The position numbers were made by a program, and so were the translations under genes. This document shows positions 1 through 64,000 of a stretch of 64,000 nucleotides of DNA, one piece after another. Under the pieces are notes generated by a model. It did no database searches. It saw only the letters and a program-made list of their open reading frames with translations, and had not been told where the DNA came from. The stretch spans positions 6,758,001 through 6,822,000 of the forward strand of contig NZ_JADBEK010000001.1 in the NCBI RefSeq assembly GCF_014873145.1, in the 5' to 3' direction. Every line of letters begins with the position of its first letter. Positions within the stretch are counted from its first letter, which is position 1. The stretch comes from Nonomuraea angiospora (GTDB lineage: Bacteria; Actinomycetota; Actinomycetes; Streptosporangiales; Streptosporangiaceae).

Positions 1-2
1 AG

Positions 3-266
3 AGCCGCGACCGCATCGAATCCGCCGTACAGGACCTGGTGGAGACGCCCGGGGACGAGGACCTCGTAGCCGCGCTGCGCGGCCAGCTGAAAAAGGCTCT
101 CGCCGCCGATCCCGAGCTGGTCAGGGACGTCACGGAGCTGCTGCGGACGGCTCCCGCCGGCGCGATCGTCGGCAACGACGGCAGCCAGATCGTCTCCGGC
201 AGCTCGATATCCGGTGACAACATCCAGATAGGCCAGGCGCGGGATATCGACATCCGCCGGCGCTGA
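3..266 (+). CDS. C-terminal part of an unknown protein ending in a GDNIQI motif
   Basis: The frame is open from the left edge of the window, so this is the 3' end of a longer gene. An internal GTG at 39 could be a start but has no ribosome-binding site. The visible 87 residues have a charged helical part (EDLVAALRGQLKKALA, then ELVRDVTELL) followed by a Gly/Ser/Ile tail, SISGDNIQIGQARDIDIRRR. The tail pattern GDNIQI-x3-ARD recurs near the N-terminus of the protein at 1985-2854, which suggests that the products belong together. Function is not recognised. The next gene starts about 40 bases downstream in the same direction. Confidence 0.6.
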   Translation, partial: SRDRIESAVQDLVETPGDEDLVAALRGQLKKALAADPELVRDVTELLRTAPAGAIVGNDGSQIVSGSSISGDNIQIGQARDIDIRRR

Positions 267-305
267 AGCGTTTACTTGGGTCCGCGTTCCACGTAGATAT
301 ATCTC

Positions 306-1988
306 GTGATCAGGCGACGGCGGATTCGCGAGTCGTGGGTGTGGCATGCCCTGCTGTGCCTGGCCTTCCTCGCGATTCTCGCCCCGCCGGCCCCGCGTTT
401 TCCCGTGGAGCGGCCGGGACCGGCCATTCCCGCCGGGACTCGTTCCCTGTTATGGCAGGCCCATTTCCGAGGTGACTGGCCCGGTGCGCTCTTCCTGGAC
501 GACGTCCTGGTCCTGACGCACGGCGAGCGGGTCGAAGGCAGGAACGCCGTGACAGGTCAGATCCTGTGGTCCTTCAGCGCGTCGGACATCGGCGTCCATC
601 TGCCGCCGGATGAATCGCTGGAGGCCACGGGTGACTACGTCGTCGCGGTGGCCCAGCGCGACGACGAGGACAGCGAGGTGGTCTCCCCGGGCGCCGGCCT
701 GCTCGCCTTCAACGGGCGCACTGGGACGGTCCTCTGGAACCTCACGTCGGGGTTCTACGGCTCCGAGATGCCCGATCCCTACTTCACCTACCTCGGCTCG
801 GGCGGGGAACGCGTACTGATCGAGATCCCTTCCGCCGGCGTGGTGCGGGCTCTGGACGCCGTGGACGGGCAGCCGCGGTGGGAGTCCACCATCTCCCCCG
901 GATGCCACGTCGAGTCGGGAAACGCGGACGAGTCGGTGGCCGCGTACTTGATGAACTGCGCCGGACATTTCCGACTGCGCGTGCTGGGGGTCTCCACCGG
1001 GCGTTTCCTCTGGGAACGGGAGGTCTTCCCGTCGGGGACTCCCGTGATCGGGATCAGCGGCCGGGCGATCGGTGTGGAGAGCGACAACGCCTTCACCGTC
1101 TACGACACCGACGGACGGCGGCTCTACGAGCACACGGCGGGCGAGACGTGCGTGTGCTTGTGGGCCGCCACGGCCGAGGGCCTGGTGGTCGTACGGCAGG
1201 ACGACGTCAGCAAGTCCATGGTGGCGGACGCGGTGGACCGGCGATCGCGCCGCGTCACGCCCATCCGCGGCGAGGCGGGAGAGTTCGAGACGGTCGAGGC
1301 GGTGGACGGGAGGATCTACGGGAGGAGGCGGCTCGGCGCCACGCTCCAAGGCTCCGCCATCGTGACAGTGGATCCGGCGACGGCGAAGCAGACGCCTGTC
1401 GTCACGTTCCCGATCTACGAGGACGTGATCGGCATCAGCCGGTACGCGTTGCTCCTCGCCCCCGACTCGAACGAGGACACGAAGTCACTGCTGGCGTACA
1501 GAACGGTCGCACCGCCGATGACCGACCCTGGCCGCACGGCTAGAGGTGGCGTCGAGACCCGGGCCTGGCCGGACACGTGCTCCCTCATCCCGCCCTCGGC
1601 ACTGGCGGCCGAGTTTCCGAAGGCCCGCTACCGGCCACTCCCACTGCCGGGCCCGCCCGGACTCGGCCTGAGCACCCCCATCGGCTGCGACCTGGTCCCC
1701 GGTGACGCGAAGCACCCCGTGCTCACGATCAGCGTCCTGTGGGTGGGCGCGACGGCGGGCGAGGCGGAGACGATACTGCAAACCATCGCCGCCGAGTGGG
1801 ATGAGAAGGACCCCAGCCGGATCTCCAGCCCCGAGCCCTGGATGCGCTTGTACGTCAGCACGTACATGACCGATGAAACGGTCGTACGGGTGGGCGGCGC
1901 GCTGGTCCGCATGGACGGCGCGGGGAACCGTGACGTCGCGGTGCGGCTCGCCCGCGCGCTGGCCGGCAGCCTCCGGGCGGCGGCATGA
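306..1988 (+). CDS. Membrane-anchored PQQ-type beta-propeller protein
   Basis: This is a 560-aa protein with a basic N-terminus and one hydrophobic segment at about residues 12-30 (LLCLAFLAILAPP), so it is probably an anchored or secreted extracytoplasmic protein. Residues about 45-400 carry repeated blades of the PQQ/BamB type (for example NAVTGQILWSF, NGRTGTVLWNL, DAVDGQPRWES, STGRFLWERE). After residue 420 comes a separate domain opening with WPDTCSLIPPSALAAEF; a matching domain occurs in the protein at 2839-5313, so the two are probably paralogues. The start is GTG. The stop overlaps the next ATG by 4 bases, which suggests translational coupling. The substrate or partner is unknown. Confidence 0.8.
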   Translation: MIRRRRIRESWVWHALLCLAFLAILAPPAPRFPVERPGPAIPAGTRSLLWQAHFRGDWPGALFLDDVLVLTHGERVEGRNAVTGQILWSFSASDIGVHLPPDESLEATGDYVVAVAQRDDEDSEVVSPGAGLLAFNGRTGTVLWNLTSGFYGSEMPDPYFTYLGSGGERVLIEIPSAGVVRALDAVDGQPRWESTISPGCHVESGNADESVAAYLMNCAGHFRLRVLGVSTGRFLWEREVFPSGTPVIGISGRAIGVESDNAFTVYDTDGRRLYEHTAGETCVCLWAATAEGLVVVRQDDVSKSMVADAVDRRSRRVTPIRGEAGEFETVEAVDGRIYGRRRLGATLQGSAIVTVDPATAKQTPVVTFPIYEDVIGISRYALLLAPDSNEDTKSLLAYRTVAPPMTDPGRTARGGVETRAWPDTCSLIPPSALAAEFPKARYRPLPLPGPPGLGLSTPIGCDLVPGDAKHPVLTISVLWVGATAGEAETILQTIAAEWDEKDPSRISSPEPWMRLYVSTYMTDETVVRVGGALVRMDGAGNRDVAVRLARALAGSLRAAA

Positions 1989-2854
1989 CCCGCCTGCCCG
2001 GCGCGGAGCCGGGCCAGCCGGCCACCGCGGCCCCGGTGCTGCGGGATTCGGTGGTCGGTGGGGACAACATCCAGATCACGACCGCACGGGACGTGACGAT
2101 CATCTCACGAGGTGTCCCCAGGCTCCCGCGGTTGATCGCCGCCGGGGTCGCGCTGGTGCTCTGCGGCGTGGCGGCCGGGCTGTGGCCCACCTTGGTGGAC
2201 GCGGCCGAGGATCTGGCCGGCGCACCGGTCCTGGCCGGCACGGTCACGTCGAGGCTCGACGTGACGGACTCCGTGGCGACGCACGACCAGCTGCCGCCCG
2301 CCGATCACGCCATGCTGATGCGAGGCCCGCGCCTCAAGCAGCTGACCGAGATGCTGTCACGTAATCACGCGGCGCGCGTGCGGAAGATGAACGTGGTCGT
2401 CGTCCTCCAGGGGCGGCGCAGCGAGCCGATCAGGATCATCGACGTCCGGCCCCGGATTCTCCGCTCCGGTCCCGTTCCCACGGGCACCTGCCTCACCGTT
2501 CCCTCCCAGGGGGACGGAGCCGAGTACGAGGTCAAGGTGGACCTCGATCGCCAGACGCCTGAAGGCGGAGGTTCGCGGTTCTTGCCCAAGAGCATCGACC
2601 TGGCCGACGGCGAGCGCGTCACGATCGACTTCACCGCGACGGCCGAACTCCGCTGGTACGAGTGGGACATCGAGGTGGTCTACGTCTACAAGGCCGACGA
2701 ACAGCCCGCGAGCGCGTTCTTCCGCGAGGCCGACGGGCAGCCGTTCAGGGTCACGGGAGAGGCCAAGGGGTACGCCACCGTTTACGGCGATCCCACTCTC
2801 CTCGGCGGGGGCTATCGGGTCTGGAAGAGGAACCAGCCGTGCCGCGGGTGGTGA
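1985..2854 (+). CDS. Single-pass membrane protein with GDNIQI motif, unknown function
   Basis: This is a 289-aa protein. A short cytoplasmic N-terminus carries VVGGDNIQITTARDVTI (about residues 23-39), the same motif as the tail of the truncated first gene. A transmembrane helix follows at about residues 50-67 (LIAAGVALVLCGVAAGLW), and the rest, about 220 residues, is probably extracytoplasmic and beta-rich. No catalytic motif is visible. It overlaps both neighbours: 4 bases with the upstream beta-propeller gene, and a few bases with the downstream one. It is therefore probably the membrane link of a complex formed with the two propeller proteins. This role is inference. Confidence 0.75.
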   Translation: MTRLPGAEPGQPATAAPVLRDSVVGGDNIQITTARDVTIISRGVPRLPRLIAAGVALVLCGVAAGLWPTLVDAAEDLAGAPVLAGTVTSRLDVTDSVATHDQLPPADHAMLMRGPRLKQLTEMLSRNHAARVRKMNVVVVLQGRRSEPIRIIDVRPRILRSGPVPTGTCLTVPSQGDGAEYEVKVDLDRQTPEGGGSRFLPKSIDLADGERVTIDFTATAELRWYEWDIEVVYVYKADEQPASAFFREADGQPFRVTGEAKGYATVYGDPTLLGGGYRVWKRNQPCRGW

Positions 2855-5313
2855 GGGCATGCCTCCTGGCCGTCCTCCTCCTGAGCATGGCCCTGGTGCC
2901 GGCGAGCGCGCCGGCCGGCGCCCTGCCGAGAGCGCGGCTCGTCTCCCTCTGGCACGCCGACGTGCCCATCCCGCGCGAGGGTTACGAGCACGCGCTGACC
3001 TCCCGCGACTTCCTCCTGCGCACCGGGCGGGGCGTGCTGGCGTTCGGGACGGACGACGGGCGCCCGAGGTGGAGGTACCAGCTCACCACCGCGTCCGCCA
3101 CGGGCTGGGACCTCGCCTCCGGCGTCGTCCTGATCGACTACTACCGGCCGGCCAGGCAGGCGAGCGGCAGGCATGAGCTGATCGCACTGTCGAGCACCAC
3201 CGGCAGGCAGCTCTGGCGCAGGCAGGGGACGTCCCTCCCGCCAGGCTGGAGGAGATCGTCGGCTCCCCGGGACCGCTCGCCGGTGTTCGCCGTCGGGGCG
3301 GCCGGCGCGGTCAAGGGGATCGCGACCGGGACGGGCCGCGAGGTGTGGAGTTTCCGCGTGCCCGCCGGGTGCGACGTCTCCGGCTCGGCGGCCCGCGCCG
3401 CCGACGTGGTGCTGTTCCTCGCCTGCGGCCGGTCACCGCGCGTGCTCCTGCTGGACGCCGCCACCGGTACGACGCTCCGCTCGATCCCGCTCCCCGCGGG
3501 AACCTCCCCGGACTTCCAGGTGGCCGACGGCGTGATCGCGTTCTTCGGGGACCGCGCGATGACGCTGTTCGACGACCGCGGACGGGCCGTCCTCCACCAC
3601 GGGGAATGCTGGCCGCGCTGCGCCGTGGCGCGGGGGCCCGGCCTCGTGCTGACGACCTATCACAGCGGCGAGGACGACGTCCTGGCGGCGACGTCCTGGC
3701 CGGACGGCGCGCCCCTGTGGCAGGTGAAGCCGGCGCCGGAGTACGCGAAGCTGGTCGAGGGCGGCATCGGAGCCCGGGCCGGGCTCGGCGGGTTCCCGGT
3801 CGTCGATTCGATCGAGCCAGGGACCGGGGCGGCGACCTCGTACAGCCTGCCCCTCCCGGCCGAGGTGCTGGCGTCGGCCGGTCAGCGGCTCTACGTCGGG
3901 AGCGTCATGCACGCGGCGGGGCAGACCGCCCGCGTGCGCGTCACGGCCCTGCGGCGCGTCCCGCCGGGCACAGGCCCCTCGCTGCTCGCGGGCGTGAACC
4001 CGGGCCGCTGGCCGGACGCCTGCGCGCTACTGCCAGCCGGGACGTTCTCACCCGGTCAGCCTCAGACCGCCCTGTACGGATACACGCTGCCCAGGCCCGT
4101 CTCCTGTAGCTACACAGAGCCGGGCGCCGGCTCCTTCAGCCTCCGCGTGATCTGGATCGCCGACGATGAGGACGAGGCCGCGGATATGGTCCAGGCCCTG
4201 GCAGACGTGTACGCCTACCGGTCCGCCGGGATCGGGGACCAGGCCGTGGTGGACGGCTCTCCGCCGAGCAGGATCTACTTCCGGGCCGGCCCGGTGGTGG
4301 CGGCCGTGACGTCGAGCGACCTTCCCATCCGGCGCCGGTTGACGGCGCTCGCCGGATCGATCGCCGACCGGTTACGCGACGCGGGCCCCGGCGTCCGGGC
4401 ACCGGCCACGCTTCCCGTCGCGCCTTCGCGGCGGCTCGTCCTGTCCCGCCTGCCCGGGACGAAGGTGACGGTGGCCCAGGACCTCACGGCCCCGCCCGTG
4501 GTCACCGCGTACGTGCTGGACGGGCACCCGTACGTCCGCGAGAAGGGAACCTTCACCCGGCTGGGCACGAAGGTGCACGCGCTCTCGCCGAGCGGCGCCT
4601 GGGGAGCCCGGACGACGGAGAACCACCCCTCGCGCGGCCGGGACCCGGTGACGATCCTGGACACCGCGAAGCGGTCGGTCCACCGGATCCCGACCGTCGA
4701 GGCTCCCATGGGTGTGGCCTCGCCCGTCTGGTCACCGGACGGGCGGCGGCTGCTGCTGACCGCCACCGACGCGGACACGATCACCGGGTTCGTGATCATC
4801 GACCTGGCCACGATGCGTCCCCGGTTCGTCCGCGTCACCGAGGGTGACCGTTACTCGGGCGCGTTCCGTTGGGGAGCTGACGCCAGGACCGTCGCCCTGC
4901 AGTCCGGACCCAAGACCGAGTACGAGGACGCGGCCGAGGGCGCGGACAACGATTTGGACGTCACGTTCTTCAACCTCGACGGCACCGTGAACCGTCGCCT
5001 CGGGAACGTCGGGAAGCTGATCGACGGACAGAACTGGGTGTCGCCCTCCGGCCTGGTCTTCGCCACCCACTGCCCTGGACGCACGAGCCAGACCTGCCTG
5101 TGGCGGACCGCGAACGGCGCCAGGACCGCCCGGATCCCCGTCGAGCCGGATTCTCTCGTCTCCTGGTACGGCGAGAAGCGGCTCCTCGTCTGGCACGCTC
5201 TCACCTCCGAGGAACAGGCCCTCGCGGTCACCGACTTCTTCGGCCGGCCCCTCACCCACCTCGCCAGGGCCTACGGGCACGACGGGCTGACGCTCGCCGC
5301 CGGGGCGGCGTAG
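2839..5313 (+). CDS. Secreted double beta-propeller protein
   Basis: Starting from GTG 2839 the product has 824 aa. GTG 2848 and GTG 2851 are alternatives, and the last would give a 4-base GTGA overlap with the upstream stop. A signal peptide is clear (RACLLAVLLLSMALVPASAPAGA). Residues about 40-390 form a PQQ-like propeller. A middle domain begins WPDACALLPAGTF and matches the C-terminal domain of the protein at 306-1988. Residues about 560-820 look like a second, TolB/WD40-like propeller (SPVWSPDGRRLLL). It is the last gene of the operon; the next gene lies behind a separate regulatory region. Ligand and role are unknown. Confidence 0.8.
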   Translation: MPRVVRACLLAVLLLSMALVPASAPAGALPRARLVSLWHADVPIPREGYEHALTSRDFLLRTGRGVLAFGTDDGRPRWRYQLTTASATGWDLASGVVLIDYYRPARQASGRHELIALSSTTGRQLWRRQGTSLPPGWRRSSAPRDRSPVFAVGAAGAVKGIATGTGREVWSFRVPAGCDVSGSAARAADVVLFLACGRSPRVLLLDAATGTTLRSIPLPAGTSPDFQVADGVIAFFGDRAMTLFDDRGRAVLHHGECWPRCAVARGPGLVLTTYHSGEDDVLAATSWPDGAPLWQVKPAPEYAKLVEGGIGARAGLGGFPVVDSIEPGTGAATSYSLPLPAEVLASAGQRLYVGSVMHAAGQTARVRVTALRRVPPGTGPSLLAGVNPGRWPDACALLPAGTFSPGQPQTALYGYTLPRPVSCSYTEPGAGSFSLRVIWIADDEDEAADMVQALADVYAYRSAGIGDQAVVDGSPPSRIYFRAGPVVAAVTSSDLPIRRRLTALAGSIADRLRDAGPGVRAPATLPVAPSRRLVLSRLPGTKVTVAQDLTAPPVVTAYVLDGHPYVREKGTFTRLGTKVHALSPSGAWGARTTENHPSRGRDPVTILDTAKRSVHRIPTVEAPMGVASPVWSPDGRRLLLTATDADTITGFVIIDLATMRPRFVRVTEGDRYSGAFRWGADARTVALQSGPKTEYEDAAEGADNDLDVTFFNLDGTVNRRLGNVGKLIDGQNWVSPSGLVFATHCPGRTSQTCLWRTANGARTARIPVEPDSLVSWYGEKRLLVWHALTSEEQALAVTDFFGRPLTHLARAYGHDGLTLAAGAA

Positions 5314-5341
5314 CGCTTCCACATAGTCTGTGCCACACTCA

Positions 5342-5372
5342 ACTGTTATAGAACAGTCTCAAGAGTTATAGA
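5342..5372 (+). promoter_or_regulatory. Inverted repeat and half-site upstream of trpB, likely GntR operator
   Basis: Positions 5342-5357 form a perfect inverted repeat, ACTGTT-atag-AACAGT. Its right part shares GTTATAGA (5345-5352) with a second copy at 5365-5372, 20 bases away (two helical turns). The core GT-N6-AC fits operators of GntR/HutC-type regulators. The regulator gene at 7369 lies in the operon controlled from here, so autoregulation is the simplest model. TATAGA at 5347-5352 may also act as the -10 element. Confidence 0.55.
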
Positions 5373-5384
5373 TGGGTGAGGCAC

Positions 5385-6578
5385 ATGGCGACAGGAGTCC
5401 TGGCGACGCGGCCAGGTGTGATGGAGGACCCCGGGGAGCGGGGCAGGTTCGGGGAGTACGGCGGGCTCTACGTGCCGGAGTCGCTGGTCGCGGCGTGCCG
5501 GGAGGTGGAGGCGGCCTTCCGGGAGGCCCGGACCGACCCGGCCTTCCGCGAGAGCCTGGCGGAGTCGCTGGCCCTGCACGTGGGGCGGCCCACGCCGCTG
5601 ACCCCGGCGCGGCGGCTGTCGGCGGAGCTGGGCGTGACCCTGCTGCTCAAGCGGGAGGATCTCGCCCACACCGGCTCCCACAAGATCAATAACGTGCTGG
5701 GCCAGGCCCTGCTCGCGCTCCGGATGGGCCGCACCCGGCTGATCGCCGAGACCGGCGCGGGGCAGCACGGCGTGGCCGTCGCGACCGCCGCCGCGCTGCT
5801 GGGGCTGCCGGCGACCGTGTTCATGGGGGAACGGGACGTCGAGCGGCAGGGGCTGAACGTGTTCCGGATGCGCATGCTGGGCACCGAGGTCGTGCCGGTC
5901 GGCACCGGCAGCCGTACCCTCAAGGACGCCACCAGCGAGGCGATGCGCCACTGGGTGGCGGACACCGAGGAGGCGTACTACTGCGTCGGCTCGGTCATCG
6001 GGCCCAACCCGTACCCGTGGATGGTGCGCGAGTTCCAGCGGGTCATCGGCGACGAGGCGCGCGAGCAGTGCGCCGGGGCGCTCCCGGCCGCCGTGCCCGA
6101 CTACGTCGTGGCCTGCGTGGGAGGCGGCTCCAACGCGGCGGGCACGTTCGCCGGGTTCGTCGGCACCTCCGCCCGGCTCATCGGGGTGGAGGCGGAGGGC
6201 GGCGCCGGGGCGGCCAGGGGCAGCCTCGGCGTGCTGCACGGCTTCCGCTCGCTGTTCCTCCAGGACGACCACGGGCAGATCACCGAGGCGCACTCCATCG
6301 CCGCCGGCCTGGACTACCCGGGGGTCGGGCCGGAGCACGCCCACCTGCGTGACCTCGGCCGGGCGCGTTATGTCACGGTCTCCGACGAGGAGGTGGTGGA
6401 CGCGGCGGTGCGGCTGGCCCGCGCCGAGGGCATCGTGCCCGCGCTGGAGTCGGCGCACGCGGTCGCGTGGGTGATCCGCGCGGCGCGTACGGGCGAGCTG
6501 CCGCCCGGTGCGACGGTCCTGCTCACCCTGTCCGGCAGGGGCGACAAGGACATCTCCACCCTGAAGGAGCTGGTATGA
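5385..6578 (+). CDS. trpB: Tryptophan synthase beta subunit
   Basis: TrpB condenses indole with L-serine to give tryptophan, using PLP. The 397-aa product has the normal family length. It shows the family start (GRFGEYGGLYVPESL), the PLP-binding lysine in AHTGSHKINN (about residue 100), the GAGQHGVA loop and the phosphate-binding GGGSNAAG. ATG 5385 is chosen because GGTGAGG lies just upstream; GTG 5376 is an in-frame alternative. trpA follows with a 4-base ATGA overlap. No trpE, trpD, trpC or trpF is in the window, so this pair is separated from the rest of the pathway and has its own regulator. Confidence 0.95.
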   Translation: MATGVLATRPGVMEDPGERGRFGEYGGLYVPESLVAACREVEAAFREARTDPAFRESLAESLALHVGRPTPLTPARRLSAELGVTLLLKREDLAHTGSHKINNVLGQALLALRMGRTRLIAETGAGQHGVAVATAAALLGLPATVFMGERDVERQGLNVFRMRMLGTEVVPVGTGSRTLKDATSEAMRHWVADTEEAYYCVGSVIGPNPYPWMVREFQRVIGDEAREQCAGALPAAVPDYVVACVGGGSNAAGTFAGFVGTSARLIGVEAEGGAGAARGSLGVLHGFRSLFLQDDHGQITEAHSIAAGLDYPGVGPEHAHLRDLGRARYVTVSDEEVVDAAVRLARAEGIVPALESAHAVAWVIRAARTGELPPGATVLLTLSGRGDKDISTLKELV

Positions 6579-7411
6579 GCACCGGCCTGCTCGAAAGCCC
6601 GCTGCGCGCCCGGCGCGACGGCGGCCACAAGCTGCTCATGCCGTACGTGACCGGCGGCATCACCCCCGGCTGGACCGGCTACCTGCGGGCGTTCGCCGCC
6701 GCCGGCGCGGACGCGATCGAGCTCGGCCTGCCGTTCTCCGACCCGACGCTCGACGGCGCCACCATCCAGGAGGCGTCGGACGCGGCGCTGGCCCGGGGCG
6801 CGACGGCCCACGGCATCCTGGCCGAGGTCGCCGAGCTGCGCCTGGACGTGCCGCTGGTCGCCAGCACCTACTACAACCTGGTGCTGCGCGACGGGCCCGC
6901 GGAGTTCTGCCGGGCGCTGCGCCGGGCGGGGGTCGCCGGGCTCATCGTGCCCGACCTGCCGCTGGACGAGGCCGGCGAGCTGGCGGACGCGGCCGCCGCC
7001 ACCGGCGTCGACCTGGTGCTGCTCGCCTCCCCCGCGACGCCGCAGCGACGGCTGGACGAGATCGCGCGCCGCAGCCGGGGCTTCGTCTACGCCGTCTCGG
7101 TGATGGGCACCACCGGCGAGCGGGCCGCGCTCGCCGAGCCCGCCGCGGCCCTGACCGAACGGATCAAGCAGGGCAGCGACCGGCCGGTCTTGCTAGGATT
7201 TGGCATTTCCACGCCGGAACAGGCCGTGGAGGCCACCCGGCGCGCCGACGGCGTCGTCATCGGTACCGCGATCATGCGCCGGATCCTCGACGGGGCGGCG
7301 CCGGACGACGTCGGCGCCTACCTGACGGGCCTGCGGCGGGCCCTGGACCAGGAGTGTGACGAAACACGATGGCCCGCGACGCCGGACACGAGGCGAGGTA
7401 CCGCGCCATAG
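6575..7411 (+). CDS. trpA: Tryptophan synthase alpha subunit
   Basis: TrpA cleaves indole-3-glycerol phosphate to indole and glyceraldehyde-3-phosphate and passes indole to TrpB through the alpha2-beta2 tunnel. The 278-aa product is a TIM barrel. IELGLPFSDPTLDG holds the catalytic acids at Glu49 and Asp60, the same numbers as in the E. coli enzyme. GFGIST and DGVVIGTAIM are the phosphate-binding loops. The start overlaps the trpB stop by 4 bases. The 3' end overlaps the downstream gntR gene by 43 bases in another frame. The last 20 or so residues (from about QECDETRW) look like an extension created by that overlap. Confidence 0.95.
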   Translation: MSTGLLESPLRARRDGGHKLLMPYVTGGITPGWTGYLRAFAAAGADAIELGLPFSDPTLDGATIQEASDAALARGATAHGILAEVAELRLDVPLVASTYYNLVLRDGPAEFCRALRRAGVAGLIVPDLPLDEAGELADAAAATGVDLVLLASPATPQRRLDEIARRSRGFVYAVSVMGTTGERAALAEPAAALTERIKQGSDRPVLLGFGISTPEQAVEATRRADGVVIGTAIMRRILDGAAPDDVGAYLTGLRRALDQECDETRWPATPDTRRGTAP

Positions 7412-8124
7412 CCGCCGACCTCGCCGCGAAGATCCGGTCGGGACATTACGCCCCCGGCGCGGCGCTGCCGCCCCAGCGCGAGCTGAGCGCCTCGTACGGG
7501 GTCACCCTGATGACGCTGCGCCAGGCGCTCCGGCAGCTCAGCGACGAAGGGCTGATCGTGCAGCAGGCCGGACGGGGCACGTTCGTGTCCCCGCCGCACC
7601 TGGCCTACCAGCTCGGCTCCCTGCAGAGCCTGGCCGACGACCTCAGGAAGCAGGGCCACGAGGTTCGCACGGTCGTGCTCGGGCGCTCCCTGCGCCGGGT
7701 CCCGGCCGGGGTCGCCACGCAGCTGCGCACCGCTCCCGGCGAGAGCGCGCTGCGGCTGGAACGGGTGCGCGAGTTCGCCGGCCGCCCCGCGATCCACCAG
7801 GTCTCCTGGATCCGGCGGCCGGCCGCCGAGCAGATCCGGGATCGGGACTTCACCGCCGTCTCCCTCTACGGCGCCCTCGCCGACTGCGGCGTGGCGGTGG
7901 CGCGCGCCTCGGAGAAGATCCGGCCCGGCCTGCTCGACCCGGCCGTCGCGGCGCACCTCGGGGAGCCGCCCGGCAGCCCGGTCTTCCTCAGCGAGCGGAT
8001 CACGTACGCGCTCGACGCCACCGCGCTGGTGGCCGACCACGCCACCATCCTGGCCAGCATGATGGAGATCCGCACAGAACGGGCCGCCACCGGCCTGTCG
8101 CTCACCTGGGGCGCGAGCACCTGA
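7369..8124 (+). CDS. GntR-family regulator with UTRA domain (HutC type)
   Basis: The 251-aa product has an N-terminal GntR winged helix (residues about 10-75: RYRAIAADLAAKIRSGHYAPG, then LPPQRELSASYGVTLMTLRQ) and a C-terminal UTRA ligand-binding domain (about 95-240, with LERVREFAGRPAIHQVSWI). UTRA domains sense small effectors and release operator DNA. The gene begins inside trpA with a 43-base overlap, so it is the third gene of the trpBA operon. It probably binds the inverted repeat at 5342-5357. The effector is unknown; tryptophan or an indole compound is a guess from context. Confidence 0.88.
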   Translation: MARDAGHEARYRAIAADLAAKIRSGHYAPGAALPPQRELSASYGVTLMTLRQALRQLSDEGLIVQQAGRGTFVSPPHLAYQLGSLQSLADDLRKQGHEVRTVVLGRSLRRVPAGVATQLRTAPGESALRLERVREFAGRPAIHQVSWIRRPAAEQIRDRDFTAVSLYGALADCGVAVARASEKIRPGLLDPAVAAHLGEPPGSPVFLSERITYALDATALVADHATILASMMEIRTERAATGLSLTWGAST

Positions 8125-8132
8125 CCCCAGGT
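8104..8132 (+). terminator. Hairpin over the gntR stop codon
   Basis: Perfect 8-base arms, ACCTGGGG (8104-8111) and CCCCAGGT (8125-8132), enclose a 13-base loop that contains the end of the regulator gene. There is no T-run. It may end the trpBA-gntR transcript, as T-less hairpins are common in actinomycetes. Confidence 0.35.
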
Positions 8133-8248
8133 AGATCTTGGTCAATGTTTTCGATCTACGTCGGCGCAGGTCAGCGTGTCCGTCGCCGGGGAAGGCCGGT
8201 CGGCTGCGACGTTGGTGCTCCAGGTCTCACCCGGGTGTTGGAGCGCAA

Positions 8249-9106
8249 ATGATCAATCTCGGCTTCGTCGGGCCCAGCCGTCCCGCCAACGACTACAAGC
8301 TCACCGACGTGATCGACGGTGACACCCCGAAGATCGAAATGTCGGTCCGCATGGTGTCCATCGACACCCCGGAGACCCACTTCGGGGGCACCCCGGTCAC
8401 GGCCCAGGCCGCGCTCGAGCGCACCAAGACCCGCCTGCAGGACGGCACGTACGACGCCATCCCCGAGCACCTGCGCGAATATCTCATCTCGCGCATCACC
8501 CCGAACGCCGCCGATCACCACATGACCGCCGGCCAGCTGGCGGCCGAGGCGCACAAGACCATGGTGAAGACCCGCCTGACCCGCCCGGACGGCACCCAGC
8601 GCAAGCTGGCCGTCATCGCCACCGGCGAGCTCGTCGAGAACCACGGCCGCCTGCTGGCCTACACCGCGCCCTGGTTCGCCGGCGGGACGTCGGACCCGCT
8701 GCCGCCCCGCGACGACCCGCAGCGCCGCACCTTCAACCTCGACCTGCTGTCCCTCGGGTGGGCCGCCAGCTTCCTCATCTACCCCTCCATCCCGTCCACC
8801 TTCGACCTGAACCTGATGCTCGACGAGGCCGAGGTGGCCTGGGAGCAGAAGCGCGGCGCGTGGGCGCAGTTCGGCCCCGAGCTGCTGCTGGGTTACGAGT
8901 ACCGGGCCTGCGTCAAGCTCGGCACCGAGGACCTGAAGAGTCCCGCGGAGGCCATCGCGAACGCCTACGAGCGCGTGTGCGTGGACCTGCGCACCCTGAC
9001 CGAGGTCGGCCTGTACGGCTACCACCAGGTCCCGCCGCCGAACCGGCTGTGGATCTGGAAGACGGACCTGGAGCAGGCCCGCAAGGACCTGCCCATCAAG
9101 CACTAG
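8249..9106 (+). CDS. SNase-like (thermonuclease) domain protein
   Basis: The product has 285 aa. The N-terminal part matches the staphylococcal nuclease (SNase/TNase) fold: KLTDVIDGDT, then VRMVSIDTPE, which supply the calcium-binding aspartates and the catalytic Arg and Glu of the family. The remaining 200 residues, rich in Trp and aromatic residues (LLSLGWAASFLIYP, LWIWKTDLEQARKDLP), are longer than a bare SNase domain and are not recognised. No signal peptide is visible, so it is probably cytoplasmic. ATG 8249 is preceded by GGAG at a good distance; a longer in-frame reading from 8138 has no support. It stands alone and converges with the decarboxylase gene. Confidence 0.75.
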   Translation: MINLGFVGPSRPANDYKLTDVIDGDTPKIEMSVRMVSIDTPETHFGGTPVTAQAALERTKTRLQDGTYDAIPEHLREYLISRITPNAADHHMTAGQLAAEAHKTMVKTRLTRPDGTQRKLAVIATGELVENHGRLLAYTAPWFAGGTSDPLPPRDDPQRRTFNLDLLSLGWAASFLIYPSIPSTFDLNLMLDEAEVAWEQKRGAWAQFGPELLLGYEYRACVKLGTEDLKSPAEAIANAYERVCVDLRTLTEVGLYGYHQVPPPNRLWIWKTDLEQARKDLPIKH

Positions 9107-9116
9107 TTCCTGACGC

Positions 9117-10505
9117 TCACGCCGCCGTGCGGATGATGCCCAGGGCCTCCTCGACGCGGTCGGCGTGGGTGCGGAAGCTGAGCACGCACAGGCGCAGGAA
9201 GAACTTCCCGGCGACGGTGGTGCTGCTCAGGAAGACGCGCTGGGTGTCGTTGACGTCCGCCAGGAGCCGCCGGTTGCGCTCGTCCGTGCCACGCAGCCGG
9301 AAGAGCACGACCGTCAGGTCCGGCCGCCACGGCACCTCGAAGCGCGGGTCCTGGGCGAGCCGGCGGTGGACGTGGCCGGCGAGGTCGAGCTTCTCGTCCA
9401 GCTCCCGCTCGAAGGCGCGCACGCCGTGCAGGTGCAGCGGCAGCCACAGCCGCAGGCCGCGGAACTCCCTGGTCAGCTCCACCCCGAGATGTCCGTAGTC
9501 GGGCAGGCCGTCCAGCTCCCGCAGGTCCTGCAGGTACCGGCCGTCGGCCGCGTGGGCGGCGTGGAGCACGGCCGGGTCGCGCACCAGCAGCAGGCCGGTG
9601 CCGTACGGGAGGAAGAGGCTCTTGTGCGGGTCCAACACGATCGAGTCGGCGGCCTCGATCCCGGCGAGCCGGGTCCGGCCGCGTTCGGTGAGCTGGAAGC
9701 CGCCGCCGTAGGCCGCGTCCACGTGGAACCAGAGCCCTTCACGGCGAGCCAGCTCGCCCAGCTCGGGCAGGGGGTCGACGGTGCCGGAGCTGGTGGTCCC
9801 GGCGGTGCCGGCCAGCAGGAACGGGTGCAGTCCCGCCGCACGGTCGTCGGCGATCATCCTGGCCGCCGCCGCGACGTCCATGCGCAGGTCCGCGGTGGCG
9901 GGCACGACGCGGATCCGCTCCGGGGGCAGGCCCGCGATGCGGGCGGCCTTGGCGACGCAGTAGTGCGTGTGCTCGCTCACGTACAACGTGCCGTCGCCCG
10001 GCCGGCCGTGCCGGGCCGCGAGCAGCGCCGACAACGTGGCCGGCGAGCCACCCGTCGTGACCAGCCCGCCCGCGCCCGCCGGCAGTCCGAAGCGGTCGCA
10101 GAACCAGGTCACCACCCCGTGCTCCATGGCGACCAGGGCGGGTGACATCTGGGCCACTCCGGTGAAGCGGTTGGCGGCCTGGGCGAGCAGCTCCGCCAGC
10201 GCCGCGGTGACCAGACCACCCGCCGGGAAGTAGGCCAGGTAGCCGGGCCCCGCCGTGTTCACGCCTTGCCCGGCCGCCTGGCGGAACGTCTCCAGGAGCG
10301 CGCCGAAGTCGCCGGGGCCGTCGGGGGGCGGCCGGAGCAGCGCGGGGGCCAGCCGGTCCACCTGCCCGTAGTCGCTCGCGGGCGCCGAGTCCAGCTCGGC
10401 GACCCAGTCGGCCAGGAAGTCCACCGCCTGGCGGCCCAGCCGGGCGACGGCGGATCGGTCGAGTTCGAGGGGAAGAGCACTTTCGTCGGTTGTCACGCGA
10501 GGCAC
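9117..10505 (-). CDS. PLP-dependent group II amino acid decarboxylase
   Basis: The 462-aa product belongs to the pyridoxal-dependent group II decarboxylases (aromatic L-amino acid or 2,4-diaminobutyrate type). Visible motifs are VTTGGSPATLSALLAAR, HVDAAYGGGF with the cofactor-contacting Asp, and DPHKSLFLPYGTG with the Schiff-base lysine. The family releases CO2 from an amino acid to give an amine; the substrate cannot be read from sequence. Start is GTG 10505 or GTG 10496. An AraC regulator gene lies 33 bases upstream on the same strand and may control or accompany it. Confidence 0.88.
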   Translation of the reverse strand: MPRVTTDESALPLELDRSAVARLGRQAVDFLADWVAELDSAPASDYGQVDRLAPALLRPPPDGPGDFGALLETFRQAAGQGVNTAGPGYLAYFPAGGLVTAALAELLAQAANRFTGVAQMSPALVAMEHGVVTWFCDRFGLPAGAGGLVTTGGSPATLSALLAARHGRPGDGTLYVSEHTHYCVAKAARIAGLPPERIRVVPATADLRMDVAAAARMIADDRAAGLHPFLLAGTAGTTSSGTVDPLPELGELARREGLWFHVDAAYGGGFQLTERGRTRLAGIEAADSIVLDPHKSLFLPYGTGLLLVRDPAVLHAAHAADGRYLQDLRELDGLPDYGHLGVELTREFRGLRLWLPLHLHGVRAFERELDEKLDLAGHVHRRLAQDPRFEVPWRPDLTVVLFRLRGTDERNRRLLADVNDTQRVFLSSTTVAGKFFLRLCVLSFRTHADRVEEALGIIRTAA

Positions 10506-10519
10506 CGTAAACCGGTGCC
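10501..10519 (-). promoter_or_regulatory. Small hairpin over the decarboxylase start
   Basis: GGCACCG (10501-10507) and CGGTGCC (10513-10519) are perfect arms around a 5-base loop. They overlap the upstream GTG start of the decarboxylase and fill much of the 33-base gap to the AraC gene. The hairpin could be an operator or could mask the first start codon; no direct evidence separates these. Confidence 0.25.
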
Positions 10520-10538
10520 GAACATCATGGATTGGACG

Positions 10539-11357
10539 TTATTGCACTCCCCGCTGGTAAGCGCGGGGCGGGACGCCGACGAGGCTCCGGAAGTGCCGCG
10601 AAAGGTGCGACTGATCGCAGAACCCCACCGCCACGGCGGCCTCGGCCGGCGGCACGCCCTGCCGCAGCAGCTCGCGGGCCTTCGAGACGCGCAGCTGGGT
10701 CACGTACGCGTGCGGCGGCATGCCGTACGCGCGCCGGAACGAGCGCAACAGCGCGAACGCCGTGACCCCGGCCGTGGCGGCCAGCTCGTTCAGGCCGGGC
10801 GGGTTCGGCATGGTCGCGTGGAGCAGGTCGCGGATCTCGGCCATGCTCCTGTGCCCGGTCGAGCGGGCCGGGCGCCTCGGGCGGCGCGTGCCGTACGCGC
10901 CGAGCACGACGGTCAGCAACGCGTGCAGCTGGGAGTCGGCGGCCAGCGACGGGCCGGACTCCGCCGCGCGATGGGCGGCCGTCACCCGCCGGGCCACCCG
11001 CGCGTCGGGCACCATCCTCCGGTCGAACGACGGGATCCCGGCGGGCACGCCGAGCTCGTCCGCGACCTCCCGCATCTGCTCGACGCTCGGGTAGAGCACC
11101 CGGTACGTCCACCCGTCGGCGGTCGGGGACTCGCCGGTGTGGACGATGCCGGGCTCGATCAGCACGACGTCGTCGATGCCCGCGTACTCGACGCCGTCCG
11201 CGAAACGGATCTCCTCCAGGCCCGCCTCCAGCGTCCCGATCGCGTACGTCTCGTGGCTGTGCCGGGCGAACCGGCGCCGGACGAAACGTGCCCGCATCAG
11301 ATCCAGGCCACCGAGGCCGCCGTAACGCCAATAGCTGGCGAACTCTCCGGATGCCAT
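10539..11357 (-). CDS. AraC-family transcriptional regulator
   Basis: From ATG 11357, which has GGAGGAC just upstream, the product has 272 aa. The N-terminal half is an AraC-type cupin ligand domain (RHSHETYAIGTLEAG, VVLIEPGIVHTGES). The C-terminal third has the two helix-turn-helix motifs (LNELAATAGVTAFALLRSFR, then AVAVGFCDQSHLSRHFRSLV) and ends in GVPPRAYQRG. It probably activates an adjacent gene; the decarboxylase downstream on the same strand is the obvious candidate. The longer reading from 11444 is less likely. Confidence 0.9.
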   Translation of the reverse strand: MASGEFASYWRYGGLGGLDLMRARFVRRRFARHSHETYAIGTLEAGLEEIRFADGVEYAGIDDVVLIEPGIVHTGESPTADGWTYRVLYPSVEQMREVADELGVPAGIPSFDRRMVPDARVARRVTAAHRAAESGPSLAADSQLHALLTVVLGAYGTRRPRRPARSTGHRSMAEIRDLLHATMPNPPGLNELAATAGVTAFALLRSFRRAYGMPPHAYVTQLRVSKARELLRQGVPPAEAAVAVGFCDQSHLSRHFRSLVGVPPRAYQRGVQ

Positions 11358-11419
11358 GACGTCCTCCCACCGATTCCGGCACTCCCGCACCGCCGCTCCT
11401 GCGACCTCATCAGTTCGCG

Positions 11420-11437
11420 GGCGCGCGTGAGCGCGCC
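11420..11437 (-). terminator. GC-rich hairpin downstream of the slipin gene
   Basis: GGCGCGC (11420-11426) and GCGCGCC (11431-11437) pair perfectly around GTGA. It lies about 47 bases past the slipin stop and before the AraC gene. It has no T-run. Confidence 0.4.
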
Positions 11438-11483
11438 GCGGCACGTCGATCCTGCCGTGGTCGCGGACGTCGCCGAGTGGCTC

Positions 11484-12440
11484 TCACCGGGTCAGCGGGA
11501 GATCACCTGGCTTCTGTCCGGGTTCAAGGGCCGGATCGCTCTCGCTCCGCTGCGCGGGCAGCTCGGGAACGGCCTCCTCCTCCGCGAGGGCGGGCCGCTC
11601 GGGCTGGACCCGTTCGGAGCCGACCGCGGCGGGCCCGGTCTGGACCCGTTCCGCGTCGGCCGTGGCGGGCCCGGCCGGTGCGGCGTTCTGCGTCGCCCGT
11701 TCGAAGAAGCGCAGCAGCTCGACCGGCAGCGGCATGATCAGCGTGGAGTTCTTCTCCGCGGCGACCTCCACCACGGTCTGCAGCAGGCGCAGCTGCAGCG
11801 CGCCCGGCGTCTGGGCCATGATGCCCGAGGCGTCGGCCAGCTTGCCCGCGGCCTGCAGCTCGCCGTCGGCGACGATCACCCGGGAGCGCCGCTCGCGCTC
11901 CGCCTCGGCCTGGCGGGCGATCGACCGCTTCATGGCCTCGGGCAGCTGCACGTCCTTGATCTCCACGCGGTCGATGTGGATGCCCCAGCCGAGCGCCGGG
12001 CTGTCGATCATGAGCGCGAGGCCCCGGTTCAGCTCCTCGCGGTTGGTCAGCAGATCGTCCAGCTCGCTCTTGCCGATGATGGACCGCAGCGAGGTCTGCG
12101 CCACCTGCTCGACGGCGAACAGGTAGTTCTGCACCTCGATCGCGGCCCGCATCGGGTCCTGCACCCGGAAGTAGGCGACGGCGTCGACCCGTACGGAGAT
12201 GTTGTCCCTGGTGATGCCCTCCTGCGTGGGGATCGGCATCGTGACGATCTGGACGTTGACCTTCCGCATCCGGTCGACCCCGGGGATCAGGAACCTCAGG
12301 CCCGGCTGACGGATCTGCTGTTGTGCCCGGCCGAAGCGGAAGACGATGCCGCGTTCGACCTGGTTGACGACTCTCACCCCGGTGACCACCACCAAGAAGA
12401 GGAAGAAGGCGATGACTCCGAGCACGATGTTGATGTCCAT
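11484..12440 (-). CDS. Slipin (SPFH/band 7 family) membrane protein
   Basis: The 318-aa product has an N-terminal hydrophobic hairpin (about residues 5-22, VLGVIAFFLFLVVVTG). A stomatin/prohibitin-type SPFH domain follows (VNQVERGIVFRFGR, VDAVAYFRVQDPMRAAIEVQ), then a coiled-coil part (RQAEAERERRSRVIVADGEL) and an acidic, Pro/Glu-rich tail of about 60 residues. SPFH proteins form oligomeric membrane scaffolds. The usual partner, an NfeD-like protein, is not adjacent. The gene lies 16 bases after the LacI regulator gene on the same strand, so some read-through transcription is likely. Confidence 0.9.
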   Translation of the reverse strand: MDINIVLGVIAFFLFLVVVTGVRVVNQVERGIVFRFGRAQQQIRQPGLRFLIPGVDRMRKVNVQIVTMPIPTQEGITRDNISVRVDAVAYFRVQDPMRAAIEVQNYLFAVEQVAQTSLRSIIGKSELDDLLTNREELNRGLALMIDSPALGWGIHIDRVEIKDVQLPEAMKRSIARQAEAERERRSRVIVADGELQAAGKLADASGIMAQTPGALQLRLLQTVVEVAAEKNSTLIMPLPVELLRFFERATQNAAPAGPATADAERVQTGPAAVGSERVQPERPALAEEEAVPELPAQRSESDPALEPGQKPGDLPLTR

Positions 12441-12456
12441 GGACCTATCCCTTCTC

Positions 12457-13458
12457 TTACGAGACTAGGTCCAGATCTCCTCCCGCGCAGCCGCAGCTGC
12501 GCCGCGGGATCAGGGCGGCGCGGGCGGCGAGCGGGGCGGCCGCCTCGTCGAACAGCAGGGCGACGGCCTGCTCGGCCATGGCCTGGAGCGGTTGCTCGGT
12601 CACCGTGAGCGCCGGAGCGGTGTGGGCGCTCTCCGGGGTCCCGTCGAGGCTGATCACGGCCAGCCGGTCGGGGACGGCCAGGCCGCGGGCCCAGGCGCCG
12701 GACAGGACCCCGATGGCCTGCTCGTCCGTGGCGGTGACCAGGGCGCGCGGCAGGGTGCCGGCGGCGGCGAGGCCGCGGGTCAGGGCGTCCGCCGCGGCCC
12801 GCGAGTAGTCGCAGCGCAGGAGCGCCGCGCCGGGGTCGCCGGCGACGGCCGCCTGCCAGGCCGCCCGCCGCACGCCCACGGGCCCCTCGTCGTCGGGGCC
12901 GGCCAGGAAGGCGACGTGCCGGTGCCCGTGCCCGCGCAGGTGCGCGACCGCCTCCCGTACGGCGTCCTGGTTGTCGGCCGCCGCCACCGGCGCGCCCGGG
13001 GGCCCGTGGTGGACGTAGACGGCGGGTACGCCGGCCGCCTCCGCCACCTCGGCCACGTCGCCCACGGAGTCGGCCGAGACGATCACCAGCCCGTCGACCT
13101 GGGCGGCCAGGAAACGCTCGACGAGATGCCGCTGGCGCTGCGCCGAATAGCCGGCGTTGCCGACCAGCGTGAGCAGGTCGCGACCTTCGAGCGCCCGCTC
13201 GACGTGCCTGGCCAGGGCCCCGAAGTAGGGGTTGGACGCGTCGGCCAGCACCAGCCCGGCCACGCCCGTGGTGCGCGAGCGCAGCGCGCGGGCGATGCGG
13301 TTGGGCCGGTAGCCGAGCTCGGCCGCCGCGGCCAGGACCCGCTCGCGGGTGGCGGCGGCGACGGGACGGGGGCCGTTGTTCATCACATAGCTGACCACCG
13401 CCGTCGAGGTCCCCGCTCGGCGGGCCACGTCGGCCAGAGTGCTCGGACGTTTCCTCAT
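12457..13458 (-). CDS. LacI-family repressor of the nucleoside hydrolase operon
   Basis: The 333-aa product has a LacI helix-turn-helix at the N-terminus (TLADVARRAGTSTAVVSYVM) with the hinge helix pattern RPNRIARALRSRTTG, then a periplasmic-binding-protein-like effector domain (residues about 62-325). It is divergent from the nucleoside hydrolase gene. The 75-base gap holds two copies of a 14-bp palindrome with central CG, typical of LacI operators. A nucleoside or base as inducer is inferred from the neighbours. The C-terminus has a small Cys-Gly-Cys motif (RRSCGCAGG). Confidence 0.9.
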   Translation of the reverse strand: MRKRPSTLADVARRAGTSTAVVSYVMNNGPRPVAAATRERVLAAAAELGYRPNRIARALRSRTTGVAGLVLADASNPYFGALARHVERALEGRDLLTLVGNAGYSAQRQRHLVERFLAAQVDGLVIVSADSVGDVAEVAEAAGVPAVYVHHGPPGAPVAAADNQDAVREAVAHLRGHGHRHVAFLAGPDDEGPVGVRRAAWQAAVAGDPGAALLRCDYSRAAADALTRGLAAAGTLPRALVTATDEQAIGVLSGAWARGLAVPDRLAVISLDGTPESAHTAPALTVTEQPLQAMAEQAVALLFDEAAAPLAARAALIPRRSCGCAGGDLDLVS

Positions 13459-13463
13459 GGCGG

Positions 13464-13520
13464 TTTACATTCTCGCATCTAATCGATTAGATATGCACTT
13501 GGCGGTTCTAAACGATTAGA
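13464..13520 (+). promoter_or_regulatory. Promoter with two LacI operators for the nucleoside operon
   Basis: TCTAATCGATTAGA at 13478-13491 is a perfect palindrome. TCTAAACGATTAGA at 13507-13520 is the same site with one changed base. They sit 29 bases apart between the divergent LacI and nucleoside hydrolase genes. A likely promoter is TTTACA (13464-13469), a 17-base spacer and TTAGAT (13487-13492), so the first operator covers the -10 element. Confidence 0.75.
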
Positions 13521-13532
13521 CAAGAGGTGACC

Positions 13533-14471
13533 GTGCTGCCCTTGATCGTCGACACCGACACCGGCTCGGATGACGCGGTGGCGCTGCTGCTGGCCGCCGC
13601 CAGCGGCCTGGGCGACGTACGCGCGGTGACGACGGTGGCGGGCAACGTGCCCCTGGCGACCGCCACCCGCAACGCGCTCATCTCCCTGCAGACGGCCGGC
13701 CGCCCGGACGTCCCCGTTCACGAGGGCTGCGAGAGCCCCATGACCCGCGCGCTGTCCACCGCCCAGCACGTCCACGGCCAGGACGGGATGGGCGACCTGG
13801 ACCTCCCCGACCCCCTGGGGGCCGCCGAGCGGGAGCACGCCGTGGACGTCCTGCTGGCCGCGCCCCGCCGCCTCCCCGGCGAGCTGACGCTGGTCACGCT
13901 GGGGCCGCTCACCAACCTCGCCGCCGCCCTGCTCCGCGACCGCGACCTGCTCCGCCGGTACCGGCACGTGTACTGCATGGCCGGCGCCGCGGACCTGTGG
14001 GGCAACGTCTCGGCCACCGCCGAGTTCAACGTGTGGGTCGACCCCGAGGCCGCCCGCGTGGTGCTCCAGGCCGCCACACCGGACCAGGTGACCTGGATCG
14101 GCTGGGACGTCTCGCGCCGGGACGCCGTGATGACCCCGGCGGACCAGCTCCGGCTGGAGCGGATCGGCACCCCCATGGCCACCTTCGCCCACCGCGTCAA
14201 CCGGACGGTCGCCGAGTGGGCCCGCGACGTCACCGGCCTGTCCGGCTACGACCTGCCCGACCCCGTCGCCATGGCCGTGGCGCTCCGGCCCGAGCTGGCC
14301 GTCGAGCGGGAGCGGGCGTACGTGGACGTCGCGCTCGGCGACGAGGCCCGCGGCCAGCTCATCATCGACCGCCGCCGCTCGGCCCCCGCACCCAACCTGA
14401 CACTGGTGCGGCGGGTCGACGAGACCGCTTTCAAGCAACTGCTCTTCGACACCTGTGAGGGACCGCGATGA
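13533..14471 (+). CDS. Inosine-uridine preferring nucleoside hydrolase family protein
   Basis: The enzyme hydrolyses the N-glycosidic bond of ribonucleosides to base and ribose. The 312-aa product opens with LIVDTDTGSDDAV, the calcium-binding aspartate cluster of the family. It also has TLGPLTNLAAAL and the NVWVDPEAARVVL segment, all characteristic. GTG 13533 is preferred because AAGAGGTGA lies just upstream; GTG 13527 is in frame but overlaps that site. The stop overlaps the deaminase start by 4 bases. The pair forms a nucleoside breakdown operon under the divergent LacI regulator. Confidence 0.93.
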   Translation: MLPLIVDTDTGSDDAVALLLAAASGLGDVRAVTTVAGNVPLATATRNALISLQTAGRPDVPVHEGCESPMTRALSTAQHVHGQDGMGDLDLPDPLGAAEREHAVDVLLAAPRRLPGELTLVTLGPLTNLAAALLRDRDLLRRYRHVYCMAGAADLWGNVSATAEFNVWVDPEAARVVLQAATPDQVTWIGWDVSRRDAVMTPADQLRLERIGTPMATFAHRVNRTVAEWARDVTGLSGYDLPDPVAMAVALRPELAVERERAYVDVALGDEARGQLIIDRRRSAPAPNLTLVRRVDETAFKQLLFDTCEGPR

Positions 14472-15385
14472 ACCGGCGTTACGAGTTGCACTGCCACCTC
14501 GACGGATCGGTACGCCCGAGCACGATCGCCGATCTGGCCCGCCGCCAGGGCATCACCCTGGAGGCCCCCGTCGAGCAGCTGGTGACGGCGCCCGCCGGGT
14601 GCGGCAGCCTGGGCCGGTTCATCACGTACATCGAGGTGCCCCTCCAGGTGCTGCAGACGCCCGACGCGCTGAGCAGGGCCGCCCGCGAGCTGGTGGAGGA
14701 CTGGAGCGCGGACGGCGTGGTCTACGGCGAGGCGCGCTTCGCCCCGCAGCAGCACGGGCGCCAGGGCATGACCATCGACGAGGCGGTCGAGGCCGTCGCC
14801 GAGGGGCTGGCGGCGGGCGAGGCGGCGACGGGCGTGCGTACCGGGCTGCTGCTGTGCTGCCTGCGGCATCAGACGCCGGAGCAGAGCCTGGCCGTCGCCG
14901 AGACGGCACTGCGGCACCGCGACAAGGTGGCCGGGCTCGACCTGGCCGGCGACGAGCTGCTGTACGCGGCCACGCCGCACCGGGCCGCGTTCGACCTCGC
15001 CCACGCGGCCGGTCTCCCCTGCACGGTGCACGCCGGCGAGGCGGCGGGCCCCGAGAGCATGTGGGAGGCGATCGACGTGCTCGGCGCCCGCCGGATCGGG
15101 CACGGCGTCCGCTGCACCGGCGACTCCGCGCTGCTCGAACGGCTGCGCCGCGACCGGATCGCCCTGGACATGTGCCCGATCAGCAACGTGCTGACCGGCG
15201 CCGTCCCCGGCATGTCCGAGCACCCCGCGATCCCGCTGCTGGAGGACGGGCTGGCGGTCACGATCAGCACCGACACGCGTACCACCGCCGCGACCACGCT
15301 GGAGCGGGAGTTCGCCGGGTGGACGGCCGAGCAGGAGAAGCGCGCCCAGGCGAACGCGGCGGAGGCGGCCTTTCGCCGGGACTGA
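14468..15385 (+). CDS. Adenosine deaminase family protein
   Basis: The product has 305 aa. It shows the metal-binding HCHLDGS at the start, VYGEARFAPQQH, the histidine-glutamate pair in CTVHAGEA, RIGHGVR, and a final ISTDTRTTAATT. The last motif replaces the classical DD pair by DT, as also occurs (TDN) in several actinobacterial homologues. The family removes the 6-amino group of adenosine or, in some members, adenine. Following a nucleoside hydrolase, either substrate is plausible. Translation is coupled to the hydrolase by an ATGA overlap. Confidence 0.9.
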   Translation: MNRRYELHCHLDGSVRPSTIADLARRQGITLEAPVEQLVTAPAGCGSLGRFITYIEVPLQVLQTPDALSRAARELVEDWSADGVVYGEARFAPQQHGRQGMTIDEAVEAVAEGLAAGEAATGVRTGLLLCCLRHQTPEQSLAVAETALRHRDKVAGLDLAGDELLYAATPHRAAFDLAHAAGLPCTVHAGEAAGPESMWEAIDVLGARRIGHGVRCTGDSALLERLRRDRIALDMCPISNVLTGAVPGMSEHPAIPLLEDGLAVTISTDTRTTAATTLEREFAGWTAEQEKRAQANAAEAAFRRD

Positions 15386-15400
15386 AAGTTTCACCGGGTC

Positions 15401-15478
15401 TTGACAGTCTCTGTTGCGAACCTCAACACTCTATGCCGCCCAAAATATGTGACATAACGCACGCTGTTAGCGCTAACA
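15401..15478 (+). promoter_or_regulatory. Possible promoter and perfect LacI-type palindrome
   Basis: TGTTAGCGCTAACA at 15465-15478 is a perfect 14-base palindrome with central GC, of LacI-family type. It ends 27 bases before the start of the secreted HExxH protein. TTGACA at 15401-15406 is a good -35 candidate but no strong -10 follows. Near-copies of the palindrome lie inside the 5' ends of two sugar-operon genes (58060 and 53285). Confidence 0.6.
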
Positions 15479-15505
15479 CAAAGAGCGGCTCACGGAGGTT
15501 TCCGA

Positions 15506-17680
15506 ATGAGACGATTGCGGGCGGCGACGATCGCCCTCCTGATGCTTGTCACCGCGTTCCTCACGACCACCCCGGCGGCCACGGCGGCCACGGCGGCGAC
15601 CTCAGCGGCGGCGAAGAGCGTCTTCATCCCGGCACGCTGGCAGAGCACGGGCGAGGTGCCGTGGGCCAGTGACCGTACGAAGGAATCCGCGAACTTCATC
15701 TTGTTATGGGGCGACCGATCGGGCACGAACCCCAAGGCCGCGCCCTCCCCGTACAACTTCGACCCCGACAACATGCTCAGCCAGCTCGAGAGCCTCTACT
15801 CCTTCTACGTGAACACCATGAAGTTCACGCCGGAGACCGGGCTGCTGGCGCAGTACAAGATCATCGTCATCGTCACCAGGACCTGGTCGAACGCGCCGCT
15901 CGACGCGTGGGCGACGGGCGGCTCGACCGACGGCAAGGTCGGCGTCATCAACATCGCCCCCGCCGCCGCGCTCCCCGGCTCCTGGGGGCTGGCGCACGAG
16001 CTGGGGCACGTGTTCCAGAACTACACGTTCCTCGGCAGGTCCGGCTACGGGTTCACGGACCCGAGCGCGGGCACGTTCTGGGAGACGAGCGCCGAGTTCA
16101 TGGCCATGCAGGTCTACCCGAAGACGGCGGCGGGCGACCTGACGAGGTTCATCCGCACGGAGAACCTCGCCTACAGCAGCAGCCGGCACCACTACGGCAA
16201 CTGGATGCTGCTGCAGTACATCAAGGACCGCGACGGCCTGGCCATGTTCAACCGGCTGTGGAACGAGGCCAGGAGCAACGAGCACCCGCTGGAGACCTAC
16301 CGCCGGATCGCCGGCATCGACCAGGCCGAGCTCAACCGGCGGCTGGGTGAGTACGCCCAGCGCAACGTGACGTGGGACTACTCCAACCGCGCCGACTTCA
16401 TGCCGTTCATCAACAGCCTGTATCCCTTCGTCACGGCCTACAACGGCGTCGAGGTGCAGGCGGTCAACGCCTCGGCCGGGCACTTCCGCATCTCCGACGC
16501 CATCGCCCCCTCCGACTACGGCTACAACAAGATCCGCCTCGTCCCGAGCAGCGACGGCGCGCTCATCCGGATGCGGTTCAGGGGTCACGTCAACTCCGCG
16601 GCCGGGTCGGGCTGGTCGTACGGGTTCGTCGCGGTGAAGAATGGCACGCCCCGCTACAGCCCGATCTACAGCTCCTCGAACGGCGAGGTGACCTTCCAGA
16701 CCCAGGCGGGCGAGAAGGACGTCTACCTCGTGGTCGTCGGCGCCCCGAGCGCCGTGCACAAGTACGCCTTCCTCGACGGCTACCCGAAGAACTACCGCTA
16801 CCCGTACCAGTTCCGGCTGCAGGGCGCCACGCCGTGGGGTTTCGAGCCTGGTCACGTGAAGCCGGCCGCGCCGGGCGGCGGCCACTGGCACTCCAACGGC
16901 GGCGGCTGGGTGGACAACCGCGCCAACGTGGCCGCCACCGCCTACGTCGGCCCCCGGGCCGCCGTGTACGGCAACAGCACGGTCAGCGGCAACGCCCGCA
17001 TCGAGGACCTGGCCTGGGTCAACAGCGGCGCGACCGTCGGCGGCAGCGCCGTGGTGAAGAACAGCGCGCTGGTCCAGGGCGGCGCCAACCTCGGCGGCAG
17101 CGTGGTCGTCGGCGGCGACGCCGAGCCCGCGACGGCCTGCTCCTCGGGCACGTACCTGATGTTCAACCCCGACCGGCGCTGCGACGGCGGCGGTGGCGAG
17201 GCGGACGTCAACCCGTCCCACCCGATCTTCAGCGACGCCGACCTCGCCTTCGGCGGCGGGGGCGGCGACCCCACGCCCGTCAACCTGGCTTCGAGCGCGA
17301 CGCCCTCGGCCTCCTACACCTCGCCCTGGGAGAGCGTCGCCGCCGTCAACGACGGCCTCGTGCCCAGCCCGCGCTGGGGCACCTGGCCGGAGACCGGCAC
17401 CCAGTGGGCCGAGCTGACCTGGTCCTCGGCCCAGACGATCAAGTCGGCCGAGGTCTACTTCTTCGACGACGGGGGCGGCGTGCGCGTGCCCGCCTCGTGG
17501 AAGCTGCAGTACTGGAACGGCAGCGCGTACGCGGACGTGCCCGGGGCGAGCGCGTACGGGATCACGGCCGGGGCCTACAACCCGGTCACGTTCACCGCTG
17601 TCAGCACCACCAGGCTGCGGGTCGTGCTGCAGAGCGGCCAGGGCTCGGTCGGCCTCCTGGAGGTCCGCGCCTTCGGCTGA
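15506..17680 (+). CDS. Secreted HExxH metalloprotease-like protein with C-terminal binding module
   Basis: This is a 724-aa exported protein. The signal peptide is MRRLRAATIALLMLVTAFLT, cut after an Ala-rich stretch. Residues about 35-290 form a DUF6055/Svx-like domain with HELGHVFQNY (HExGH, zinc-type) and a downstream WETSAEFMAMQ glutamate. Residues about 460-560 hold hexapeptide-like beta-helix repeats (NVAATAYVGPRAAVYGNSTV, SGNARIEDLAWV). Residues about 595-724 are a discoidin/F5-8C-like module (SASYTSPWE, FFDDGGGVRVPASWKLQYW). The last module closely matches one in the glycoside hydrolase at 49325-53326. GGAGG precedes the ATG. A peptidase acting on wall- or polysaccharide-bound substrate is inference. 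Confidence 0.8.
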   Translation: MRRLRAATIALLMLVTAFLTTTPAATAATAATSAAAKSVFIPARWQSTGEVPWASDRTKESANFILLWGDRSGTNPKAAPSPYNFDPDNMLSQLESLYSFYVNTMKFTPETGLLAQYKIIVIVTRTWSNAPLDAWATGGSTDGKVGVINIAPAAALPGSWGLAHELGHVFQNYTFLGRSGYGFTDPSAGTFWETSAEFMAMQVYPKTAAGDLTRFIRTENLAYSSSRHHYGNWMLLQYIKDRDGLAMFNRLWNEARSNEHPLETYRRIAGIDQAELNRRLGEYAQRNVTWDYSNRADFMPFINSLYPFVTAYNGVEVQAVNASAGHFRISDAIAPSDYGYNKIRLVPSSDGALIRMRFRGHVNSAAGSGWSYGFVAVKNGTPRYSPIYSSSNGEVTFQTQAGEKDVYLVVVGAPSAVHKYAFLDGYPKNYRYPYQFRLQGATPWGFEPGHVKPAAPGGGHWHSNGGGWVDNRANVAATAYVGPRAAVYGNSTVSGNARIEDLAWVNSGATVGGSAVVKNSALVQGGANLGGSVVVGGDAEPATACSSGTYLMFNPDRRCDGGGGEADVNPSHPIFSDADLAFGGGGGDPTPVNLASSATPSASYTSPWESVAAVNDGLVPSPRWGTWPETGTQWAELTWSSAQTIKSAEVYFFDDGGGVRVPASWKLQYWNGSAYADVPGASAYGITAGAYNPVTFTAVSTTRLRVVLQSGQGSVGLLEVRAFG

Positions 17681-17702
17681 TGGGACGCAGGATAATCGGC
17701 GC

Positions 17703-18248
17703 ATGGCAGACCCCGTCGAGATAGCGGACCATGACCCGGCCTGGCAGGAGGAGTTCGCCAGGATCGGCGAGGCCCTGCGCCGGCGGCTCGGCGACGTGGC
17801 ACCGCGGATCGATCACATCGGATCGACCGCGGTGCCCGGCCTGGCGGCCAAGCCGGTGATCGACGTCCAGGTGTCGGTGCGGTCGTTCGAGCCGCCGGAG
17901 GCGTTCAGGCCGCCGCTGGAGAGCCTCGGCCTGGTGTACCGGGCGGACAATCCCGACCTGACCAAGCGCTACTTCCGCGAGGCGTCGGGCGAGCGCCGCA
18001 CGCACGTCCATGTACGCGTGCTGGGCAGCTTCTCCCAGCAGCTCTCCCTGCTCTTCCGCGACTACCTGCGCGCCCACCCCGAAAGCGCGGCCGAGTACGC
18101 GGCGGTCAAGCGGCGTCTCGCGGCCGAGTTCCGGCACGAGCGGCACCGATACGTCGAGGCGAAGCGGCCGTTCGTCTGGGACACGCTTCGCCAGGCCGAC
18201 GGCTGGTCTCAGGTCACCGGCTGGGCGCCGGGGCCGAGCGACGCGTGA
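17703..18248 (+). CDS. GrpB family protein (nucleotidyltransferase-like, UPF0157)
   Basis: The 181-aa product is of usual GrpB length. Typical motifs are DPAWQEEFARIGEALRRRLG, IDHIGSTAVPGLAAKPVIDV and THVHVRVLGSF near residue 100. The GST-x-VPGLAAKPVID segment resembles the metal-binding strand of the nucleotidyltransferase fold. The biochemical role of the family is not well established. It begins 22 bases after the preceding stop and converges on the transporter gene with almost no gap. Confidence 0.88.
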   Translation: MADPVEIADHDPAWQEEFARIGEALRRRLGDVAPRIDHIGSTAVPGLAAKPVIDVQVSVRSFEPPEAFRPPLESLGLVYRADNPDLTKRYFREASGERRTHVHVRVLGSFSQQLSLLFRDYLRAHPESAAEYAAVKRRLAAEFRHERHRYVEAKRPFVWDTLRQADGWSQVTGWAPGPSDA

Positions 18249-18249
18249 C

Positions 18250-19593
18250 TCAAGGGCTGGTCTCGGTCTTGGTCGGTACGTCGTCGTACTCGACCGCGTA
18301 ATCCTGCTTCGACCGGTCCTTCAAGGCGAACGCCGCAACCACGCTGATCAGCGCACATATCGCCATATAGACGGCTACGGCGAACGAGCTCTGGTACGTC
18401 GCGTACAACCAGACCGCGATCAGCGGCGCGGGCCCGCCCGCCGTCACCGAGGCCAGCTGGTAGCCGAGCGAGGCCCCGCTGTAGCGCAGCCGCCCGGTGA
18501 AGCTCTCGGCGATGAACGTGGCCTGCGGGCCGTACTGGATGTCGTGAATGGGCGCCGCCAGCACGATGGCCAGCAGGACCAGCGAGGGGACGCGGGTGTC
18601 CAGCAGCGGCCAGTAGACGAACGACCAGACCACCATGGCCGCGGCCCCGATGATGTACAGCTTGCGGCGGCCCACGAGGTCCGAGACGTATCCCCAGAAG
18701 GGCACGGTGAACAGCGACACGATCCCGGCGGCGATGACGTACGGGTAGATGTCACCCGCCTTGAACCCGAGGGTCTTGGTGGCGTACGTGAGGATGAAGA
18801 CGGTGAAGATGTAGAACGGCGCCTGCTGCCCGGTCCGGAGCAGCGCGCTCAGCACGATCTCCCGCCAGTTCCTGACGATGACCTCGCGCACCGGGACGCG
18901 TTCGACCCGGTTCTCCTGGAGGACCTTGGTGAAGACCGGCGTCTCCAGGATGCCGAGCCTGATGTAGAGGCCGACGCCGGCCATCACGATGCTGAGCAGG
19001 AACGGGATGCGCCAGCCCCAGTCGGGGTCGAGCGGCTGGAACACCTCAAGGGCCAGGTAGCCGAGCACGAGCCCGACGGGCACCCCGAACTGCGGCCAGC
19101 TCCCCAGGAACCCGCGCCGCCCGCCGCGCGACTTCCCCCACTCGGTGGCCAGCAGCACGGACCCGCCCCACTCACCGCCGACGCTGATGCCCTGCAGCAG
19201 CCGCAGCACGGTCAGCAGGATGCCGCCCCAGATGCCGATCTGCTCGTACGTCGGCACCAGCCCGACCAGCGCGGTGGCGATACCCATGCTCAGGAGCGTG
19301 ATGATGAGCGTGGCCTTGCGGCCGATCCGATCGCCGTAGTGCCCGAAGATCGCCGCCCCGATCGGACGGGCGGCGAATCCGCCGAAGTAGGTGCCGAGGG
19401 ACAGGAGCAGGCCCGTGGTCGGGTCGCTCTTGGGGAAGAACAGCTCCGCGAAGATCGTGCTGGCGGCGAAGCCGTAGAGGAAGAAGTCGTACCATTCGAT
19501 CGAGGTCCCCACGGCGGAGGCGATCACCGCCCGGACCAGTTGCCTTCTCGTCTGCTGCTGACCTGTCGCGTCGGGTCGCTGCTCCTCTGCCAT
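18250..19593 (-). CDS. MFS transporter, metabolite:proton symporter (MHS) family
   Basis: The 447-aa membrane protein has about 12 helices. Its first helix region, ASAVGTSIEWYDFFLYGFAA, and the GGFAARPIGAAIFGHYGDR loop are signatures of the MHS family (ShiA, KgtP, ProP relatives), which import organic acids or betaines with protons. The GEWGGSVLLATEW segment in the middle is also typical. The C-terminal tail is acidic. The substrate cannot be told from sequence, and no catabolic gene is adjacent. Confidence 0.9.
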   Translation of the reverse strand: MAEEQRPDATGQQQTRRQLVRAVIASAVGTSIEWYDFFLYGFAASTIFAELFFPKSDPTTGLLLSLGTYFGGFAARPIGAAIFGHYGDRIGRKATLIITLLSMGIATALVGLVPTYEQIGIWGGILLTVLRLLQGISVGGEWGGSVLLATEWGKSRGGRRGFLGSWPQFGVPVGLVLGYLALEVFQPLDPDWGWRIPFLLSIVMAGVGLYIRLGILETPVFTKVLQENRVERVPVREVIVRNWREIVLSALLRTGQQAPFYIFTVFILTYATKTLGFKAGDIYPYVIAAGIVSLFTVPFWGYVSDLVGRRKLYIIGAAAMVVWSFVYWPLLDTRVPSLVLLAIVLAAPIHDIQYGPQATFIAESFTGRLRYSGASLGYQLASVTAGGPAPLIAVWLYATYQSSFAVAVYMAICALISVVAAFALKDRSKQDYAVEYDDVPTKTETSP

Positions 19594-19666
19594 CTACCGC
19601 TCCTCGGTAGGTCTTACCTTTCCCGCGACGTTACATGACGCAACATTGACGGTCACGATGCTGCTT

Positions 19667-20917
19667 TTAGAAGTATTTGGGGGCCAGGTCAGTGGTGGGC
19701 CACGTCTTCACGGTGCCGATCGCCGCACCGAGGATGGGGTCGATCGCGTCGAAGTCGAGCGTGCCCTCCTCCTCCCTGCGGTTGAAGATCGCGCAGTAGC
19801 TGACGCCGTTCTGCACCCGCGCGAGGAAGCTGTACGTGCCGGGCATGCTGCCGGTGTGCCAGGTGTTCAGCCCTCCGGCGTTGTTGTCGCGCACGTTCCA
19901 GCCGAGGCCGTACCAGGAGCCGCCGGCGGTCACGCCGGTCTCGGGCTTGGCGAATATCCGCGAGATCGACGTGGCGTTGAGCACGGGCCCGGCGGCGTTG
20001 AAGACGAAGCCCCACTTGACCAGGTCGACGGCCGAGGCGAGCCAGCCGCCGTTGGCGTCCTGGTTGGGCATGTTGAAACCGCCGTAGGGGTACGGCACGA
20101 CGGCGCCCGACTGGTCCACGACGCTCTTGTGGGTGTACTTCGAGGCGTAGGTCACCTCGGTGGAGAAGGCCTCGGAGCGGAGGCTGCGGCCGAGGCGCGG
20201 CCGGGTGATCCCGGCGGGTGCGAGGAGCTTCTGCCGCACGTACGACTCGTAGCTCGTGCCGGAGACCTTCTCGATGATCCGCCCGGCCAGCATGTAGCCG
20301 TAGTTGCTGTAGGCGTACTTCGTGCCCGGGTCGAAGTCGAGCTTCCTCGCGGTGACGTACTTGATGATGTCGGCGTGGCTGATCGGCAGCGGCGCGTCCA
20401 GCGACGCGGAGATCGTGTAGTCGTTCCACAGCGGGTCGCCCGACACGCTCGAGTCCCAGCCGCCGAGGTGCTGGAGCAGGCGCCACAGGGTGACGTTCGC
20501 CAGCCGGGGGTCCGCCGTGGTGGACAGCCCCAGCACGGAGGCCACCTTGGCGCCCAGGGTCAGCTTGCCGTCCTGGACCAGCCGGACGATCGCGGCCGCC
20601 GTGATGTTCTTGCTGAGGCTGGCGACCCGGAACAGGGACGTCGGCTGCACCCGCACGATGGGGGCGCCCGGCTTGGAGTAGAAGCCGTAGCCGCGCGCGA
20701 GCAGGATCTTGCCGTTCTTGGCGACCGCGAGCTGGGCGCAGGAGATGTCCCGTTCCGTGATGAACGTCTTCATCGCCTTGTCGAACCCGGCCATCGCGCT
20801 CGGCACGACACCCGTGGTCAGCGGCTCGGCCACGGCGGCCGAAGCGGGACGTGCCCCCAGCGCGATCGCCGGCACGGCACCCGCGCCCGCCTGGAGAAGC
20901 CGTCGGCGGCTGAACAT
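19667..20917 (-). CDS. Tat-exported serine hydrolase, class C beta-lactamase fold
   Basis: The product has 416 aa from ATG 20917; GTG 20923 is an alternative. The N-terminus SRRRLLQAGAGAVPAIALGA is a twin-arginine-type signal. The catalytic triad motifs of the serine beta-lactamase/DD-peptidase family are present: SLSK (SxxK) within RVASLSKNITAAAI, YSN within KYAYSNYGYMLAG, and HTG within TWHTGSMPGTYSF. Such enzymes are esterases, D-aminopeptidases or penicillin-binding-like proteins; resistance is not implied. It stands alone between the MHS transporter and a region of uncertain coding. Confidence 0.88.
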   Translation of the reverse strand: MFSRRRLLQAGAGAVPAIALGARPASAAVAEPLTTGVVPSAMAGFDKAMKTFITERDISCAQLAVAKNGKILLARGYGFYSKPGAPIVRVQPTSLFRVASLSKNITAAAIVRLVQDGKLTLGAKVASVLGLSTTADPRLANVTLWRLLQHLGGWDSSVSGDPLWNDYTISASLDAPLPISHADIIKYVTARKLDFDPGTKYAYSNYGYMLAGRIIEKVSGTSYESYVRQKLLAPAGITRPRLGRSLRSEAFSTEVTYASKYTHKSVVDQSGAVVPYPYGGFNMPNQDANGGWLASAVDLVKWGFVFNAAGPVLNATSISRIFAKPETGVTAGGSWYGLGWNVRDNNAGGLNTWHTGSMPGTYSFLARVQNGVSYCAIFNRREEEGTLDFDAIDPILGAAIGTVKTWPTTDLAPKYF

Positions 20918-21096
20918 GGTCACATTTCCCCCAATTGTCACAAATGCCTCAAGACTAACCCTCGACGGACAGCCGCCGCTCCAGCGTGGTCCGCAGCGCC
21001 CAGGCAGCCTCCCGCAGTGCGGTCGCCAGGGCCCAGGCGGCGCTGCAGCACGGTCCGCAACGGCCGGGCAGCCACTACAGCGCTCGGTGGCGGTGC

Positions 21097-21270
21097 TCAG
21101 GCCGCCTCCGCGGCGCGGAAGGTCTTGAGCGCTTCCCGGCCGAAGTAGGAGCCGTAGCTGGTGGTGCTGTTGCGCAGCGCGTGGGTGGAGATCTGGGTGA
21201 CGCACCGCTTCGTACCGGCCGACGGGGTGGGCACGAGGTCCACCTGCTCCTGCGCGGCGTACGACGTCAC
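21097..21270 (-). CDS. Possible small protein of 57 aa
   Basis: In the 423-base interval between two clear genes, the minus strand has one short frame that reads like a protein. It starts with GTG at 21270 (MTSYAAQEQVDLVPTPSAGT) and ends HALRNSTTSYGSYF..FRAAEAA. AGGAG lies only about 1-2 bases from the GTG, which is too close to be ideal. Composition is normal (Ser/Thr/Tyr mixed), unlike the Arg/Ala-rich shadow frames. No family is recognised. It might be the C-terminal remnant of a larger protein. The rest of the interval (20918-21096) shows a short GC-rich repetitive stretch (cagcg/gcagc words) and no convincing gene. Confidence 0.35.
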   Translation of the reverse strand: MTSYAAQEQVDLVPTPSAGTKRCVTQISTHALRNSTTSYGSYFGREALKTFRAAEAA

Positions 21271-21340
21271 ACTCCTGGGCCACTCTGTCGGTGCCGCGCT
21301 TCATACTCGCCATCAAGCACCGATCTTTCAGGAGGCGCCC

Positions 21341-21994
21341 ATGGCGAGGGGATCCAGACGGGGCAACAAGCGGCGGAAGTCGAGCGATCTTCGAGTGATG
21401 GCACTGGTGGGAGCCGGTGTCGTGATCACTTTCGTGGCCTACTTCATCACCCGATATCCGGGATGGGCGATGGCCATCACCATCGTCCTGATCGCGGCCC
21501 TGAGCGGCGGGCTCTTCCTGCGGCACCGGGTCATCCAGGCCCGCCGCCTGCAGTTCCTGGCTGCCAACGCGGCCCTGGAGAAGGTCGACCTCATGACCGG
21601 GCCGCAGTTCGAGCAGCTGGTCGCCGAGCGCATGATCGCCCAGGGGTTCCGGCGGGTGCGGATCCGGGGCGGTGCCGGGGACGGCGGGGTGGACATCACG
21701 GCCGTCGCGCCCGACGGCACGCGATGCGCCGTCCAGTGCAAGCGCTACAACAAGAGCGTCGGCGCACCGGCGGTCCGCAACTTCCTCGGCGCCCTGGCCA
21801 ACGCCTTCAACGGGCACACCGGCGTGCTCATCACCTCGGGGCGACTCACCCGCCCGGCGCGAGAGGAGGCGACCAACGCGCGCCAGAGGCTGCTGCTCGT
21901 CGACCGCGACCTGCTCGCCGATTGGCTGACCGGGCGGTTAGCGCTGCTGGCCAAGCCGGCACCGCTGGTCGAAGGCGACGAGCCGGCGACCTGA
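21341..21994 (+). CDS. Membrane-anchored Mrr-type restriction endonuclease-like protein
   Basis: From ATG 21341 (AGGAGG just upstream) the product has 217 aa. A basic N-terminus precedes two transmembrane segments (VMALVGAGVVITFVAYFI and AMAITIVLIAALSGGLFL). Residues about 85-190 form an Mrr catalytic domain: LMTGPQFEQLVAERM, then GGAGDGGVDI with the catalytic Asp, and AVQCKRYN with the Q/E-x-K motif. Membrane-bound Mrr_cat proteins are frequent in actinobacteria; a role against foreign DNA is assumed by family and not shown. It converges with the ABC exporter genes across a hairpin. Confidence 0.88.
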   Translation: MARGSRRGNKRRKSSDLRVMALVGAGVVITFVAYFITRYPGWAMAITIVLIAALSGGLFLRHRVIQARRLQFLAANAALEKVDLMTGPQFEQLVAERMIAQGFRRVRIRGGAGDGGVDITAVAPDGTRCAVQCKRYNKSVGAPAVRNFLGALANAFNGHTGVLITSGRLTRPAREEATNARQRLLLVDRDLLADWLTGRLALLAKPAPLVEGDEPAT

Positions 21995-22021
21995 ACAGCG
22001 GCGAGCGGAGCGATCAACCAG

Positions 22022-22053
22022 CTCGGGCGGCCCCCAAAGGACACACGCCCGAG
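22022..22053 (+). terminator. Bidirectional hairpin between convergent genes
   Basis: CTCGGGCG (22022-22029) and CGCCCGAG (22046-22053) are perfect arms with a 16-base loop. The hairpin lies between the ends of the Mrr-like gene and the second ABC gene and may serve both. No T-run. Confidence 0.45.
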
Positions 22054-22054
22054 G

Positions 22055-23887
22055 TCAGGCGGAGTCGCCGCTCGTCACGGAGACGAAGCCGGAGCCGGCG
22101 CGGTAGTTGGGTGACTGGTGGCGGAAGTAGGTGTTGTAGACCTCGCAGTAACGGCCCCCGCGAGCCAGCAGGGTCGCGTGGTCGCCCTCCTCCACGATCC
22201 GTCCGTGATCCAGCACGATGATGCGGTCCACGTGCTCGATCGTCGAGAGCCGGTGCGCGATGACGATCGAGGTGCGACCGGCCAGCACCAGGTCGAGGCC
22301 CTCCTGGATCTGGGCCTCGGTCAGCGGGTCGACGCTGGCGGTGGCCTCGTCCAGGACCACGATCGCCGGGTCCTGGATCAGCAGCCGGGCCAGCGCGACG
22401 AGCTGCCGCTGCCCCATCGACAGCGCCCGCCCGTGCTCGCCCACGTCCGTCTCCAGCCCGTGGGGCAGGGCCTCGATCCAGTCGCCGCCGCCCACCGCGG
22501 CCGCCGCGGCGCGTACCTCGTCGTCGCCCGCCTCCGGCCTCGGGTAGCGGATGTTGTCGGCGACCGTGCCGCTGAACAGGAACGGGGCCTGCGGCACCGC
22601 GCCGATCTGGCTGCGGTAGGCGCCCAGCTCAAGGGTGCGGATGTCGCGCCCGTCGATCAGCAGGCGGCCTTCCTGGAACTCGTAGAAGCGGGTGATCAGC
22701 TTGCTGAGCGTCGACTTCCCGGCGCCGGTGTGACCGACCAGCGCCACCGTCTCGCCGGCCTCGATGCGCAGGTCGAAGTCGCGCAGCACGGGGCTGGCGG
22801 CGTCGTAGCCGAAGGTGACGCCCTCGAACTCGATGCGCCCGGCCAGCCTGCCCGGCGGCTCGGCGGCGCTCTGCACCACCCGCGGCGGGGCGTCGATCAG
22901 GGCGAAGACGCGCTCGGACGCGGACAGCCCCTGCTGGAACTGCGACCAGAACGCGGCGATGGACGTCAGCGGGAACCAGAAGAGCGACACGCCCTGCAGG
23001 AACAGGTACCAGTCGCCCGCCGAGAGCCCGCCGTCGAGCACCTGCGCGCCGCCCAGCCGGACCAGGCCCACCGTCGCCAGCCCGGCCACCAGGAAGAGCA
23101 CGGGGAAGATGGTGGAGAAGACGAACCCCTGCCGGAGCGTCACCTGGTAGCTCTGCCGGTTGATCGGCCGGAACTCGTCGTAGACCTGCTGCTCCTGGCG
23201 GAAGTTCTTGGCGACCGCGATGCCGCCCATGGTCTCCTGCAGGTTGGCGTTGACGCGGCTGAGCGAGCGCTGCGCCCTGCGCGTGCTGATCCTGGCCAGC
23301 CGCCGGAACATCAGCGCCAGGCCCACCACGATCGGCACCACCAGCAGCGTCAGCAGGGCCAGCTCGACGCTGCGCACGAAGAGCAGGACCGTGACGAAGC
23401 CGACCATCAGCACCTGGCTGATCAGGTCCATCGTCAGCGTGGAGACGGTGGCGAAGTCGTCGGTGTCGGACGTGACCCGGCTTACGATCTTGCCGGACGG
23501 GGTCTCGTCGTAGAACGACAGGTCGCGCTCCAGCACCGCGTCGAACGCGTCCTCGCGCAGCCGGAGCACCACGTCACCGGTGACCTGCGCGCTGTATTTC
23601 TGCCGGATGAAGTTGAACACCCACGAGAGCACCCCGGTGGCCAGGATGCCCGCCACCAACTGCCAGCCGACCGCGCCGATGGTGCCATCGGAGACCGCGT
23701 CGACGGCCAGGCTGCCCAGCGCCGGCACGGCCGCCTGGCTCGCGGACAGCAGCACGATCATGGTGGCGACCAGGACCATCGACCCCAGCTTGGGCCGGAA
23801 GTACGACATGATGCGGCGCAGCAGGGCACGGTCGCTGTAGGTGCGGTCGTAGTCCTCGGCGTCGAGGCCGTCCATGATGAAGCCCAT
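22055..23887 (-). CDS. ABC exporter half-transporter, canonical catalytic site
   Basis: The 610-aa product has a six-helix exporter membrane domain (residues about 25-320) fused to an ATPase domain. Motifs are Walker A GHTGAGKSTL, Q-loop, signature LSMGQRQ (canonical LSGGQ altered), and Walker B IVVLDEATAS with the catalytic Glu. Its gene follows the partner gene with a one-base TGATG overlap. The altered signature together with the partner's Asp-for-Glu change fits a heterodimer with one degenerate ATP site. It probably exports a drug, lipid or peptide. Confidence 0.93.
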   Translation of the reverse strand: MGFIMDGLDAEDYDRTYSDRALLRRIMSYFRPKLGSMVLVATMIVLLSASQAAVPALGSLAVDAVSDGTIGAVGWQLVAGILATGVLSWVFNFIRQKYSAQVTGDVVLRLREDAFDAVLERDLSFYDETPSGKIVSRVTSDTDDFATVSTLTMDLISQVLMVGFVTVLLFVRSVELALLTLLVVPIVVGLALMFRRLARISTRRAQRSLSRVNANLQETMGGIAVAKNFRQEQQVYDEFRPINRQSYQVTLRQGFVFSTIFPVLFLVAGLATVGLVRLGGAQVLDGGLSAGDWYLFLQGVSLFWFPLTSIAAFWSQFQQGLSASERVFALIDAPPRVVQSAAEPPGRLAGRIEFEGVTFGYDAASPVLRDFDLRIEAGETVALVGHTGAGKSTLSKLITRFYEFQEGRLLIDGRDIRTLELGAYRSQIGAVPQAPFLFSGTVADNIRYPRPEAGDDEVRAAAAAVGGGDWIEALPHGLETDVGEHGRALSMGQRQLVALARLLIQDPAIVVLDEATASVDPLTEAQIQEGLDLVLAGRTSIVIAHRLSTIEHVDRIIVLDHGRIVEEGDHATLLARGGRYCEVYNTYFRHQSPNYRAGSGFVSVTSGDSA

Positions 23888-25722
23888 CAGCGCACCCCGC
23901 CCTGCTCCGCGGCCAGCACCCCGTCCACGTCACCATCACCGTCCAGCTCGACCTCGTCGTAGTGCGCGAAGATCCGGCGGTAGAGCCGGCTGCGCGCGAT
24001 CAGCTCGTCGTGGGTGCCGAAGTCGACCACTTCGCCGCGTCTGAGCAGCAGCACCTTGTCGGCCCAGCGGATCTGCGAGAGCCGGTGGGTGATCAGCAGC
24101 GTGGTGCGCCCTTCGAGGATGCGCCCGATGGCCTGCTGGATCCTGTCCTCGGTGGCGGAGTCGATGGCGCTGGTCGAGTCGTCGAGCACGAGGATCGCCG
24201 GATCGGTCAGCAGCGCCCGCGCGATGGCCAGCCGCTGCCGCTGCCCGCCGGAGAGCGTGACCCCGCGCTCCCCGATCACGGTCTCGTAGCCGTCGTCCAG
24301 CTCGGCGATGAACTCGGCGGCCTGGGCGTCCTCCGCCGCCCGCACCACGGCCTCCTGATCGGCCCGCTGCCCCAGGCTGAAGGCGATGTTCTCGGACACG
24401 GACCGCGAGAACAGCACGATGTCCTGCTCGATGGTGGAGATCTGGGACCGCAGCGAGTCGAGGTCCCAGTCGCGCACGTCCACGCCGTCGATGAGGATCC
24501 GCCCGGAGGTGACGTCGTGGATCCGCGGCACCAGCTTGGTCAGCGTGCTCTTGCCGGAGCCGGTCTCGCCGACGATCGCCACCGTCTCCCCCGGTTGCAC
24601 GGTGAACGACACCCCGCGCACCGCCGGATCCTCGTCGTCCTCGTAACCGAACGTCACGTCCTCGAAGACGATCTCCCCGCTGATCGGCGCGGCGTGTCCC
24701 TCGGCCCGCTGCTCGATCTCGCTGTCGGAGGTGACGACGCTCAGGATCCGGCGAGAGGACACGATGCCGATCTGGATCAGGGAGAACGTGAAGATCGACA
24801 TCTGCGTCGGGAACCCGAGCTGGCCCATGAGCCCCATGAACGCCACCAGCTCGCCGATGGTGATCGCCCCGATGCCCTGGAGGTAGAGGGCGTGCCACAG
24901 CGCCCCGGCCATGGCGAAGGAGAACAGCAGGGTGGGCAGGTAGCGGGCCTGGACCAGCCCGTTGCGTACGAAGAGGTCGCGGTAGAGCCGCGCGTCGGCC
25001 CGGAAGCGCCGCCGCTCCTGCGCCTCCTGCGCGGTCACCTTGATCACCTCGATGCCGCGCACGGCCTGGTTGAGCCCGGCGTTGAGGTCGCCGAACTGCT
25101 CGCGCATGCGCGTGGCCACCGGGTTGAGCTGCCGCATGTAGTGCCAGAGCGCGATCGCGAACACGACGGCGAACAGCCCGGGGGCCAGCAGCAGCCGCGG
25201 ATCGATCGCCGCGATGAAGAAGAGGGGCACCAGCCCGGTGAGCCCCGAGTCCACGATCAGGTCGACCCCGGGCGTGATCATGATGGAGAGCTGCCGGATG
25301 TCGTTGGCGGCCCTGGCCATCAGATCGCCGACCCGCTGCCGGTTGTGGAAGGTCTGGCTCTTGCCGAGCAGGCTCACGTAGAGCTCGTCGCGCGCGTCCC
25401 GCTCAAGGCGCTTGGCCAGCACCTCGCTCGACAGCCTGGCCACGAGGTCGAACAGCCCCCGCGCCAGCACGATCGCCAGCAGCGCGAGCGCGATGAAGCC
25501 GAGCGCGTCGAGCGGCTCGCCCCGCTGCCCCAGCACGGCGTCGAAGGCGTCGCCGGTGAACTGCGGCACCATGGCGTTGAGCACCACCATGACCAGCGAC
25601 CCGCCGAGGAACCCGAGCAGGTGCACCGGATGCCGGCGAAGGTGGGACCAGAGCCAGCGCACCGGGCCGCGCCGGTTGTAGCTCGGGCCGGAGACAGAGA
25701 ACTCCGAACTGCTGGTGGTCAC
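23887..25722 (-). CDS. ABC exporter half-transporter, degenerate catalytic site
   Basis: The 611-aa product has the same architecture as its partner. The ATPase domain has Walker A GETGSGKSTL and a normal signature LSGGQRQ, but Walker B reads ILVLDDSTSAID, with Asp where the catalytic Glu should be. This is the hallmark of the degenerate half of heterodimeric exporters. The membrane domain starts near WLWSHLRRHPVHLLGFLGG. The C-terminus is acidic (DEVELDGDGDVDGVL). It is the first gene of the pair. Confidence 0.93.
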   Translation of the reverse strand: MTTSSSEFSVSGPSYNRRGPVRWLWSHLRRHPVHLLGFLGGSLVMVVLNAMVPQFTGDAFDAVLGQRGEPLDALGFIALALLAIVLARGLFDLVARLSSEVLAKRLERDARDELYVSLLGKSQTFHNRQRVGDLMARAANDIRQLSIMITPGVDLIVDSGLTGLVPLFFIAAIDPRLLLAPGLFAVVFAIALWHYMRQLNPVATRMREQFGDLNAGLNQAVRGIEVIKVTAQEAQERRRFRADARLYRDLFVRNGLVQARYLPTLLFSFAMAGALWHALYLQGIGAITIGELVAFMGLMGQLGFPTQMSIFTFSLIQIGIVSSRRILSVVTSDSEIEQRAEGHAAPISGEIVFEDVTFGYEDDEDPAVRGVSFTVQPGETVAIVGETGSGKSTLTKLVPRIHDVTSGRILIDGVDVRDWDLDSLRSQISTIEQDIVLFSRSVSENIAFSLGQRADQEAVVRAAEDAQAAEFIAELDDGYETVIGERGVTLSGGQRQRLAIARALLTDPAILVLDDSTSAIDSATEDRIQQAIGRILEGRTTLLITHRLSQIRWADKVLLLRRGEVVDFGTHDELIARSRLYRRIFAHYDEVELDGDGDVDGVLAAEQGGVR

Positions 25723-25887
25723 TGGCAGGCCCTCCCCCGGGCACGAGCACGTGCGTCTCGAACCTGCTTTCTATCACCGGGCGCCGACAGTTTCCCAGCT
25801 GATTTTCACCGGGCCCGGCCGGCGTGCGGACGGCCCCAAATGAAAGGTCCGATATCCGCCGTCGTCCCGCCTCCCGATCGGGCCAAG

Positions 25888-26784
25888 ATGAGCGCCATGA
25901 TCGAACATCCCCCTGGTCAGGCGTACGAGATCCGCGCCGGCCGGCACGTCTGGGTCGAGCGGCACGGGGACGGCGACGCCGTCGTGCTGCTCGCCGGGCT
26001 GGGCCCCGCGGGGTCGCATGTGATCTTCCACCCGCACTTCGACGCCCTGGCGGCGGACCACAGCGTGATCTACGTCGACCTGTTCGGCCGCGGCCGTTCC
26101 GGCCGCCCTCAGGACCTCTCCGAGATCACCTTCGCCGACGACGTCGCCGACGTGGCCGCGCTGCTCGGACAACTGGGCCCCGCCCACCTGTACGGCTTCT
26201 CGTACGGCGGGCTGATCGCGCAGGCGATCGCCCTGGACCACCCCGCCGTGGCGCGTACCGTCACCTTGGCCAACACCCTGCACAGCCCCGAGATGTGGCA
26301 GCTCAATCACGCCAACATCAACCGCGAGCTGGCCACCCAGCTCCCCGAGGTGTGGGAGCGGATCCAGGAGCTGCGGCTGGACGGGCTGCGCTCCACGGAC
26401 GAGCCGCTCAGGCGCGAGTTCGCCAAGGCGGCGGCCCTGGTCCGCTTCTACGACCCGGCCAACGCCGCCCTGCTGGCCGACGAGCCCGGCGCCAGGAACC
26501 AGGAGCTTTATCCGATCTTCTGCGGCGACGCCGTCGATTTCGTGATCGGGGGTGAGGTGGCCCGGATCCCGGACTTCCGGCCCCGGCTCAAGGAGATCGG
26601 CGTTCCCCTGATGGTGCTGGCCGGCCGGTACGACCGGGCGCTGCACCCGGCGCTGCAGCGCGACTTCCGGCGCTTCGCGCCCCAGGCCCGGTTCCACATG
26701 CTGGAGCGCAGCGGCTCGTTCGGCCACGTCGAGGAGACGGAGACCGTCCACTCGCTGCTGCGGGACTTCTGGCGGCAGGCATGA
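25888..26784 (+). CDS. Alpha/beta hydrolase
   Basis: The product has 298 aa from ATG 25888; ATG 25897 is also possible. It shows the alpha/beta hydrolase sequence order: VVLLAGLGPAGSHV, the nucleophile elbow YGFSYGGL with Ser at about residue 111, the acid in LAGRYDRALHP, and the histidine in GSFGHVEETE. It resembles proline iminopeptidase and lipase-like relatives, and the substrate is unknown. Its stop codon overlaps an ATG at 26781 that opens a 16-codon mini-ORF, and this leads directly into the transporter gene, so the hydrolase and transporter are probably translated together. Confidence 0.88.
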   Translation: MSAMIEHPPGQAYEIRAGRHVWVERHGDGDAVVLLAGLGPAGSHVIFHPHFDALAADHSVIYVDLFGRGRSGRPQDLSEITFADDVADVAALLGQLGPAHLYGFSYGGLIAQAIALDHPAVARTVTLANTLHSPEMWQLNHANINRELATQLPEVWERIQELRLDGLRSTDEPLRREFAKAAALVRFYDPANAALLADEPGARNQELYPIFCGDAVDFVIGGEVARIPDFRPRLKEIGVPLMVLAGRYDRALHPALQRDFRRFAPQARFHMLERSGSFGHVEETETVHSLLRDFWRQA

Positions 26785-26851
26785 CCGCCATCACGGAGAC
26801 GGCCCACCGCGACTTCGGACGGCAGGCATGACCGCCGTCACGCAGACGGCC
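26764..26851 (+). repeat. 47-bp-period tandem duplication creating a 16-codon mini-ORF
   Basis: Bases 26764-26804 and 26811-26851 match at 37 of 41 positions. The unit spans the end of the hydrolase gene and the start of the transporter gene, so the duplication leaves an extra ATG (26781) and an extra stop (26829-26831). The resulting mini-ORF, 26781-26831, encodes MTAITETAHRDFGRQA. It overlaps the hydrolase stop by 4 bases and the transporter ATG (26828) by 4 bases, forming an ATGA relay. Confidence 0.8.
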
Positions 26852-28087
26852 GGGCGTGCGGCCCGCCGGGATTTCGGGCTGCTGTGGGCCGGGCAGTCGT
26901 TGTCGCTGTTCGGGGACCAGTTCATGACGCTGGCGCTGCCGCTGCTCGCGGTGACGGTGCTGGGCGCGACTCCGGCGCAGGCCGCGTTGCTGCCGTTCGC
27001 CATGTTCCTGCCTTTTCTGCCGCTGGGTCTGCCGGCCGGCGCCATCGTGGACCGGTTGCCCCGCCGTACCGTCATGCTCGTCTGCGACGGCGTGCAGGTG
27101 ATCTCGTTCGGCGCGATCTGGGTCACGGCGGTCACCGGCGTGCTGAGTTTCCCCCTGCTGTTCGCGCTGGTGCTGGTGAGCGGTTGCGCGGTGGTGTTCT
27201 TCCAGGTCGCCTACACCTCGTACCTGCCCGGGCTCTTCCCCGACCCGGGCGAGCTGCACACCGGCAACACCCGCCTGGCACTGTCGGAGTCGTCCGCCAA
27301 GGCGGTCGGGCCGATGGCCGCGGGGCCGCTCATCGGGCTGCTCGGCGTGGCCGGCGCGCTCCTGGCCAACACCCTCAGCTTCGCCGCCTCGCTCGTGACG
27401 CTGGTCGCGATCCGGCACCGCGAGGCGCCGCCCGCCGTCACCGTGCGGGAGCGGGGCTGGGTACGGCGGGACGTCGCGGCCGGGCTCAAATTCGCGCTCG
27501 GGCATCCGGTTCTGGAGCCGGTCATCGCCTGCGGCACCGTTTACGTGCTGTTCCTGTCCATGGTCGAGACCAGCCTGGTCCTGTACTGCCGCAACGTCCT
27601 GAGCCTGTCGCCACAGTGGATCGGGATCGTGGTGGGCGCCGCCGCGGCCGGCTACCCGATCGGCAACCTCGCCTCGGCCTTCCTCATCAGGCGTCTGGGC
27701 AGCCCGCGCGCGCTCATGCTCGCCGCCACCGTTTCAGTGCTGGGCATCGTGGCCATGCCCGCGCTGGGGGCGGCGCACGGCAGCCTGGGAGCCGCCGGCC
27801 TGGTCATCGGCAGCATCGTGCACTGCGTGGGCGAGGGCGCGTTCAGCCCCATCTCGCTGACCCTCCGCCAGACCCAGACCCCGCCCGAGCTCCTCGGCCG
27901 GGTCTCCGCCGTACAGCGGTTCCAGCTGTGGGGCGCGGTCGCGCTCGGCGCCCTGCTCGCCTCCGTGGCCACCGCGCTCGCCGGGCTGGAGACGACGGTG
28001 TGGATCGGCGCGCTCGGCACGATCCTGTGCCTGCCCGCCCTGCTGCGCCGCGGCATCCGCACCGCCGTGCTCGCCCGTGCCGTCTGA
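26828..28087 (+). CDS. MFS transporter (MFS_3 type)
   Basis: The 419-aa product has about 12 helices. The opening RRDFGLLWAGQSLSLFGDQF and the LPLGLPAGAIVDRLPRRTVML loop are typical of the enterobactin/macrolide-exporter-like MFS branch. VGEGAFSPISLTLRQTQTP and LLGRVSAVQRF in the second half are also family features. Export of a small molecule, perhaps one handled by the upstream hydrolase, is a reasonable guess because the two genes are coupled by overlapping start and stop codons. Confidence 0.88.
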   Translation: MTAVTQTAGRAARRDFGLLWAGQSLSLFGDQFMTLALPLLAVTVLGATPAQAALLPFAMFLPFLPLGLPAGAIVDRLPRRTVMLVCDGVQVISFGAIWVTAVTGVLSFPLLFALVLVSGCAVVFFQVAYTSYLPGLFPDPGELHTGNTRLALSESSAKAVGPMAAGPLIGLLGVAGALLANTLSFAASLVTLVAIRHREAPPAVTVRERGWVRRDVAAGLKFALGHPVLEPVIACGTVYVLFLSMVETSLVLYCRNVLSLSPQWIGIVVGAAAAGYPIGNLASAFLIRRLGSPRALMLAATVSVLGIVAMPALGAAHGSLGAAGLVIGSIVHCVGEGAFSPISLTLRQTQTPPELLGRVSAVQRFQLWGAVALGALLASVATALAGLETTVWIGALGTILCLPALLRRGIRTAVLARAV

Positions 28088-28099
28088 TCAGGCCCGGAC

Positions 28100-28126
28100 G
28101 GGGCCACGGGCCTGGCCCGTGGCCCC
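28100..28126 (+). terminator. Long perfect hairpin between convergent genes
   Basis: GGGGCCACGGGC and GCCCGTGGCCCC form 12 perfect pairs around a 3-base loop. The hairpin sits between the MFS gene end (28087) and the end of the small secreted protein gene (28134). It can act in both directions. Confidence 0.65.
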
Positions 28127-28133
28127 GTGTCGA

Positions 28134-28442
28134 TCAGCAGCCGCCCCGGTTGTACACCCTGAACACGTTGCTCCACCTGCCGACGTACCTCGACTCACCC
28201 GCCGGCACGCAGAAGTAGGTGTTTCCGCCCAGCAGGTAGGTCACGAAGATGTTCTCGCCGGCGCCGGTGCAGTTCTTGTACATGGCCGCGTCGCCGTCCC
28301 GGTACATGCCGCAGGCGGCTGCCAGGTGGCTGCGCTCGCTGACGGCGGTGGCCGCCGGGGTGGCGGTGACAAGCGTGGCGCTGACGGCCGCGAGGACGGT
28401 CAGGAAGGTGACGGGGGACGAGTTCTTGATTTTGACTGGCAT
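28134..28442 (-). CDS. Small secreted cysteine-containing protein (DUF6355-like)
   Basis: The 102-aa product has a signal peptide (VTFLTVLAAVSATLVTATPAATA). The mature part of about 68 residues has four cysteines (CGMYRDGD, KNCTGAGE, YFCVPAGES and a C-terminal Cys), which suggests two disulfides outside the cell. The pattern resembles the small actinobacterial DUF6355 proteins; this is recalled from overall pattern, not proven. GGAG-type sequence (AGGAGT) precedes the ATG. It is monocistronic. Confidence 0.7.
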   Translation of the reverse strand: MPVKIKNSSPVTFLTVLAAVSATLVTATPAATAVSERSHLAAACGMYRDGDAAMYKNCTGAGENIFVTYLLGGNTYFCVPAGESRYVGRWSNVFRVYNRGGC

Positions 28443-28597
28443 GGTGTGGACTCCTGTTCTGGTTCTGTGACCGCCCTGGATCGCTGGGCGTCAGGCTCAG
28501 GAAAGCCAGCGTGGTCAGGTGTCCAACAGAGGCCCGGACACACCCGTCCAGGCTCGGACAGCACTCCGCCGTCGAGATCTTTCCCGCGTTCGAGCGG

Positions 28598-29074
28598 GTG
28601 GTGGTCGGGTACGGGCTGTCGGTCCCGTCCGACCCGCAGGTGATGCACAGGGCCGCGGACGGCTGGAGCGCCTTCGGAGACGGCGTCCACGCCGCGGGCG
28701 CGACGGCGAAGGCGCAGCACGACAGCGTGTCCGCGGCCAGTTGGCAGGCGCCGGCACGGGAGCTCTACGGGCAGCAGGTCGCCGGCTACGCCATGGGGTC
28801 GGACACCGCGGCCGGCTCCGCCCACGACCTCTCGTGGCTGCTCAGGGTGCTGGCCAACCTCTTCGCCCTCGGATCGATGTCCAGCCGGCTCACCCCGCCC
28901 CGCGCGGTGCACTCGACCGCGACGAGACCGTCGGCGGCCGTCGCCCGCCCGACCGCCGCCGCGACCCCTTTTGACCCTGAGGTCAGCGCCTGCGCTTCTT
29001 GCCGTGACCGGAACGGCGGCCGCGCGCCCCCGGCCGGGGCCCCTGCACGAAACGGAGCGTGCGGGAACGGGTGA
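28598..29074 (+). CDS. WXG100-like protein, probably truncated
   Basis: The frame has a helical part with ESX-substrate character: VPSDPQVMHRAADGWSAFGD, then AASWQAPARELYG. In these proteins an SxW or WxG turn joins two helices. About 90 residues later the sequence becomes Pro/Ala/Arg-rich and runs 92 bases into the 3' end of the opposite gene at 28983, so the C-terminus is unlikely to be original. No ribosome-binding site is evident at GTG 28598 or 28601. It may be a decayed type VII secretion substrate. No ESX machinery is in the window. Confidence 0.35.
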   Translation: MVVGYGLSVPSDPQVMHRAADGWSAFGDGVHAAGATAKAQHDSVSAASWQAPARELYGQQVAGYAMGSDTAAGSAHDLSWLLRVLANLFALGSMSSRLTPPRAVHSTATRPSAAVARPTAAATPFDPEVSACASCRDRNGGRAPPAGAPARNGACGNG

Positions 29075-30989
29075 GCAACGGCTCGGCCACCAGCCTGCGT
29101 AGCTCGTCCATGCCGACCGTGGCGGGATGGCCGGATCGCGTCACCGCCTCGATGATCTGTGGCGCCTCCCTGCCCGCCATCTGGCCGAGCTGTGTCACGA
29201 CCTCCTCCGGGCCGGCCACCTCCAGCAGGTTGAGCAGGCCTTCGGTCATGAGCAGGAGTTGCTCGGAGGAGGAGAGATCGTCGGGGCCCACGGCTCCGGC
29301 GTCGTGCAGCAGGGTGATGGCGATGGGCGCGAGCACGCGGTCCCCGCGCAGGCCCGCGAGGAGCGACCGGCCGCCGGGATGGGTTTCCACCAGGGTGGTG
29401 AGCATGGCGGACGCGCGGGTGCGGAACGGGCAGGCCCGTATGGCATCCAGCAAAGGCTCGGCGTCCCCGCCGTGTGCGGCGAGCCAGCCCCCCAGCTCGG
29501 TCGCGGCCTCCTCCGGCGGGTAGTGCTCCGCGAGCACGCCGAGCAGCTCGCCCGGCGCGGCCTGCGCCAGCTCGCCCACCAGCGGTGCGTCCCGGCCCTC
29601 GGCGAGCATCCGCTCGCGCACACCCCGCATGCCGAGCGGTGTCAGGCTCACGAGCAGACCCGGCTCGGCGAGGATGGCACGCAGCCGGGTCCGGGCGTCG
29701 AGCGGCAAGGGCTGTTCTTCGTCGTCATCACCCAGGTCGCTGAGGTAGAGGGCCTCGGCGACGCCGTGGCTCAGCTCCACCGCGCCGAACTCGGCCAGGG
29801 CCTCCAGCGCCGCGACCAGGTCGTCGTCGACCTTCCGCCGCCACAGGTCATGCGTCCGATCGCCCGGCATCAGGTATTCGCGGCAGGCCAGCCAGACCGT
29901 CTCCTGGAGGCGGGCCACGGGGACCTGGCCCGGGAGGCCGTACACGCTGTTCAGTACGTCCGCCATCACCTCGTCGAAAACCTCCGCCAGCGGCGACTGG
30001 ACGTCCCACCCCGAGGCGGAGGCGCCGATCGCCGGGCCGAGGTCGAAGAAGACCTCGAAGGCCCGTGACCACAGGCGTTCCGGATCGCGCAGCAGGGGTG
30101 CGGCCTTGGCCACCCGCAGGAGGCGGCCTTTGCTCACGCGGACCAGGCGGGCGGCCTTCGCCCATTCGACGACGAGGTGCAGCTTGGGCATGTGCGTGGC
30201 GCTGCGAACCTTGAGGTCCTGCTCGCCGGTGCCGAGAAGCTCGGCCAGCTCGCGGGCGTCGGCCACGCGAAGGTTTCCGGCACCGGTCAGCGGCCGGCCC
30301 TCCGCTCCGGCCCAGTCGGCCAGTGCCGCCAGCCTCCGCACGGTCTCGCTCCGCGCCGCGGCGGCGGCGATCTCCGGCGCGGGCGGCAGGACGATGGGCG
30401 GCTGCGGGAACGCCCGTTCCTCGTCGGGCCCCAACCCGACGAAACGGGCCTCCACCACCTTGTCGAGCACGTCCGCGTCGTACGCCACCCGCCCCGCGTC
30501 GACATCGCGCTGGAACTTCGTCAGAGCCTTGTGGTCGCCCGGGTCGACACCGTTGTCGATGGCCACCTGCGCCCAGAACCTCGCCAGCCCTTGGCGGTAC
30601 GGGTCCGCCAAAGCCGCTGGATAGTCCTTCACGGCCTCGGCCACGGCTTTCTCCAGCTCGGCCGTCGTGGCGCCGCGCGGGTCGCGGATGCCGGTCGCGT
30701 CGAGGTAACGCAGCAGCGTGATCAGGCTTTGCGGGGCGGCCTCGAGGTCCTCCCGGGGGGCGGCGACGTACCGGGGGATCCACTCCAGCAGGAACCGCCG
30801 CACCTGTGCGCCATCCCAGAAGGCCAGCCGTCCGTCCCTGCTGCGATGGCGGGAGTCCAGGGCCGCCGTCAGCACCAAACCGTCGGCGGCCAGGCCGCGG
30901 TCGCCGGCCCAGTCCAGGCAGCGGCGGATCAGCAGATCCTTGGCCGCCTCGAACTCCTCTTCCTGGTCCGGCTCGAAAAAGGTCCGCAT
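28983..30989 (-). CDS. Large conserved-looking protein of unknown function
   Basis: From ATG 30989, with GGGGAG upstream, the product has 668 aa. It is soluble, rich in Ala, Leu, Asp and Glu, and looks largely alpha-helical. Recognisable segments are MRTFFEPDQEEEFEAAKDLL at the start, a middle part like a winged-helix arrangement (LVVEWAKAARLVRVSKGRLLRVA), a long helical-repeat region, and a very basic tail (PGARGRRSGHGKKRRR) that could bind nucleic acid. No enzyme motif is visible. It is divergent from the AAA-ATPase/nuclease gene. Confidence 0.75.
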   Translation of the reverse strand: MRTFFEPDQEEEFEAAKDLLIRRCLDWAGDRGLAADGLVLTAALDSRHRSRDGRLAFWDGAQVRRFLLEWIPRYVAAPREDLEAAPQSLITLLRYLDATGIRDPRGATTAELEKAVAEAVKDYPAALADPYRQGLARFWAQVAIDNGVDPGDHKALTKFQRDVDAGRVAYDADVLDKVVEARFVGLGPDEERAFPQPPIVLPPAPEIAAAAARSETVRRLAALADWAGAEGRPLTGAGNLRVADARELAELLGTGEQDLKVRSATHMPKLHLVVEWAKAARLVRVSKGRLLRVAKAAPLLRDPERLWSRAFEVFFDLGPAIGASASGWDVQSPLAEVFDEVMADVLNSVYGLPGQVPVARLQETVWLACREYLMPGDRTHDLWRRKVDDDLVAALEALAEFGAVELSHGVAEALYLSDLGDDDEEQPLPLDARTRLRAILAEPGLLVSLTPLGMRGVRERMLAEGRDAPLVGELAQAAPGELLGVLAEHYPPEEAATELGGWLAAHGGDAEPLLDAIRACPFRTRASAMLTTLVETHPGGRSLLAGLRGDRVLAPIAITLLHDAGAVGPDDLSSSEQLLLMTEGLLNLLEVAGPEEVVTQLGQMAGREAPQIIEAVTRSGHPATVGMDELRRLVAEPLLTRSRTLRFVQGPRPGARGRRSGHGKKRRR

Positions 30990-31290
30990 GACTCCCCACC
31001 GTGGTTCCGGTTGCCCCGGGCTCGAAGCCGCGCGGGCCGATGACTCCCCATGATGAACCATCGACGGAACGTACGCGCCCTGCGTGGAACGCGGTTGCCG
31101 TGAACACGTCGCGGAAAACCCGGCGCACGCCGTCCCATCTGTCTGCCATCAGACGCTGATGCGCCCGGAGCAGCATCGCCCGCCACCGTCAAAGCGGCGT
31201 CATCGTCCAGCACGGCGCATGAGGGCGGGCAGCGTGAGATTCGGCTCGTGCGTCAAGCCGATCGAATCTGTCACCGTTCGATGGCACACT
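30990..31290 (+). other. Divergent intergenic region, no gene seen
   Basis: This 301-base gap separates the divergent 668-aa protein and AAA-ATPase genes, so it must carry both promoters. I see no clear -35/-10 pair, palindrome or small ORF with a ribosome-binding site. Reading frames extend into it from both genes but lack starts with support. Confidence 0.4.
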
Positions 31291-32859
31291 GTGACGGTGG
31301 CCAAAGTCAGGTACTTCAACACCACCGGACCGTGCGACCCCCGGCTCCACTACGTGCTGCCGTCGCAGCCCCGGCTGCCGCAGGCGCGCGAGTTGATCGA
31401 CCTGGATCGCTTCTTCGTGCTCCACGCTCCGCGTCAGTCGGGCAAGACAACCATGCTGCATTCCCTGGAGCATGAGCTCACCAAGGAAGGCGCCGCCGTG
31501 GCGGTGATGATGTCCTGCGAGACGGCGTCCGTGGCGGGCGACGACTACGAGGCCGCCGAGCGGATCCTGCTGGACGAGCTCCGTTGGAGCAACAACTCAG
31601 CGCCCACCGCCTGGCCTGACGCCGCTCCGGGTGCGCGGCTGGGCGCCGCTCTCAAGGCGTGGGCGGCCCAGTGCGAGCTCCCGCTCGTGTTGCTCATCGA
31701 CGAGATCGACGCGCTGTACGGGGAGAGCCTGATCGCGGTCCTGCGGCAACTACGCATCGGCCACAACAATCGTCCCAGAGGTGTTCCGTTCCCCAACTCC
31801 GTGGTGTTGTGCGGGCTGAGGGACGTACGGGACTACAAGATCGCCTCAGGCGGCGACCCCACCCGGCTCGGCGCGATCAGCCCCTTCAACATCGCGGTCA
31901 GGTCGCTTCGCCTGGGCGACTTCACCCCGGAGGACGTCAGGGAGCTGTACGGCCAGCACACCGCGGAGACCGGGCAGGAGTTCACCAAGGAAGCCATCAC
32001 CGCGGCCTTCGAATTCACCCGCGGACAACCGTGGCTGATCAACGCGCTGGGTTGGGAGATCACCTGGGGCATGCGGGTCCCCCCAGAGGAGCCGATCACT
32101 GCCGGGCACATGGAGGAGGCCAAGGAGCGACTGATCCGCGACCGCGCCACCCACCTGGATTCTCTTGTCGCCAAGCTGCACGAACCCCGGGTCAAGCGAG
32201 TGCTCGAACCGGTGCTCGCAAGCACGCCGGTCGACCTCGACGGGACCTTCGAGGACGACTTCTCCTACGTGCGTGATCTCGGCCTGGCGGCCCGGGGGCG
32301 CGTGCTCGAAATCGCCAACCCCATCTACCGCGAGGTCATCCTGCGCGTGCTGGGTAGCGGCGCGGAAGCCATCATCCGGGAGGATTCGCGGTCTTTCGTC
32401 TTCCCCGACGGCCGTCTGGACCTGCTCAAGCTGCTGCGTGAGTTCACCGCCTTCTGGAAGCAGCACGGCGAGACCCTGGTCCGTGGCGCCGCCTACCACG
32501 AGGCCGCATGCCAGATCATCCTCATGGCCTACCTGCACCGGATCGTCAACGGCGGCGGCTTCCTCGACAGGGAGTACGCGGCGGGCACCGGACGGCTGGA
32601 TGTCTACCTGCGCTGGCCGTACGGCGAGCGGCAGGTGCAGCGCGAGGCCATGGAGCTCAAGGTCTGGCGGCCCGGCCAGCGGGATCCGCTGGCCGAGGGG
32701 CTCACGCAGCTCGACCGCTATCTGGACCGGCTTGATCTCGACACCGGCTACCTGGTGATCTTCGATCGCCGTCCTGAAGCATCACCGATGGAGGAGCGCG
32801 TCCGCTTCGACCAGGACCGCACCCCGGCGGGGCGACAGGTCACCGTTCTACGGGCGTGA
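31291..32859 (+). CDS. AAA-like ATPase with C-terminal PD-(D/E)XK nuclease domain
   Basis: The product has 522 aa from GTG 31291; GTG 31297 is also possible, and neither has a clear ribosome-binding site. The ATPase part has Walker A HAPRQSGKTTML (about residue 45) and Walker B LPLVLLIDEIDALYGE. The C-terminal 120 residues contain GRLDVYL and, 20 residues later, AMELKVW, a D...ExK arrangement of the PD-(D/E)XK nuclease superfamily, followed by GLTQLDRYLDRL. The layout resembles AAA-like/DUF1703-type proteins. Mobile or defence functions are common for this architecture but not shown. Its last 64 bases are duplicated at 34777-34840. Confidence 0.82.
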   Translation: MTVAKVRYFNTTGPCDPRLHYVLPSQPRLPQARELIDLDRFFVLHAPRQSGKTTMLHSLEHELTKEGAAVAVMMSCETASVAGDDYEAAERILLDELRWSNNSAPTAWPDAAPGARLGAALKAWAAQCELPLVLLIDEIDALYGESLIAVLRQLRIGHNNRPRGVPFPNSVVLCGLRDVRDYKIASGGDPTRLGAISPFNIAVRSLRLGDFTPEDVRELYGQHTAETGQEFTKEAITAAFEFTRGQPWLINALGWEITWGMRVPPEEPITAGHMEEAKERLIRDRATHLDSLVAKLHEPRVKRVLEPVLASTPVDLDGTFEDDFSYVRDLGLAARGRVLEIANPIYREVILRVLGSGAEAIIREDSRSFVFPDGRLDLLKLLREFTAFWKQHGETLVRGAAYHEAACQIILMAYLHRIVNGGGFLDREYAAGTGRLDVYLRWPYGERQVQREAMELKVWRPGQRDPLAEGLTQLDRYLDRLDLDTGYLVIFDRRPEASPMEERVRFDQDRTPAGRQVTVLRA

Positions 32860-32861
32860 AG
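32798..32861 (+). repeat. 64-bp direct repeat, copy 1 (3' end of the ATPase gene)
   Basis: This segment codes for the last residues of the ATPase/nuclease protein and its stop codon. It matches 34777-34840 at 61 of 64 positions in the same orientation, 1979 bases apart. The two copies bracket a transposase fragment, an MFS gene and an ASCH gene. Confidence 0.9.
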
Positions 32862-32902
32862 GGCGGCCCCGTCCCGAGCCCACTGCAGATCGGATTTCTG
32901 CG

Positions 32903-32995
32903 ATGTCATCCCTTGCTCGGGCGGATCTGACGGATGCGCAATGGACGACGCTGAAGCCATTGCGGTGGCCGTCAGACGCAATCCGGATTCGGTAA
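32903..32995 (+). pseudogene. N-terminal fragment of an IS5-type transposase
   Basis: The frame reads MSSLARADLTDAQWTTLKPL and then runs into a stop. LTDAQW-x-x-L-x-PL is the conserved opening of IS5-family (DUF4096) transposases, which are about 250-280 aa. Only 30 residues remain, with no DDE catalytic part. It is an insertion-sequence scar directly downstream of the ATPase gene. Confidence 0.7.
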
Positions 32996-33004
32996 GTCGA
33001 GCGA

Positions 33005-34246
33005 CTACCGGAGCGCGGCGCGGTCGTCTTCGGTCTGCACGGCTGATGACGCAGGTGCTTCGGCGACCCTGACGGCCCGTCGCCAGAGCACCAGCGCACA
33101 GACCGTGGACAGGAGCGCGAAAGCGCCGAGGCTGGCGAAACCGGCCCCCGCGCTGGTGTGATCGGTAACGGTGGCCACGAGCAGCATGACGACGACGGTC
33201 GCGGCGAGCCCGCCGCCGTTGGCGAGGCCGAATACCCGGCCCACCTCCGCGAGATCGGCCCGGGCCATCAGCAGGTTCCGCGAGGAGATCCTCGCCTGAC
33301 CGAAGACGAACGCGCCCATGGGTACGAGCACGGCCAGCCCAGCGACGCCCAGTTGCCCCTGAGCGACCATGAGCAGGCTGCACGCGAAGAAACCCACCCC
33401 GGCGATGCGCAGATCGGAGTACCGCTGGGCGAACAGCCGGTATCCGGCGGCGGCAGCGAGGAAGCCGAGGCTGCCCAGGGCGTCGATGGCCCCGAAGGTG
33501 CCCGCGCCGCGATTGAGCTCGACCAGGACATACATCGGCAGGAGGGCGTTGAAGACGGTGACCACGACGCTGCCCTGCGCGTACAGCAGGATCAGGCTGC
33601 CCATCGGAAGCGGAGGACGGCCCGGGCCCGCGACCTCGACCGGCTCGGGGGCGAGCCCGCCGACAGCTCCCGTACGGCCGATGGCGGTCACGCACAGGGC
33701 CGAGACGGCGAAGGTGGCCGCGTTGAAGACGAGCAAGGGGACGGCGCCGAAGACCTGGACGGCGATCCCGCCGACGGTGGCGGACAACAACATCCCGGCC
33801 TGCGTGGCCATCTCATAGCGGCCGTTGAACCGCCGCAGAACATCACCACCGGGAACCCGCTCCTTGATCAGCGCCGCACTCGCCGGCACGAAGATCGCGC
33901 CGACCAGGGCGAGCGCGAAGTTCGCGGCGTAGATGCCGACCTCGGCCGCACCGCCCGCGGCCAGCCACAGCGGCAGGCCGAGCGCGACGACCGCGCTCAC
34001 CATGTCACAGGCGACCCACAAGGCGCGGCGCTCCAGGCGGTCCGCGAGTCGTCCCAGATACGGGGACAGAACGGCCTGCGGCAGCGCGACGGCGATGAAC
34101 AACCAGCCCACGGCCATCATGGTCTGCTGCTCCCTGGCCAGCAGCAGCGCGCCGGTGATGAGCTGGACGTTGTTGCCGAGCGCGGTGGTGAAGGCCGCGG
34201 CGATGAGCAGCCGCATGGTCGTGCGATGGGGGATCTGAACGGGCAT
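33005..34246 (-). CDS. MFS transporter
   Basis: The product has 413 aa from ATG 34246, which has GGAG nine bases upstream; GTG 34252 is less well placed. It is an MFS protein of the MFS_3 branch with about 12 helices (TALGNNVQLITGALLLAR, AVLSPYLGRLADRLERRALW, YEMATQAGMLLSATVGG). Substrate unknown; export is more likely than import for this branch. It is divergent from the ASCH gene, and a 21-base palindrome lies 21 bases before its start. It is bracketed by the 64-bp repeats. Confidence 0.87.
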   Translation of the reverse strand: MPVQIPHRTTMRLLIAAAFTTALGNNVQLITGALLLAREQQTMMAVGWLFIAVALPQAVLSPYLGRLADRLERRALWVACDMVSAVVALGLPLWLAAGGAAEVGIYAANFALALVGAIFVPASAALIKERVPGGDVLRRFNGRYEMATQAGMLLSATVGGIAVQVFGAVPLLVFNAATFAVSALCVTAIGRTGAVGGLAPEPVEVAGPGRPPLPMGSLILLYAQGSVVVTVFNALLPMYVLVELNRGAGTFGAIDALGSLGFLAAAAGYRLFAQRYSDLRIAGVGFFACSLLMVAQGQLGVAGLAVLVPMGAFVFGQARISSRNLLMARADLAEVGRVFGLANGGGLAATVVVMLLVATVTDHTSAGAGFASLGAFALLSTVCALVLWRRAVRVAEAPASSAVQTEDDRAALR

Positions 34247-34266
34247 GCGCACATTCTCCGCATCTT

Positions 34267-34287
34267 CACTGACATCAAATGTCAGTG
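34267..34287 (-). promoter_or_regulatory. 21-bp inverted repeat at the MFS/ASCH divergent promoter
   Basis: CACTGACAT (34267-34275) and ATGTCAGTG (34279-34287) are perfect 9-base arms around CAA. The site resembles operators of ArsR, MarR or TetR-type repressors. No such regulator gene is adjacent. TGATAAT at 34286-34292 could be a -10 element for the ASCH gene. Confidence 0.6.
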
Positions 34288-34331
34288 ATAATGCGACCGG
34301 GGATCCCGTAACGACCGCACTCCCCCGCGAG

Positions 34332-34676
34332 ATGAACCTCTACCGCCGCTACTTCGACCTTGTCGCCAACGGCTCAAAGACCATCGAGGTTCGCGTCCAA
34401 TACCCCAACCTGCGCAACCTCAAGGCCGGCGACCATATCCGGTTCGTCTGCGGCCACGACGACGCCCTCACCCGCGTCAAACGCGTCACCCGCTACACCA
34501 GCTTCGAGGAGATGCTCGATACCGAGGGCCCTGAAAAGGTCAACCCGACCTGCCCCCGCGACCGGCAACTCGCCGACATCCGCCGCATCTACGGACCCGA
34601 GAAGGAAGCCCTCGGTGTCCTGGCCATCGAGATCGAACTCGTCTCCGAACCCACACGCTGTGAGGTGCCGCGGTGA
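34332..34676 (+). CDS. ASCH domain protein
   Basis: The product has 114 aa. MNLYRRYFDLVANGSKTIEVRV is the typical ASCH opening (the pattern is F-D-L-I-x-x-G-x-K-T-x-E-x-R). KAGDHIRFVCG supplies the next strand. ASCH domains have a PUA-like beta-barrel and are thought to bind RNA or modified nucleotides; some are amidohydrolases. ATG 34332 is chosen because the domain starts exactly there; the frame continues upstream to 34245 without domain similarity. A decayed second copy of this opening lies at 37209-37257. Confidence 0.8.
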   Translation: MNLYRRYFDLVANGSKTIEVRVQYPNLRNLKAGDHIRFVCGHDDALTRVKRVTRYTSFEEMLDTEGPEKVNPTCPRDRQLADIRRIYGPEKEALGVLAIEIELVSEPTRCEVPR

Positions 34677-34702
34677 TTCCGGACAGCCGTCTTATGGTCG
34701 TA

Positions 34703-34784
34703 GCCTATGCGGCCATTTGAGTTGAGAAGAACTCGTTTGAGCACCTCCAGAGGCAGCCGGTAGCCGAGCGCCGAGTGCGTCCGG
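34703..34784 (-). pseudogene. C-terminal fragment of an rve-type transposase
   Basis: On the minus strand, RTHSALGYRLPLEVLKRVL matches the end of IS3/IS481-type integrase-core transposases, where HSALGYR-x-P-x-E is the conserved close. Nothing of the catalytic core remains. It abuts the second 64-bp repeat at the shared word gcgtccg. Confidence 0.65.
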
Positions 34785-34840
34785 TTCGACCAGGACCGCA
34801 CCCCGGCGGGGCGGCAGGTCACCGTTCTGCGGGCGTGAAG
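34777..34840 (+). repeat. 64-bp direct repeat, copy 2 (orphan 3' end of the ATPase gene)
   Basis: A 61/64 copy of the last 64 bases of the ATPase/nuclease gene, including its stop codon, with no upstream coding sequence. It directly follows the transposase fragment, so a second ATPase-like gene was probably cut by an insertion or recombination here. Confidence 0.88.
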
Positions 34841-34905
34841 AGCAGCCTGCGACCGTAAGTGGCCTTTGAGACTCGGAGCTGACCCCGTTCTCGGCTCATT
34901 GCCGC

Positions 34906-35817
34906 TCACCCAGCACGGAAACGCTCGTAGCGCTCCTCAAGAAGGCCGGAATTCGGGCGATCGGCACGTCGCTGAGGAAGGGTGAGCCTGAGGTTGTGCA
35001 TCGCCTGGAGCCCGTGCTTGAGCATCGGCCCGTCGATCTCTTCGAGAATGTCAGTGCGCACCTCGATGACGTAGTCGGGCCGGACACCGAGAATGTTCTC
35101 GTCGTAAGCCGCATGGTGGATCTTGCAGAGGGAAACCCCGTTGGACACGGCAGGGACACCTCGCGTGTCGCGGTCAGGAATGATGTGTGCGGCATCGAGG
35201 AGTGATCGGTGCCGCAGGCGACACATTGCGCAGGCGCTCTCGTATGCCTGGATTACCCGCTGGCGAAACACCGGCTGATGTAGCCGTTGCTTGGTAATCC
35301 TCTGGGAGTAGCGGCGTTCGATCTCGCTGGTCACGGTGTCGACCGACAGGTGCCGCTGAGCCTCGTCCAGCGCAACCGCGACCTGAGACTGTTCGGGCTC
35401 GACAGCGACGATCCAGACGGGAAAGAAGGGCAGATACAGACCCTGCTTGATGCCGAAGAACCACATCAGTGGCACTCTGTGCTCGAAGGCAACTCGCAAC
35501 CCAACATTGGTGTAATGCTTAGGATTGCCCTGGAATTTGTATCGCAGTAATCCGTCATTGCCCACGGCATCCTCGTACGGCGCTCGTGCACCGTCGGAGG
35601 TATAGGTGGTCAGGATCGACAGTGCAGCGGCCATGCCCTGGGGCTTGCGGATACCCAATTGGTTGTCGATCAACGGGAACGCGTGGCCCTCAAACTGGAA
35701 CCCAAGAAGTTCGCTACGCGAAACGACCGGATCTTCGGGCGTGCATCGCAGACGGAGCCATGCCATGGCCGCAGCCCGTACCCGGCTGTCCAAGTCGTCG
35801 TGCGGTGATGTGATCAC
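34906..35817 (-). CDS. HNH endonuclease, restriction-type
   Basis: The 303-aa product carries an HNH nuclease domain at residues about 195-250: CAMCRLRHRSLLDAAHIIP with the zinc cysteines and the catalytic His, then NGVSLCKIHHAAYDENI. The first 180 residues (LLGFQFEGHAFPLIDNQLGI, VAVEPEQSQVAVALDEAQR) are probably a DNA-recognition domain, as in actinobacterial putative restriction endonucleases. No methyltransferase is adjacent, so it may cut modified DNA or be a lone defence enzyme. This is inference. Confidence 0.85.
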   Translation of the reverse strand: MITSPHDDLDSRVRAAAMAWLRLRCTPEDPVVSRSELLGFQFEGHAFPLIDNQLGIRKPQGMAAALSILTTYTSDGARAPYEDAVGNDGLLRYKFQGNPKHYTNVGLRVAFEHRVPLMWFFGIKQGLYLPFFPVWIVAVEPEQSQVAVALDEAQRHLSVDTVTSEIERRYSQRITKQRLHQPVFRQRVIQAYESACAMCRLRHRSLLDAAHIIPDRDTRGVPAVSNGVSLCKIHHAAYDENILGVRPDYVIEVRTDILEEIDGPMLKHGLQAMHNLRLTLPQRRADRPNSGLLEERYERFRAG

Positions 35818-35876
35818 ATTCGAGTTTCTACACCTAAGAGTAGTGCACTGCTAGATGCTCGCACCGACGCTTGCGC

Positions 35877-36128
35877 CTAGCTCTCGGATGCCGTTGCGTC
35901 GCTGGGCCGGCTGACGAAAGTGCCCTTGCCGAGGACTGAATAGAGTGTGCCGTCCGCGAGCAGGGCGTTCAGCGCCCGTCGGGCTGTCCCTTTGGACACG
36001 CCCAACTCCACTGCCAACCGCGGCTCGCCAGGGACCGGCATGCCGGGCCGGTACTCCCCTTCTGCGATCCTGCGCCGGATCTCATTTACCACGGCTTGCC
36101 AGCGCAACTCATCGGGATTGAAGTCCAT
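35877..36128 (-). CDS. Small GntR-family regulator
   Basis: The 83-aa product consists almost only of a GntR winged helix: WQAVVNEIRRRIAEGEYRPG, EPRLAVELGVSKGTARRAL, LYSVLGKGTFVSR. There is no effector domain. Such one-domain GntR proteins are common in actinobacterial accessory elements, often near small unknown genes. A 22-bp palindrome lies 41 bases before the start, between this gene and the divergent small genes, and is the likely operator for both directions. Confidence 0.87.
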   Translation of the reverse strand: MDFNPDELRWQAVVNEIRRRIAEGEYRPGMPVPGEPRLAVELGVSKGTARRALNALLADGTLYSVLGKGTFVSRPSDATASES

Positions 36129-36145
36129 GCAGGCAACGCTAGGAA

Positions 36146-36196
36146 CCCATAGGTGCCCTTTCAGTCTCAGGGGTACCCATGGGTACCCCTAGGTAG
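36146..36196 (+). promoter_or_regulatory. 22-bp perfect palindrome and flanking degenerate copies, likely GntR operator
   Basis: Positions 36169-36190 are fully palindromic: arms AGGGGTACCCA and TGGGTACCCCT join directly. A degenerate copy, ACCCATAGGTGCCC, lies at 36146-36159, and CCTAGGTAGG follows on the other side. The sites lie between the GntR gene and the small genes beginning at 36293. Confidence 0.7.
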
Positions 36197-36292
36197 GACT
36201 AGGAAGGTTGAGATAGCATTCGAGAAGCGACGGGCCCGCTCAGCGATGCAAGCGCTGGGCGGGCCCTTGATCGGACACGGGAGGTCCGACCC

Positions 36293-36475
36293 ATGGGTGA
36301 CTCAATCACAGACTTGCGGTTCACGCCCCTGCTGGCGACAGACGTCCAGGCCGTGCTGGAGAGACACGGCTATCGGCTGCCTTCCGAAGGCGACCACGTA
36401 AACGAGCTCGTCATTGCTCGCGTCGGCATCGCCCTCAAGAACCTCGTCGAGGTCTTCGAGGGGAGGACCCGATGA
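36293..36475 (+). CDS. Small protein of unknown function (60 aa)
   Basis: The 60-aa product (MGDSITDLRFTPLLATDVQA, ending NLVEVFEGRTR) has a helical, mixed composition unlike a shadow frame. GGGAGG lies upstream of the ATG. The stop overlaps the next start by 4 bases. It is the first gene facing the GntR operator. No family is recognised. Confidence 0.65.
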   Translation: MGDSITDLRFTPLLATDVQAVLERHGYRLPSEGDHVNELVIARVGIALKNLVEVFEGRTR

Positions 36476-36762
36476 CCCGGCGAGACGAGATCGCCGACTT
36501 CCACGGGCCGCACGTCCACCTGCCCAAGCCAGACCGCATCAAGCTCACCTGGAACGAACCAGCCAACCGAGCCCCGCGCATCCGCGTGGTCTCGCACACC
36601 TGCGAGTGCAAGATCACGACGTACGAGCTGTGCAGCGCCGCCGGCCAGGGTTTCATCCGCCGTACAAACCGGAAGAACGGCACCGTCCGCGAAACCGCCT
36701 GGACGTTGACCGCAGCCGCCAGACACACCTTCGATCAGATCCTCCAGGGCGACGCCCGATGA
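36472..36762 (+). CDS. Small protein of unknown function (96 aa)
   Basis: The 96-aa product (MTRRDEIADFHGPHVHLPKP) has a CECK motif (SHTCECKITTYELCSAAG) and the segment RETAWTLTAAARHTFDQIL, suggesting a compact alpha/beta domain. It is coupled to the preceding gene by an ATGA overlap. Such a tandem of small genes divergent from a one-domain GntR regulator is seen in actinobacterial accessory regions. Function unknown. Confidence 0.65.
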   Translation: MTRRDEIADFHGPHVHLPKPDRIKLTWNEPANRAPRIRVVSHTCECKITTYELCSAAGQGFIRRTNRKNGTVRETAWTLTAAARHTFDQILQGDAR

Positions 36763-36890
36763 GAGCAGCGCGGGCGACGCCGGCGGGGGCGTCTCCGTTC
36801 CTCACCTCTGCCAAGCGTCCGCCGTTCCGTCAACCTGACCTCGCTCCCGCACGCTGCCGGGCACCAAGGGGCGCAAAGGAGTCAGAGGAC

Positions 36891-37157
36891 ATGAGGACCT
36901 TCACCGTGACCATCGCCGGCACGGAACGGTTCGACGGAGAGGCGCCTTACACCTGGGTCGTGGAGGCCACCGACGTGACGAGCGCGATGAACAAGGCCCT
37001 GGCTTACCACGCACTCTCACAAGACCAGCAACTGTGTGATCTGGAAATCGACCCTCTTCGCACCTTCGAGGGCTCTCCCCCAGAAAACTGCGCCTACCAC
37101 TGGAACGACCTACGACCCACCGCTCCCGAAGCGGACGGCGCCCGCGGACAAGACTGA
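36891..37157 (+). CDS. Small protein of unknown function (88 aa)
   Basis: The product has 88 aa from ATG 36891 (MRTFTVTIAGTERFDGEAPY), with AGAGG just upstream. The sequence TWVVEATDVTSAMNKALAYH looks like a small beta-alpha-beta domain. An in-frame ATG at 36759 overlaps the preceding stop by 4 bases and would add 44 residues, but these are Pro/Ala/Arg-rich and look non-domain. Function unknown; it is the third gene in the set behind the GntR operator. Confidence 0.6.
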   Translation: MRTFTVTIAGTERFDGEAPYTWVVEATDVTSAMNKALAYHALSQDQQLCDLEIDPLRTFEGSPPENCAYHWNDLRPTAPEADGARGQD

Positions 37158-37208
37158 TTCGTGGTAGTAGCGGGCGCTCAAGCACAGAACCGAGGTACAC
37201 GCTCGCTC

Positions 37209-37257
37209 GGGAGACGAACCTCTACCGCCGTTACTTCGACTTGGTCACCGCCGGCTG
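37209..37257 (+). pseudogene. Decayed copy of the ASCH gene start
   Basis: The bases encode (T)NLYRRYFDLVTAG in the same frame and spelling as the start of the ASCH gene at 34332, but the ATG has become ACG and the similarity stops after about 15 codons. The DUF429 gene of the opposite strand begins at once. It is a remnant of a duplicated ASCH gene. Confidence 0.65.
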
Positions 37258-37265
37258 CCAGGTGT

Positions 37266-38018
37266 TCACCCGTCTGCGACGAGGCGGGCCAGGGGTGTGG
37301 TGGGGAGGGCGATCCAGCCCTCCGTGGTCGCCGGGCCCGCCTGCTCCCCCGTCGGTACGGTGACCAGGCCGAGGGCGGCGGCGCGGGCGGCGAGGGCCGA
37401 GATGACGGCGTCGGTGGCGTGGTCCGAGGCGCGGCAGAGGGGCTCGTGTTCGCCCAGGTCCAGCCAGGGCGCGGCCTCCTGGAGCCGGTCCACGAGGTGG
37501 CCCAGCTCGGCCAGGTTGGCGGTGCGCTTGTAGCCGCGGTGCGGCAGGCCCCACTGCTTCAGGCAGGCCGCGGGGTAGACCTCCACGACGGGTCCGGCGC
37601 CGCTCCGGTCGACCGGGTGGTCTCGGCGGGCGAGCTCGGCCAGGAGGGCGGCGCAGCGCATGGTGGCGTGGGCGATGCGGTCGGCCGACACGCTCAGCGG
37701 GGTCAGGCCGGTCTGCTGGTGTACGACCTGGTCGGTGACCCGAAGCGCCAGGTCGCGGCGCCAGGCCCGGCCCGCCAGGCCCGGCGGCACCTGGACGTGA
37801 CCGGTGCGGTGGGCGGTTACGAAGTCGACGAACCGGTCCGGCCAGCCGAGCGGGCAGTCGATCCCCGCCTTGTCCGCGTCCATGATCGCCTCGACGATCA
37901 GGGCGTCGTCCGCCCCGGCCACCACCCTGACGAGCCGCGCGCGTCCGGCCGACCAGTCGAGCCAGGCCACCGCGGTTCGCACCGCCTCCGCGGCGAGATC
38001 GACGCCGGCCGTCACCAT
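37266..38018 (-). CDS. DUF429 family protein
   Basis: The 250-aa product matches the DUF429 family (RNase H-like fold, predicted nuclease): an opening TAGVDLAAEAVRTAVAWLD, then GIDCPLGWPDRFVDFV, VEVYPAACLKQWGL and DHATDAVISALAARAA near the end, which place conserved acidic residues. Molecular function is not established. It lies at the edge of the accessory region, next to the TetR gene on the same strand. Confidence 0.83.
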   Translation of the reverse strand: MVTAGVDLAAEAVRTAVAWLDWSAGRARLVRVVAGADDALIVEAIMDADKAGIDCPLGWPDRFVDFVTAHRTGHVQVPPGLAGRAWRRDLALRVTDQVVHQQTGLTPLSVSADRIAHATMRCAALLAELARRDHPVDRSGAGPVVEVYPAACLKQWGLPHRGYKRTANLAELGHLVDRLQEAAPWLDLGEHEPLCRASDHATDAVISALAARAAALGLVTVPTGEQAGPATTEGWIALPTTPLARLVADG

Positions 38019-38031
38019 CCGGGGACTCAGC

Positions 38032-38679
38032 TCAGTCGTCTCTGAGCGCGGGCAGGCCGGCGAGGAGGGCTCTGAGGGCGCGGGTGAGGGTGGGGAGGAA
38101 GTCGGGGCAGGTCGCGGCGATGTCAGGGTCCTGGGCGTAGAGTTCGGCGAGCGTCGGTGAGGGGTTCGCGACGGGGTAGAGGACGCCGGCCAGGGCGGTG
38201 GCGGCCGCGACCAGCTCCACTCCCTCGTCCGCCGTCAAGCCGGTCACCCGGGCGACCTGCTCGCCCAGGTCGGCGATGACGGCATGGATGGCGCGTTTGA
38301 ACGTGCGGGCCGCCTCGACGGAGACGTTGTGTTCCAGGGTTGTCGCGGTCTGGCTGAGGAGGTCGCACAGGAGCGGCCGGTCCGCGAGTGTCTCCGCGAG
38401 GACCGCGGCGACGTCGCAAGGTGGCGCGCCGAGGCGGGTGGTGACGGTCGCCGCCCACTGGTGCCACTCCTCGGCGGCCAGGATGAGGTAGATCTCCTCG
38501 CGAGTCCCGAAATATCGCATGATGTTGGACTTCGCCAGCCCGACGGCCTCCGCGACCGCCCCCAGGCTGACGTTGCGGACCCCCGAGGCCACGGCGAGAT
38601 CGCGGGCGGCCGCGAGGATCTCCTCGCGCCGCTGCTGCTTGTGCTCCGGCCGCCTGGCCCGGACGAATGCCCGCTTCAT
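38032..38679 (-). CDS. TetR-family regulator of the aldehyde oxidoreductase operon
   Basis: The product has 215 aa from ATG 38679, which has GGAG seven bases upstream; ATG 38694 is in frame but lacks one. The N-terminal helix-turn-helix is clear (RREEILAAARDLAVASGVRN, then EAVGLAKSNIMRYFGTREEI). The C-terminal ligand domain is of a common TetR type (LLCDLLSQTATTLEHNVSVE). The gene is divergent from the three-gene oxidoreductase operon, so repression of that operon is likely. The inducer may be an aldehyde. Confidence 0.88.
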   Translation of the reverse strand: MKRAFVRARRPEHKQQRREEILAAARDLAVASGVRNVSLGAVAEAVGLAKSNIMRYFGTREEIYLILAAEEWHQWAATVTTRLGAPPCDVAAVLAETLADRPLLCDLLSQTATTLEHNVSVEAARTFKRAIHAVIADLGEQVARVTGLTADEGVELVAAATALAGVLYPVANPSPTLAELYAQDPDIAATCPDFLPTLTRALRALLAGLPALRDD

Positions 38680-38725
38680 GTCGCGCTCCAGCATAGGTGA
38701 CCGGACTTTAGAGGACGACGTTCTC

Positions 38726-38754
38726 TTGTTAAGGAAACACCGTTCTGTTAGCGT
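38726..38754 (+). promoter_or_regulatory. Likely promoter of the aldehyde oxidoreductase operon
   Basis: TTGTTA (38726-38731), a 17-base spacer and TAGCGT (38749-38754) fit an actinobacterial housekeeping promoter 27 bases before GTG 38781. The repeated word CGTTCT inside and just before it (38719-38724 and 38741-38746) may be part of a TetR site. Confidence 0.4.
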
Positions 38755-38780
38755 CGGCATCCTACGGAGGGGAGAAACGT

Positions 38781-39299
38781 GTGACCGAGCTACAAATGCG
38801 GGTGAACGGCGTCACCCGGACCCTCGACATCGAGCCGTGGGTCAGCCTGCTCGACGCGCTGCGCGACCACCTCGGCCTGACCGGGCCGAAGAAGGGCTGC
38901 GACCAGGGCGCGTGCGGCGCGTGCACGGTTCTCGCGGACGGGGTGCGGATCAACGCCTGTCTGGCCCTGGCCGTGCAGTACGCGGACAAGGAGATCACCA
39001 CGATCGAGGGGATCGCCAAGGGCGAGGCGGGCACGCACCCGATGCAGGAGGCGTTCGTGCGCCATGACGGGTTCCAGTGCGGTTATTGCACCTCGGGCCA
39101 GATCTGCTCGGCCGTCGGCATGTTGACCGAGTACGCCGCCGGCACGCCCAGCGCCGTCACCCCCGCAAAAGCTGCAGAGCGCATCGAGCTGAGCGACGAC
39201 GAGATCAGGGAGCGCATGAGCGGGAATCTGTGCCGGTGCGGCGCCTACAACGGCATCCTCGACGCCATCAAGGACGTCGCCGCGCAGGAGGCGCCATGA
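38781..39299 (+). CDS. Aldehyde oxidoreductase 2Fe-2S subunit (PaoA/xanthine dehydrogenase small-subunit type)
   Basis: The 172-aa product carries two [2Fe-2S] clusters. The ferredoxin-like domain has [15 protein letters not shown] and a later Cys (RINAC). The helical domain has [10 protein letters not shown] and [11 protein letters not shown]. It passes electrons from the molybdenum subunit to the FAD subunit. No Tat signal is visible, unlike E. coli PaoA, so this complex is probably cytoplasmic. GGAGGGGAG precedes the GTG. It is translationally coupled to the next gene. Confidence 0.93.
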
Positions 39300-40270
39300 A
39301 GCCCTTCGCGTACGTCAAGCCGCTCGACATCGACGAGGCCCTGCGAGCGGCCGGCCCCGCCGTCAAGTTCCTGGGCGGGGGCACGAACCTGGTCGACCTC
39401 ATGCGCGAGGGCATCGAACGTCCCGAGACGCTGGTCGACCTCACCGGCCTGCCGCTCGACGAGGTGGACGAGCTGCCCGGGGGCGGCCTGCGGATCGGCG
39501 CGCTGGTACGCAACAGCGCGCTCGCCGCCGACCGCCGCGTCCGCGCCCGCTACCCGGTCCTGTCGCAGGCCGTGCTCGCCGGCGCCTCCCCCCAGCTGCG
39601 CAACATGGCCACCGTCGGCGGCAACCTGCTGCAACGTACTCGCTGCAACTACTTCTACGACCAGGCCCACGCCTGCAACAAGCGCGAGCCGGGAAGCGGC
39701 TGCGCCGCGCTCGGCGGGTTCAACCGCGGGCACGCGGTCCTGGGCGTGAGCGAGAGCTGCATCGCCACGCATCCGTCCGACATGTGCGTGGCGCTGGCCG
39801 CCCTGGACGCCACCGTCGAGGTGCGCAGCGTGCGCGGCACCCGGCGGATCCCCTTGGCGGACTTCCACCTGCTGCCGGGCGACACGCCGCAGGCCGAGAA
39901 CGCGCTGGCCGGCGACGAGCTGGTCACGGCGGTCGAGCTGCCGCCCGCGCCGGTCGCGGCCAACTCCCGTTACCGCAAGGTGCGGGACCGCGCGTCGTAC
40001 GCGTTCGCCCTGGTCTCGGTGGCGGCGGCGCTGGAGGTGCGGGAGGGGACCGTGACGGCGGCCCGCCTGGCGCTGGGCGGCGTCGCGACCAAGCCGTGGC
40101 GGGCCCACGAGGCGGAACGGGTCCTGGTCGGCGGCCCGGCGACCGAGGAGGCGTTCGGCCGGGCGGCCGCCGCCGAGCTGGCGCCCGCGACGGCCCGGCC
40201 GGGCAACGCGTTCAAGGTGGACCTGGCCAGGGCCACGATCGTGGCCACGTTGAGGGAGCTGCACCAGTGA
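39296..40270 (+). CDS. Aldehyde oxidoreductase FAD subunit with extra 4Fe-4S insert (PaoB type)
   Basis: The product has 324 aa. [12 protein letters not shown] and [17 protein letters not shown] are FAD-binding segments. The stretch between residues about 119 and 165 carries Cys residues in [20 protein letters not shown] and [11 protein letters not shown], the pattern of the additional [4Fe-4S] cluster in PaoB (YagS) and 4-hydroxybenzoyl-CoA-reductase-like subunits, absent from ordinary xanthine dehydrogenases. The start overlaps the previous stop by 4 bases. A short 25-base gap leads to the large subunit. Confidence 0.92.
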
Positions 40271-40295
40271 GCATCCAGACGCTGAGGGAGCCGGT

Positions 40296-42530
40296 ATGAG
40301 CATCAAGTACGTCGGCCGGCCCGTCGACCGGCTCGACGGCCGGGACAAGATCACCGGCCGGGCCCGTTTCGCGGCGGAGCACGACTATCCGGACCTCGCC
40401 CACGCCGCCCTCGTGCACTCCACCGTCGCCCGGGGCCGCATCACCGCCATCCACGCCGACGCGGCCCGCGCGGCGAAGGGCGTGATCGAGGTCCTCACGC
40501 ACGAGAACGCCCCCGCCATGAAGCCCCCGCCCTCCCGGAGCCTGCTGAACCTCAGCTCGATGGTCATCGGGACGTCGGTCAACTACCTGGCCACGGACGA
40601 GGTGCACTGGAACGGCCAGCCCGTGGCGGTCGTGGTGGCCGAATCGCCCGAGGCCGCGCGGCACGCGGCGGGCCTGGTGCGGATCACGTACGAGGAGCTG
40701 CCCGCCGTGGTGGACTTCGCGGCCGAGGAGCCGAACGCCACCCCGCAGAAGGGCAACGCGCTGATGCCGGCGGCGGCGAACAAGGGGGACGCGGAGGCGG
40801 CGCTGGCGGCCGCGGCGGTCTCGGTGGACCTGCGCTTCACCACGCCGCCGCACAACCACAACGCGATCGAGCCGCACGCGACGACCGCCGTGTGGGACGG
40901 CGACCGCCTGACCCTGCACGAGAGCACGCAGACCATCACGTGGCTGCGCAGCCATCTCGCGCAGCGGTTCGGCGTTCCCGAGGGGAACATCCGCGTGCTG
41001 TCCCCTTACGTGGGCGGCGGGTTCGGCGGCAAGGGCTCGGTGTGGGCGGGCACGCTGCTCGCCGTGCTGGCCGCCCGGGCGACCAGGCGCCCGGTACGGC
41101 TGGCGCTCACCCGGGCGGGCGTCTACCACACGGTCGGCGGCCGGACCCCGAGCACCCAGCGGGTCGCCCTGGGCGCGGACTCCGACGGGAAGCTGACCGC
41201 GCTGATCCACACCAGCGTCGCCAGGACGGGCCGGGTCGGCGGCGGCGGCGAGCAGATCACCTCGGCCTCCCGGCACCTGTACGACTCCCCGAACATCCGC
41301 CTGCGCCAGAGCCTCGTCCAGCTCGACCTGCTCTCCAACACGTTCATGCGGGCCCCGGGCGAGTCCATCGGCACCTACGCCCTGGAATCGGCCATGGACG
41401 AGCTGGCCTGCGAGCTGGGCATGGATCCGATCGAGCTGCGGATGCTCAACGAGCCGGCGCGTAATCCGATGGACGGCAAACGGTTCGCGCACCGCATGTT
41501 GCGCGAGGCGTACGAGGTGGGGGCGGAGCGGTTCGGGTGGCGCGAGCGCGATCCGCGGCCCGGCTCGATGCGCGACGGGCGGTGGCTGGTCGGCATGGGG
41601 GTGGCGTCGGCGTACCACCCGGCTTTCCAGCTCCCGGCGAGCGTCACCGTGCGGCTGGGCGCGGACGGCGGGGTCGTGGTGCGGTGCGGCCTGCACGAGA
41701 TCGGCGTGGGCGCGGCGACCGTGCAGGCGCAGATCGCCGCGGACGAGCTGGGGGTGCCGCTGGAGTCGGTACGCGTCGAGGTCGGCGACTCCGACCTCCC
41801 CGCGGGCCCGATGGCGGGCGGTTCCGGGCAGACGGCGAGCGCGGCGGCCAGCGTGCTGGAGGCCTGCCGCAAGCTGCGGCGTTCCGCGCTCGACCTGGCG
41901 CGCAAGTCGCCGGACTCCCCGCTGCGCGGCGTGCGCGATCCGCAGGCCCGCGACGGCGGGCTCTACCAGGGGTCCAGAGGCGAGACATATGCGGCGATCC
42001 TCGCCCGGGCGGGTCGCGACCACCTGGAGGTGGCGGCCGGCGGCGGCATGCTGAGGTTCATGGCGAAGACCGTACGCGACCGCAGCCGGTGGGTGAAGGC
42101 CGCGTCCGGGGCGCACTTCTGCGAGGTGCGGGTGGACCGCGACACGGGCGAGGTACGGGTCTCGCGCTGGACGGGCGTGTTCGACGTCGGCACCGTGATC
42201 AACGCCAAGACGGTGGCCAGCCAGCTGCGCGGTGGCATCGTGATGGGCATCGGCCTGGCGCTGTCGGAGGAGACGCTGATCGATCCGCGCACCGGGCGGG
42301 TCGTCAACGCGAGCCTGGCCGACTACCACGTGCCCGTGCACGCCGACGTCCCGCGCATCGACATCCACTGCCTGGACGAGCCGGACCCGACGATGCCGCT
42401 GGGGCTGGTCGGGGTGGGCGAGGTCGGCATCACGGGCGTGGGCGCGGCCGTGGCGAACGCCGTGCGCCACGCCACCGGCAAGCGCGTCACGGACCTGCCG
42501 ATCACGCTCGATAAGCTGCTGCCTCTCTGA
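40296..42530 (+). CDS. Aldehyde oxidoreductase molybdenum-binding subunit (PaoC/xanthine dehydrogenase type)
   Basis: The 744-aa product binds the molybdenum cofactor and oxidises the substrate. It opens VGRPVDRLDGRDKITGRARF and has PYVGGGFGGKG, RAPGESIGTYALES and ends GLVGVGEVGITGVGAAVANA, where the Glu of GEVG is the catalytic base in the family. Length and order match E. coli PaoC. No XdhC/PaoD-like cofactor chaperone gene is adjacent. Aromatic aldehydes are the substrates of PaoABC; the substrate here is inferred at best. Confidence 0.93.
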   Translation: MSIKYVGRPVDRLDGRDKITGRARFAAEHDYPDLAHAALVHSTVARGRITAIHADAARAAKGVIEVLTHENAPAMKPPPSRSLLNLSSMVIGTSVNYLATDEVHWNGQPVAVVVAESPEAARHAAGLVRITYEELPAVVDFAAEEPNATPQKGNALMPAAANKGDAEAALAAAAVSVDLRFTTPPHNHNAIEPHATTAVWDGDRLTLHESTQTITWLRSHLAQRFGVPEGNIRVLSPYVGGGFGGKGSVWAGTLLAVLAARATRRPVRLALTRAGVYHTVGGRTPSTQRVALGADSDGKLTALIHTSVARTGRVGGGGEQITSASRHLYDSPNIRLRQSLVQLDLLSNTFMRAPGESIGTYALESAMDELACELGMDPIELRMLNEPARNPMDGKRFAHRMLREAYEVGAERFGWRERDPRPGSMRDGRWLVGMGVASAYHPAFQLPASVTVRLGADGGVVVRCGLHEIGVGAATVQAQIAADELGVPLESVRVEVGDSDLPAGPMAGGSGQTASAAASVLEACRKLRRSALDLARKSPDSPLRGVRDPQARDGGLYQGSRGETYAAILARAGRDHLEVAAGGGMLRFMAKTVRDRSRWVKAASGAHFCEVRVDRDTGEVRVSRWTGVFDVGTVINAKTVASQLRGGIVMGIGLALSEETLIDPRTGRVVNASLADYHVPVHADVPRIDIHCLDEPDPTMPLGLVGVGEVGITGVGAAVANAVRHATGKRVTDLPITLDKLLPL

Positions 42531-42755
42531 AGCCGTGCCGAGTGGCGCAACCGCGACGAGTTCGTGACCGGGCGCGACGAGATCAGGGACTTCCCGCGCC
42601 GCAAGTGGGAACGGGAGCTGGACTACTCCCTGCGCAAGGAGCTGTGGGGCGTGCTGGGCGACCGCATCGCGGTCCGGTTCCAGTACGAGTGCCGCGACGC
42701 CTCCGGGCAGTGGTGGCGCAGCTACGGCAACGTGGACGTGCTGCCGGTCAGATGA
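42531..42755 (+). pseudogene. Fragment of a DUF1348 (NTF2-like) gene
   Basis: Directly after the stop of the large subunit the frame reads [18 protein letters not shown], then [16 protein letters not shown] and [10 protein letters not shown], the central part of DUF1348 proteins (about 150 aa). The N-terminal half is missing and no start precedes it. The C-terminus ends early, inside a 9-bp tandem repeat. It could only be expressed from GTG 42564 as 63 aa, which would lack the fold. Confidence 0.75.
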
Positions 42756-42784
42756 GTCAGATGAGCCAGATGAGTCAGATGAGG
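42749..42784 (+). repeat. Four tandem copies of a 9-bp unit
   Basis: CAGATGAGT, CAGATGAGC, CAGATGAGT, CAGATGAGG. The array supplies the stop of the DUF1348 fragment and the stop and last codons of the permease gene on the other strand, so copy number changes would keep frame (9 = 3 x 3) but alter the ends of both. Confidence 0.9.
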
Positions 42785-44067
42785 TAGCGCAGCCACAGGT
42801 ACGGCACCGACAGCGCGACGGTCACGAACGTGACGACCAGCCCGTACTTGGTGAACTGCCAGAAGCTGATCCGGGTGCCGTTGCGGGCGGCGATGCCGAT
42901 GACGACGACGTTGGCCGCCGCCCCCACGGCCGTGGCGTTGCCGCCCAGGTCGGCCCCCAGGGCCAGCGCCCACCACAGCACCTGGGCGGGGCCGCTGCCC
43001 CCGTTGGCCTGGACGAGGTCGGCCACGATGGGGCTCATGGTGGCGACGTACGGGATGTTGTCCACGACGGCGGACAGCCCGGCCGACACCCACAGCAGCA
43101 GCATCGTGGTCAGGCCGAGCCGGCCGCCGGTGGCCTCGGCGGCGGCCTTCGAGATCTGGCCGATCACCCCGGTCTCCACCAGCGCCCCCACCATGACGAA
43201 CAGCCCCGCGAAGAACACCAGCGTCGGCCACTCGACCTCGCGGATGGCCTCCTCGGTCGTCACCCTGGTGGCCGCCACCAGCACCCCCGCGCCCAGCAGC
43301 GCCACGACCGACGGCGCGTAGTGCAGCACGGGATGCAGCACGAACGCGGCCATCACCAGGGCCAGCACGGCGAGCGCCTGCCACAGGAGCCTGCGGTCGG
43401 CGATGGCCTCCCGCTCGTTCAGCGACATGATCTCCGCGACCCGCTCGGGGTCGTAGGTGAACGACGCCCTGAACAACCACCGGCACAGCCCGACGAACAC
43501 CACCACCAGCACGACGATCAGCGGCGCCATGTGCGCGAGGAAGTCGTTGAACGTCAGGCCGCCGCGGCTGCCGATGATGATGTTCGGCGGGTCGCCGACG
43601 AGCGTGGACGCGCCGCCGATGTTGGACGCCATGGCCTCGGCGATCAGGTACGGCGCCACCGGCAACGCCAGCCGCTCGCACACCAGGAACGTCACGGGGG
43701 CGATCAGCAGCACGGTGGTGACGTTGTCCAGCAGCGCGGAGGCCGAGGCGGTGATCACGATCAGCAGTGCCATGAGCCGGAACGGCTGCCCCCGAGCCCG
43801 CTTGGCCGACCAGATCGCCAAATATTCGAATATTCCGGTCTGTTTCAGGACACCGACGATGACCATCATGCCGAGCAGCAGGAAGATCACGTTCCAGTCG
43901 ATCCCGGTGTGCTCGTCGAAGAACGCCGCGCTCCCGTCGGTGGCGTGGATCAGCAGCATGACCCCCGCCCCGCCGAGCGCCGCCGCCACCCGGTGCACCT
44001 TCTCCGTGGCGATCAGCGTGTACGCGAAGAGGAAGGCGGCCACCGCCAGCCACGCGGTGACGGTCAT
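42775..44067 (-). CDS. SLC13/NhaD/ArsB-type ion permease
   Basis: The product has 430 aa from ATG 44067 with about 11-12 helices. Family motifs are SALLDNVTTVLLIAPVTFLV and NIGGASTLVGDPPNIIIGS, repeated in weaker form in the second half (LSAVVDNIPYVATMSPIV, GNATAVGAAANVV), the inverted repeat of the ion transporter superfamily. Members carry arsenite, sodium or dicarboxylates; the arsenic genes arsR and arsC are absent, so the substrate is open. The gene converges with the oxidoreductase operon. Confidence 0.88.
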   Translation of the reverse strand: MTVTAWLAVAAFLFAYTLIATEKVHRVAAALGGAGVMLLIHATDGSAAFFDEHTGIDWNVIFLLLGMMVIVGVLKQTGIFEYLAIWSAKRARGQPFRLMALLIVITASASALLDNVTTVLLIAPVTFLVCERLALPVAPYLIAEAMASNIGGASTLVGDPPNIIIGSRGGLTFNDFLAHMAPLIVVLVVVFVGLCRWLFRASFTYDPERVAEIMSLNEREAIADRRLLWQALAVLALVMAAFVLHPVLHYAPSVVALLGAGVLVAATRVTTEEAIREVEWPTLVFFAGLFVMVGALVETGVIGQISKAAAEATGGRLGLTTMLLLWVSAGLSAVVDNIPYVATMSPIVADLVQANGGSGPAQVLWWALALGADLGGNATAVGAAANVVVIGIAARNGTRISFWQFTKYGLVVTFVTVALSVPYLWLRYLI

Positions 44068-44213
44068 GGCGACTCGATGAGCATGAGGGCGAACTCCGGG
44101 AACGACGACACGACCGCCGACCAGACTTCCCGGCACACCATCAAGAACATATCAAAACGCGTCAGACATACCGATGCCGCGCGCTGCTGGATGCTGCTGC
44201 CCTGGACGAGGAT

Positions 44214-45398
44214 CTACGCGGCGTCGCGGTGGTGGCCATGGTAGGGCGGGGCGAGATCGGCGCCGCGCGGCCCCGACAGCGTGGCGCGCAGGTCCGCCAT
44301 CTGGATGGTCCGGCTGATGTCGGTGGGCGTCAGCAGGCCGACCAGCCGCCCGTCCGGGTCGAGCACGACCGCGCGCCCGTCGGCGCACCCCTCCATCCTG
44401 GGCAGCAGGTCGGTCAGCGGCTCCTCGGGCCGGGCCCGCGGCACCTCCTCCGGCGGGCAGGCGATGTCGGCGAGCCGGGTCGTGCCCCGGCGCTCCGGCT
44501 CGACCCGGCGGATCCGGTTGAGCGTCACCAGGCCGGCGAAGGTCCCGTCCGGGGCGACCAGCGGGTACGTGGACAGCCGGTGCCGCATCACGACCCGCTC
44601 GATGAGCCCGGAGACGGTCTCGTCCGGCGAGGCGACCACGGGGTGCCCCGACATCGCCTCCGCGACGCGGATCCCGTGCAGGACGGTGCCGAGCCGGGTC
44701 TGCTGCTCCTCGGCGCTGGCGGCGTTCACCAGGAAGAGGCCGATCAGCGCCAGCCACAGCCCGTCGAAGCTGCGCCCGGTGACCACCTGAAGGAAGCCGA
44801 CCGCGATGAGCACGTATCCGAACCAGCGTCCGGCCCGGGCCGCGGCGATCGCCGCCCGCGCCCGGTCGTGCCAGCGCGCCCACAAGATCGCCCGCAGCAC
44901 CCGCCCGCCGTCCAGCGGGGCGGCCGGGACCAGGTTGAAGATGGCGAGGAGCACGTTCACCCCGGCCAGGTACGCGAACATGCCGCCCGCCAGCGCCGCC
45001 CCGGAGACCACGAAGGCGATCACCCCGAACACCACGCCGGCCAGCAGGCTCGTCGCGGGCCCCACCACGGCGATCTTCAGATCCGCGCCCGGCGAGCGGG
45101 GCTCGCCGCGTAGCTCCGCGACCCCGCCCAGCAGCCAGAGCGTGATCCGCGACACCTCGACGCCCTCGTGCCGGGCCATGATCGCGTGCGCCAGCTCGTG
45201 CGCGAGCAGCGAGGCCATGAACAGCACCGCCGCCACCACCCCGGCCAGCACGTACGCGGCCCGCGGGTAGCCGGGGAAGACCGCGGGGAACCGTCCGAAG
45301 CCCAGCCCGAACACCAGGATCGCGACGATCACCAGCACGCTGATGTTGAGCCCCACCCGCACGCCCCCGATGCGGCCCAGAGGGATGGATGAACGCAT
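44214..45398 (-). CDS. M50 site-2 protease with CBS domains
   Basis: The product has 394 aa from ATG 45398 (GGGAGG upstream). The membrane protease part has HELAH with the zinc ligands and catalytic Glu (LLAHELAHAIMARHEGVEVS) and the distal NLVPAAPLDGGRVL with the third ligand Asp. After about residue 230 two CBS domains follow (MSGHPVVASPDETVSGLIER, AVVLDPDGRLVGLLTPTDI). This matches the Rip3-like M50-CBS family. It cuts substrates within the membrane, often anti-sigma factors; no such gene is adjacent. Confidence 0.92.
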   Translation of the reverse strand: MRSSIPLGRIGGVRVGLNISVLVIVAILVFGLGFGRFPAVFPGYPRAAYVLAGVVAAVLFMASLLAHELAHAIMARHEGVEVSRITLWLLGGVAELRGEPRSPGADLKIAVVGPATSLLAGVVFGVIAFVVSGAALAGGMFAYLAGVNVLLAIFNLVPAAPLDGGRVLRAILWARWHDRARAAIAAARAGRWFGYVLIAVGFLQVVTGRSFDGLWLALIGLFLVNAASAEEQQTRLGTVLHGIRVAEAMSGHPVVASPDETVSGLIERVVMRHRLSTYPLVAPDGTFAGLVTLNRIRRVEPERRGTTRLADIACPPEEVPRARPEEPLTDLLPRMEGCADGRAVVLDPDGRLVGLLTPTDISRTIQMADLRATLSGPRGADLAPPYHGHHRDAA

Positions 45399-45468
45399 CT
45401 CGCCTCCCTGCGGCCTGATTTGTTCGCTCAACCGCCCCCTGCCCGCAAAAGCGCAGCTCAAGCCCTGT

Positions 45469-46344
45469 TCAGGAAGTGCCGAGCACCCCCGCCAGCTCGG
45501 CGAACGCGGTGGCCGCGGGGAGCGGGTCGGCCGGGAGGGCCAGCAGGATGGTGCGCTCGGAGGCCGGTTCGAGGGGGACCGCGTGGACGCCCGGGTGGTG
45601 GGCGGGCAGCGACAGCTCGGGAACGACGGTCACGCCGAGCCCCTCGGCGACCATGGCGAGGATGCTGCCGGTGTCGCGGACCCGGTAGTGACAGCGCAGG
45701 CTCGCCCCCGCCGCCCGCGCCAGGGCCGTGATCAGCGGCTCGCAGCCGCCCGTCGACATGATGAACGGGTGCCTGGCCAGCTCGGCGACCGGCACGGAAG
45801 CGCGTTCGGCCAGCGCGTGACCGCCGGGCAGGACGGCGAGCATCCGGTCGGTGGCCAGCGGGCGCGTGACCAGCCCCGCCACGTCGGCGGGCACGGCGCC
45901 GGCCGTGAGGGTGCCGACGTCGGCGGCGCCGGTCCTGAGCCAGTCGAGCACCTCCCCGTCCGACCCCTCGATCACGGTGAGCCGCACGCGCGGGTGCGCC
46001 TCGCCATAAAGCCGCAGGATGCGCGGCAGCAGGCGCGCGTTGGCGCTGGGGATGACGCCCACGCGCAGGCTGCCGGTGTCCGCCCCGCGCGCCGCGGCCA
46101 CCTCCTGCTCCAGCGCTTCGAGCTGGGTGAGGATGAGCGTGGCGCGGCGGCGGACGGCCCGCCCGGCGGCGGTCAGGCTCACCCCGTGGCTCCCCCTGAC
46201 GAGCAGGGACAGGCCCAGCTCGCTCTCCAGGCCGCGCAGGGCGTGGCTGACCGCGGACTGCGTGGTGTTCAGCTCCTCGGCCGCGCGGGTCATGTTGCCG
46301 GTACGCGCGACCGCCAGCAGGATCCTGAGCTGCGTGAACGTCAT
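45469..46344 (-). CDS. LysR-family transcriptional regulator
   Basis: The 291-aa product has a LysR helix-turn-helix (TFTQLRILLAVARTGNMTRA, then LNTTQSAVSHALRGLESELG) and the two-lobed effector domain (LRVGVIPSANARLLPRILRL, LGVTVVPELSLPAH). The ATG overlaps the stop of the upstream amidotransferase-like gene by 4 bases, so both are made from one message. LysR genes are normally divergent from their target, so this co-directional coupling is less usual. Confidence 0.92.
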   Translation of the reverse strand: MTFTQLRILLAVARTGNMTRAAEELNTTQSAVSHALRGLESELGLSLLVRGSHGVSLTAAGRAVRRRATLILTQLEALEQEVAAARGADTGSLRVGVIPSANARLLPRILRLYGEAHPRVRLTVIEGSDGEVLDWLRTGAADVGTLTAGAVPADVAGLVTRPLATDRMLAVLPGGHALAERASVPVAELARHPFIMSTGGCEPLITALARAAGASLRCHYRVRDTGSILAMVAEGLGVTVVPELSLPAHHPGVHAVPLEPASERTILLALPADPLPAATAFAELAGVLGTS

Positions 46345-47048
46345 AGCGCCGCGCGCAGCAACCCCACGACCAGCGGGTGCGGCCGTCCGGGCATCGATCT
46401 CGTCTGCGGCACGAAGAGCGTGGCCAGGTAGAACGGGTGGCCGGGCAGCTCCAGCACCCGGGCCTCGCCGCTGTCGTCCCTGCCCGTCGCGCGGCCCGTC
46501 ACGCGCAGGCCGCCCTCGTGCAGGGTGCTCTGGTGGGCCGGGTTGAGGCCGAAATTGCAGTAGTACTGCTCCTTCACCTCGCATTCCCCGTACAGGGCCG
46601 CCACCGTGGAGCCGGGCGTGAGCGTGACCGGCATGGTCCGGCCCGCGAGGGAGCAGGTCAGCTCGGAGACGAACAGGTCGGACGCGTACGGGTCGTACTC
46701 GGCGTGCTGCGCGTCCTCGAACCCGAGCACGTGGCGGGCGTACTCGATCACCATGTGCTGGCTGCCGCCGCACGTCCCCAGGGTGGGCACGCTGTGCTCG
46801 CGGCCGTGCCGGAGCGCGGCCAGCGCGCCGCGCAGGCTGCGGTACGGGCTCCCCGGGGCGCACCACAGCACGTCGGCGGCCCGCACGCCGGACAGGTCCG
46901 ATTCGAGCGGCTCGGTGGCCAGCCAGCGGACCTCGACCTCGACGCCCAGGTGATCGGCCGCGTGGCCCAGGGCGTCGTCGGTGGCCACGTGCGGGACGAA
47001 CGTCTGGTCGCGGTCGCCGACGACCGCGACCCTCAGCGAGGACTTCAT
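46341..47048 (-). CDS. CTP-synthase C-terminal-region-related amidotransferase-like protein
   Basis: From ATG 47048 the product has 235 aa. It resembles the glutamine amidotransferase (class I) domain of CTP synthase: DVLWCAPGSPYRSLRGAL, the nucleophile Cys in TLGTCGGSQHMVIEYARH, and ELPGHPFYLATLFVPQ carrying the catalytic His. The segment KEQYYCNFGLNPAH is typical of a family annotated as CTP synthase C-terminal region-related (seleno)protein; here the residue is Cys. There is no synthetase domain, so the acceptor of ammonia is unknown. Confidence 0.82.
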   Translation of the reverse strand: MKSSLRVAVVGDRDQTFVPHVATDDALGHAADHLGVEVEVRWLATEPLESDLSGVRAADVLWCAPGSPYRSLRGALAALRHGREHSVPTLGTCGGSQHMVIEYARHVLGFEDAQHAEYDPYASDLFVSELTCSLAGRTMPVTLTPGSTVAALYGECEVKEQYYCNFGLNPAHQSTLHEGGLRVTGRATGRDDSGEARVLELPGHPFYLATLFVPQTRSMPGRPHPLVVGLLRAAL

Positions 47049-47102
47049 GCGCCCACTATGCGGGGGCGAAGGCATGAGCACCAATACTGAGCTGCGCGAA
47101 CG

Positions 47103-49154
47103 TCATGAGTGAACGCTCATGTCAGCCGGTGGCGCGGTCAGGAGCGGCAGCATGACCTCCACGCGCGTCCCGGCCCCGGGCTCGCCGCCGACCACGCAGA
47201 TCCCGCCCAGCTCCGCCGCCCGCTCGCGCATCGAGCCGAGCCCCACGCCCGCGCGATGCTCCTCTGGCAGCCCCTTGCCGTCGTCGGCGATCAGCACGCG
47301 CAGCACCGACCGCTCCCGCTGCAGGACGATCCGGCAGCTGGACGCCTGGGCGTGCCGCCGGACGTTGGTGAGCGCCTCCTGGATGATCCGGTAGACCGCC
47401 ACCTCGACGGCCGCGGGCAGCTCCGACAGGTCGCCCTGCACCTCGACCTCCGCCGGCGGCGGCGACTGCCCGGCCAGGTCGCCGATCGCGCGGACCAGGC
47501 CGAGGTCGTCGAGGGCGGGCGGGCGCAGGCCGTACACGAGCTCGCGGATGTCGCCCGTGACCGCGCCCATGCCCGTGTGCAGCTCGCGCAGCAGCTCGTC
47601 GGCGGCCTCCGGGGACTTCTTGAGGCTGAGCCTGGCCATGTTGATGGTCATCGCCATGGCGGAGAGCGTCTGGCCGAGCCCGTCGTGCAGGTCGCGGCGC
47701 AGGCGGCGGCGCTCCTCCTCCCTGGTGGTCAGGATGCGCTCCCTGGAACGTTGCAGGTCCGCCGCCATCCGCACCGCGTGCGCCACGTCCGCGGCGTACG
47801 GGGTGAGCGTGGCCAGCACTCGCTCGTTGTGCGCGGCGGGGAAGCGGCGCGGGCCCGGCGGGCCGACGAGCAGGCGGCCGACCCGCTCCCCGTGCCAGAT
47901 CAGCGGCACCTCGCGGGAGTCCGGGCCCACCCGGCCGTTCTCCACGTAGCGGGGCTCGCCGTCGGCCACCTCCACGGCCACGCCCTCGACCGCCAGGCCG
48001 TCGCGCAGCACGCTCACCACCGAGGTCAGCGCCTTGGCCGGGTCGCCGCGCCGGACCGCCTGGGTCAGGCGCTCGGCCAGCAGGCCGGGGTCGCCGACGG
48101 CGCCGTACAGGAGGCGGTCCACGGCCCGCTGCAGCGCCCGCCGCAGCGGCTGGAAAAAGGCGCCCGCGAACAGCGCGGCGGCGATCCCGGCCACCTGGCC
48201 GTACCCGGAGACGAGCAGGCCGGACAGCGCGCCCGCGCCGAAGTAGACGGCGCTGACCACGGCCACCACGCCGGCGGCCACGAACGCCCGGCTGATCACC
48301 GTGTCGATGCCGTAGAGCCGGTAGCGCATCACCGAGAACGCCATCGCGACCGGGATCAGCGCCGCCCAGCCGAACGCGATCCACGCGAACCCGGGCAGGA
48401 ACGCGGCCACGACCAGGAACACGATGTAGCCGGCGAACGCCAGGAGCGGCCAGCCGATCTGCCGCCTGGTGACGGAGTCCGCGTGCCGCAGGCGCACCGT
48501 CAGCGACAGCGCCGACAGCGTCATGGCGACGTAGATGCCCGTCCAGGCGATCGCCGAGACCGTCGCCGTGTACGGGGCCAGCGCGGGGATCTGCAGCGGG
48601 TTCGGGATGACCTGGGGGTACGGGTAGCTGCCAGGGGGCGGCGGCACGCGGAAGACGGCGCGCAGGAAGTCGGCCGTGATGGAGGCCGCGCCCAGCGCCA
48701 GGGCGAGGCGCCAGCGCGGCGAGGGCAGGCGGCCGTCGGGCGAGTACAGCGGCAGCACCATCGTGAGGGTCACGCCGCACACCGCCCAGCCGAGCTGGGC
48801 CGGCAGCCGCAGGTAACCCGCGAGGAGGAGGTCGCCGCCCGCGGCGGCGTGGAACATCATCGCCTGCGCGAAGTCGCTGACGGCGGCGGCCAGGCCGCCC
48901 GCGCACATCAGCCAGGCAAGGTTGAGCCGGGGCCGGTGGAAGATGAGGAACGCGCCGACCGCCGGGAACGTCAGCGCGGCGGCCGTCTGCGGGGACACCG
49001 TCCGCTCGGGCGTCCACGCGTCGGGCAGCCCGGCCCAGACCAGCAGCGCGACCACGGTGAGCGCCGGCGACACCACCGCCATGGTCACGGAGGCGACTCT
49101 CGCCCCCCGTGCCGGCTTCTCGTCATCGGCGACCTCGGCGAATCCCCCAGCCAT
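47103..49154 (-). CDS. Sensor histidine kinase of the NarL/LiaS type, orphan
   Basis: The product has 683 aa from ATG 49154; GTG 49184 would add 10. About eight to ten transmembrane helices occupy residues 20-350. A GAF-like segment comes next (VEVADGEPRYVENGRVGPDS). The HisKA_3 dimerisation domain has the phospho-acceptor in RRRLRRDLHDGLGQTLSAMA, and the ATPase domain has IIQEALTNVRRHAQA and VLIADDGKGLPEEHRAGVGL. No LuxR-type response regulator gene is adjacent. A hairpin separates it from the glycoside hydrolase gene. Confidence 0.92.
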   Translation of the reverse strand: MAGGFAEVADDEKPARGARVASVTMAVVSPALTVVALLVWAGLPDAWTPERTVSPQTAAALTFPAVGAFLIFHRPRLNLAWLMCAGGLAAAVSDFAQAMMFHAAAGGDLLLAGYLRLPAQLGWAVCGVTLTMVLPLYSPDGRLPSPRWRLALALGAASITADFLRAVFRVPPPPGSYPYPQVIPNPLQIPALAPYTATVSAIAWTGIYVAMTLSALSLTVRLRHADSVTRRQIGWPLLAFAGYIVFLVVAAFLPGFAWIAFGWAALIPVAMAFSVMRYRLYGIDTVISRAFVAAGVVAVVSAVYFGAGALSGLLVSGYGQVAGIAAALFAGAFFQPLRRALQRAVDRLLYGAVGDPGLLAERLTQAVRRGDPAKALTSVVSVLRDGLAVEGVAVEVADGEPRYVENGRVGPDSREVPLIWHGERVGRLLVGPPGPRRFPAAHNERVLATLTPYAADVAHAVRMAADLQRSRERILTTREEERRRLRRDLHDGLGQTLSAMAMTINMARLSLKKSPEAADELLRELHTGMGAVTGDIRELVYGLRPPALDDLGLVRAIGDLAGQSPPPAEVEVQGDLSELPAAVEVAVYRIIQEALTNVRRHAQASSCRIVLQRERSVLRVLIADDGKGLPEEHRAGVGLGSMRERAAELGGICVVGGEPGAGTRVEVMLPLLTAPPADMSVHS

Positions 49155-49260
49155 CCCGCGCTCCGCCTCTCCGATCCCCGGCACGCCTCCCGTAGAAGAG
49201 GATTATGACCCCTTAATCGGGATGAATCCGTACGCCGTTTCCGGGACGTTATCCGCGGGG

Positions 49261-49300
49261 CCCTGCCCTGACCCGCGATCGCCGCTGAGCCAGGGCAGGG
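49261..49300 (-). terminator. Perfect 10-bp-stem hairpin at the end of the sugar operon
   Basis: CCCTGCCCTG (49261-49270) and CAGGGCAGGG (49291-49300) pair fully around a 20-base loop, 25 bases past the stop of the last sugar-operon gene. No T-run. Confidence 0.55.
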
Positions 49301-49324
49301 AGCATCGGTGCTACCCCATCGGTG

Positions 49325-52300
49325 TCACCCCACGGTGACCGTGGCCTTGGCGGCGACGGTCGTGCCCGCCACCTGACCGTTCACCGTGAACGTGCCCGGC
49401 TGGGCGTACTTGTCAGGGCTGATCGCCTCCCAGGTGACCTCGGCCGAGCTGTCCTTCGAGCCGTCGTTGTACGTCGCCACGACGGTCCTGGGCAGCGAGG
49501 GAGCGACCCCGGCCCGGGTGGCGACGGCCTCCTCGGCGATCGAGGTGATCGTCACCGCCGAGGTCGTGCGGACGTACACGGTGGCCTGGGCGGGCTGGCG
49601 CACGCCCTCGGCCAGGCCGGCGACCGTGAAGCTGGTGCCGCCGGTCTTGACCTGGTCGGCCGTCACCTGCTGCCAGGTGACGGCGGCCGAGCTGCGGGTG
49701 CCGTCCGCGTAGAGGGTCTCCACCGTGGCGGGCAGCTTGGGCAGCGTGCCGGCCAGGGTGGGGACGTGGACGGGGCGCACGGAGTCCGGCGGGACCTCGT
49801 ACACCTTGACCTCCAGCAGGCCGACCGACGCCCCGCCGGCCTGGAGCTGGACGCGCAGCTTCGAGGTCGTCACGGTGTCGAACGCGACCGTGTTGTAGGC
49901 GTCGGCCGCCTTCGGGTAGGAGGCGACGCCGGTGACGTCCTCGAACGAGTCTCCGTCCCAGTACTGGATCTTCCACGAGGCGGGGACGCGCACGCCGCCG
50001 CCGTCGTCGAAGAAGTACACGTCGCTCTTGTTCACCCGCACCGCCGACGGCCATTCGAGCTGCACCCACTGCGTGTCCTGCTGCGGCCAGGTGCCCCAGC
50101 GCGGGTTGGCGCCGTCGTTGGAGCGCGGCGGGTCGATGCCGTCGTTGATCGCGGTGACCTTCTCCCACGGCGAGGTGTAGGAGGCCGTGGGCGTGGCCTT
50201 GGGCGCCACGTTCGCCTGCGCGGACTGGGGCGTCACGGTCACGGTCACGGTCGTGGAGCCGCTCTTCTCGCCGTCCGTGGCCGTGAGCTTCAGCCGGTAC
50301 GCGCCCGCCTCGGAGAACGAGACCACCGTGTCGGTGCCCGTCGGGTTGGTGAAGAACGCCTCACCCGGCCCGTCGACCTTGGCCCACTGGGTCGTGAGCC
50401 TGCCCGACGGCAACCCGTCGTCCTTGACCACCGCGTCGAGCCTGGCCTGGCCCGGGCGGCTGAACGTGAGGTCGGGCACGACCACCACGGACGGCGCCTT
50501 GTTGGCGACCGGGCCGGCGCCGGCGCCCGTCAGGTACGCCTGCACCTCCTTCAGCCCCGTCGCGTAGCCGGGCTGGTGCGTGACCAGCACCCGCAGCTTC
50601 TGCGTCGTGACGGCCGGGAAGCGGACCGCGTTGAGGTTGGCCCGCGGGTTGGCCGGCTTCCTGGCCTGGCCCGGCACGTCCTTCCAGGTGTCGCCGTCCT
50701 GGTACTGCACCGTGTAGAAGGCGGGCTCGCGGTAGCCGCCCGCCTTGCGGTCGTTGTAGAAGTACAGCTTGACCTGATCGACCTTCTGGGCCGAGCCGAG
50801 GTCCGCCGCCAGCCAGTCCTGGGCGTTGCCGGAGCCCTTGCTGCCCCAGTACGGCTCGTTGATCGTGAAGCCGTCCACCGCGCCGGCCGGGTCGCCGTGG
50901 GAGGCGGTGGCGGACCTGACCAGGTTGGGGCGGGTGGAGCGCAGGTCCACGCCGGCCTTCTGGAACAGGTCCTCGACCCGGTCGCCCTTCAGCTCGACCT
51001 GGGCGGGGGCCTTCATCGAGGCGGCCTTCTCGGCGTGCACCACCTGACCACCCTCGACCCTGCCCGTGGCCGGGTCCCAGACGGCGTGCGCCAGCCCCGA
51101 CAGGGTGACCTTGCGCTTGCCGTCGATCAGGATCGAGTACCCCTCGGGCACCCCGGCGTAGTGCCTGGTGCCGTCGCCCGGCTTGTCCCAGACGATGGTC
51201 AGGTCACTGCCCCGGTAGTTGATCCCGTTGACGCTGAAGTGGTCCCAGCCGATGTCCACCGGCCAGAGCTCGACCTTGCCGTCCGAGCGCGGGCGCAGGC
51301 CCATGGCGTCCTCGATGACGGTCCAGTTGCTGCTGCCCAGGATCGTGTGGTGGATCCAGGAGCGGTAGCCGATGGTCTTGGTCGAGGGGTTCCAGTCGGC
51401 CCAGAACTCGTTGGCGTCGGGGTAGCGGGTGTCGCCGCCGACGTACTGCGACCAGGCGTTCCAGTACAGAAGCTGCTTGTACTGGTCGGCGGTGATGTAC
51501 GGCGAGCTGTACTGCCGCAGCGCCTTGGAGAACAGCGCGAAGTTCCGGGTGGAGTTGATCTGCGAGAAGTTGTTGGAGCCGGGGTTGCCGGCGGCCGCGG
51601 CCTCCTTCTTGTCCTTCTGGTTGGCGGTGTACGCCGGGAAGATCGGATATTCCGCCGGGTCGGTCCACAGGCGCAGCGCCTCCCGGTACTTCGGGTCGTC
51701 CGTCGGCACGAGCCCGGTGGCGTACGGGATGTAGTTGTTGGACTCCTTCCACGGGATCAGGTTGCCCGTCTGGAGGTCGCGGTGCTTGAACAGCTTGTTC
51801 TGCTCGTCCCAGAGCAGCGTGAGGATGCCGTTCCTGACCTTGTCGGCCACGCCGCGCATCTCGGCCGCCTTTGCCGCGTCGCCCGCCAGCTCGTACGCCT
51901 GCGCCGCCGCCATCGCGTTGGCGTAGACGTAGGCGCCTTCGAGCCGCTCGTTGGCCCGGTCGTAGTAGTGGAACGACACCGCGTCGGCGTCGTTCCCGGT
52001 CATGGCCTCCCAGTCGTACTCGATGACGCCGTTCTTGTTGGAGTCGTAGGCGTTGAGCTGGCCGTACACGTCCTTCTCGGCGTAGCGGGCCAGGTTGCGC
52101 AGGATCGACGGCTGGCCGCCGTGGAGCTGGTAGCTCTCCAGGGCCGCGGCCGAGATGTACTGCGTGTAGCTGTTCGACCAGTTCTCGGGGTCGCCCGGGT
52201 TGTCGGTGTACTTGGAGTTGCGCGAGACCTCGCCCGCCGACACCCACGGCCCGTACGAGTAGATCGGGTCGCGCAGGTACTTCAGGTCCTGCACGAACAT

Positions 52301-53326
52301 CGGCACGGTCAGCACGATCGCGTTGTTGTAGCCCAGCGCCCCCTCGACCGACGTGGGGAACTGGAAGTCGTTCCCGGGGATGTCGGCGTCGAGGAAGTTG
52401 AAGCGCATGAGCCACCAGCGGTAGTACACGAACTTCTTGATGTTCTCGTCGGGCACGTCGATGTAGGGGAGGTTCTCGGCCCACCAGGCGTTGTAGTCCT
52501 GGAGCTGGCGGCGCAGCGCCTTCTCGGGCGAGCGGCCCTTGTAGCCGTCGTACTCCGCCCGCGAGCCGGGCAGCTCGTCGGTGACGAAGCCCATCTGCAC
52601 CTTGGTCCGCACGGTCTTGCCCGGCTCGACCGTCAGCGAGCCCTTGAGCGTGCCGTCCGAGACCTTCAGCCCGTCGCCGCTGAGCCGGGGGAAGATCGTG
52701 GTCAGCCTGTTCTTGGCCCAGACGGTCCCGGTCAGCTCGCGGTCGCCCTCGGGCGTCTTCGTGTAGGGAGAGGTCACGGTGATCGGCACGGAGCGCGCCG
52801 CGGACCCGGTGTTGGTGATCTCCAGCGTCGTCACGGCCACGTTCTCGTGGGTGATGAACTTCTTCACCCCGACCGACAGGCCGTCACCCGTGTACTGCCC
52901 GGTCCAGTGGCTGGGCATCTGCAGGCGCTTGGAGACGTCCTCGGTGAGCCGGCCGCCCAGCGAGACCTCGTACGCGCCGCGGTTGTCGATGCTCTCCCAA
53001 TACGCCACGAACCCACCGAAGCCGATGACCGAGGGATCGTGCTCCTTCATGAACAGCGCCCGCCCGCGCGTCATCAACCACGGGCCCGCCGGATCGTCGC
53101 CGGGGCGGGCCAGCATGCGGTCGATCCAGTACGAGTCGCCGCCCTTCTCCTTGTTGTAGATCTCCTCCATCATCTTGCGGGGGTGGTACGCCACGGGTTC
53201 GGCGGGCACCGGGTCTGCGCCCGTGAACACCGGCATCCCCAGGTCGTCCTGGGCGGCGTACGAAGGTGACGCGGCAAGCGAAGCTGTGAGCGTTAACACA
53301 GCCAGGCACACCAACGGTTTACGCAC
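49325..53326 (-). CDS. Secreted multi-domain glycoside hydrolase (MGH1-like catalytic domain)
   Basis: The product has 1333 aa. GTG 53326 has GGAGAGG upstream. The signal peptide is LVCLAVLTLTASLAA. Residues about 30-760 form an (alpha/alpha)6-type hydrolase (GH63/MGH1-like): YYRWWLMRFNFLDADIPGND, EYDWEAMTGNDADAVSF, YRSWIHHTILGSSNWTVIED. Then come an F5/8C-like domain (NLVRSATASHGDPAGAVDGF), an Ig/PKD-like domain, a second discoidin-like module (SASYTSPWE relative, FFDDGGGVRVPASWKIQYW) and two C-terminal Ig-like (Big_4) repeats (ATVETLYADGTRSSAAVTW). It is the last gene of the operon, 9 bases after GH127, and probably degrades the polymer whose products are imported. Confidence 0.85.
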   Translation of the reverse strand: MRKPLVCLAVLTLTASLAASPSYAAQDDLGMPVFTGADPVPAEPVAYHPRKMMEEIYNKEKGGDSYWIDRMLARPGDDPAGPWLMTRGRALFMKEHDPSVIGFGGFVAYWESIDNRGAYEVSLGGRLTEDVSKRLQMPSHWTGQYTGDGLSVGVKKFITHENVAVTTLEITNTGSAARSVPITVTSPYTKTPEGDRELTGTVWAKNRLTTIFPRLSGDGLKVSDGTLKGSLTVEPGKTVRTKVQMGFVTDELPGSRAEYDGYKGRSPEKALRRQLQDYNAWWAENLPYIDVPDENIKKFVYYRWWLMRFNFLDADIPGNDFQFPTSVEGALGYNNAIVLTVPMFVQDLKYLRDPIYSYGPWVSAGEVSRNSKYTDNPGDPENWSNSYTQYISAAALESYQLHGGQPSILRNLARYAEKDVYGQLNAYDSNKNGVIEYDWEAMTGNDADAVSFHYYDRANERLEGAYVYANAMAAAQAYELAGDAAKAAEMRGVADKVRNGILTLLWDEQNKLFKHRDLQTGNLIPWKESNNYIPYATGLVPTDDPKYREALRLWTDPAEYPIFPAYTANQKDKKEAAAAGNPGSNNFSQINSTRNFALFSKALRQYSSPYITADQYKQLLYWNAWSQYVGGDTRYPDANEFWADWNPSTKTIGYRSWIHHTILGSSNWTVIEDAMGLRPRSDGKVELWPVDIGWDHFSVNGINYRGSDLTIVWDKPGDGTRHYAGVPEGYSILIDGKRKVTLSGLAHAVWDPATGRVEGGQVVHAEKAASMKAPAQVELKGDRVEDLFQKAGVDLRSTRPNLVRSATASHGDPAGAVDGFTINEPYWGSKGSGNAQDWLAADLGSAQKVDQVKLYFYNDRKAGGYREPAFYTVQYQDGDTWKDVPGQARKPANPRANLNAVRFPAVTTQKLRVLVTHQPGYATGLKEVQAYLTGAGAGPVANKAPSVVVVPDLTFSRPGQARLDAVVKDDGLPSGRLTTQWAKVDGPGEAFFTNPTGTDTVVSFSEAGAYRLKLTATDGEKSGSTTVTVTVTPQSAQANVAPKATPTASYTSPWEKVTAINDGIDPPRSNDGANPRWGTWPQQDTQWVQLEWPSAVRVNKSDVYFFDDGGGVRVPASWKIQYWDGDSFEDVTGVASYPKAADAYNTVAFDTVTTSKLRVQLQAGGASVGLLEVKVYEVPPDSVRPVHVPTLAGTLPKLPATVETLYADGTRSSAAVTWQQVTADQVKTGGTSFTVAGLAEGVRQPAQATVYVRTTSAVTITSIAEEAVATRAGVAPSLPRTVVATYNDGSKDSSAEVTWEAISPDKYAQPGTFTVNGQVAGTTVAAKATVTVG
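53285..53298 (-). promoter_or_regulatory. LacI-type operator-like site inside the signal peptide codons of the GH gene
   Basis: TGTGAGCGTTAACA on the plus strand, 28 bases inside the gene, differs at two positions from the perfect palindrome TGTTAGCGCTAACA at 15465. Read as coding sequence it gives VLTLT and includes a TTA leucine codon, which is rare in this DNA. A closely matching site lies in the binding-protein gene. Confidence 0.45.
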
Positions 53327-53335
53327 TTGCCTCTC

Positions 53336-55171
53336 CTAGATCGGTAGCCAGACACGCATGGTCGCGGGGCCGCGGTTGCCCCACCGGTGGTAGGGCACGA
53401 GCCGGAGCCTGACGTCGGGGCCGCTCCCCTGGCCGCCGGAGGCGGGCGCGTACGGCCAGCCGTTGCCGTCCCCGGCGCCCAGCGTCGCCTCCACCTCCAG
53501 CTCCACCACGCCGTCCGCCTCGTGGTGCTCCACGGGCGGCTGGACCCGCGCGGTCAGGTCGCCCAGCGCCGGCTCGTCGGCCACCGACTCGGCGCAGTAG
53601 ACCAGCGGCCCCCGCTCCACCGCCGCGCTCCCCCGCAGCGCGTCGATCCGCCGGTCGGGGAACGTCCACCTGGGCGCCATCGGCAGCTCCAGCCGGATCT
53701 CGTCACCGGCCCGCCACGGCCCATCGACGTAGGCGTAACCGGGATCGACCGGGCGCACCGCCGGGCTCTCCGCCAGCGGCGCCTCCGGCGAGGACACCGG
53801 GACATGGGCGAGCGTGGCGTCCGTGGCCCACGCGGGGACGCGCAGCCCGATCCGGCCCTCGCCGCCCTCCAGCACCCGCACGCTCACCGAGCCGGTCCAC
53901 GGGTAGCCGGTCTCCACGCGTACCGCCAGGCCGCCGTGCCGGATCTCCGACGGGGTGTGGTGGTGGATCTGGATCCCGTCCGCGGTGGTCGTGGCCACGT
54001 ACGCGGCCAGCGAGGCCATCGTGCGGGCGATGTTGTTCGGGCAGCAGGACACGTCGAACCAGGGCGAGCGCAGCCCGCCCTCCGCGGCGTGGTTGACCCC
54101 CTCCAGCGGCACCGCCGGCACCCGCACCTGCAGCGGGTTGGCGTAGAAGAACGACTTGCCGTCCAGCGCCACGCCCGTGGCGAGCATGTTGTACAGGGTG
54201 CGCTCGGCGAGGTCGGCGTAGCGGGCGTCGCCCGTGGCCAGCAGCAGCCGGTGCGCCAGCATGACGGAGGCGATGCTCGCGCAGGTCTCGTTGTAGGCCC
54301 GGTCCGGCGGCAGCTCGTAGTCCTCGCCGTACGACTCGTCGGCATGCCTCGAGCCCATGCCGCCGGTCAGGTGGGTACGCCGGGCCACCGTGCGCTCCCA
54401 CTGGGACTCGATCGCCTTCAGCAGCTCCTGGTCGCCGGTCTCGATCGCCACGTCCACCACGCCGGAGGCGAGATAGAGCGCGCGCACCGCGTGCCCGCGG
54501 AACACCTGGGCCTGCCTGACCGGGATGTCGTCCTGGTAGTAGGCGCGGCCGAAGGGGATGTCGGCGAGCGCGGGCAGGCCGCGGCGCTCGACGAAGCGGC
54601 GGGCCATCTCCAGGTAGCGCTCGGTGCCGGTCGCGCGGTAGAGCTCGACCAGGCCCATCTCGATCACCGGGTGGCCGCAGGTCCGGGTGCCCTCCATGAA
54701 GCGGCGGCACACGTGGTCGGCGGCCTTGATCGCGACCTGGGTGAGCCGGTCCTCGCCGTGCATGCGCAGCCGGGCGACCCCGGCCTGGATCAGGTGCCCG
54801 TAGCAGTAGAGCTCGTGGCCCCACTCGAAGTCGGTGTAGCGGCTGCCGGACCAGCGGGTGTTGATGTATCCGTCGCCCTCCTGGGCCTGGGCCACGGTCT
54901 CGGCCAGCGCGGGCAGGGCCGGGTGGTCGGCCCAGGCCATGGCCTCCAGCAGCTTGTAGATCTCGGAGTCGCTGAACTCCCGCCCCCGGCGGGGCCGCTC
55001 GCCCCGGAAGTTGCCGATCCAGCCTTCCCGCTCTTCCCATTCCTGGCAGTGGGCGATCGTGACCTCGCGGTTGAGCGCGGCCCGGTCGCCCCAGAAGCCG
55101 GGGAGCAGCCGTACCGCGTCGAGGCCGAGGGGGGACAGGGCGCCCGATGAGGGCAGGACAGGGTTAGCCAC
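53336..55171 (-). CDS. GH127 (DUF1680) beta-L-arabinofuranosidase-type enzyme
   Basis: The 611-aa product has the usual GH127 length and no signal peptide, so it acts inside the cell. Motifs: LLPGFWGDRAALNREVTI at the start, WGHELYCYGHLIQAGVA, then YNETCASIASVMLAHRLL and WFDVSCCPNNIARTMASLA. The Glu and Cys of NETC and the Cys pair of SCCP are the zinc-cysteine catalytic centre known for HypBA1. It should remove terminal beta-L-arabinofuranosyl (or a related sugar) from imported oligosaccharides. The GTG start overlaps the permease end by 8 bases. Confidence 0.92.
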   Translation of the reverse strand: MANPVLPSSGALSPLGLDAVRLLPGFWGDRAALNREVTIAHCQEWEEREGWIGNFRGERPRRGREFSDSEIYKLLEAMAWADHPALPALAETVAQAQEGDGYINTRWSGSRYTDFEWGHELYCYGHLIQAGVARLRMHGEDRLTQVAIKAADHVCRRFMEGTRTCGHPVIEMGLVELYRATGTERYLEMARRFVERRGLPALADIPFGRAYYQDDIPVRQAQVFRGHAVRALYLASGVVDVAIETGDQELLKAIESQWERTVARRTHLTGGMGSRHADESYGEDYELPPDRAYNETCASIASVMLAHRLLLATGDARYADLAERTLYNMLATGVALDGKSFFYANPLQVRVPAVPLEGVNHAAEGGLRSPWFDVSCCPNNIARTMASLAAYVATTTADGIQIHHHTPSEIRHGGLAVRVETGYPWTGSVSVRVLEGGEGRIGLRVPAWATDATLAHVPVSSPEAPLAESPAVRPVDPGYAYVDGPWRAGDEIRLELPMAPRWTFPDRRIDALRGSAAVERGPLVYCAESVADEPALGDLTARVQPPVEHHEADGVVELEVEATLGAGDGNGWPYAPASGGQGSGPDVRLRLVPYHRWGNRGPATMRVWLPI

Positions 55172-55928
55172 GCAGAGCTCCTGACATGAATCCGCGCACG
55201 TAGTGGCGCTGCAGCACGATGAAGAGGATGAGACAGGGGAAGGCCATGACCATGACGCCGGCCTGGAGCATGCCGTAGTCGATGGCGCCGAACGTCTGCT
55301 GCGTCATGCTGACCACGGCCACCGGCAGCGTGAACGACGCGCCGTCGTTGAGCAGGATGAGCGGGGCGAAGAAGTCGTTCCACGACGCCAGGAAGGCGAA
55401 CAGGCCCACCGTGATCAGCGCGGGCCGCACGGCGTGCAGCAGGATCCTGGCGAACGCCCTGAACGTGCCGCAGCCGTCCACCAGCGCGGCCTCCTCCAGC
55501 TCGCGCGGCAGCGCCTCGAACGCGTTGCGCATCATGAACAGCGCGAACGGCAGCTGGAACATGACGAACACCAGCGAGAGCCCGACCAGGGAGTTCTGCA
55601 GGCCGAGATAGCCGAGCAGCACGTAGAGCGGGATCAGGATCGTCGCGTACGGCACCATGAGGATCGCCAGCGTGGCCAGGAACAGCAGGTTCTTGCCGGG
55701 GAAGTCGAAGCGGGCGAAGCCGTAGCCGCCGAGCGCGGAGACGACCAGCGTGCCCGCCACCGTCATCACCGACACCAGCACGCTGTTGGTCGCGTACGTG
55801 CCGAGCCCCTCGCCGAAGCGGGCCATCTCCAGGTAGTTGGACGGCTCCTCGAACGAGGCGTAACCGCTCCACACCAGCGGGAACAGGAAGAGCACCGCCA
55901 GGGCGGACAGCGTGAGGTAACGGCTCAT
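55164..55928 (-). CDS. Carbohydrate ABC transporter permease, MalG type
   Basis: The 254-aa product has six helices and the inner-membrane EAA loop that docks the ATPase (ELEEAALVDGCGTFRAFARI). It opens MSRYLTLSALAVLFLFPLVW and ends HYVRGFMSGALRG, as MalG-type (CUT1) permeases do. It is slightly short at the N-terminus. It overlaps the upstream permease by 4 bases and GH127 by 8. No ATPase gene lies in the operon; actinobacteria commonly supply it from a shared MsiK gene. Confidence 0.92.
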   Translation of the reverse strand: MSRYLTLSALAVLFLFPLVWSGYASFEEPSNYLEMARFGEGLGTYATNSVLVSVMTVAGTLVVSALGGYGFARFDFPGKNLLFLATLAILMVPYATILIPLYVLLGYLGLQNSLVGLSLVFVMFQLPFALFMMRNAFEALPRELEEAALVDGCGTFRAFARILLHAVRPALITVGLFAFLASWNDFFAPLILLNDGASFTLPVAVVSMTQQTFGAIDYGMLQAGVMVMAFPCLILFIVLQRHYVRGFMSGALRG

Positions 55929-56839
55929 CGCAGCCTCCGCATCATCAGCGTGTTGAGCCCGACGAGGGCGACCAGCAGGACGACCGAGAGCGCCGCCGCG
56001 CCGCCGAGGTCGAAGCGGAAGAACGCGTCGCGGTAGACGACCATGACCATCGAGACCGTGCTGTTGTCGGGGCCGCCGTTGGTGAAGACGAAGAACTGGT
56101 CGAAGGCCAGCAGCGAGCCGGTGACGCTGAGGATCAGCATCAGCGCCAGCGTCGGGCGCAGCAGCGGGAGCGTGATCTTGGTGAAGACCTGCCAGCGGTT
56201 CGCGCCGTCGCTCCTCGCGGCCTCGTACACCTCGGTCGGGATGGCCTGCAGGCCGGTCAGCAGGATGAGCATGTTGAAGCCGGCGAAACGCCACAGCACC
56301 AGCGTGATCGTGGAGAACAGCGCCATGTTCGGCGTGCCGATCCACTTGACCGGCTCGCTGGTGATGTGCAGCGCCTGGAGCAGGGGGTCGATGGGGCCGA
56401 AGTCGTTGTTCAGCATCCCGTAGAACAGCAGCCCGGCGGCGGCGAAGCCCACGGCGCCGGGCAGGAAGAACGCGGTCCTGAAGAAGCCGATGCCCGGCTT
56501 GCGGTCCTGCACCAGCATGGCGAGCCCGAGCGCCACGGCCGACAGCAGGACGGTCGTGATCGCCGTGTACTTGAGCGTGAAGAGGACCGCGTCCACGAAG
56601 AGCGGGTTGTCGCCGATCTTGAGGTAGTTGTCGGGGGCGTTGAACGTGGCCTGGCCGAGCAGGGGCCAGCGGTTCAGCGACATCCAGCCGACCAGCACCA
56701 GGGGCGCGATGAAGAGCACGCCCACGATGACGGCCGTCGGAGCCGTGTACAGCCAGCCCTGTACCTTCCTGCTCCGCCACCGGGCGGAGGGCGCGGAGTG
56801 CGCCGCCCGCCGTCCGGTTCGGTTCATCGTCAGAGTCAT
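55925..56839 (-). CDS. Carbohydrate ABC transporter permease, MalF type
   Basis: The 304-aa product has six to seven helices. The basic N-terminus is followed by GWLYTAPTAVIVGVLFIAPL. The EAA loop is EVYEAARSDGANRWQVFTKI, before LPLLRPTLALMLILSVTGS. It pairs with the MalG-type permease next to it and receives sugar from the lipoprotein. Its start overlaps the binding-protein stop by 4 bases. Confidence 0.93.
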   Translation of the reverse strand: MTLTMNRTGRRAAHSAPSARWRSRKVQGWLYTAPTAVIVGVLFIAPLVLVGWMSLNRWPLLGQATFNAPDNYLKIGDNPLFVDAVLFTLKYTAITTVLLSAVALGLAMLVQDRKPGIGFFRTAFFLPGAVGFAAAGLLFYGMLNNDFGPIDPLLQALHITSEPVKWIGTPNMALFSTITLVLWRFAGFNMLILLTGLQAIPTEVYEAARSDGANRWQVFTKITLPLLRPTLALMLILSVTGSLLAFDQFFVFTNGGPDNSTVSMVMVVYRDAFFRFDLGGAAALSVVLLVALVGLNTLMMRRLR

Positions 56840-58110
56840 TGTTGGAGTGACTTCGTGATCTCGGCGTTGAGCTGCGGGAGCTTCGAGGCGTCACCGAACA
56901 CGGCCTCGCGCGCGTAGCGCAGCCAGGGACCCTGCGGGTCGTTGAAGGTCTGGCCGAAGCGCAGCGCGTACGGCGTCTGGCCCTTGGCCACCAGCGAGTT
57001 GATCATCACCACGCGCGGGTCCTCCGCGGAGTACTTGTTGCCGGCCAGGTCGGTACGCGCCAGCACGTCCTTGTTCTTGGCCATGACCTCGACCTGGGCC
57101 TCGTCGCCGACCGTCCAGGACAGGAAGTCCCAGGCCGCGTCCGGGTTCTTGGACGTGGCGGAGATGCCGACGGAGTCGCCGCCCACGAACGTGGACTCGC
57201 CGCCGTCGGGGCCGGCGATCGGGGCGACGCCGATCTTCATGTCCTTGGGCATGAGGCCGAGCGTGGTGGAGGGCATCGGCATGACGCCGATCTCACCCTT
57301 GGGGAAGAAACCGGTCCAGGTCGGGCCCTGCTCCTCCTTGGCGGTCGGCCCGGTGACCTTCTTGTCGTACAGGTCGCGCCAGATCTTGAACACGTCGGTC
57401 ATCGCGGCCTGGTCGTTGAGCGACTGGGTGCCCTCGGCGTTCATGACCTGGCCGCCGGAGGCCCAGACGGAGGGCCAGAACGTGAAGACGTAACAGCCGC
57501 CGCAGTTGCCGCCGAAGAAAGTACCGTGGACCTTGCCGTCTTTGCCGAGCTTCTCCTGGATCGTGGTCGCCTGCTGGGCGAACTCCTTCAGCGACTTCGG
57601 CCCCTGCTCCGGGTCGAGCCCGGCCTTCTGGTAGAGGTCCTTGTTCCAGAACCAGACCGACAGGTCGAGCGTGTGCGGGAGCGTGTACATCTTGCCGTCG
57701 AGCGTGCCGAGCTTCATGTGCGAGGGGGCCAGGCCGTCCTTGAACGGCAGCTTCGCGACCCTGTCCGTGATGTCCATGAACAGACCCTGAGAGGTGTAGT
57801 TCGGGACGAAGATGACGTCGGCCGCGAACACGTCGGGGAGCTGCTTGGCACCGGCCGCCGCGGCGATGCGCGGCTGGTAGTTGTCGGTCGGGATGACGGT
57901 GAGCTTGACCTGAATGTTCTTGTGACTGCTGTTGTAGGCCTTGACCAGCCGCTCGCTCTGCGTCTGGGTGGCCGCACGGGTCCACATGGTGATCGTCACG
58001 GGACTCTCCGCCGACGGCGTGCTGCCCCCACCACCACCGCCGCTGCCGCAGGCCGCCGCTGTGAGCGCTAACACACCGAGGAGGGAGATCCCGGCCAGCC
58101 TTCGTCTCAT
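56836..58110 (-). CDS. Carbohydrate-binding lipoprotein of the ABC transporter
   Basis: The 424-aa product has a lipoprotein signal (RRRLAGISLLGVLALTAAAC) with the lipobox Cys at about residue 21, then a Gly/Ser linker and an extracellular solute-binding protein family 1 fold (SPVTITMWTRAATQTQSERL, GGDSVGISATSKNPDAAWDF). It delivers oligosaccharide to the two permeases. It is the first gene of the operon and has a strong promoter upstream. An operator-like sequence lies within its signal-peptide codons. Confidence 0.92.
   Translation of the reverse strand: MRRRLAGISLLGVLALTAAACGSGGGGGGSTPSAESPVTITMWTRAATQTQSERLVKAYNSSHKNIQVKLTVIPTDNYQPRIAAAAGAKQLPDVFAADVIFVPNYTSQGLFMDITDRVAKLPFKDGLAPSHMKLGTLDGKMYTLPHTLDLSVWFWNKDLYQKAGLDPEQGPKSLKEFAQQATTIQEKLGKDGKVHGTFFGGNCGGCYVFTFWPSVWASGGQVMNAEGTQSLNDQAAMTDVFKIWRDLYDKKVTGPTAKEEQGPTWTGFFPKGEIGVMPMPSTTLGLMPKDMKIGVAPIAGPDGGESTFVGGDSVGISATSKNPDAAWDFLSWTVGDEAQVEVMAKNKDVLARTDLAGNKYSAEDPRVVMINSLVAKGQTPYALRFGQTFNDPQGPWLRYAREAVFGDASKLPQLNAEITKSLQQ
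58060..58073 (-). promoter_or_regulatory. LacI-type operator-like site inside the signal peptide codons of the binding protein gene
   Basis: TGTGAGCGCTAACA differs at one position from the perfect palindrome at 15465-15478 and is palindromic at 12 of 14 positions. It lies about 37-50 bases into the coding sequence and includes a TTA leucine codon (residue 14). The wider 16-base word matches the one at 53285-53300 at 15 of 16 positions. Confidence 0.5.
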
Positions 58111-58131
58111 GTTGTGCTCCTGGACTTAAAG

Positions 58132-58169
58132 GTTTTCGGAAACGTAGAAGAAACAAGAGTCCATGTCAA
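58132..58169 (-). promoter_or_regulatory. Promoter of the sugar operon with an overlapping operator
   Basis: On the minus strand TTGACA (58169-58164), exactly 17 bases, then TACGTT (58146-58141) form a good promoter. GTTTTCGGAAAC at 58132-58143, a near-palindrome with central CG, overlaps the -10 element. It resembles the site just before the LacI gene start. Confidence 0.65.
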
Positions 58170-58210
58170 TGGGTGCTAGGGTTCTACGCAGTTCACAGGT
58201 GACGAAAAGG

Positions 58211-58220
58211 GTTTCGAAAC
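58211..58220 (+). promoter_or_regulatory. Palindromic operator abutting the LacI gene start
   Basis: GTTTCGAAAC is a perfect 10-base palindrome that ends at the base before ATG 58221. With the related site at 58132-58143 it gives a pair of likely operators in the divergent promoter region, consistent with autoregulation. Confidence 0.6.
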
Positions 58221-59234
58221 ATGGCGAGTAAGCGGGCGACCATCTCCGATGTGGCCTCGCTGGCGGGGGTCTCGATCGCCACGGCGTCCAAAGCACTCAA
58301 CGGGCGCCAGGACGTGCGGGCCGCGACGCGCGAGCGGGTGCTCGCCGCCGCGGCGGAGCTCTCCTTCCAGCCGAACGCCCTGGCCAGGGGGCTGATCTCA
58401 GGGCAGACGCGCACGGTCGGCCTGCTGACCTCCGACAGCGTCGGCCGGTTCGGCATCCCGGTGCTCCTCGGGGCGGAGGACGCGTTCGGGGCCGGCGAGA
58501 TGGCCGTGCTGCTCTGCGACGCGCGCGGCGACGCGATCAGGGAGCAGCACCACGTGCGGGCGCTGCTGTCGCGCCGGGTGGACGGGCTGATCGTGGTGGG
58601 CGAGAGCACGAGCCCGCGGCCGTCGGTGAGCAAGGATCTGCCGGTGCCGGTCGTGTACGCCTACGGCCCCTCGGAGGACCCGTCGGACGTGTCCTTCGTG
58701 CCGGACGACGTCGGCGCGGCCGCCATGGCCGTCAACCACCTGCTGGCGATGGGCCGGCGCAGGATCGCCCACATCACGGGGCCCACGCACTACAAGGCGT
58801 CACGCGACCGCGAGGAGGGCCTGCGCCAGGCGCTCGCGCAGGCGGGGCTGCCGCAGGCGGGGCAGACGCTGTCGGGCCCGTGGTCGCAGCGGTGGGGGCG
58901 GCACGCGGCCGAGATGCTGCTGATGGCCGAGCCGGAGGTCGACGCGGTGTTCTGCGGCAGCGACCAGATCGCGGCCGGCTTCGTGGAGACGGCCAGGGAA
59001 CGCGGGCGGCGGGTGCCGGAGGACATCGCGGTGGTCGGCTACGACAACTGGGAGGTGCTGTCCACGGAGACCCGGCCCGCCCTGACCACCGTGGACATGA
59101 ACCTGGAGCAGCTCGGGCGCACGGCGGCCCAGCACCTGTTCGCCGCCATCGACGGGAAGGCGACGCCCGGGGTGCACAAGATGCCCTGCCAGCTCGTGAT
59201 CCGCGACTCCACCTCCCCGCCGGGCCTGTCCTGA
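58221..59234 (+). CDS. LacI-family regulator of the sugar operon
   Basis: The 337-aa product has a LacI helix-turn-helix (ATISDVASLAGVSIATASKA) with hinge FQPNALARGLISGQTRTVGL and a sugar-binding effector domain (DLPVPVVYAYGPSEDPSDVS, VDAVFCGSDQIAAGFVETAR, LTTVDMNLEQLGRTAAQHL). It is divergent from the binding-protein operon and shares with it a region holding two related palindromes. Repression lifted by an imported sugar is the expected mode. It converges with the KASIII-like gene with one base between. Confidence 0.92.
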   Translation: MASKRATISDVASLAGVSIATASKALNGRQDVRAATRERVLAAAAELSFQPNALARGLISGQTRTVGLLTSDSVGRFGIPVLLGAEDAFGAGEMAVLLCDARGDAIREQHHVRALLSRRVDGLIVVGESTSPRPSVSKDLPVPVVYAYGPSEDPSDVSFVPDDVGAAAMAVNHLLAMGRRRIAHITGPTHYKASRDREEGLRQALAQAGLPQAGQTLSGPWSQRWGRHAAEMLLMAEPEVDAVFCGSDQIAAGFVETARERGRRVPEDIAVVGYDNWEVLSTETRPALTTVDMNLEQLGRTAAQHLFAAIDGKATPGVHKMPCQLVIRDSTSPPGLS

Positions 59235-59235
59235 C

Positions 59236-60174
59236 TCAGGGGCAGCGCACGATCATGCCCGCGTACGACAGGTTCCCCCCGAACCCGAACAGCAGCATCG
59301 GCGCCCCGCGCCGGACCTCACCGCGCTCCAGCAGCTTGGACAGCGCCAGCGGCACGCTGGCGGCCGAGGTGTTGCCCGACTCCACCACGTCGCGCGCCAC
59401 GATCGCGTTGACCGCGCCCAGCTTGGCCGCGACGGGCTCGATGATGCGCAGGTTCGCCTGGTGGAAGACCACCGCCGCCAGGTCCTCCGGCCGTACGCCG
59501 CCGCGCTCGCACGCCTTCCTGGCGATGTCGGGGAGCTGGGTGGTGGCCCAGCGGTAGACGGTCTGGCCGTCCTGGGAGAAGCGGGTCGGGGTGCCCTCGA
59601 TGCGTACGGCGGTGCCCAGCTCCGGCGCGGAGCCCCACACCACGGGGCCGATCTCGGCCTCCGGGGCCGCGCTGATCACGGCCGCCCCCGCGCCGTCGCC
59701 GGTCAGCACGCACGTGGTCCGGTCGGTCCAGTCGGTGACGGCCGTCATCTTGTCCGCCCCCACGACCAGGGCGTTCGTGGCCGCGCCGGCGCGGATGGCG
59801 TGGTCGGCCACGGCCAGGGCGTGGGTGAAGCCGGAGCACGACACGCCGATGTCCATCAATCCCGCGCTTGGTACGCCGAGCCGGGCGGCGACGCGGGAGG
59901 CGACGTTCGGGGCGCGCTCGGTCTGGGTGCAGGTGGCGATCAGGAGGAGGTCGATGTCGGCGGCGTCCAGGCCGCTCGCCGCCAGGGCCTTGGCGGCGGC
60001 GTGCCGGGCGAGGTCGGTCACGGTCTCGTCGGGTTCGGCCACGTGCCGGGTACGGATGCCGACGCGCTTGGTTATCCACTCGTCGTTGGTGTCCACCATG
60101 GCCGCCAGCTCATCATTTGTCATGATTTTTGCTGGTTGATAGTGACCTGTGGCGACAAGTCGTGATCCGTTCAT
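59236..60174 (-). CDS. 3-oxoacyl-ACP synthase III (KASIII)-like enzyme
   Basis: The 312-aa product has thiolase-fold KASIII motifs: NDEWITKRVGIRTRHVA near the N-terminus, the catalytic Cys in DIGVSCSGFTHALAVADH, the His in VVFHQANLRIIEP and the Asn in VESGNTSAASVPLAL, closing with GFGGNLSYAGMIV. All three catalytic residues are present, so it should condense an acyl-CoA with malonyl-ACP or a similar acceptor. No other fatty acid genes are near, so a specialised role, not core fabH, is likely. It is divergent from a TetR regulator. Confidence 0.9.
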   Translation of the reverse strand: MNGSRLVATGHYQPAKIMTNDELAAMVDTNDEWITKRVGIRTRHVAEPDETVTDLARHAAAKALAASGLDAADIDLLLIATCTQTERAPNVASRVAARLGVPSAGLMDIGVSCSGFTHALAVADHAIRAGAATNALVVGADKMTAVTDWTDRTTCVLTGDGAGAAVISAAPEAEIGPVVWGSAPELGTAVRIEGTPTRFSQDGQTVYRWATTQLPDIARKACERGGVRPEDLAAVVFHQANLRIIEPVAAKLGAVNAIVARDVVESGNTSAASVPLALSKLLERGEVRRGAPMLLFGFGGNLSYAGMIVRCP

Positions 60175-60190
60175 GAGCGGACTATAGCAA

Positions 60191-60202
60191 CCGAACGTTC
60201 GG
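60191..60202 (+). promoter_or_regulatory. 12-bp palindrome between the KASIII-like and TetR genes
   Basis: CCGAACGTTCGG is a perfect palindrome in the 45-base gap between the divergent genes. It is probably the operator of the TetR regulator, acting on both. Confidence 0.6.
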
Positions 60203-60219
60203 ACGCTAAAGTACCGGAC

Positions 60220-60882
60220 ATGAGCCCGCGCAAGTCCGTCGCCGAAGCCCTCAGCACCCGTGCGGCCATCCTGGAGCGCTCGGTCGCCATCGCCTCCGCG
60301 GAGGGGCTCGAAGGGCTGACCATCGGCCGCCTCGCCGGCGAGCTGGGCATGAGCAAGTCAGGCGTGCTCGGGCACTTCGGCTCCAAGGAGACGCTGCAGC
60401 TCGCCGTCCTCGACCGGGCCGGAGAGATCTTCCGCGCCGAGGTCTGGGAGCCCGCCCGCCCCGCCGCCCCCGGGCTGGCCCGGCTGCGGGTGCTGTGCGA
60501 GGCGTGGATCTCGTACCTGGAGCGCGGGGTCTTCCCCGGCGGGTGCTTCTTCGTGGCCGCGGCCCACGAGTTCGACGGCCGGCCCGGGCCGGTGCGGGAC
60601 GCGGTGGAGGCCAGGTTCGACGCCTGGCGCGGCCGGCTGCGCAAGGAGGCCGGACGCGCGGTGGACGCGGGCGAGCTGCCCGGGGGGACGGATCCGGATC
60701 AGGTCGCGTTCGAGCTGCTCGGCGCGGTCATGGCCCTGAACCACGCCCTCCAGCTCCACCACGACCCGCGGGCGCCGGAGCTCGCCCGCCGCACCGTACA
60801 AGCCCGCCTCGGCCGCCCTGCCGCTGTGACCGGTCAGGTCCACCGCGATCCTCCGGAGCCGACCACCGCCCCGGAGCGCTGA
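60220..60882 (+). CDS. TetR-family regulator
   Basis: The 220-aa product has a TetR helix-turn-helix (RAAILERSVAIASAEGLEGL, then LAGELGMSKSGVLGHFGSKE) and a C-terminal domain of the TetR_C type with FPGGCFFVAAAHEFDGRPGP. Its last 25 residues (from about VTGQVHRDPPEPTTAPER) are unlike a TetR C-terminus and look like the start of the downstream TMEM175-type protein, with which it is in the same frame. It is divergent from the KASIII-like gene and probably controls it. Confidence 0.88.
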   Translation: MSPRKSVAEALSTRAAILERSVAIASAEGLEGLTIGRLAGELGMSKSGVLGHFGSKETLQLAVLDRAGEIFRAEVWEPARPAAPGLARLRVLCEAWISYLERGVFPGGCFFVAAAHEFDGRPGPVRDAVEARFDAWRGRLRKEAGRAVDAGELPGGTDPDQVAFELLGAVMALNHALQLHHDPRAPELARRTVQARLGRPAAVTGQVHRDPPEPTTAPER

Positions 60883-60903
60883 CAGCGACCGTTCTCCGAC
60901 GCG

Positions 60904-61470
60904 GTGATCGCCATCGCGATGACGTTGCTCGCACTGGAGCTGCCCGTACCGCACGGGCAGACGAACGCCGAGCTCTGGCACGCGTTCGTGCAGTTGCTCC
61001 CCGACGAGTACCTGAACTTCGTGATCAGCTTCGGGGTCATCGCCGCGTTCTGGGTCGCCCACCACCAGTACTTCCGCGAGATCCACGTGGTGGACGCCAC
61101 TCTGCGGCGGTACAACCTCGGCTGGCTGTTCCTCGTCGTGGTGGTGCCGTTCGCCACCCGGGTGAGCAGCGAGGTCGGGGATCTCATCCTGGGCCCGGTC
61201 CTCTACGCCGTCGTCATCAGCGCAATCGCGCTGCTCATGGTGCAGATGGTGCGGCACGCGACCCGCGCTCACCTCATGCGTACCGACGCGCCCACGCAAC
61301 GGATGCGCGGGTTGGTGGTCGGCACGGGGACGGCGGCGGCGGTGTTCCTCCTGTCGATCCCGGTGAGCTTCGCCAGCCCCTCCTGGGGCAAGTATTTCTG
61401 GCTGCTCACGGTCGTCGCATCGCGCGTCACGAACCGCGTGTTCGAGCACCGCACCGTGCCCGCCTCCTAG
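60904..61470 (+). CDS. TMEM175-like (DUF1211) membrane protein, 5' end disrupted
   Basis: The translation from GTG 60904 has 188 aa and about five to six helices (VIAIAMTLLALELPVPHG, VISFGVIAAFWVAHHQYF, LGWLFLVVVVPFATR). Bacterial TMEM175 potassium channels begin with an R-x-x-x-FSD motif in helix 1. Here FSDAVIAIAMTLL is present but its FSD lies before the GTG, just after the in-frame TGA of the TetR gene (60880-60882). No start codon lies between. Either the gene is inactivated, or a non-standard start is used. Without FSD the pore would probably not work. Confidence 0.6.
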   Translation: MIAIAMTLLALELPVPHGQTNAELWHAFVQLLPDEYLNFVISFGVIAAFWVAHHQYFREIHVVDATLRRYNLGWLFLVVVVPFATRVSSEVGDLILGPVLYAVVISAIALLMVQMVRHATRAHLMRTDAPTQRMRGLVVGTGTAAAVFLLSIPVSFASPSWGKYFWLLTVVASRVTNRVFEHRTVPAS

Positions 61471-61554
61471 CCCGCCTCTTCGGCCACTCGGGCGGGTCCC
61501 TTGGCGCGCTCGCCCGGCCGCCGCCCCGCTCCCTCGTTCCCCGGGCATGCGAAA

Positions 61555-61583
61555 GCTCGGGCGCGGCGGTGCGGCGCCCGAGC
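61555..61583 (+). terminator. Perfect hairpin between convergent genes
   Basis: GCTCGGGCGC (61555-61564) and GCGCCCGAGC (61574-61583) form a 10-pair stem with a 9-base loop. It lies between the TMEM175-like gene and the small gene ending at 61603, and is followed by CCCCGGTTTC. Confidence 0.6.
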
Positions 61584-61602
61584 CCCCGGTTTCAGGCGGT
61601 GG

Positions 61603-61818
61603 TCAGTCGGCGGTCGACAGCTGCTCGAAGAGGGCCAGGGCCGCCTCCCGGACCTCTTCCGGGGAGACCCCGTCCAGCGTCTTCCTGGCATCTGTGATGT
61701 CGCGAGTGGTGGCGAGCGTGATGGCCACGGACGAGGCTGCGGCGTGGTCGATCGATCCCGTCGGGGCGGCGTCTGCCAGTTCCTGGGCGCTCGCGGCGAG
61801 GTCGAGGTTGTCTCTCAA
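61603..61818 (-). CDS. Small protein of unknown function (71 aa)
   Basis: The 71-aa product (LRDNLDLAASAQELADAAPT, ending ALALFEQLSTAD) is acidic and helical. TTG 61818 is proposed as the start because GAGGAG stands at a good distance upstream. Longer readings from ATG 61851 or 61869 lack a ribosome-binding site and would overlap the preceding gene or its end. It follows the SnoaL-like gene on the same strand and may be its operon partner. No family recognised. Confidence 0.5.
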   Translation of the reverse strand: MRDNLDLAASAQELADAAPTGSIDHAAASSVAITLATTRDITDARKTLDGVSPEEVREAALALFEQLSTAD

Positions 61819-61855
61819 CGGATCTCCTCGGATGAAGACGGCTCGGCCCATTGCA

Positions 61856-62206
61856 TCATTTGGCATCATGCCTCATCCACCATTCGGTGAATTCACGACA
61901 CCGACCATCGGGCACGAACCTGATCACCCATAGATTACTGTACGTTTTGTCAGGATATGTCGTGACCCCTTGGATAACACTGACGTCGTCGGCCACTGTC
62001 ACCGGATGCCACTCGAACTCGGCCTCACCAGGCTTGTCCTGCCGCCCGAGCCACTGCGAGACGATGTCGACTCGCCCCTGCCACGGAGAGCTGTACGGCT
62101 CGGTGTAGTAGACGGCATCCTCGGTGAACAACGCGGCGATGTCGTCGGGATCGTTGGAATTCCAAGCACGTACGTACCCCTCGATCCATGGGCCCGGTTC
62201 GACCAT
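61856..62206 (-). CDS. SnoaL/NTF2-like protein
   Basis: The 116-aa product fits the NTF2-like alpha+beta cone fold: WIEGYVRAWNSNDPDDIAAL, FTEDAVYYTEPYSSPWQGR, IVSQWLGRQ and REFTEWWMRH. The family includes small enzymes and ligand-binding proteins with no common reaction. It is read from the 295-base gap on its right, which holds its promoter. It precedes the 71-aa gene. Confidence 0.85.
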   Translation of the reverse strand: MVEPGPWIEGYVRAWNSNDPDDIAALFTEDAVYYTEPYSSPWQGRVDIVSQWLGRQDKPGEAEFEWHPVTVADDVSVIQGVTTYPDKTYSNLWVIRFVPDGRCREFTEWWMRHDAK

Positions 62207-62500
62207 TGTTACCCCCTCAGCGGGTCATATCGCCCGCCTACCCGCCCGACCAGCCGTTAAGCCCCGATCATGGGCGATACCCCTGGTCACGGTCTCGTCT
62301 CTTTTAGGTATAGGGGTACTCAGGCGCTCTTCCGCGGACTCCGTCAGGGTTGGAGCCGGGGGGAGTCATGACGGCTCCGGGATGTGCCGCGAGGAGGGGA
62401 CGGCACGTGCCGCGGGTCGGGACACGGCGGTCTGCCAGCCGCCCGCCCCACCCGCGGCACGCGCCGAGACCGCCGCTACACAGAGCGAGCAAGGCCCCCG
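62207..62500 (+). other. Intergenic region, no gene seen
   Basis: Promoter space of the SnoaL-like gene and downstream space of the LacI gene. TATACCTA on the minus strand near 62305 may be part of a -10 element. Two near-identical words (ccgctacac-n-gag-n-gagc) at about 62473 and 62498 form a 25-base-spaced direct repeat. I see no convincing ORF. Confidence 0.4.
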
Positions 62501-63514
62501 CTACACCGAGTGAGCGGGGCCGGTGCTGCCGCGCGGCGTGAGCACGGCCGCCTGGTCCTCGTACGGGGGCACGCTCTCGCCCGCGATCAGCGCGAGCAGC
62601 CGCTGGGCGGCGTGCGCCCCGTACGCGGGGATGTCGCGGGTGAGCGCGGTCAGCGGCGGCCGGACGACCTGCGACAGCGGCGAGTCGTCCCAGGCCACGA
62701 TGGACAGGTCGCGTGGCACCTCGACCCGCATCTCCTGGGCCACGGACATGCCCGCCACGGCCATGATGTCGTTGTCGTAGATGATCGCCGTGGGCCGGTT
62801 GGGCGAGCTGAGCAGCCGCCTGGTGGCCCTGGCGCCCTCCTCGCCGGTGTAGTCGGTGTGCACGGTCACGTGCTCGGCCACGCCCTCACACGCCTGCTCG
62901 AACGCCTGGTCGCGGACCGTCGTGTGGACCAGCTCCGGCAGCCCGGCCACCCGTGCGACGCGGCGGTGGCCCAGCGCCACCAGGTAGCCGACGGTCTCGC
63001 GTACGGCCTCGCCGTCGTCGGACCAGACCGCCGACAGCGAGCCCGACTCGGTGGGATGCCCGATGACCACGACCGGCATCCCCAGCCGCTCCAGCTCGAC
63101 CACTCTGGAGTCCGAATAGTGCAGGTCCACCAGGAACACGCCGTCGATGCGGCTCTCGCCCCACCAGCGCCGGTAGACCTCGCTCTCCTGCTCATGGCTC
63201 GTGACGACCTGGAGCAGCAGCGCGTACGAGCGGTCGGCGAGCACGCCCTCGATGCCGCTGATCAGCTCCATGAAGAACGGCTCGACGCCCAGGACGCGGG
63301 CGGGACGGCAGAGCGCGAGGCCCACGCAGTTGGCCCTGGCGCCGTTGAGCGCCCGCGCGGCGCTGTTGGGCCGCCAGCCGATCTCCTCGGCGATGGCGAC
63401 GATCCTGGCCCGCGTCGCGTCGGATACGCCCGGTTGCCCGTTGAGCGCGTAGGAGACCGCCACTTTGGACACTCCCGCCCGGCTGGCGATGTCGGCGATC
63501 GTGGGTCGCTTCAC
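62501..63514 (-). CDS. LacI-family transcriptional regulator
   Basis: The 337-aa product has a LacI helix-turn-helix (TIADIASRAGVSKVAVSYAL) and hinge (WRPNSAARALNGARANCVGL), then an effector domain with VFLVDLHYSDSRVVELERLG and LSIVAWDDSPLSQVVRPPL. No sugar genes are next to it, so its target must be elsewhere; the TGTTAGCGCTAACA sites at 15465, 53285 and 58060 have no assigned regulator and are candidates. It lies about 70 bases after the TusA-like gene on the same strand. Confidence 0.92.
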   Translation of the reverse strand: MKRPTIADIASRAGVSKVAVSYALNGQPGVSDATRARIVAIAEEIGWRPNSAARALNGARANCVGLALCRPARVLGVEPFFMELISGIEGVLADRSYALLLQVVTSHEQESEVYRRWWGESRIDGVFLVDLHYSDSRVVELERLGMPVVVIGHPTESGSLSAVWSDDGEAVRETVGYLVALGHRRVARVAGLPELVHTTVRDQAFEQACEGVAEHVTVHTDYTGEEGARATRRLLSSPNRPTAIIYDNDIMAVAGMSVAQEMRVEVPRDLSIVAWDDSPLSQVVRPPLTALTRDIPAYGAHAAQRLLALIAGESVPPYEDQAAVLTPRGSTGPAHSV

Positions 63515-63582
63515 GGACTCCCTCTCTGAACCGGATAACCCTCATACTCTAGGCCACCCCATTCGATAAGGGAATTAACCGC

Positions 63583-63852
63583 TTAAGCCACGTGCCAGGG
63601 CTTGGCGTCCTCGGTCTCCTTGGCGGCCCCGGCCACGCGCAGCGCGTACGTCGGCGGCTCCGCCCCCGGCACCGGCCCCAGGTAGGTGTGCCCGGTCAGA
63701 TGACACCAGGCGGGCAGGTCGACGGGCGCGGCGGGGTCGGTGGCGATGAGGTGGATCACCGCTCCTGGACCGGCCTGGCGCACGTGACCGCGCAGTTCGA
63801 TGAGCAGTTGCACGCAGAGCTTGCCTCTGCCGTCCACCACGAGATCAGGCAT
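63583..63852 (-). CDS. TusA/SirA-like sulfurtransferase family protein
   Basis: The product has 89 aa from ATG 63852 (MPDLVVDGRGKLCVQLLIEL). A GTG at 63891 would overlap the upstream stop by 4 bases and add 13 residues. The DGRGKLC Cys corresponds to the sulfur-carrying Cys of TusA, but the usual CP dipeptide is CV. IHLIATDPAAPVDLPAWCHL is the second conserved part. It may move sulfur or have a redox role. The partial gene upstream is probably in the same operon. Confidence 0.8.
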   Translation of the reverse strand: MPDLVVDGRGKLCVQLLIELRGHVRQAGPGAVIHLIATDPAAPVDLPAWCHLTGHTYLGPVPGAEPPTYALRVAGAAKETEDAKPWHVA

Positions 63853-63887
63853 GACTACAAGGAAACCACCGCCCGGGCCCCGGCCCG

Positions 63888-64000
63888 TCACGAACCCCGC
63901 AGGTGGCCCATCAGCTTCTCGACCTCCCGCGCATAGTGCTCGGCGAACTCCGGCGACGCCGGATCCCGCCCCCAGACCGCCTGGACGAGCTGCGGGAACG
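63888..64000 (-). CDS. C-terminal end of an unknown protein
   Basis: The minus strand is open from the right edge and reads FPQLVQAVWGRDPASPEFAE, then HYAREVEKLMGHLRGS and a stop at 63888. Only 36-37 residues are visible, so the protein is not identified. Its stop overlaps the possible GTG start of the TusA-like gene by 4 bases, so the two are likely coupled. Confidence 0.55.
   Translation of the reverse strand, partial: FPQLVQAVWGRDPASPEFAEHYAREVEKLMGHLRGS

Follow-up and report, generated by a model that had tools for sequence, protein, structure and literature searches.

The 14-bp motif analyzed here is probably the operator of an AraR/AraQ-like LacI regulator that controls L-arabinose/arabinan use in Nonomuraea, with the copy inside the signal-peptide codons of an ABC sugar solute-binding lipoprotein (SBP) gene acting as a roadblock to transcription. 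The comparison of sequences on which this reading is built starts from the window, a stretch of 64,000 nt from the 13.09-Mb genome of Nonomuraea angiospora, and extends to the rest of that genome, to the genus, and to other genera of the family. A first-pass annotation of the window had described three variants of one palindrome, one ahead of a gene for a secreted HExxH protein and two inside coding sequence, and all three are present at 15465, 53285, and 58060:

15465–15478, predicted operator TGTTAGCGCTAACA upstream of the DUF6055 (HExxH) gene, ending 27 bases before the ATG at 15506
15506–17680, plus strand, secreted DUF6055 protein with HELGH at residue 164, regulon member
53285–53298, minus strand, predicted operator TGTTAACGCTCACA in the signal-peptide codons (V-L-T-L-T) of a glycoside hydrolase (GH)-like protein, +29 to +42 of the gene
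58060–58073, minus strand, predicted operator TGTTAGCGCTCACA in the signal peptide of the SBP lipoprotein, codons 13–17 (V-L-A-L-T), +38 to +51 of the gene

The motif and its genomic distribution

The site TGTTAGCGCTAACA is a perfect 14-bp palindrome around a central CG, as in even-length operators of the LacI family. With up to two mismatches allowed, the window holds six strand-matches where 0.31 would be expected on average; none of 100 shuffles gave six. The motif consensus, TGTKARCGYTMACA, occurs exactly at 18 places in the N. angiospora genome versus 0 for the reversed pattern. The three window sites are members of one regulon motif. A literature search for the letters of TGTTAGCGCTAACA and GTTAGCGCTAAC returned no paper, which is a weak negative given that motif letters are frequently printed in figures.

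Genes and their starts in this genome were called with a simple script and by eye. On that basis, the 18 exact places divide into 14 in intergenic DNA or leaders, one over the start codon of araB, the two sites in signal peptides, and one 602 bases inside an open reading frame without evident role (position 12747786; L027:5787-5800). The LacI gene that precedes this reading frame has the helix SRQTVTRAIN. A site so deep in a reading frame counts against the AraR-operator explanation, and it is also the kind of place that chance matching would produce, as are the three places that the reversed pattern reaches within one mismatch, where the motif reaches 35. Chance as the source of the motif places nevertheless has a negligible probability in our estimate. 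Across 54 Nonomuraea genomes, the motif is found at 603 places and the reversed pattern at two, with at least one motif place in 52 of the 54, and the conservation of the SBP site among orthologues contradicts a chance origin.

The sugar operon and its two intragenic sites

That the two intragenic sites belong to the same operon, as had been proposed, is borne out by the gene order. Both fall within one same-strand run of genes:

56836–58110, minus strand, ABC sugar solute-binding lipoprotein (SBP), first gene of the operon (Pfam SBP_bac_1)
55925–56827, minus strand, putative ABC permease (gene call, inferred from position and sequence by eye)
55164–55928, minus strand, ABC permease, BPD_transp_1 (Pfam, scanned as the longer reading frame 55164–56894)
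53336–55171, minus strand, GH127 beta-L-arabinofuranosidase (Pfam)
49325–53326, minus strand, secreted protein with MGH1-like glycoside hydrolase (remote), F5/8-type C, and Big_4 domains (Pfam); start and signal peptide read by eye

The two sites do share a word, GTGTTA[A/G]CGCTCACAGC, in which 16 of 17 bases are identical, and each of the two genes does carry a TTA at its operator, a codon that makes up 0.7% of leucine codons in the codon-use set. The reading phase is the same in both genes, GTG TTA [A/G]CG CTC ACA, and it writes V-L-T/A-L-T in the signal-peptide core. Shifting the phase of TGTTAGCGCTCACA would bring in a stop (TGT TAG) in one of the two remaining frames and polar residues in the other.

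The GH-like gene has a tblastn match in 29 of the 43 genus loci (window included), with gene starts across these loci extrapolated from tblastn. The operator is exact in 17 of the 29, has one mismatch in one, and is absent from 11. Its absence from these 11 indicates that the GH site is less constrained than the SBP site and counts against the AraR-operator explanation. The distance from the operon promoter down to the site is 4.8 kb, and in the window the GH start follows the preceding stop after only nine bases. Two of the 14 loci without a tblastn match for the GH-like gene keep an exact site close behind GH127 (L073 and L087). In L073, which belongs to neither the 18 site-bearing nor the 29 matched loci, the operator is at the expected place and the start of the GH gene is in a broken frame. 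In L087, about 13 bases lie between GH127 and the exact operator, and the GH-like gene was not found there. The L087 site may be vestigial, or it may be retained as a site at the operon end; with no gene found behind it, it counts against the AraR-operator explanation.

Codon-by-codon conservation of the SBP site

A total of 42 SBP orthologues were found among the other 53 Nonomuraea genomes. Among the resulting 43 genus loci, the site is exact in 40, has one mismatch in two, and is missing from L112 (genome G040, 51% identity). That locus is kept in the 43-locus counts and left outside the codon alignment, which comprises 41 orthologues and the window (42 rows). The operator starts at +38 of the gene in 41 of 42 cases and at +35 in one.

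Free variation at the synonymous positions of the word had been named beforehand as the outcome that would speak against an intragenic operator, and the alignment did not show it. Codon 14 is TTA in 42 of 42 rows and codon 17 is ACA in 40 of 42. Codon 15 is GCG in 31 rows and ACG in 11; codon 16 is CTC in 38, CTA in two, TTA in one, and TTC in one. The whole aligned SBP set contains 43 TTA codons, 42 at codon 14 and one at codon 16, so that all lie inside the operator. Columns 14 and 17 are also the only ones in which a rare synonym is fixed (at least 90% of rows, with a synonym used for less than 6% of its amino acid). By Fitch parsimony, codons 13–17 underwent 0, 0, 0, 1, and 2 wobble changes, and the codons at the two edges, 12 and 18, underwent 11 and 14. 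First-base changes number eight at codon 15, all of the G/A kind that the operator permits, and six at codon 13, where the base lies outside the word. The wobble sum of codons 13–17 is the 11th lowest of 403 five-codon windows, a ranking in which amino-acid degeneracy is not controlled. This rank counts against the AraR-operator explanation, so that the case draws its strength from the identity of the fixed codons and from how the codons at the edges behave. Given such a peptide, the operator would be written with a chance of ~2e-5, or about two per 100,000 writings, under the codon use of the N. angiospora genome (42,174 codons). Changes within the word mostly follow the degeneracy of the operator, and the flanking wobble positions vary. 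The SBP site is an intragenic operator motif with conserved synonymous sites in translated sequence.

An alternative is that TTA and ACA are kept for the sake of translation, as a rare-codon ramp, a pause during signal-peptide synthesis, or a bldA-type TTA switch, and that the operator match is a by-product. Signal peptides without an operator do contain TTA, as in the SBP loci L200, L202, and L203 and, as read by eye, in the probable signal peptide of an araF-like SBP (L021, just upstream of the called start 15821, minus strand). Because the araF-like TTA lies outside any operator, a TTA in a signal peptide is not diagnostic by itself. Elsewhere in the SBP gene, AGA at codon 2 and CGA at codon 3 persist in most rows as well (40/42 and 36/42). 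Selection on translation does not, however, explain why the same 14-base word stands in non-coding leaders, nor why GCG/ACG, CTC/CTA/TTA, TTA, and ACA are conserved jointly, and the changes fall mostly at the degenerate places of the operator. In L189, a locus of another genus with one mismatch, word and phase are kept even though the word is four codons further from the lipobox cysteine (by eye). Moreover, orthologues that lack the site write similar peptides without TTA, as GCG TTG ACG CTG ACA (L177) or GCG CTG GCG CTG ACG (L194). The conserved operator pattern and these TTA-free peptides led us to reject a purely rare-codon reading, and we consider a translational origin of the pattern improbable.

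A probable regulon of arabinose genes

The operator ahead of the DUF6055 gene was followed through 10 orthologous loci, the window included: four have it exactly, four with one mismatch, and two have none near the start. With the site kept within one mismatch in eight of 10 loci, the proposal that one regulon joins the HExxH gene to the sugar operon gains support.

At araB (L021:4362-6002), the start codon itself lies inside the operator, whose sequence is T|GTG AAC GCT AAC A or a variant of the motif in all 30 AraR loci examined. The N-terminus of the kinase is MNAN, MSAN, or MNVN, and these N/S and A/V replacements preserve the motif. Locus L021 has both an araBDA-linked regulator gene and an operator at araB, the arrangement of an AraR/AraQ regulon. 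Genes at or near sites include those for GH51-type and GH54 arabinofuranosidases, the FGGY kinase (araB), and GH127. A GH42 beta-galactosidase stands at one-mismatch sites (L036), and a GH27 gene is the second gene after its site; naming by eye added araA, araD, another GH42, and ABC transporters. These are arabinose-related targets. The regulon extends far beyond the window and has the look of one for L-arabinose/arabinan.

A third signal-peptide case is suggested by the sequence of another solute-binding protein, of the LplA type (L037:3003-4526). Of 45 places found in the genus, 32 were examined. Eighteen of the 32 loci carry the one-mismatch signal-peptide word TGTTAACGCTAACG or TGTTAACGCTCACG (TGTTAACGCTMACG), with near-operator codons TTA ACG CTA/CTC ACG; among the others, the word is exact in G001 and G034, has two mismatches in eight, and is absent from four. 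A broader claim, on which we see the chances as even, is that dual-use codons run through the whole regulon. AraR-type operators would then occupy N-terminal codons of the SBP, the glycosidase, and probably the LplA-type SBP together with the araB start, selection on the operator would have fixed peptide words (V-L-A/T-L-T; M-N-A-N) genus-wide, and a second, elongation-stage repressor would be stacked below the LacI box at the promoter.

The predicted SBP promoter and the candidate regulator

Upstream of the SBP gene, a predicted promoter is shared with a LacI gene that runs in the opposite direction:

58128–58145, minus strand, box ACGTTTCCGAAAACCTTT overlapping the predicted −10/+1 of the SBP promoter, probable operator of the local LacI (inferred)
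58164–58169, minus strand, predicted −35 element TTGACA, with a 17-base spacer to TACGTT at 58146–58141
58221–59234, plus strand, divergent local LacI with helix SIATASKALNG, unlikely to bind the 14-bp motif

Transcription of the operon would start near 58134. Both TTGACA and the exact box ACGTTTCCGAAAACCTTT are present in all 43 genus loci, and outside the genus the box recurs with at most three mismatches at 29 of 38 loci, even where SBP identity is ~55%. This box is probably the operator of the divergent LacI. The region 58204–58220, just upstream of the divergent LacI start, contains a palindrome, GTTTCGAAAC, and TTCGAAACCCTTTTC; the latter is matched within three mismatches in 43 of 43 genus loci, with the L112 match overlapping the promoter box. 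A possible role for this region is as an autoregulatory site.

The 38 other-genus loci came from a search of 250 genomes of the family. Within them, the SBP operator is exact in two, within one mismatch in four, and absent at that threshold from 32; the Jiangella, Phytoactinopolyspora, Glycomyces, and Lentzea loci examined have no site within one mismatch near the SBP start. This scarcity outside the genus (6/38 within one mismatch) counts against the AraR-operator explanation. Because the promoter box is more widely spread than the intragenic operator, we take the intragenic operator to be a later addition.

The first-pass annotation had named the LacI proteins at 58221 and 62501 as candidate binders of the motif. 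This part of its proposal was not supported, as their helices, SIATASKALNG and SKVAVSYALNG, differ from the Lac type. In favor of the protein at 58221, its start lies 147 bases from the SBP site and it diverges from the operon. Against it, apart from the helix, a different box, ACGTTTCCGAAAACCTTT, stands at the shared promoter and is kept in other genera where the 14-bp site is mostly absent, and we regard binding of the 58221 protein to the 14-bp motif as very unlikely.

A LacI linked to araBDA fits better than either window protein by helix, linkage, and co-occurrence, and both were set aside in its favor. This protein is encoded outside the window, between araBDA and araFGH-like genes (L021; genome positions 4880045–4881058, minus strand), and the helix SHQTVSRVLN is found in 30 of 30 AraR loci examined. 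Its closest PDB relatives include, after a reconstructed ancestral LacI, the Lac repressor, which has a similar helix (SYQTVSRVVN) and prefers TGTGAGCGCTCACA. An AraR-like LacI (E ≤ 1e-80) and the motif are both present in 52 of 54 genomes and both absent from two (G014 and G051); the two motif-less genomes may be sister species, so the co-occurrence may amount to one event. For at least 12 of the 42 relatives that carry the SBP, the distance from it to an AraR-type gene is no more than 5 kb. The N. angiospora genome has AraR-like paralogues at five places (E ≤ 1e-80), one of them, at 12.66 Mb, with the helix SSQTVSRVVN. Because there are several such paralogues, the araBDA-linked LacI stays one candidate among them. 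It is probably, by these sequence features, a better candidate binder than the LacI proteins of the window.

A proposed roadblock

At many targets, the operator occupies the leader, a short way ahead of the start codon. In the SBP operon, the predicted −10/+1 region carries another conserved box, probably for the divergent local LacI, and the predicted leader is short. The putative AraR-type operator is located downstream there, in the codons for the hydrophobic core of the signal peptide. The phase NTG TTA RCG YTM ACA gives V/L-L-A/T-L-T, a usable h-region. When arabinose is absent, repressor bound at about +60 to +75 (the operator position counted from the predicted start) would block RNA polymerase that has already initiated, and the sugar, as the presumed effector, would relieve the roadblock. 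Further down, the glycosidase-gene copy would probably impose another block within the operon. The distance from the −35 element to the SBP operator is 96 in 28 loci, 105–110 in 12, and 118 in two (42 loci). Such a variable distance suits a position-tolerant roadblock and argues against phased contact. A roadblock at the SBP site is plausible from this arrangement.

LacI-family tetramers loop DNA, and the SBP site could instead pair with an upstream operator or, over 4.8 kb, with the site in the glycosidase gene. Potential partners do exist: 11 of 43 genus loci have another site (at most one mismatch) 1.2–1.6 kb upstream, and 18 of the 29 loci with the GH gene have the GH site. The SBP site persists, however, in loci that have neither a GH gene nor a site within ~1.7 kb upstream (L080, L083, and L098, for example), and its distance from the promoter is not fixed. 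This persistence without a partner site led us to reject looping as a general mechanism, and we judge that looping rather than a roadblock is unlikely to account for the SBP site.

Comparison with known systems

One close likeness is to the E. coli lac operators, which have the near-identical half-site TGTGAGCG and include a LacI-type operator within coding sequence, as here. The lac O2 site differs in lying ~400 bases inside lacZ and in being an auxiliary looping site.

The AraR of Corynebacterium glutamicum is of the LacI type. According to the portions of the literature considered here, it represses araA, araB, araD, and araE, and its deletion leads to constitutive expression (PMC5956887). 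In the portions of the AraQ study considered (PMC5928203), AraQ is a LacI-family regulator of araBDA in Bifidobacterium and other Actinobacteria, with orthologues in other actinobacterial families that have a conserved HTH and araBDA and araFGH as targets. A LacI-family regulator and araBDA targets are what AraQ shares with the proposed Nonomuraea regulon. As described in those portions, the study scanned −350 to +50 around starts and placed sites relative to −35/−10; the term "coding region" is absent from the paper's text, and no operator in signal-peptide codons appears in those portions.

Repressor sites within genes have been described elsewhere. In the parts considered of a study of Zur boxes in Bacillus subtilis, CcpA and CodY are cited as having intragenic roadblock or cis-repressive sites, and the Zur boxes themselves are repressor sites in coding sequence that reduce transcription; deletion of Zur left expression from the tested intragenic boxes unchanged (PMC4324032). 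What the Nonomuraea site offers is base-level conservation in 42 orthologues. A limited literature search for an operator in the coding sequence of a signal peptide with LacI and Streptomyces found no paper, and neither did a search for CebR and a bglC operator in coding sequence.

Intragenic operators, roadblock repression, and AraQ-type LacI regulons are thus already known. The unusual feature is that a probable operator makes up the core of a signal peptide and that its codons are conserved one by one across a genus. Scans of regulons restricted to upstream regions would miss such a site, and codon optimization would erase it. With its evolutionary trace, an invariant rare codon and changes mostly within the degeneracy of the operator, readable over 42 orthologues, the SBP gene provides an unusually clean natural case of a probable transcription-factor site and a protein signal written on the same bases.
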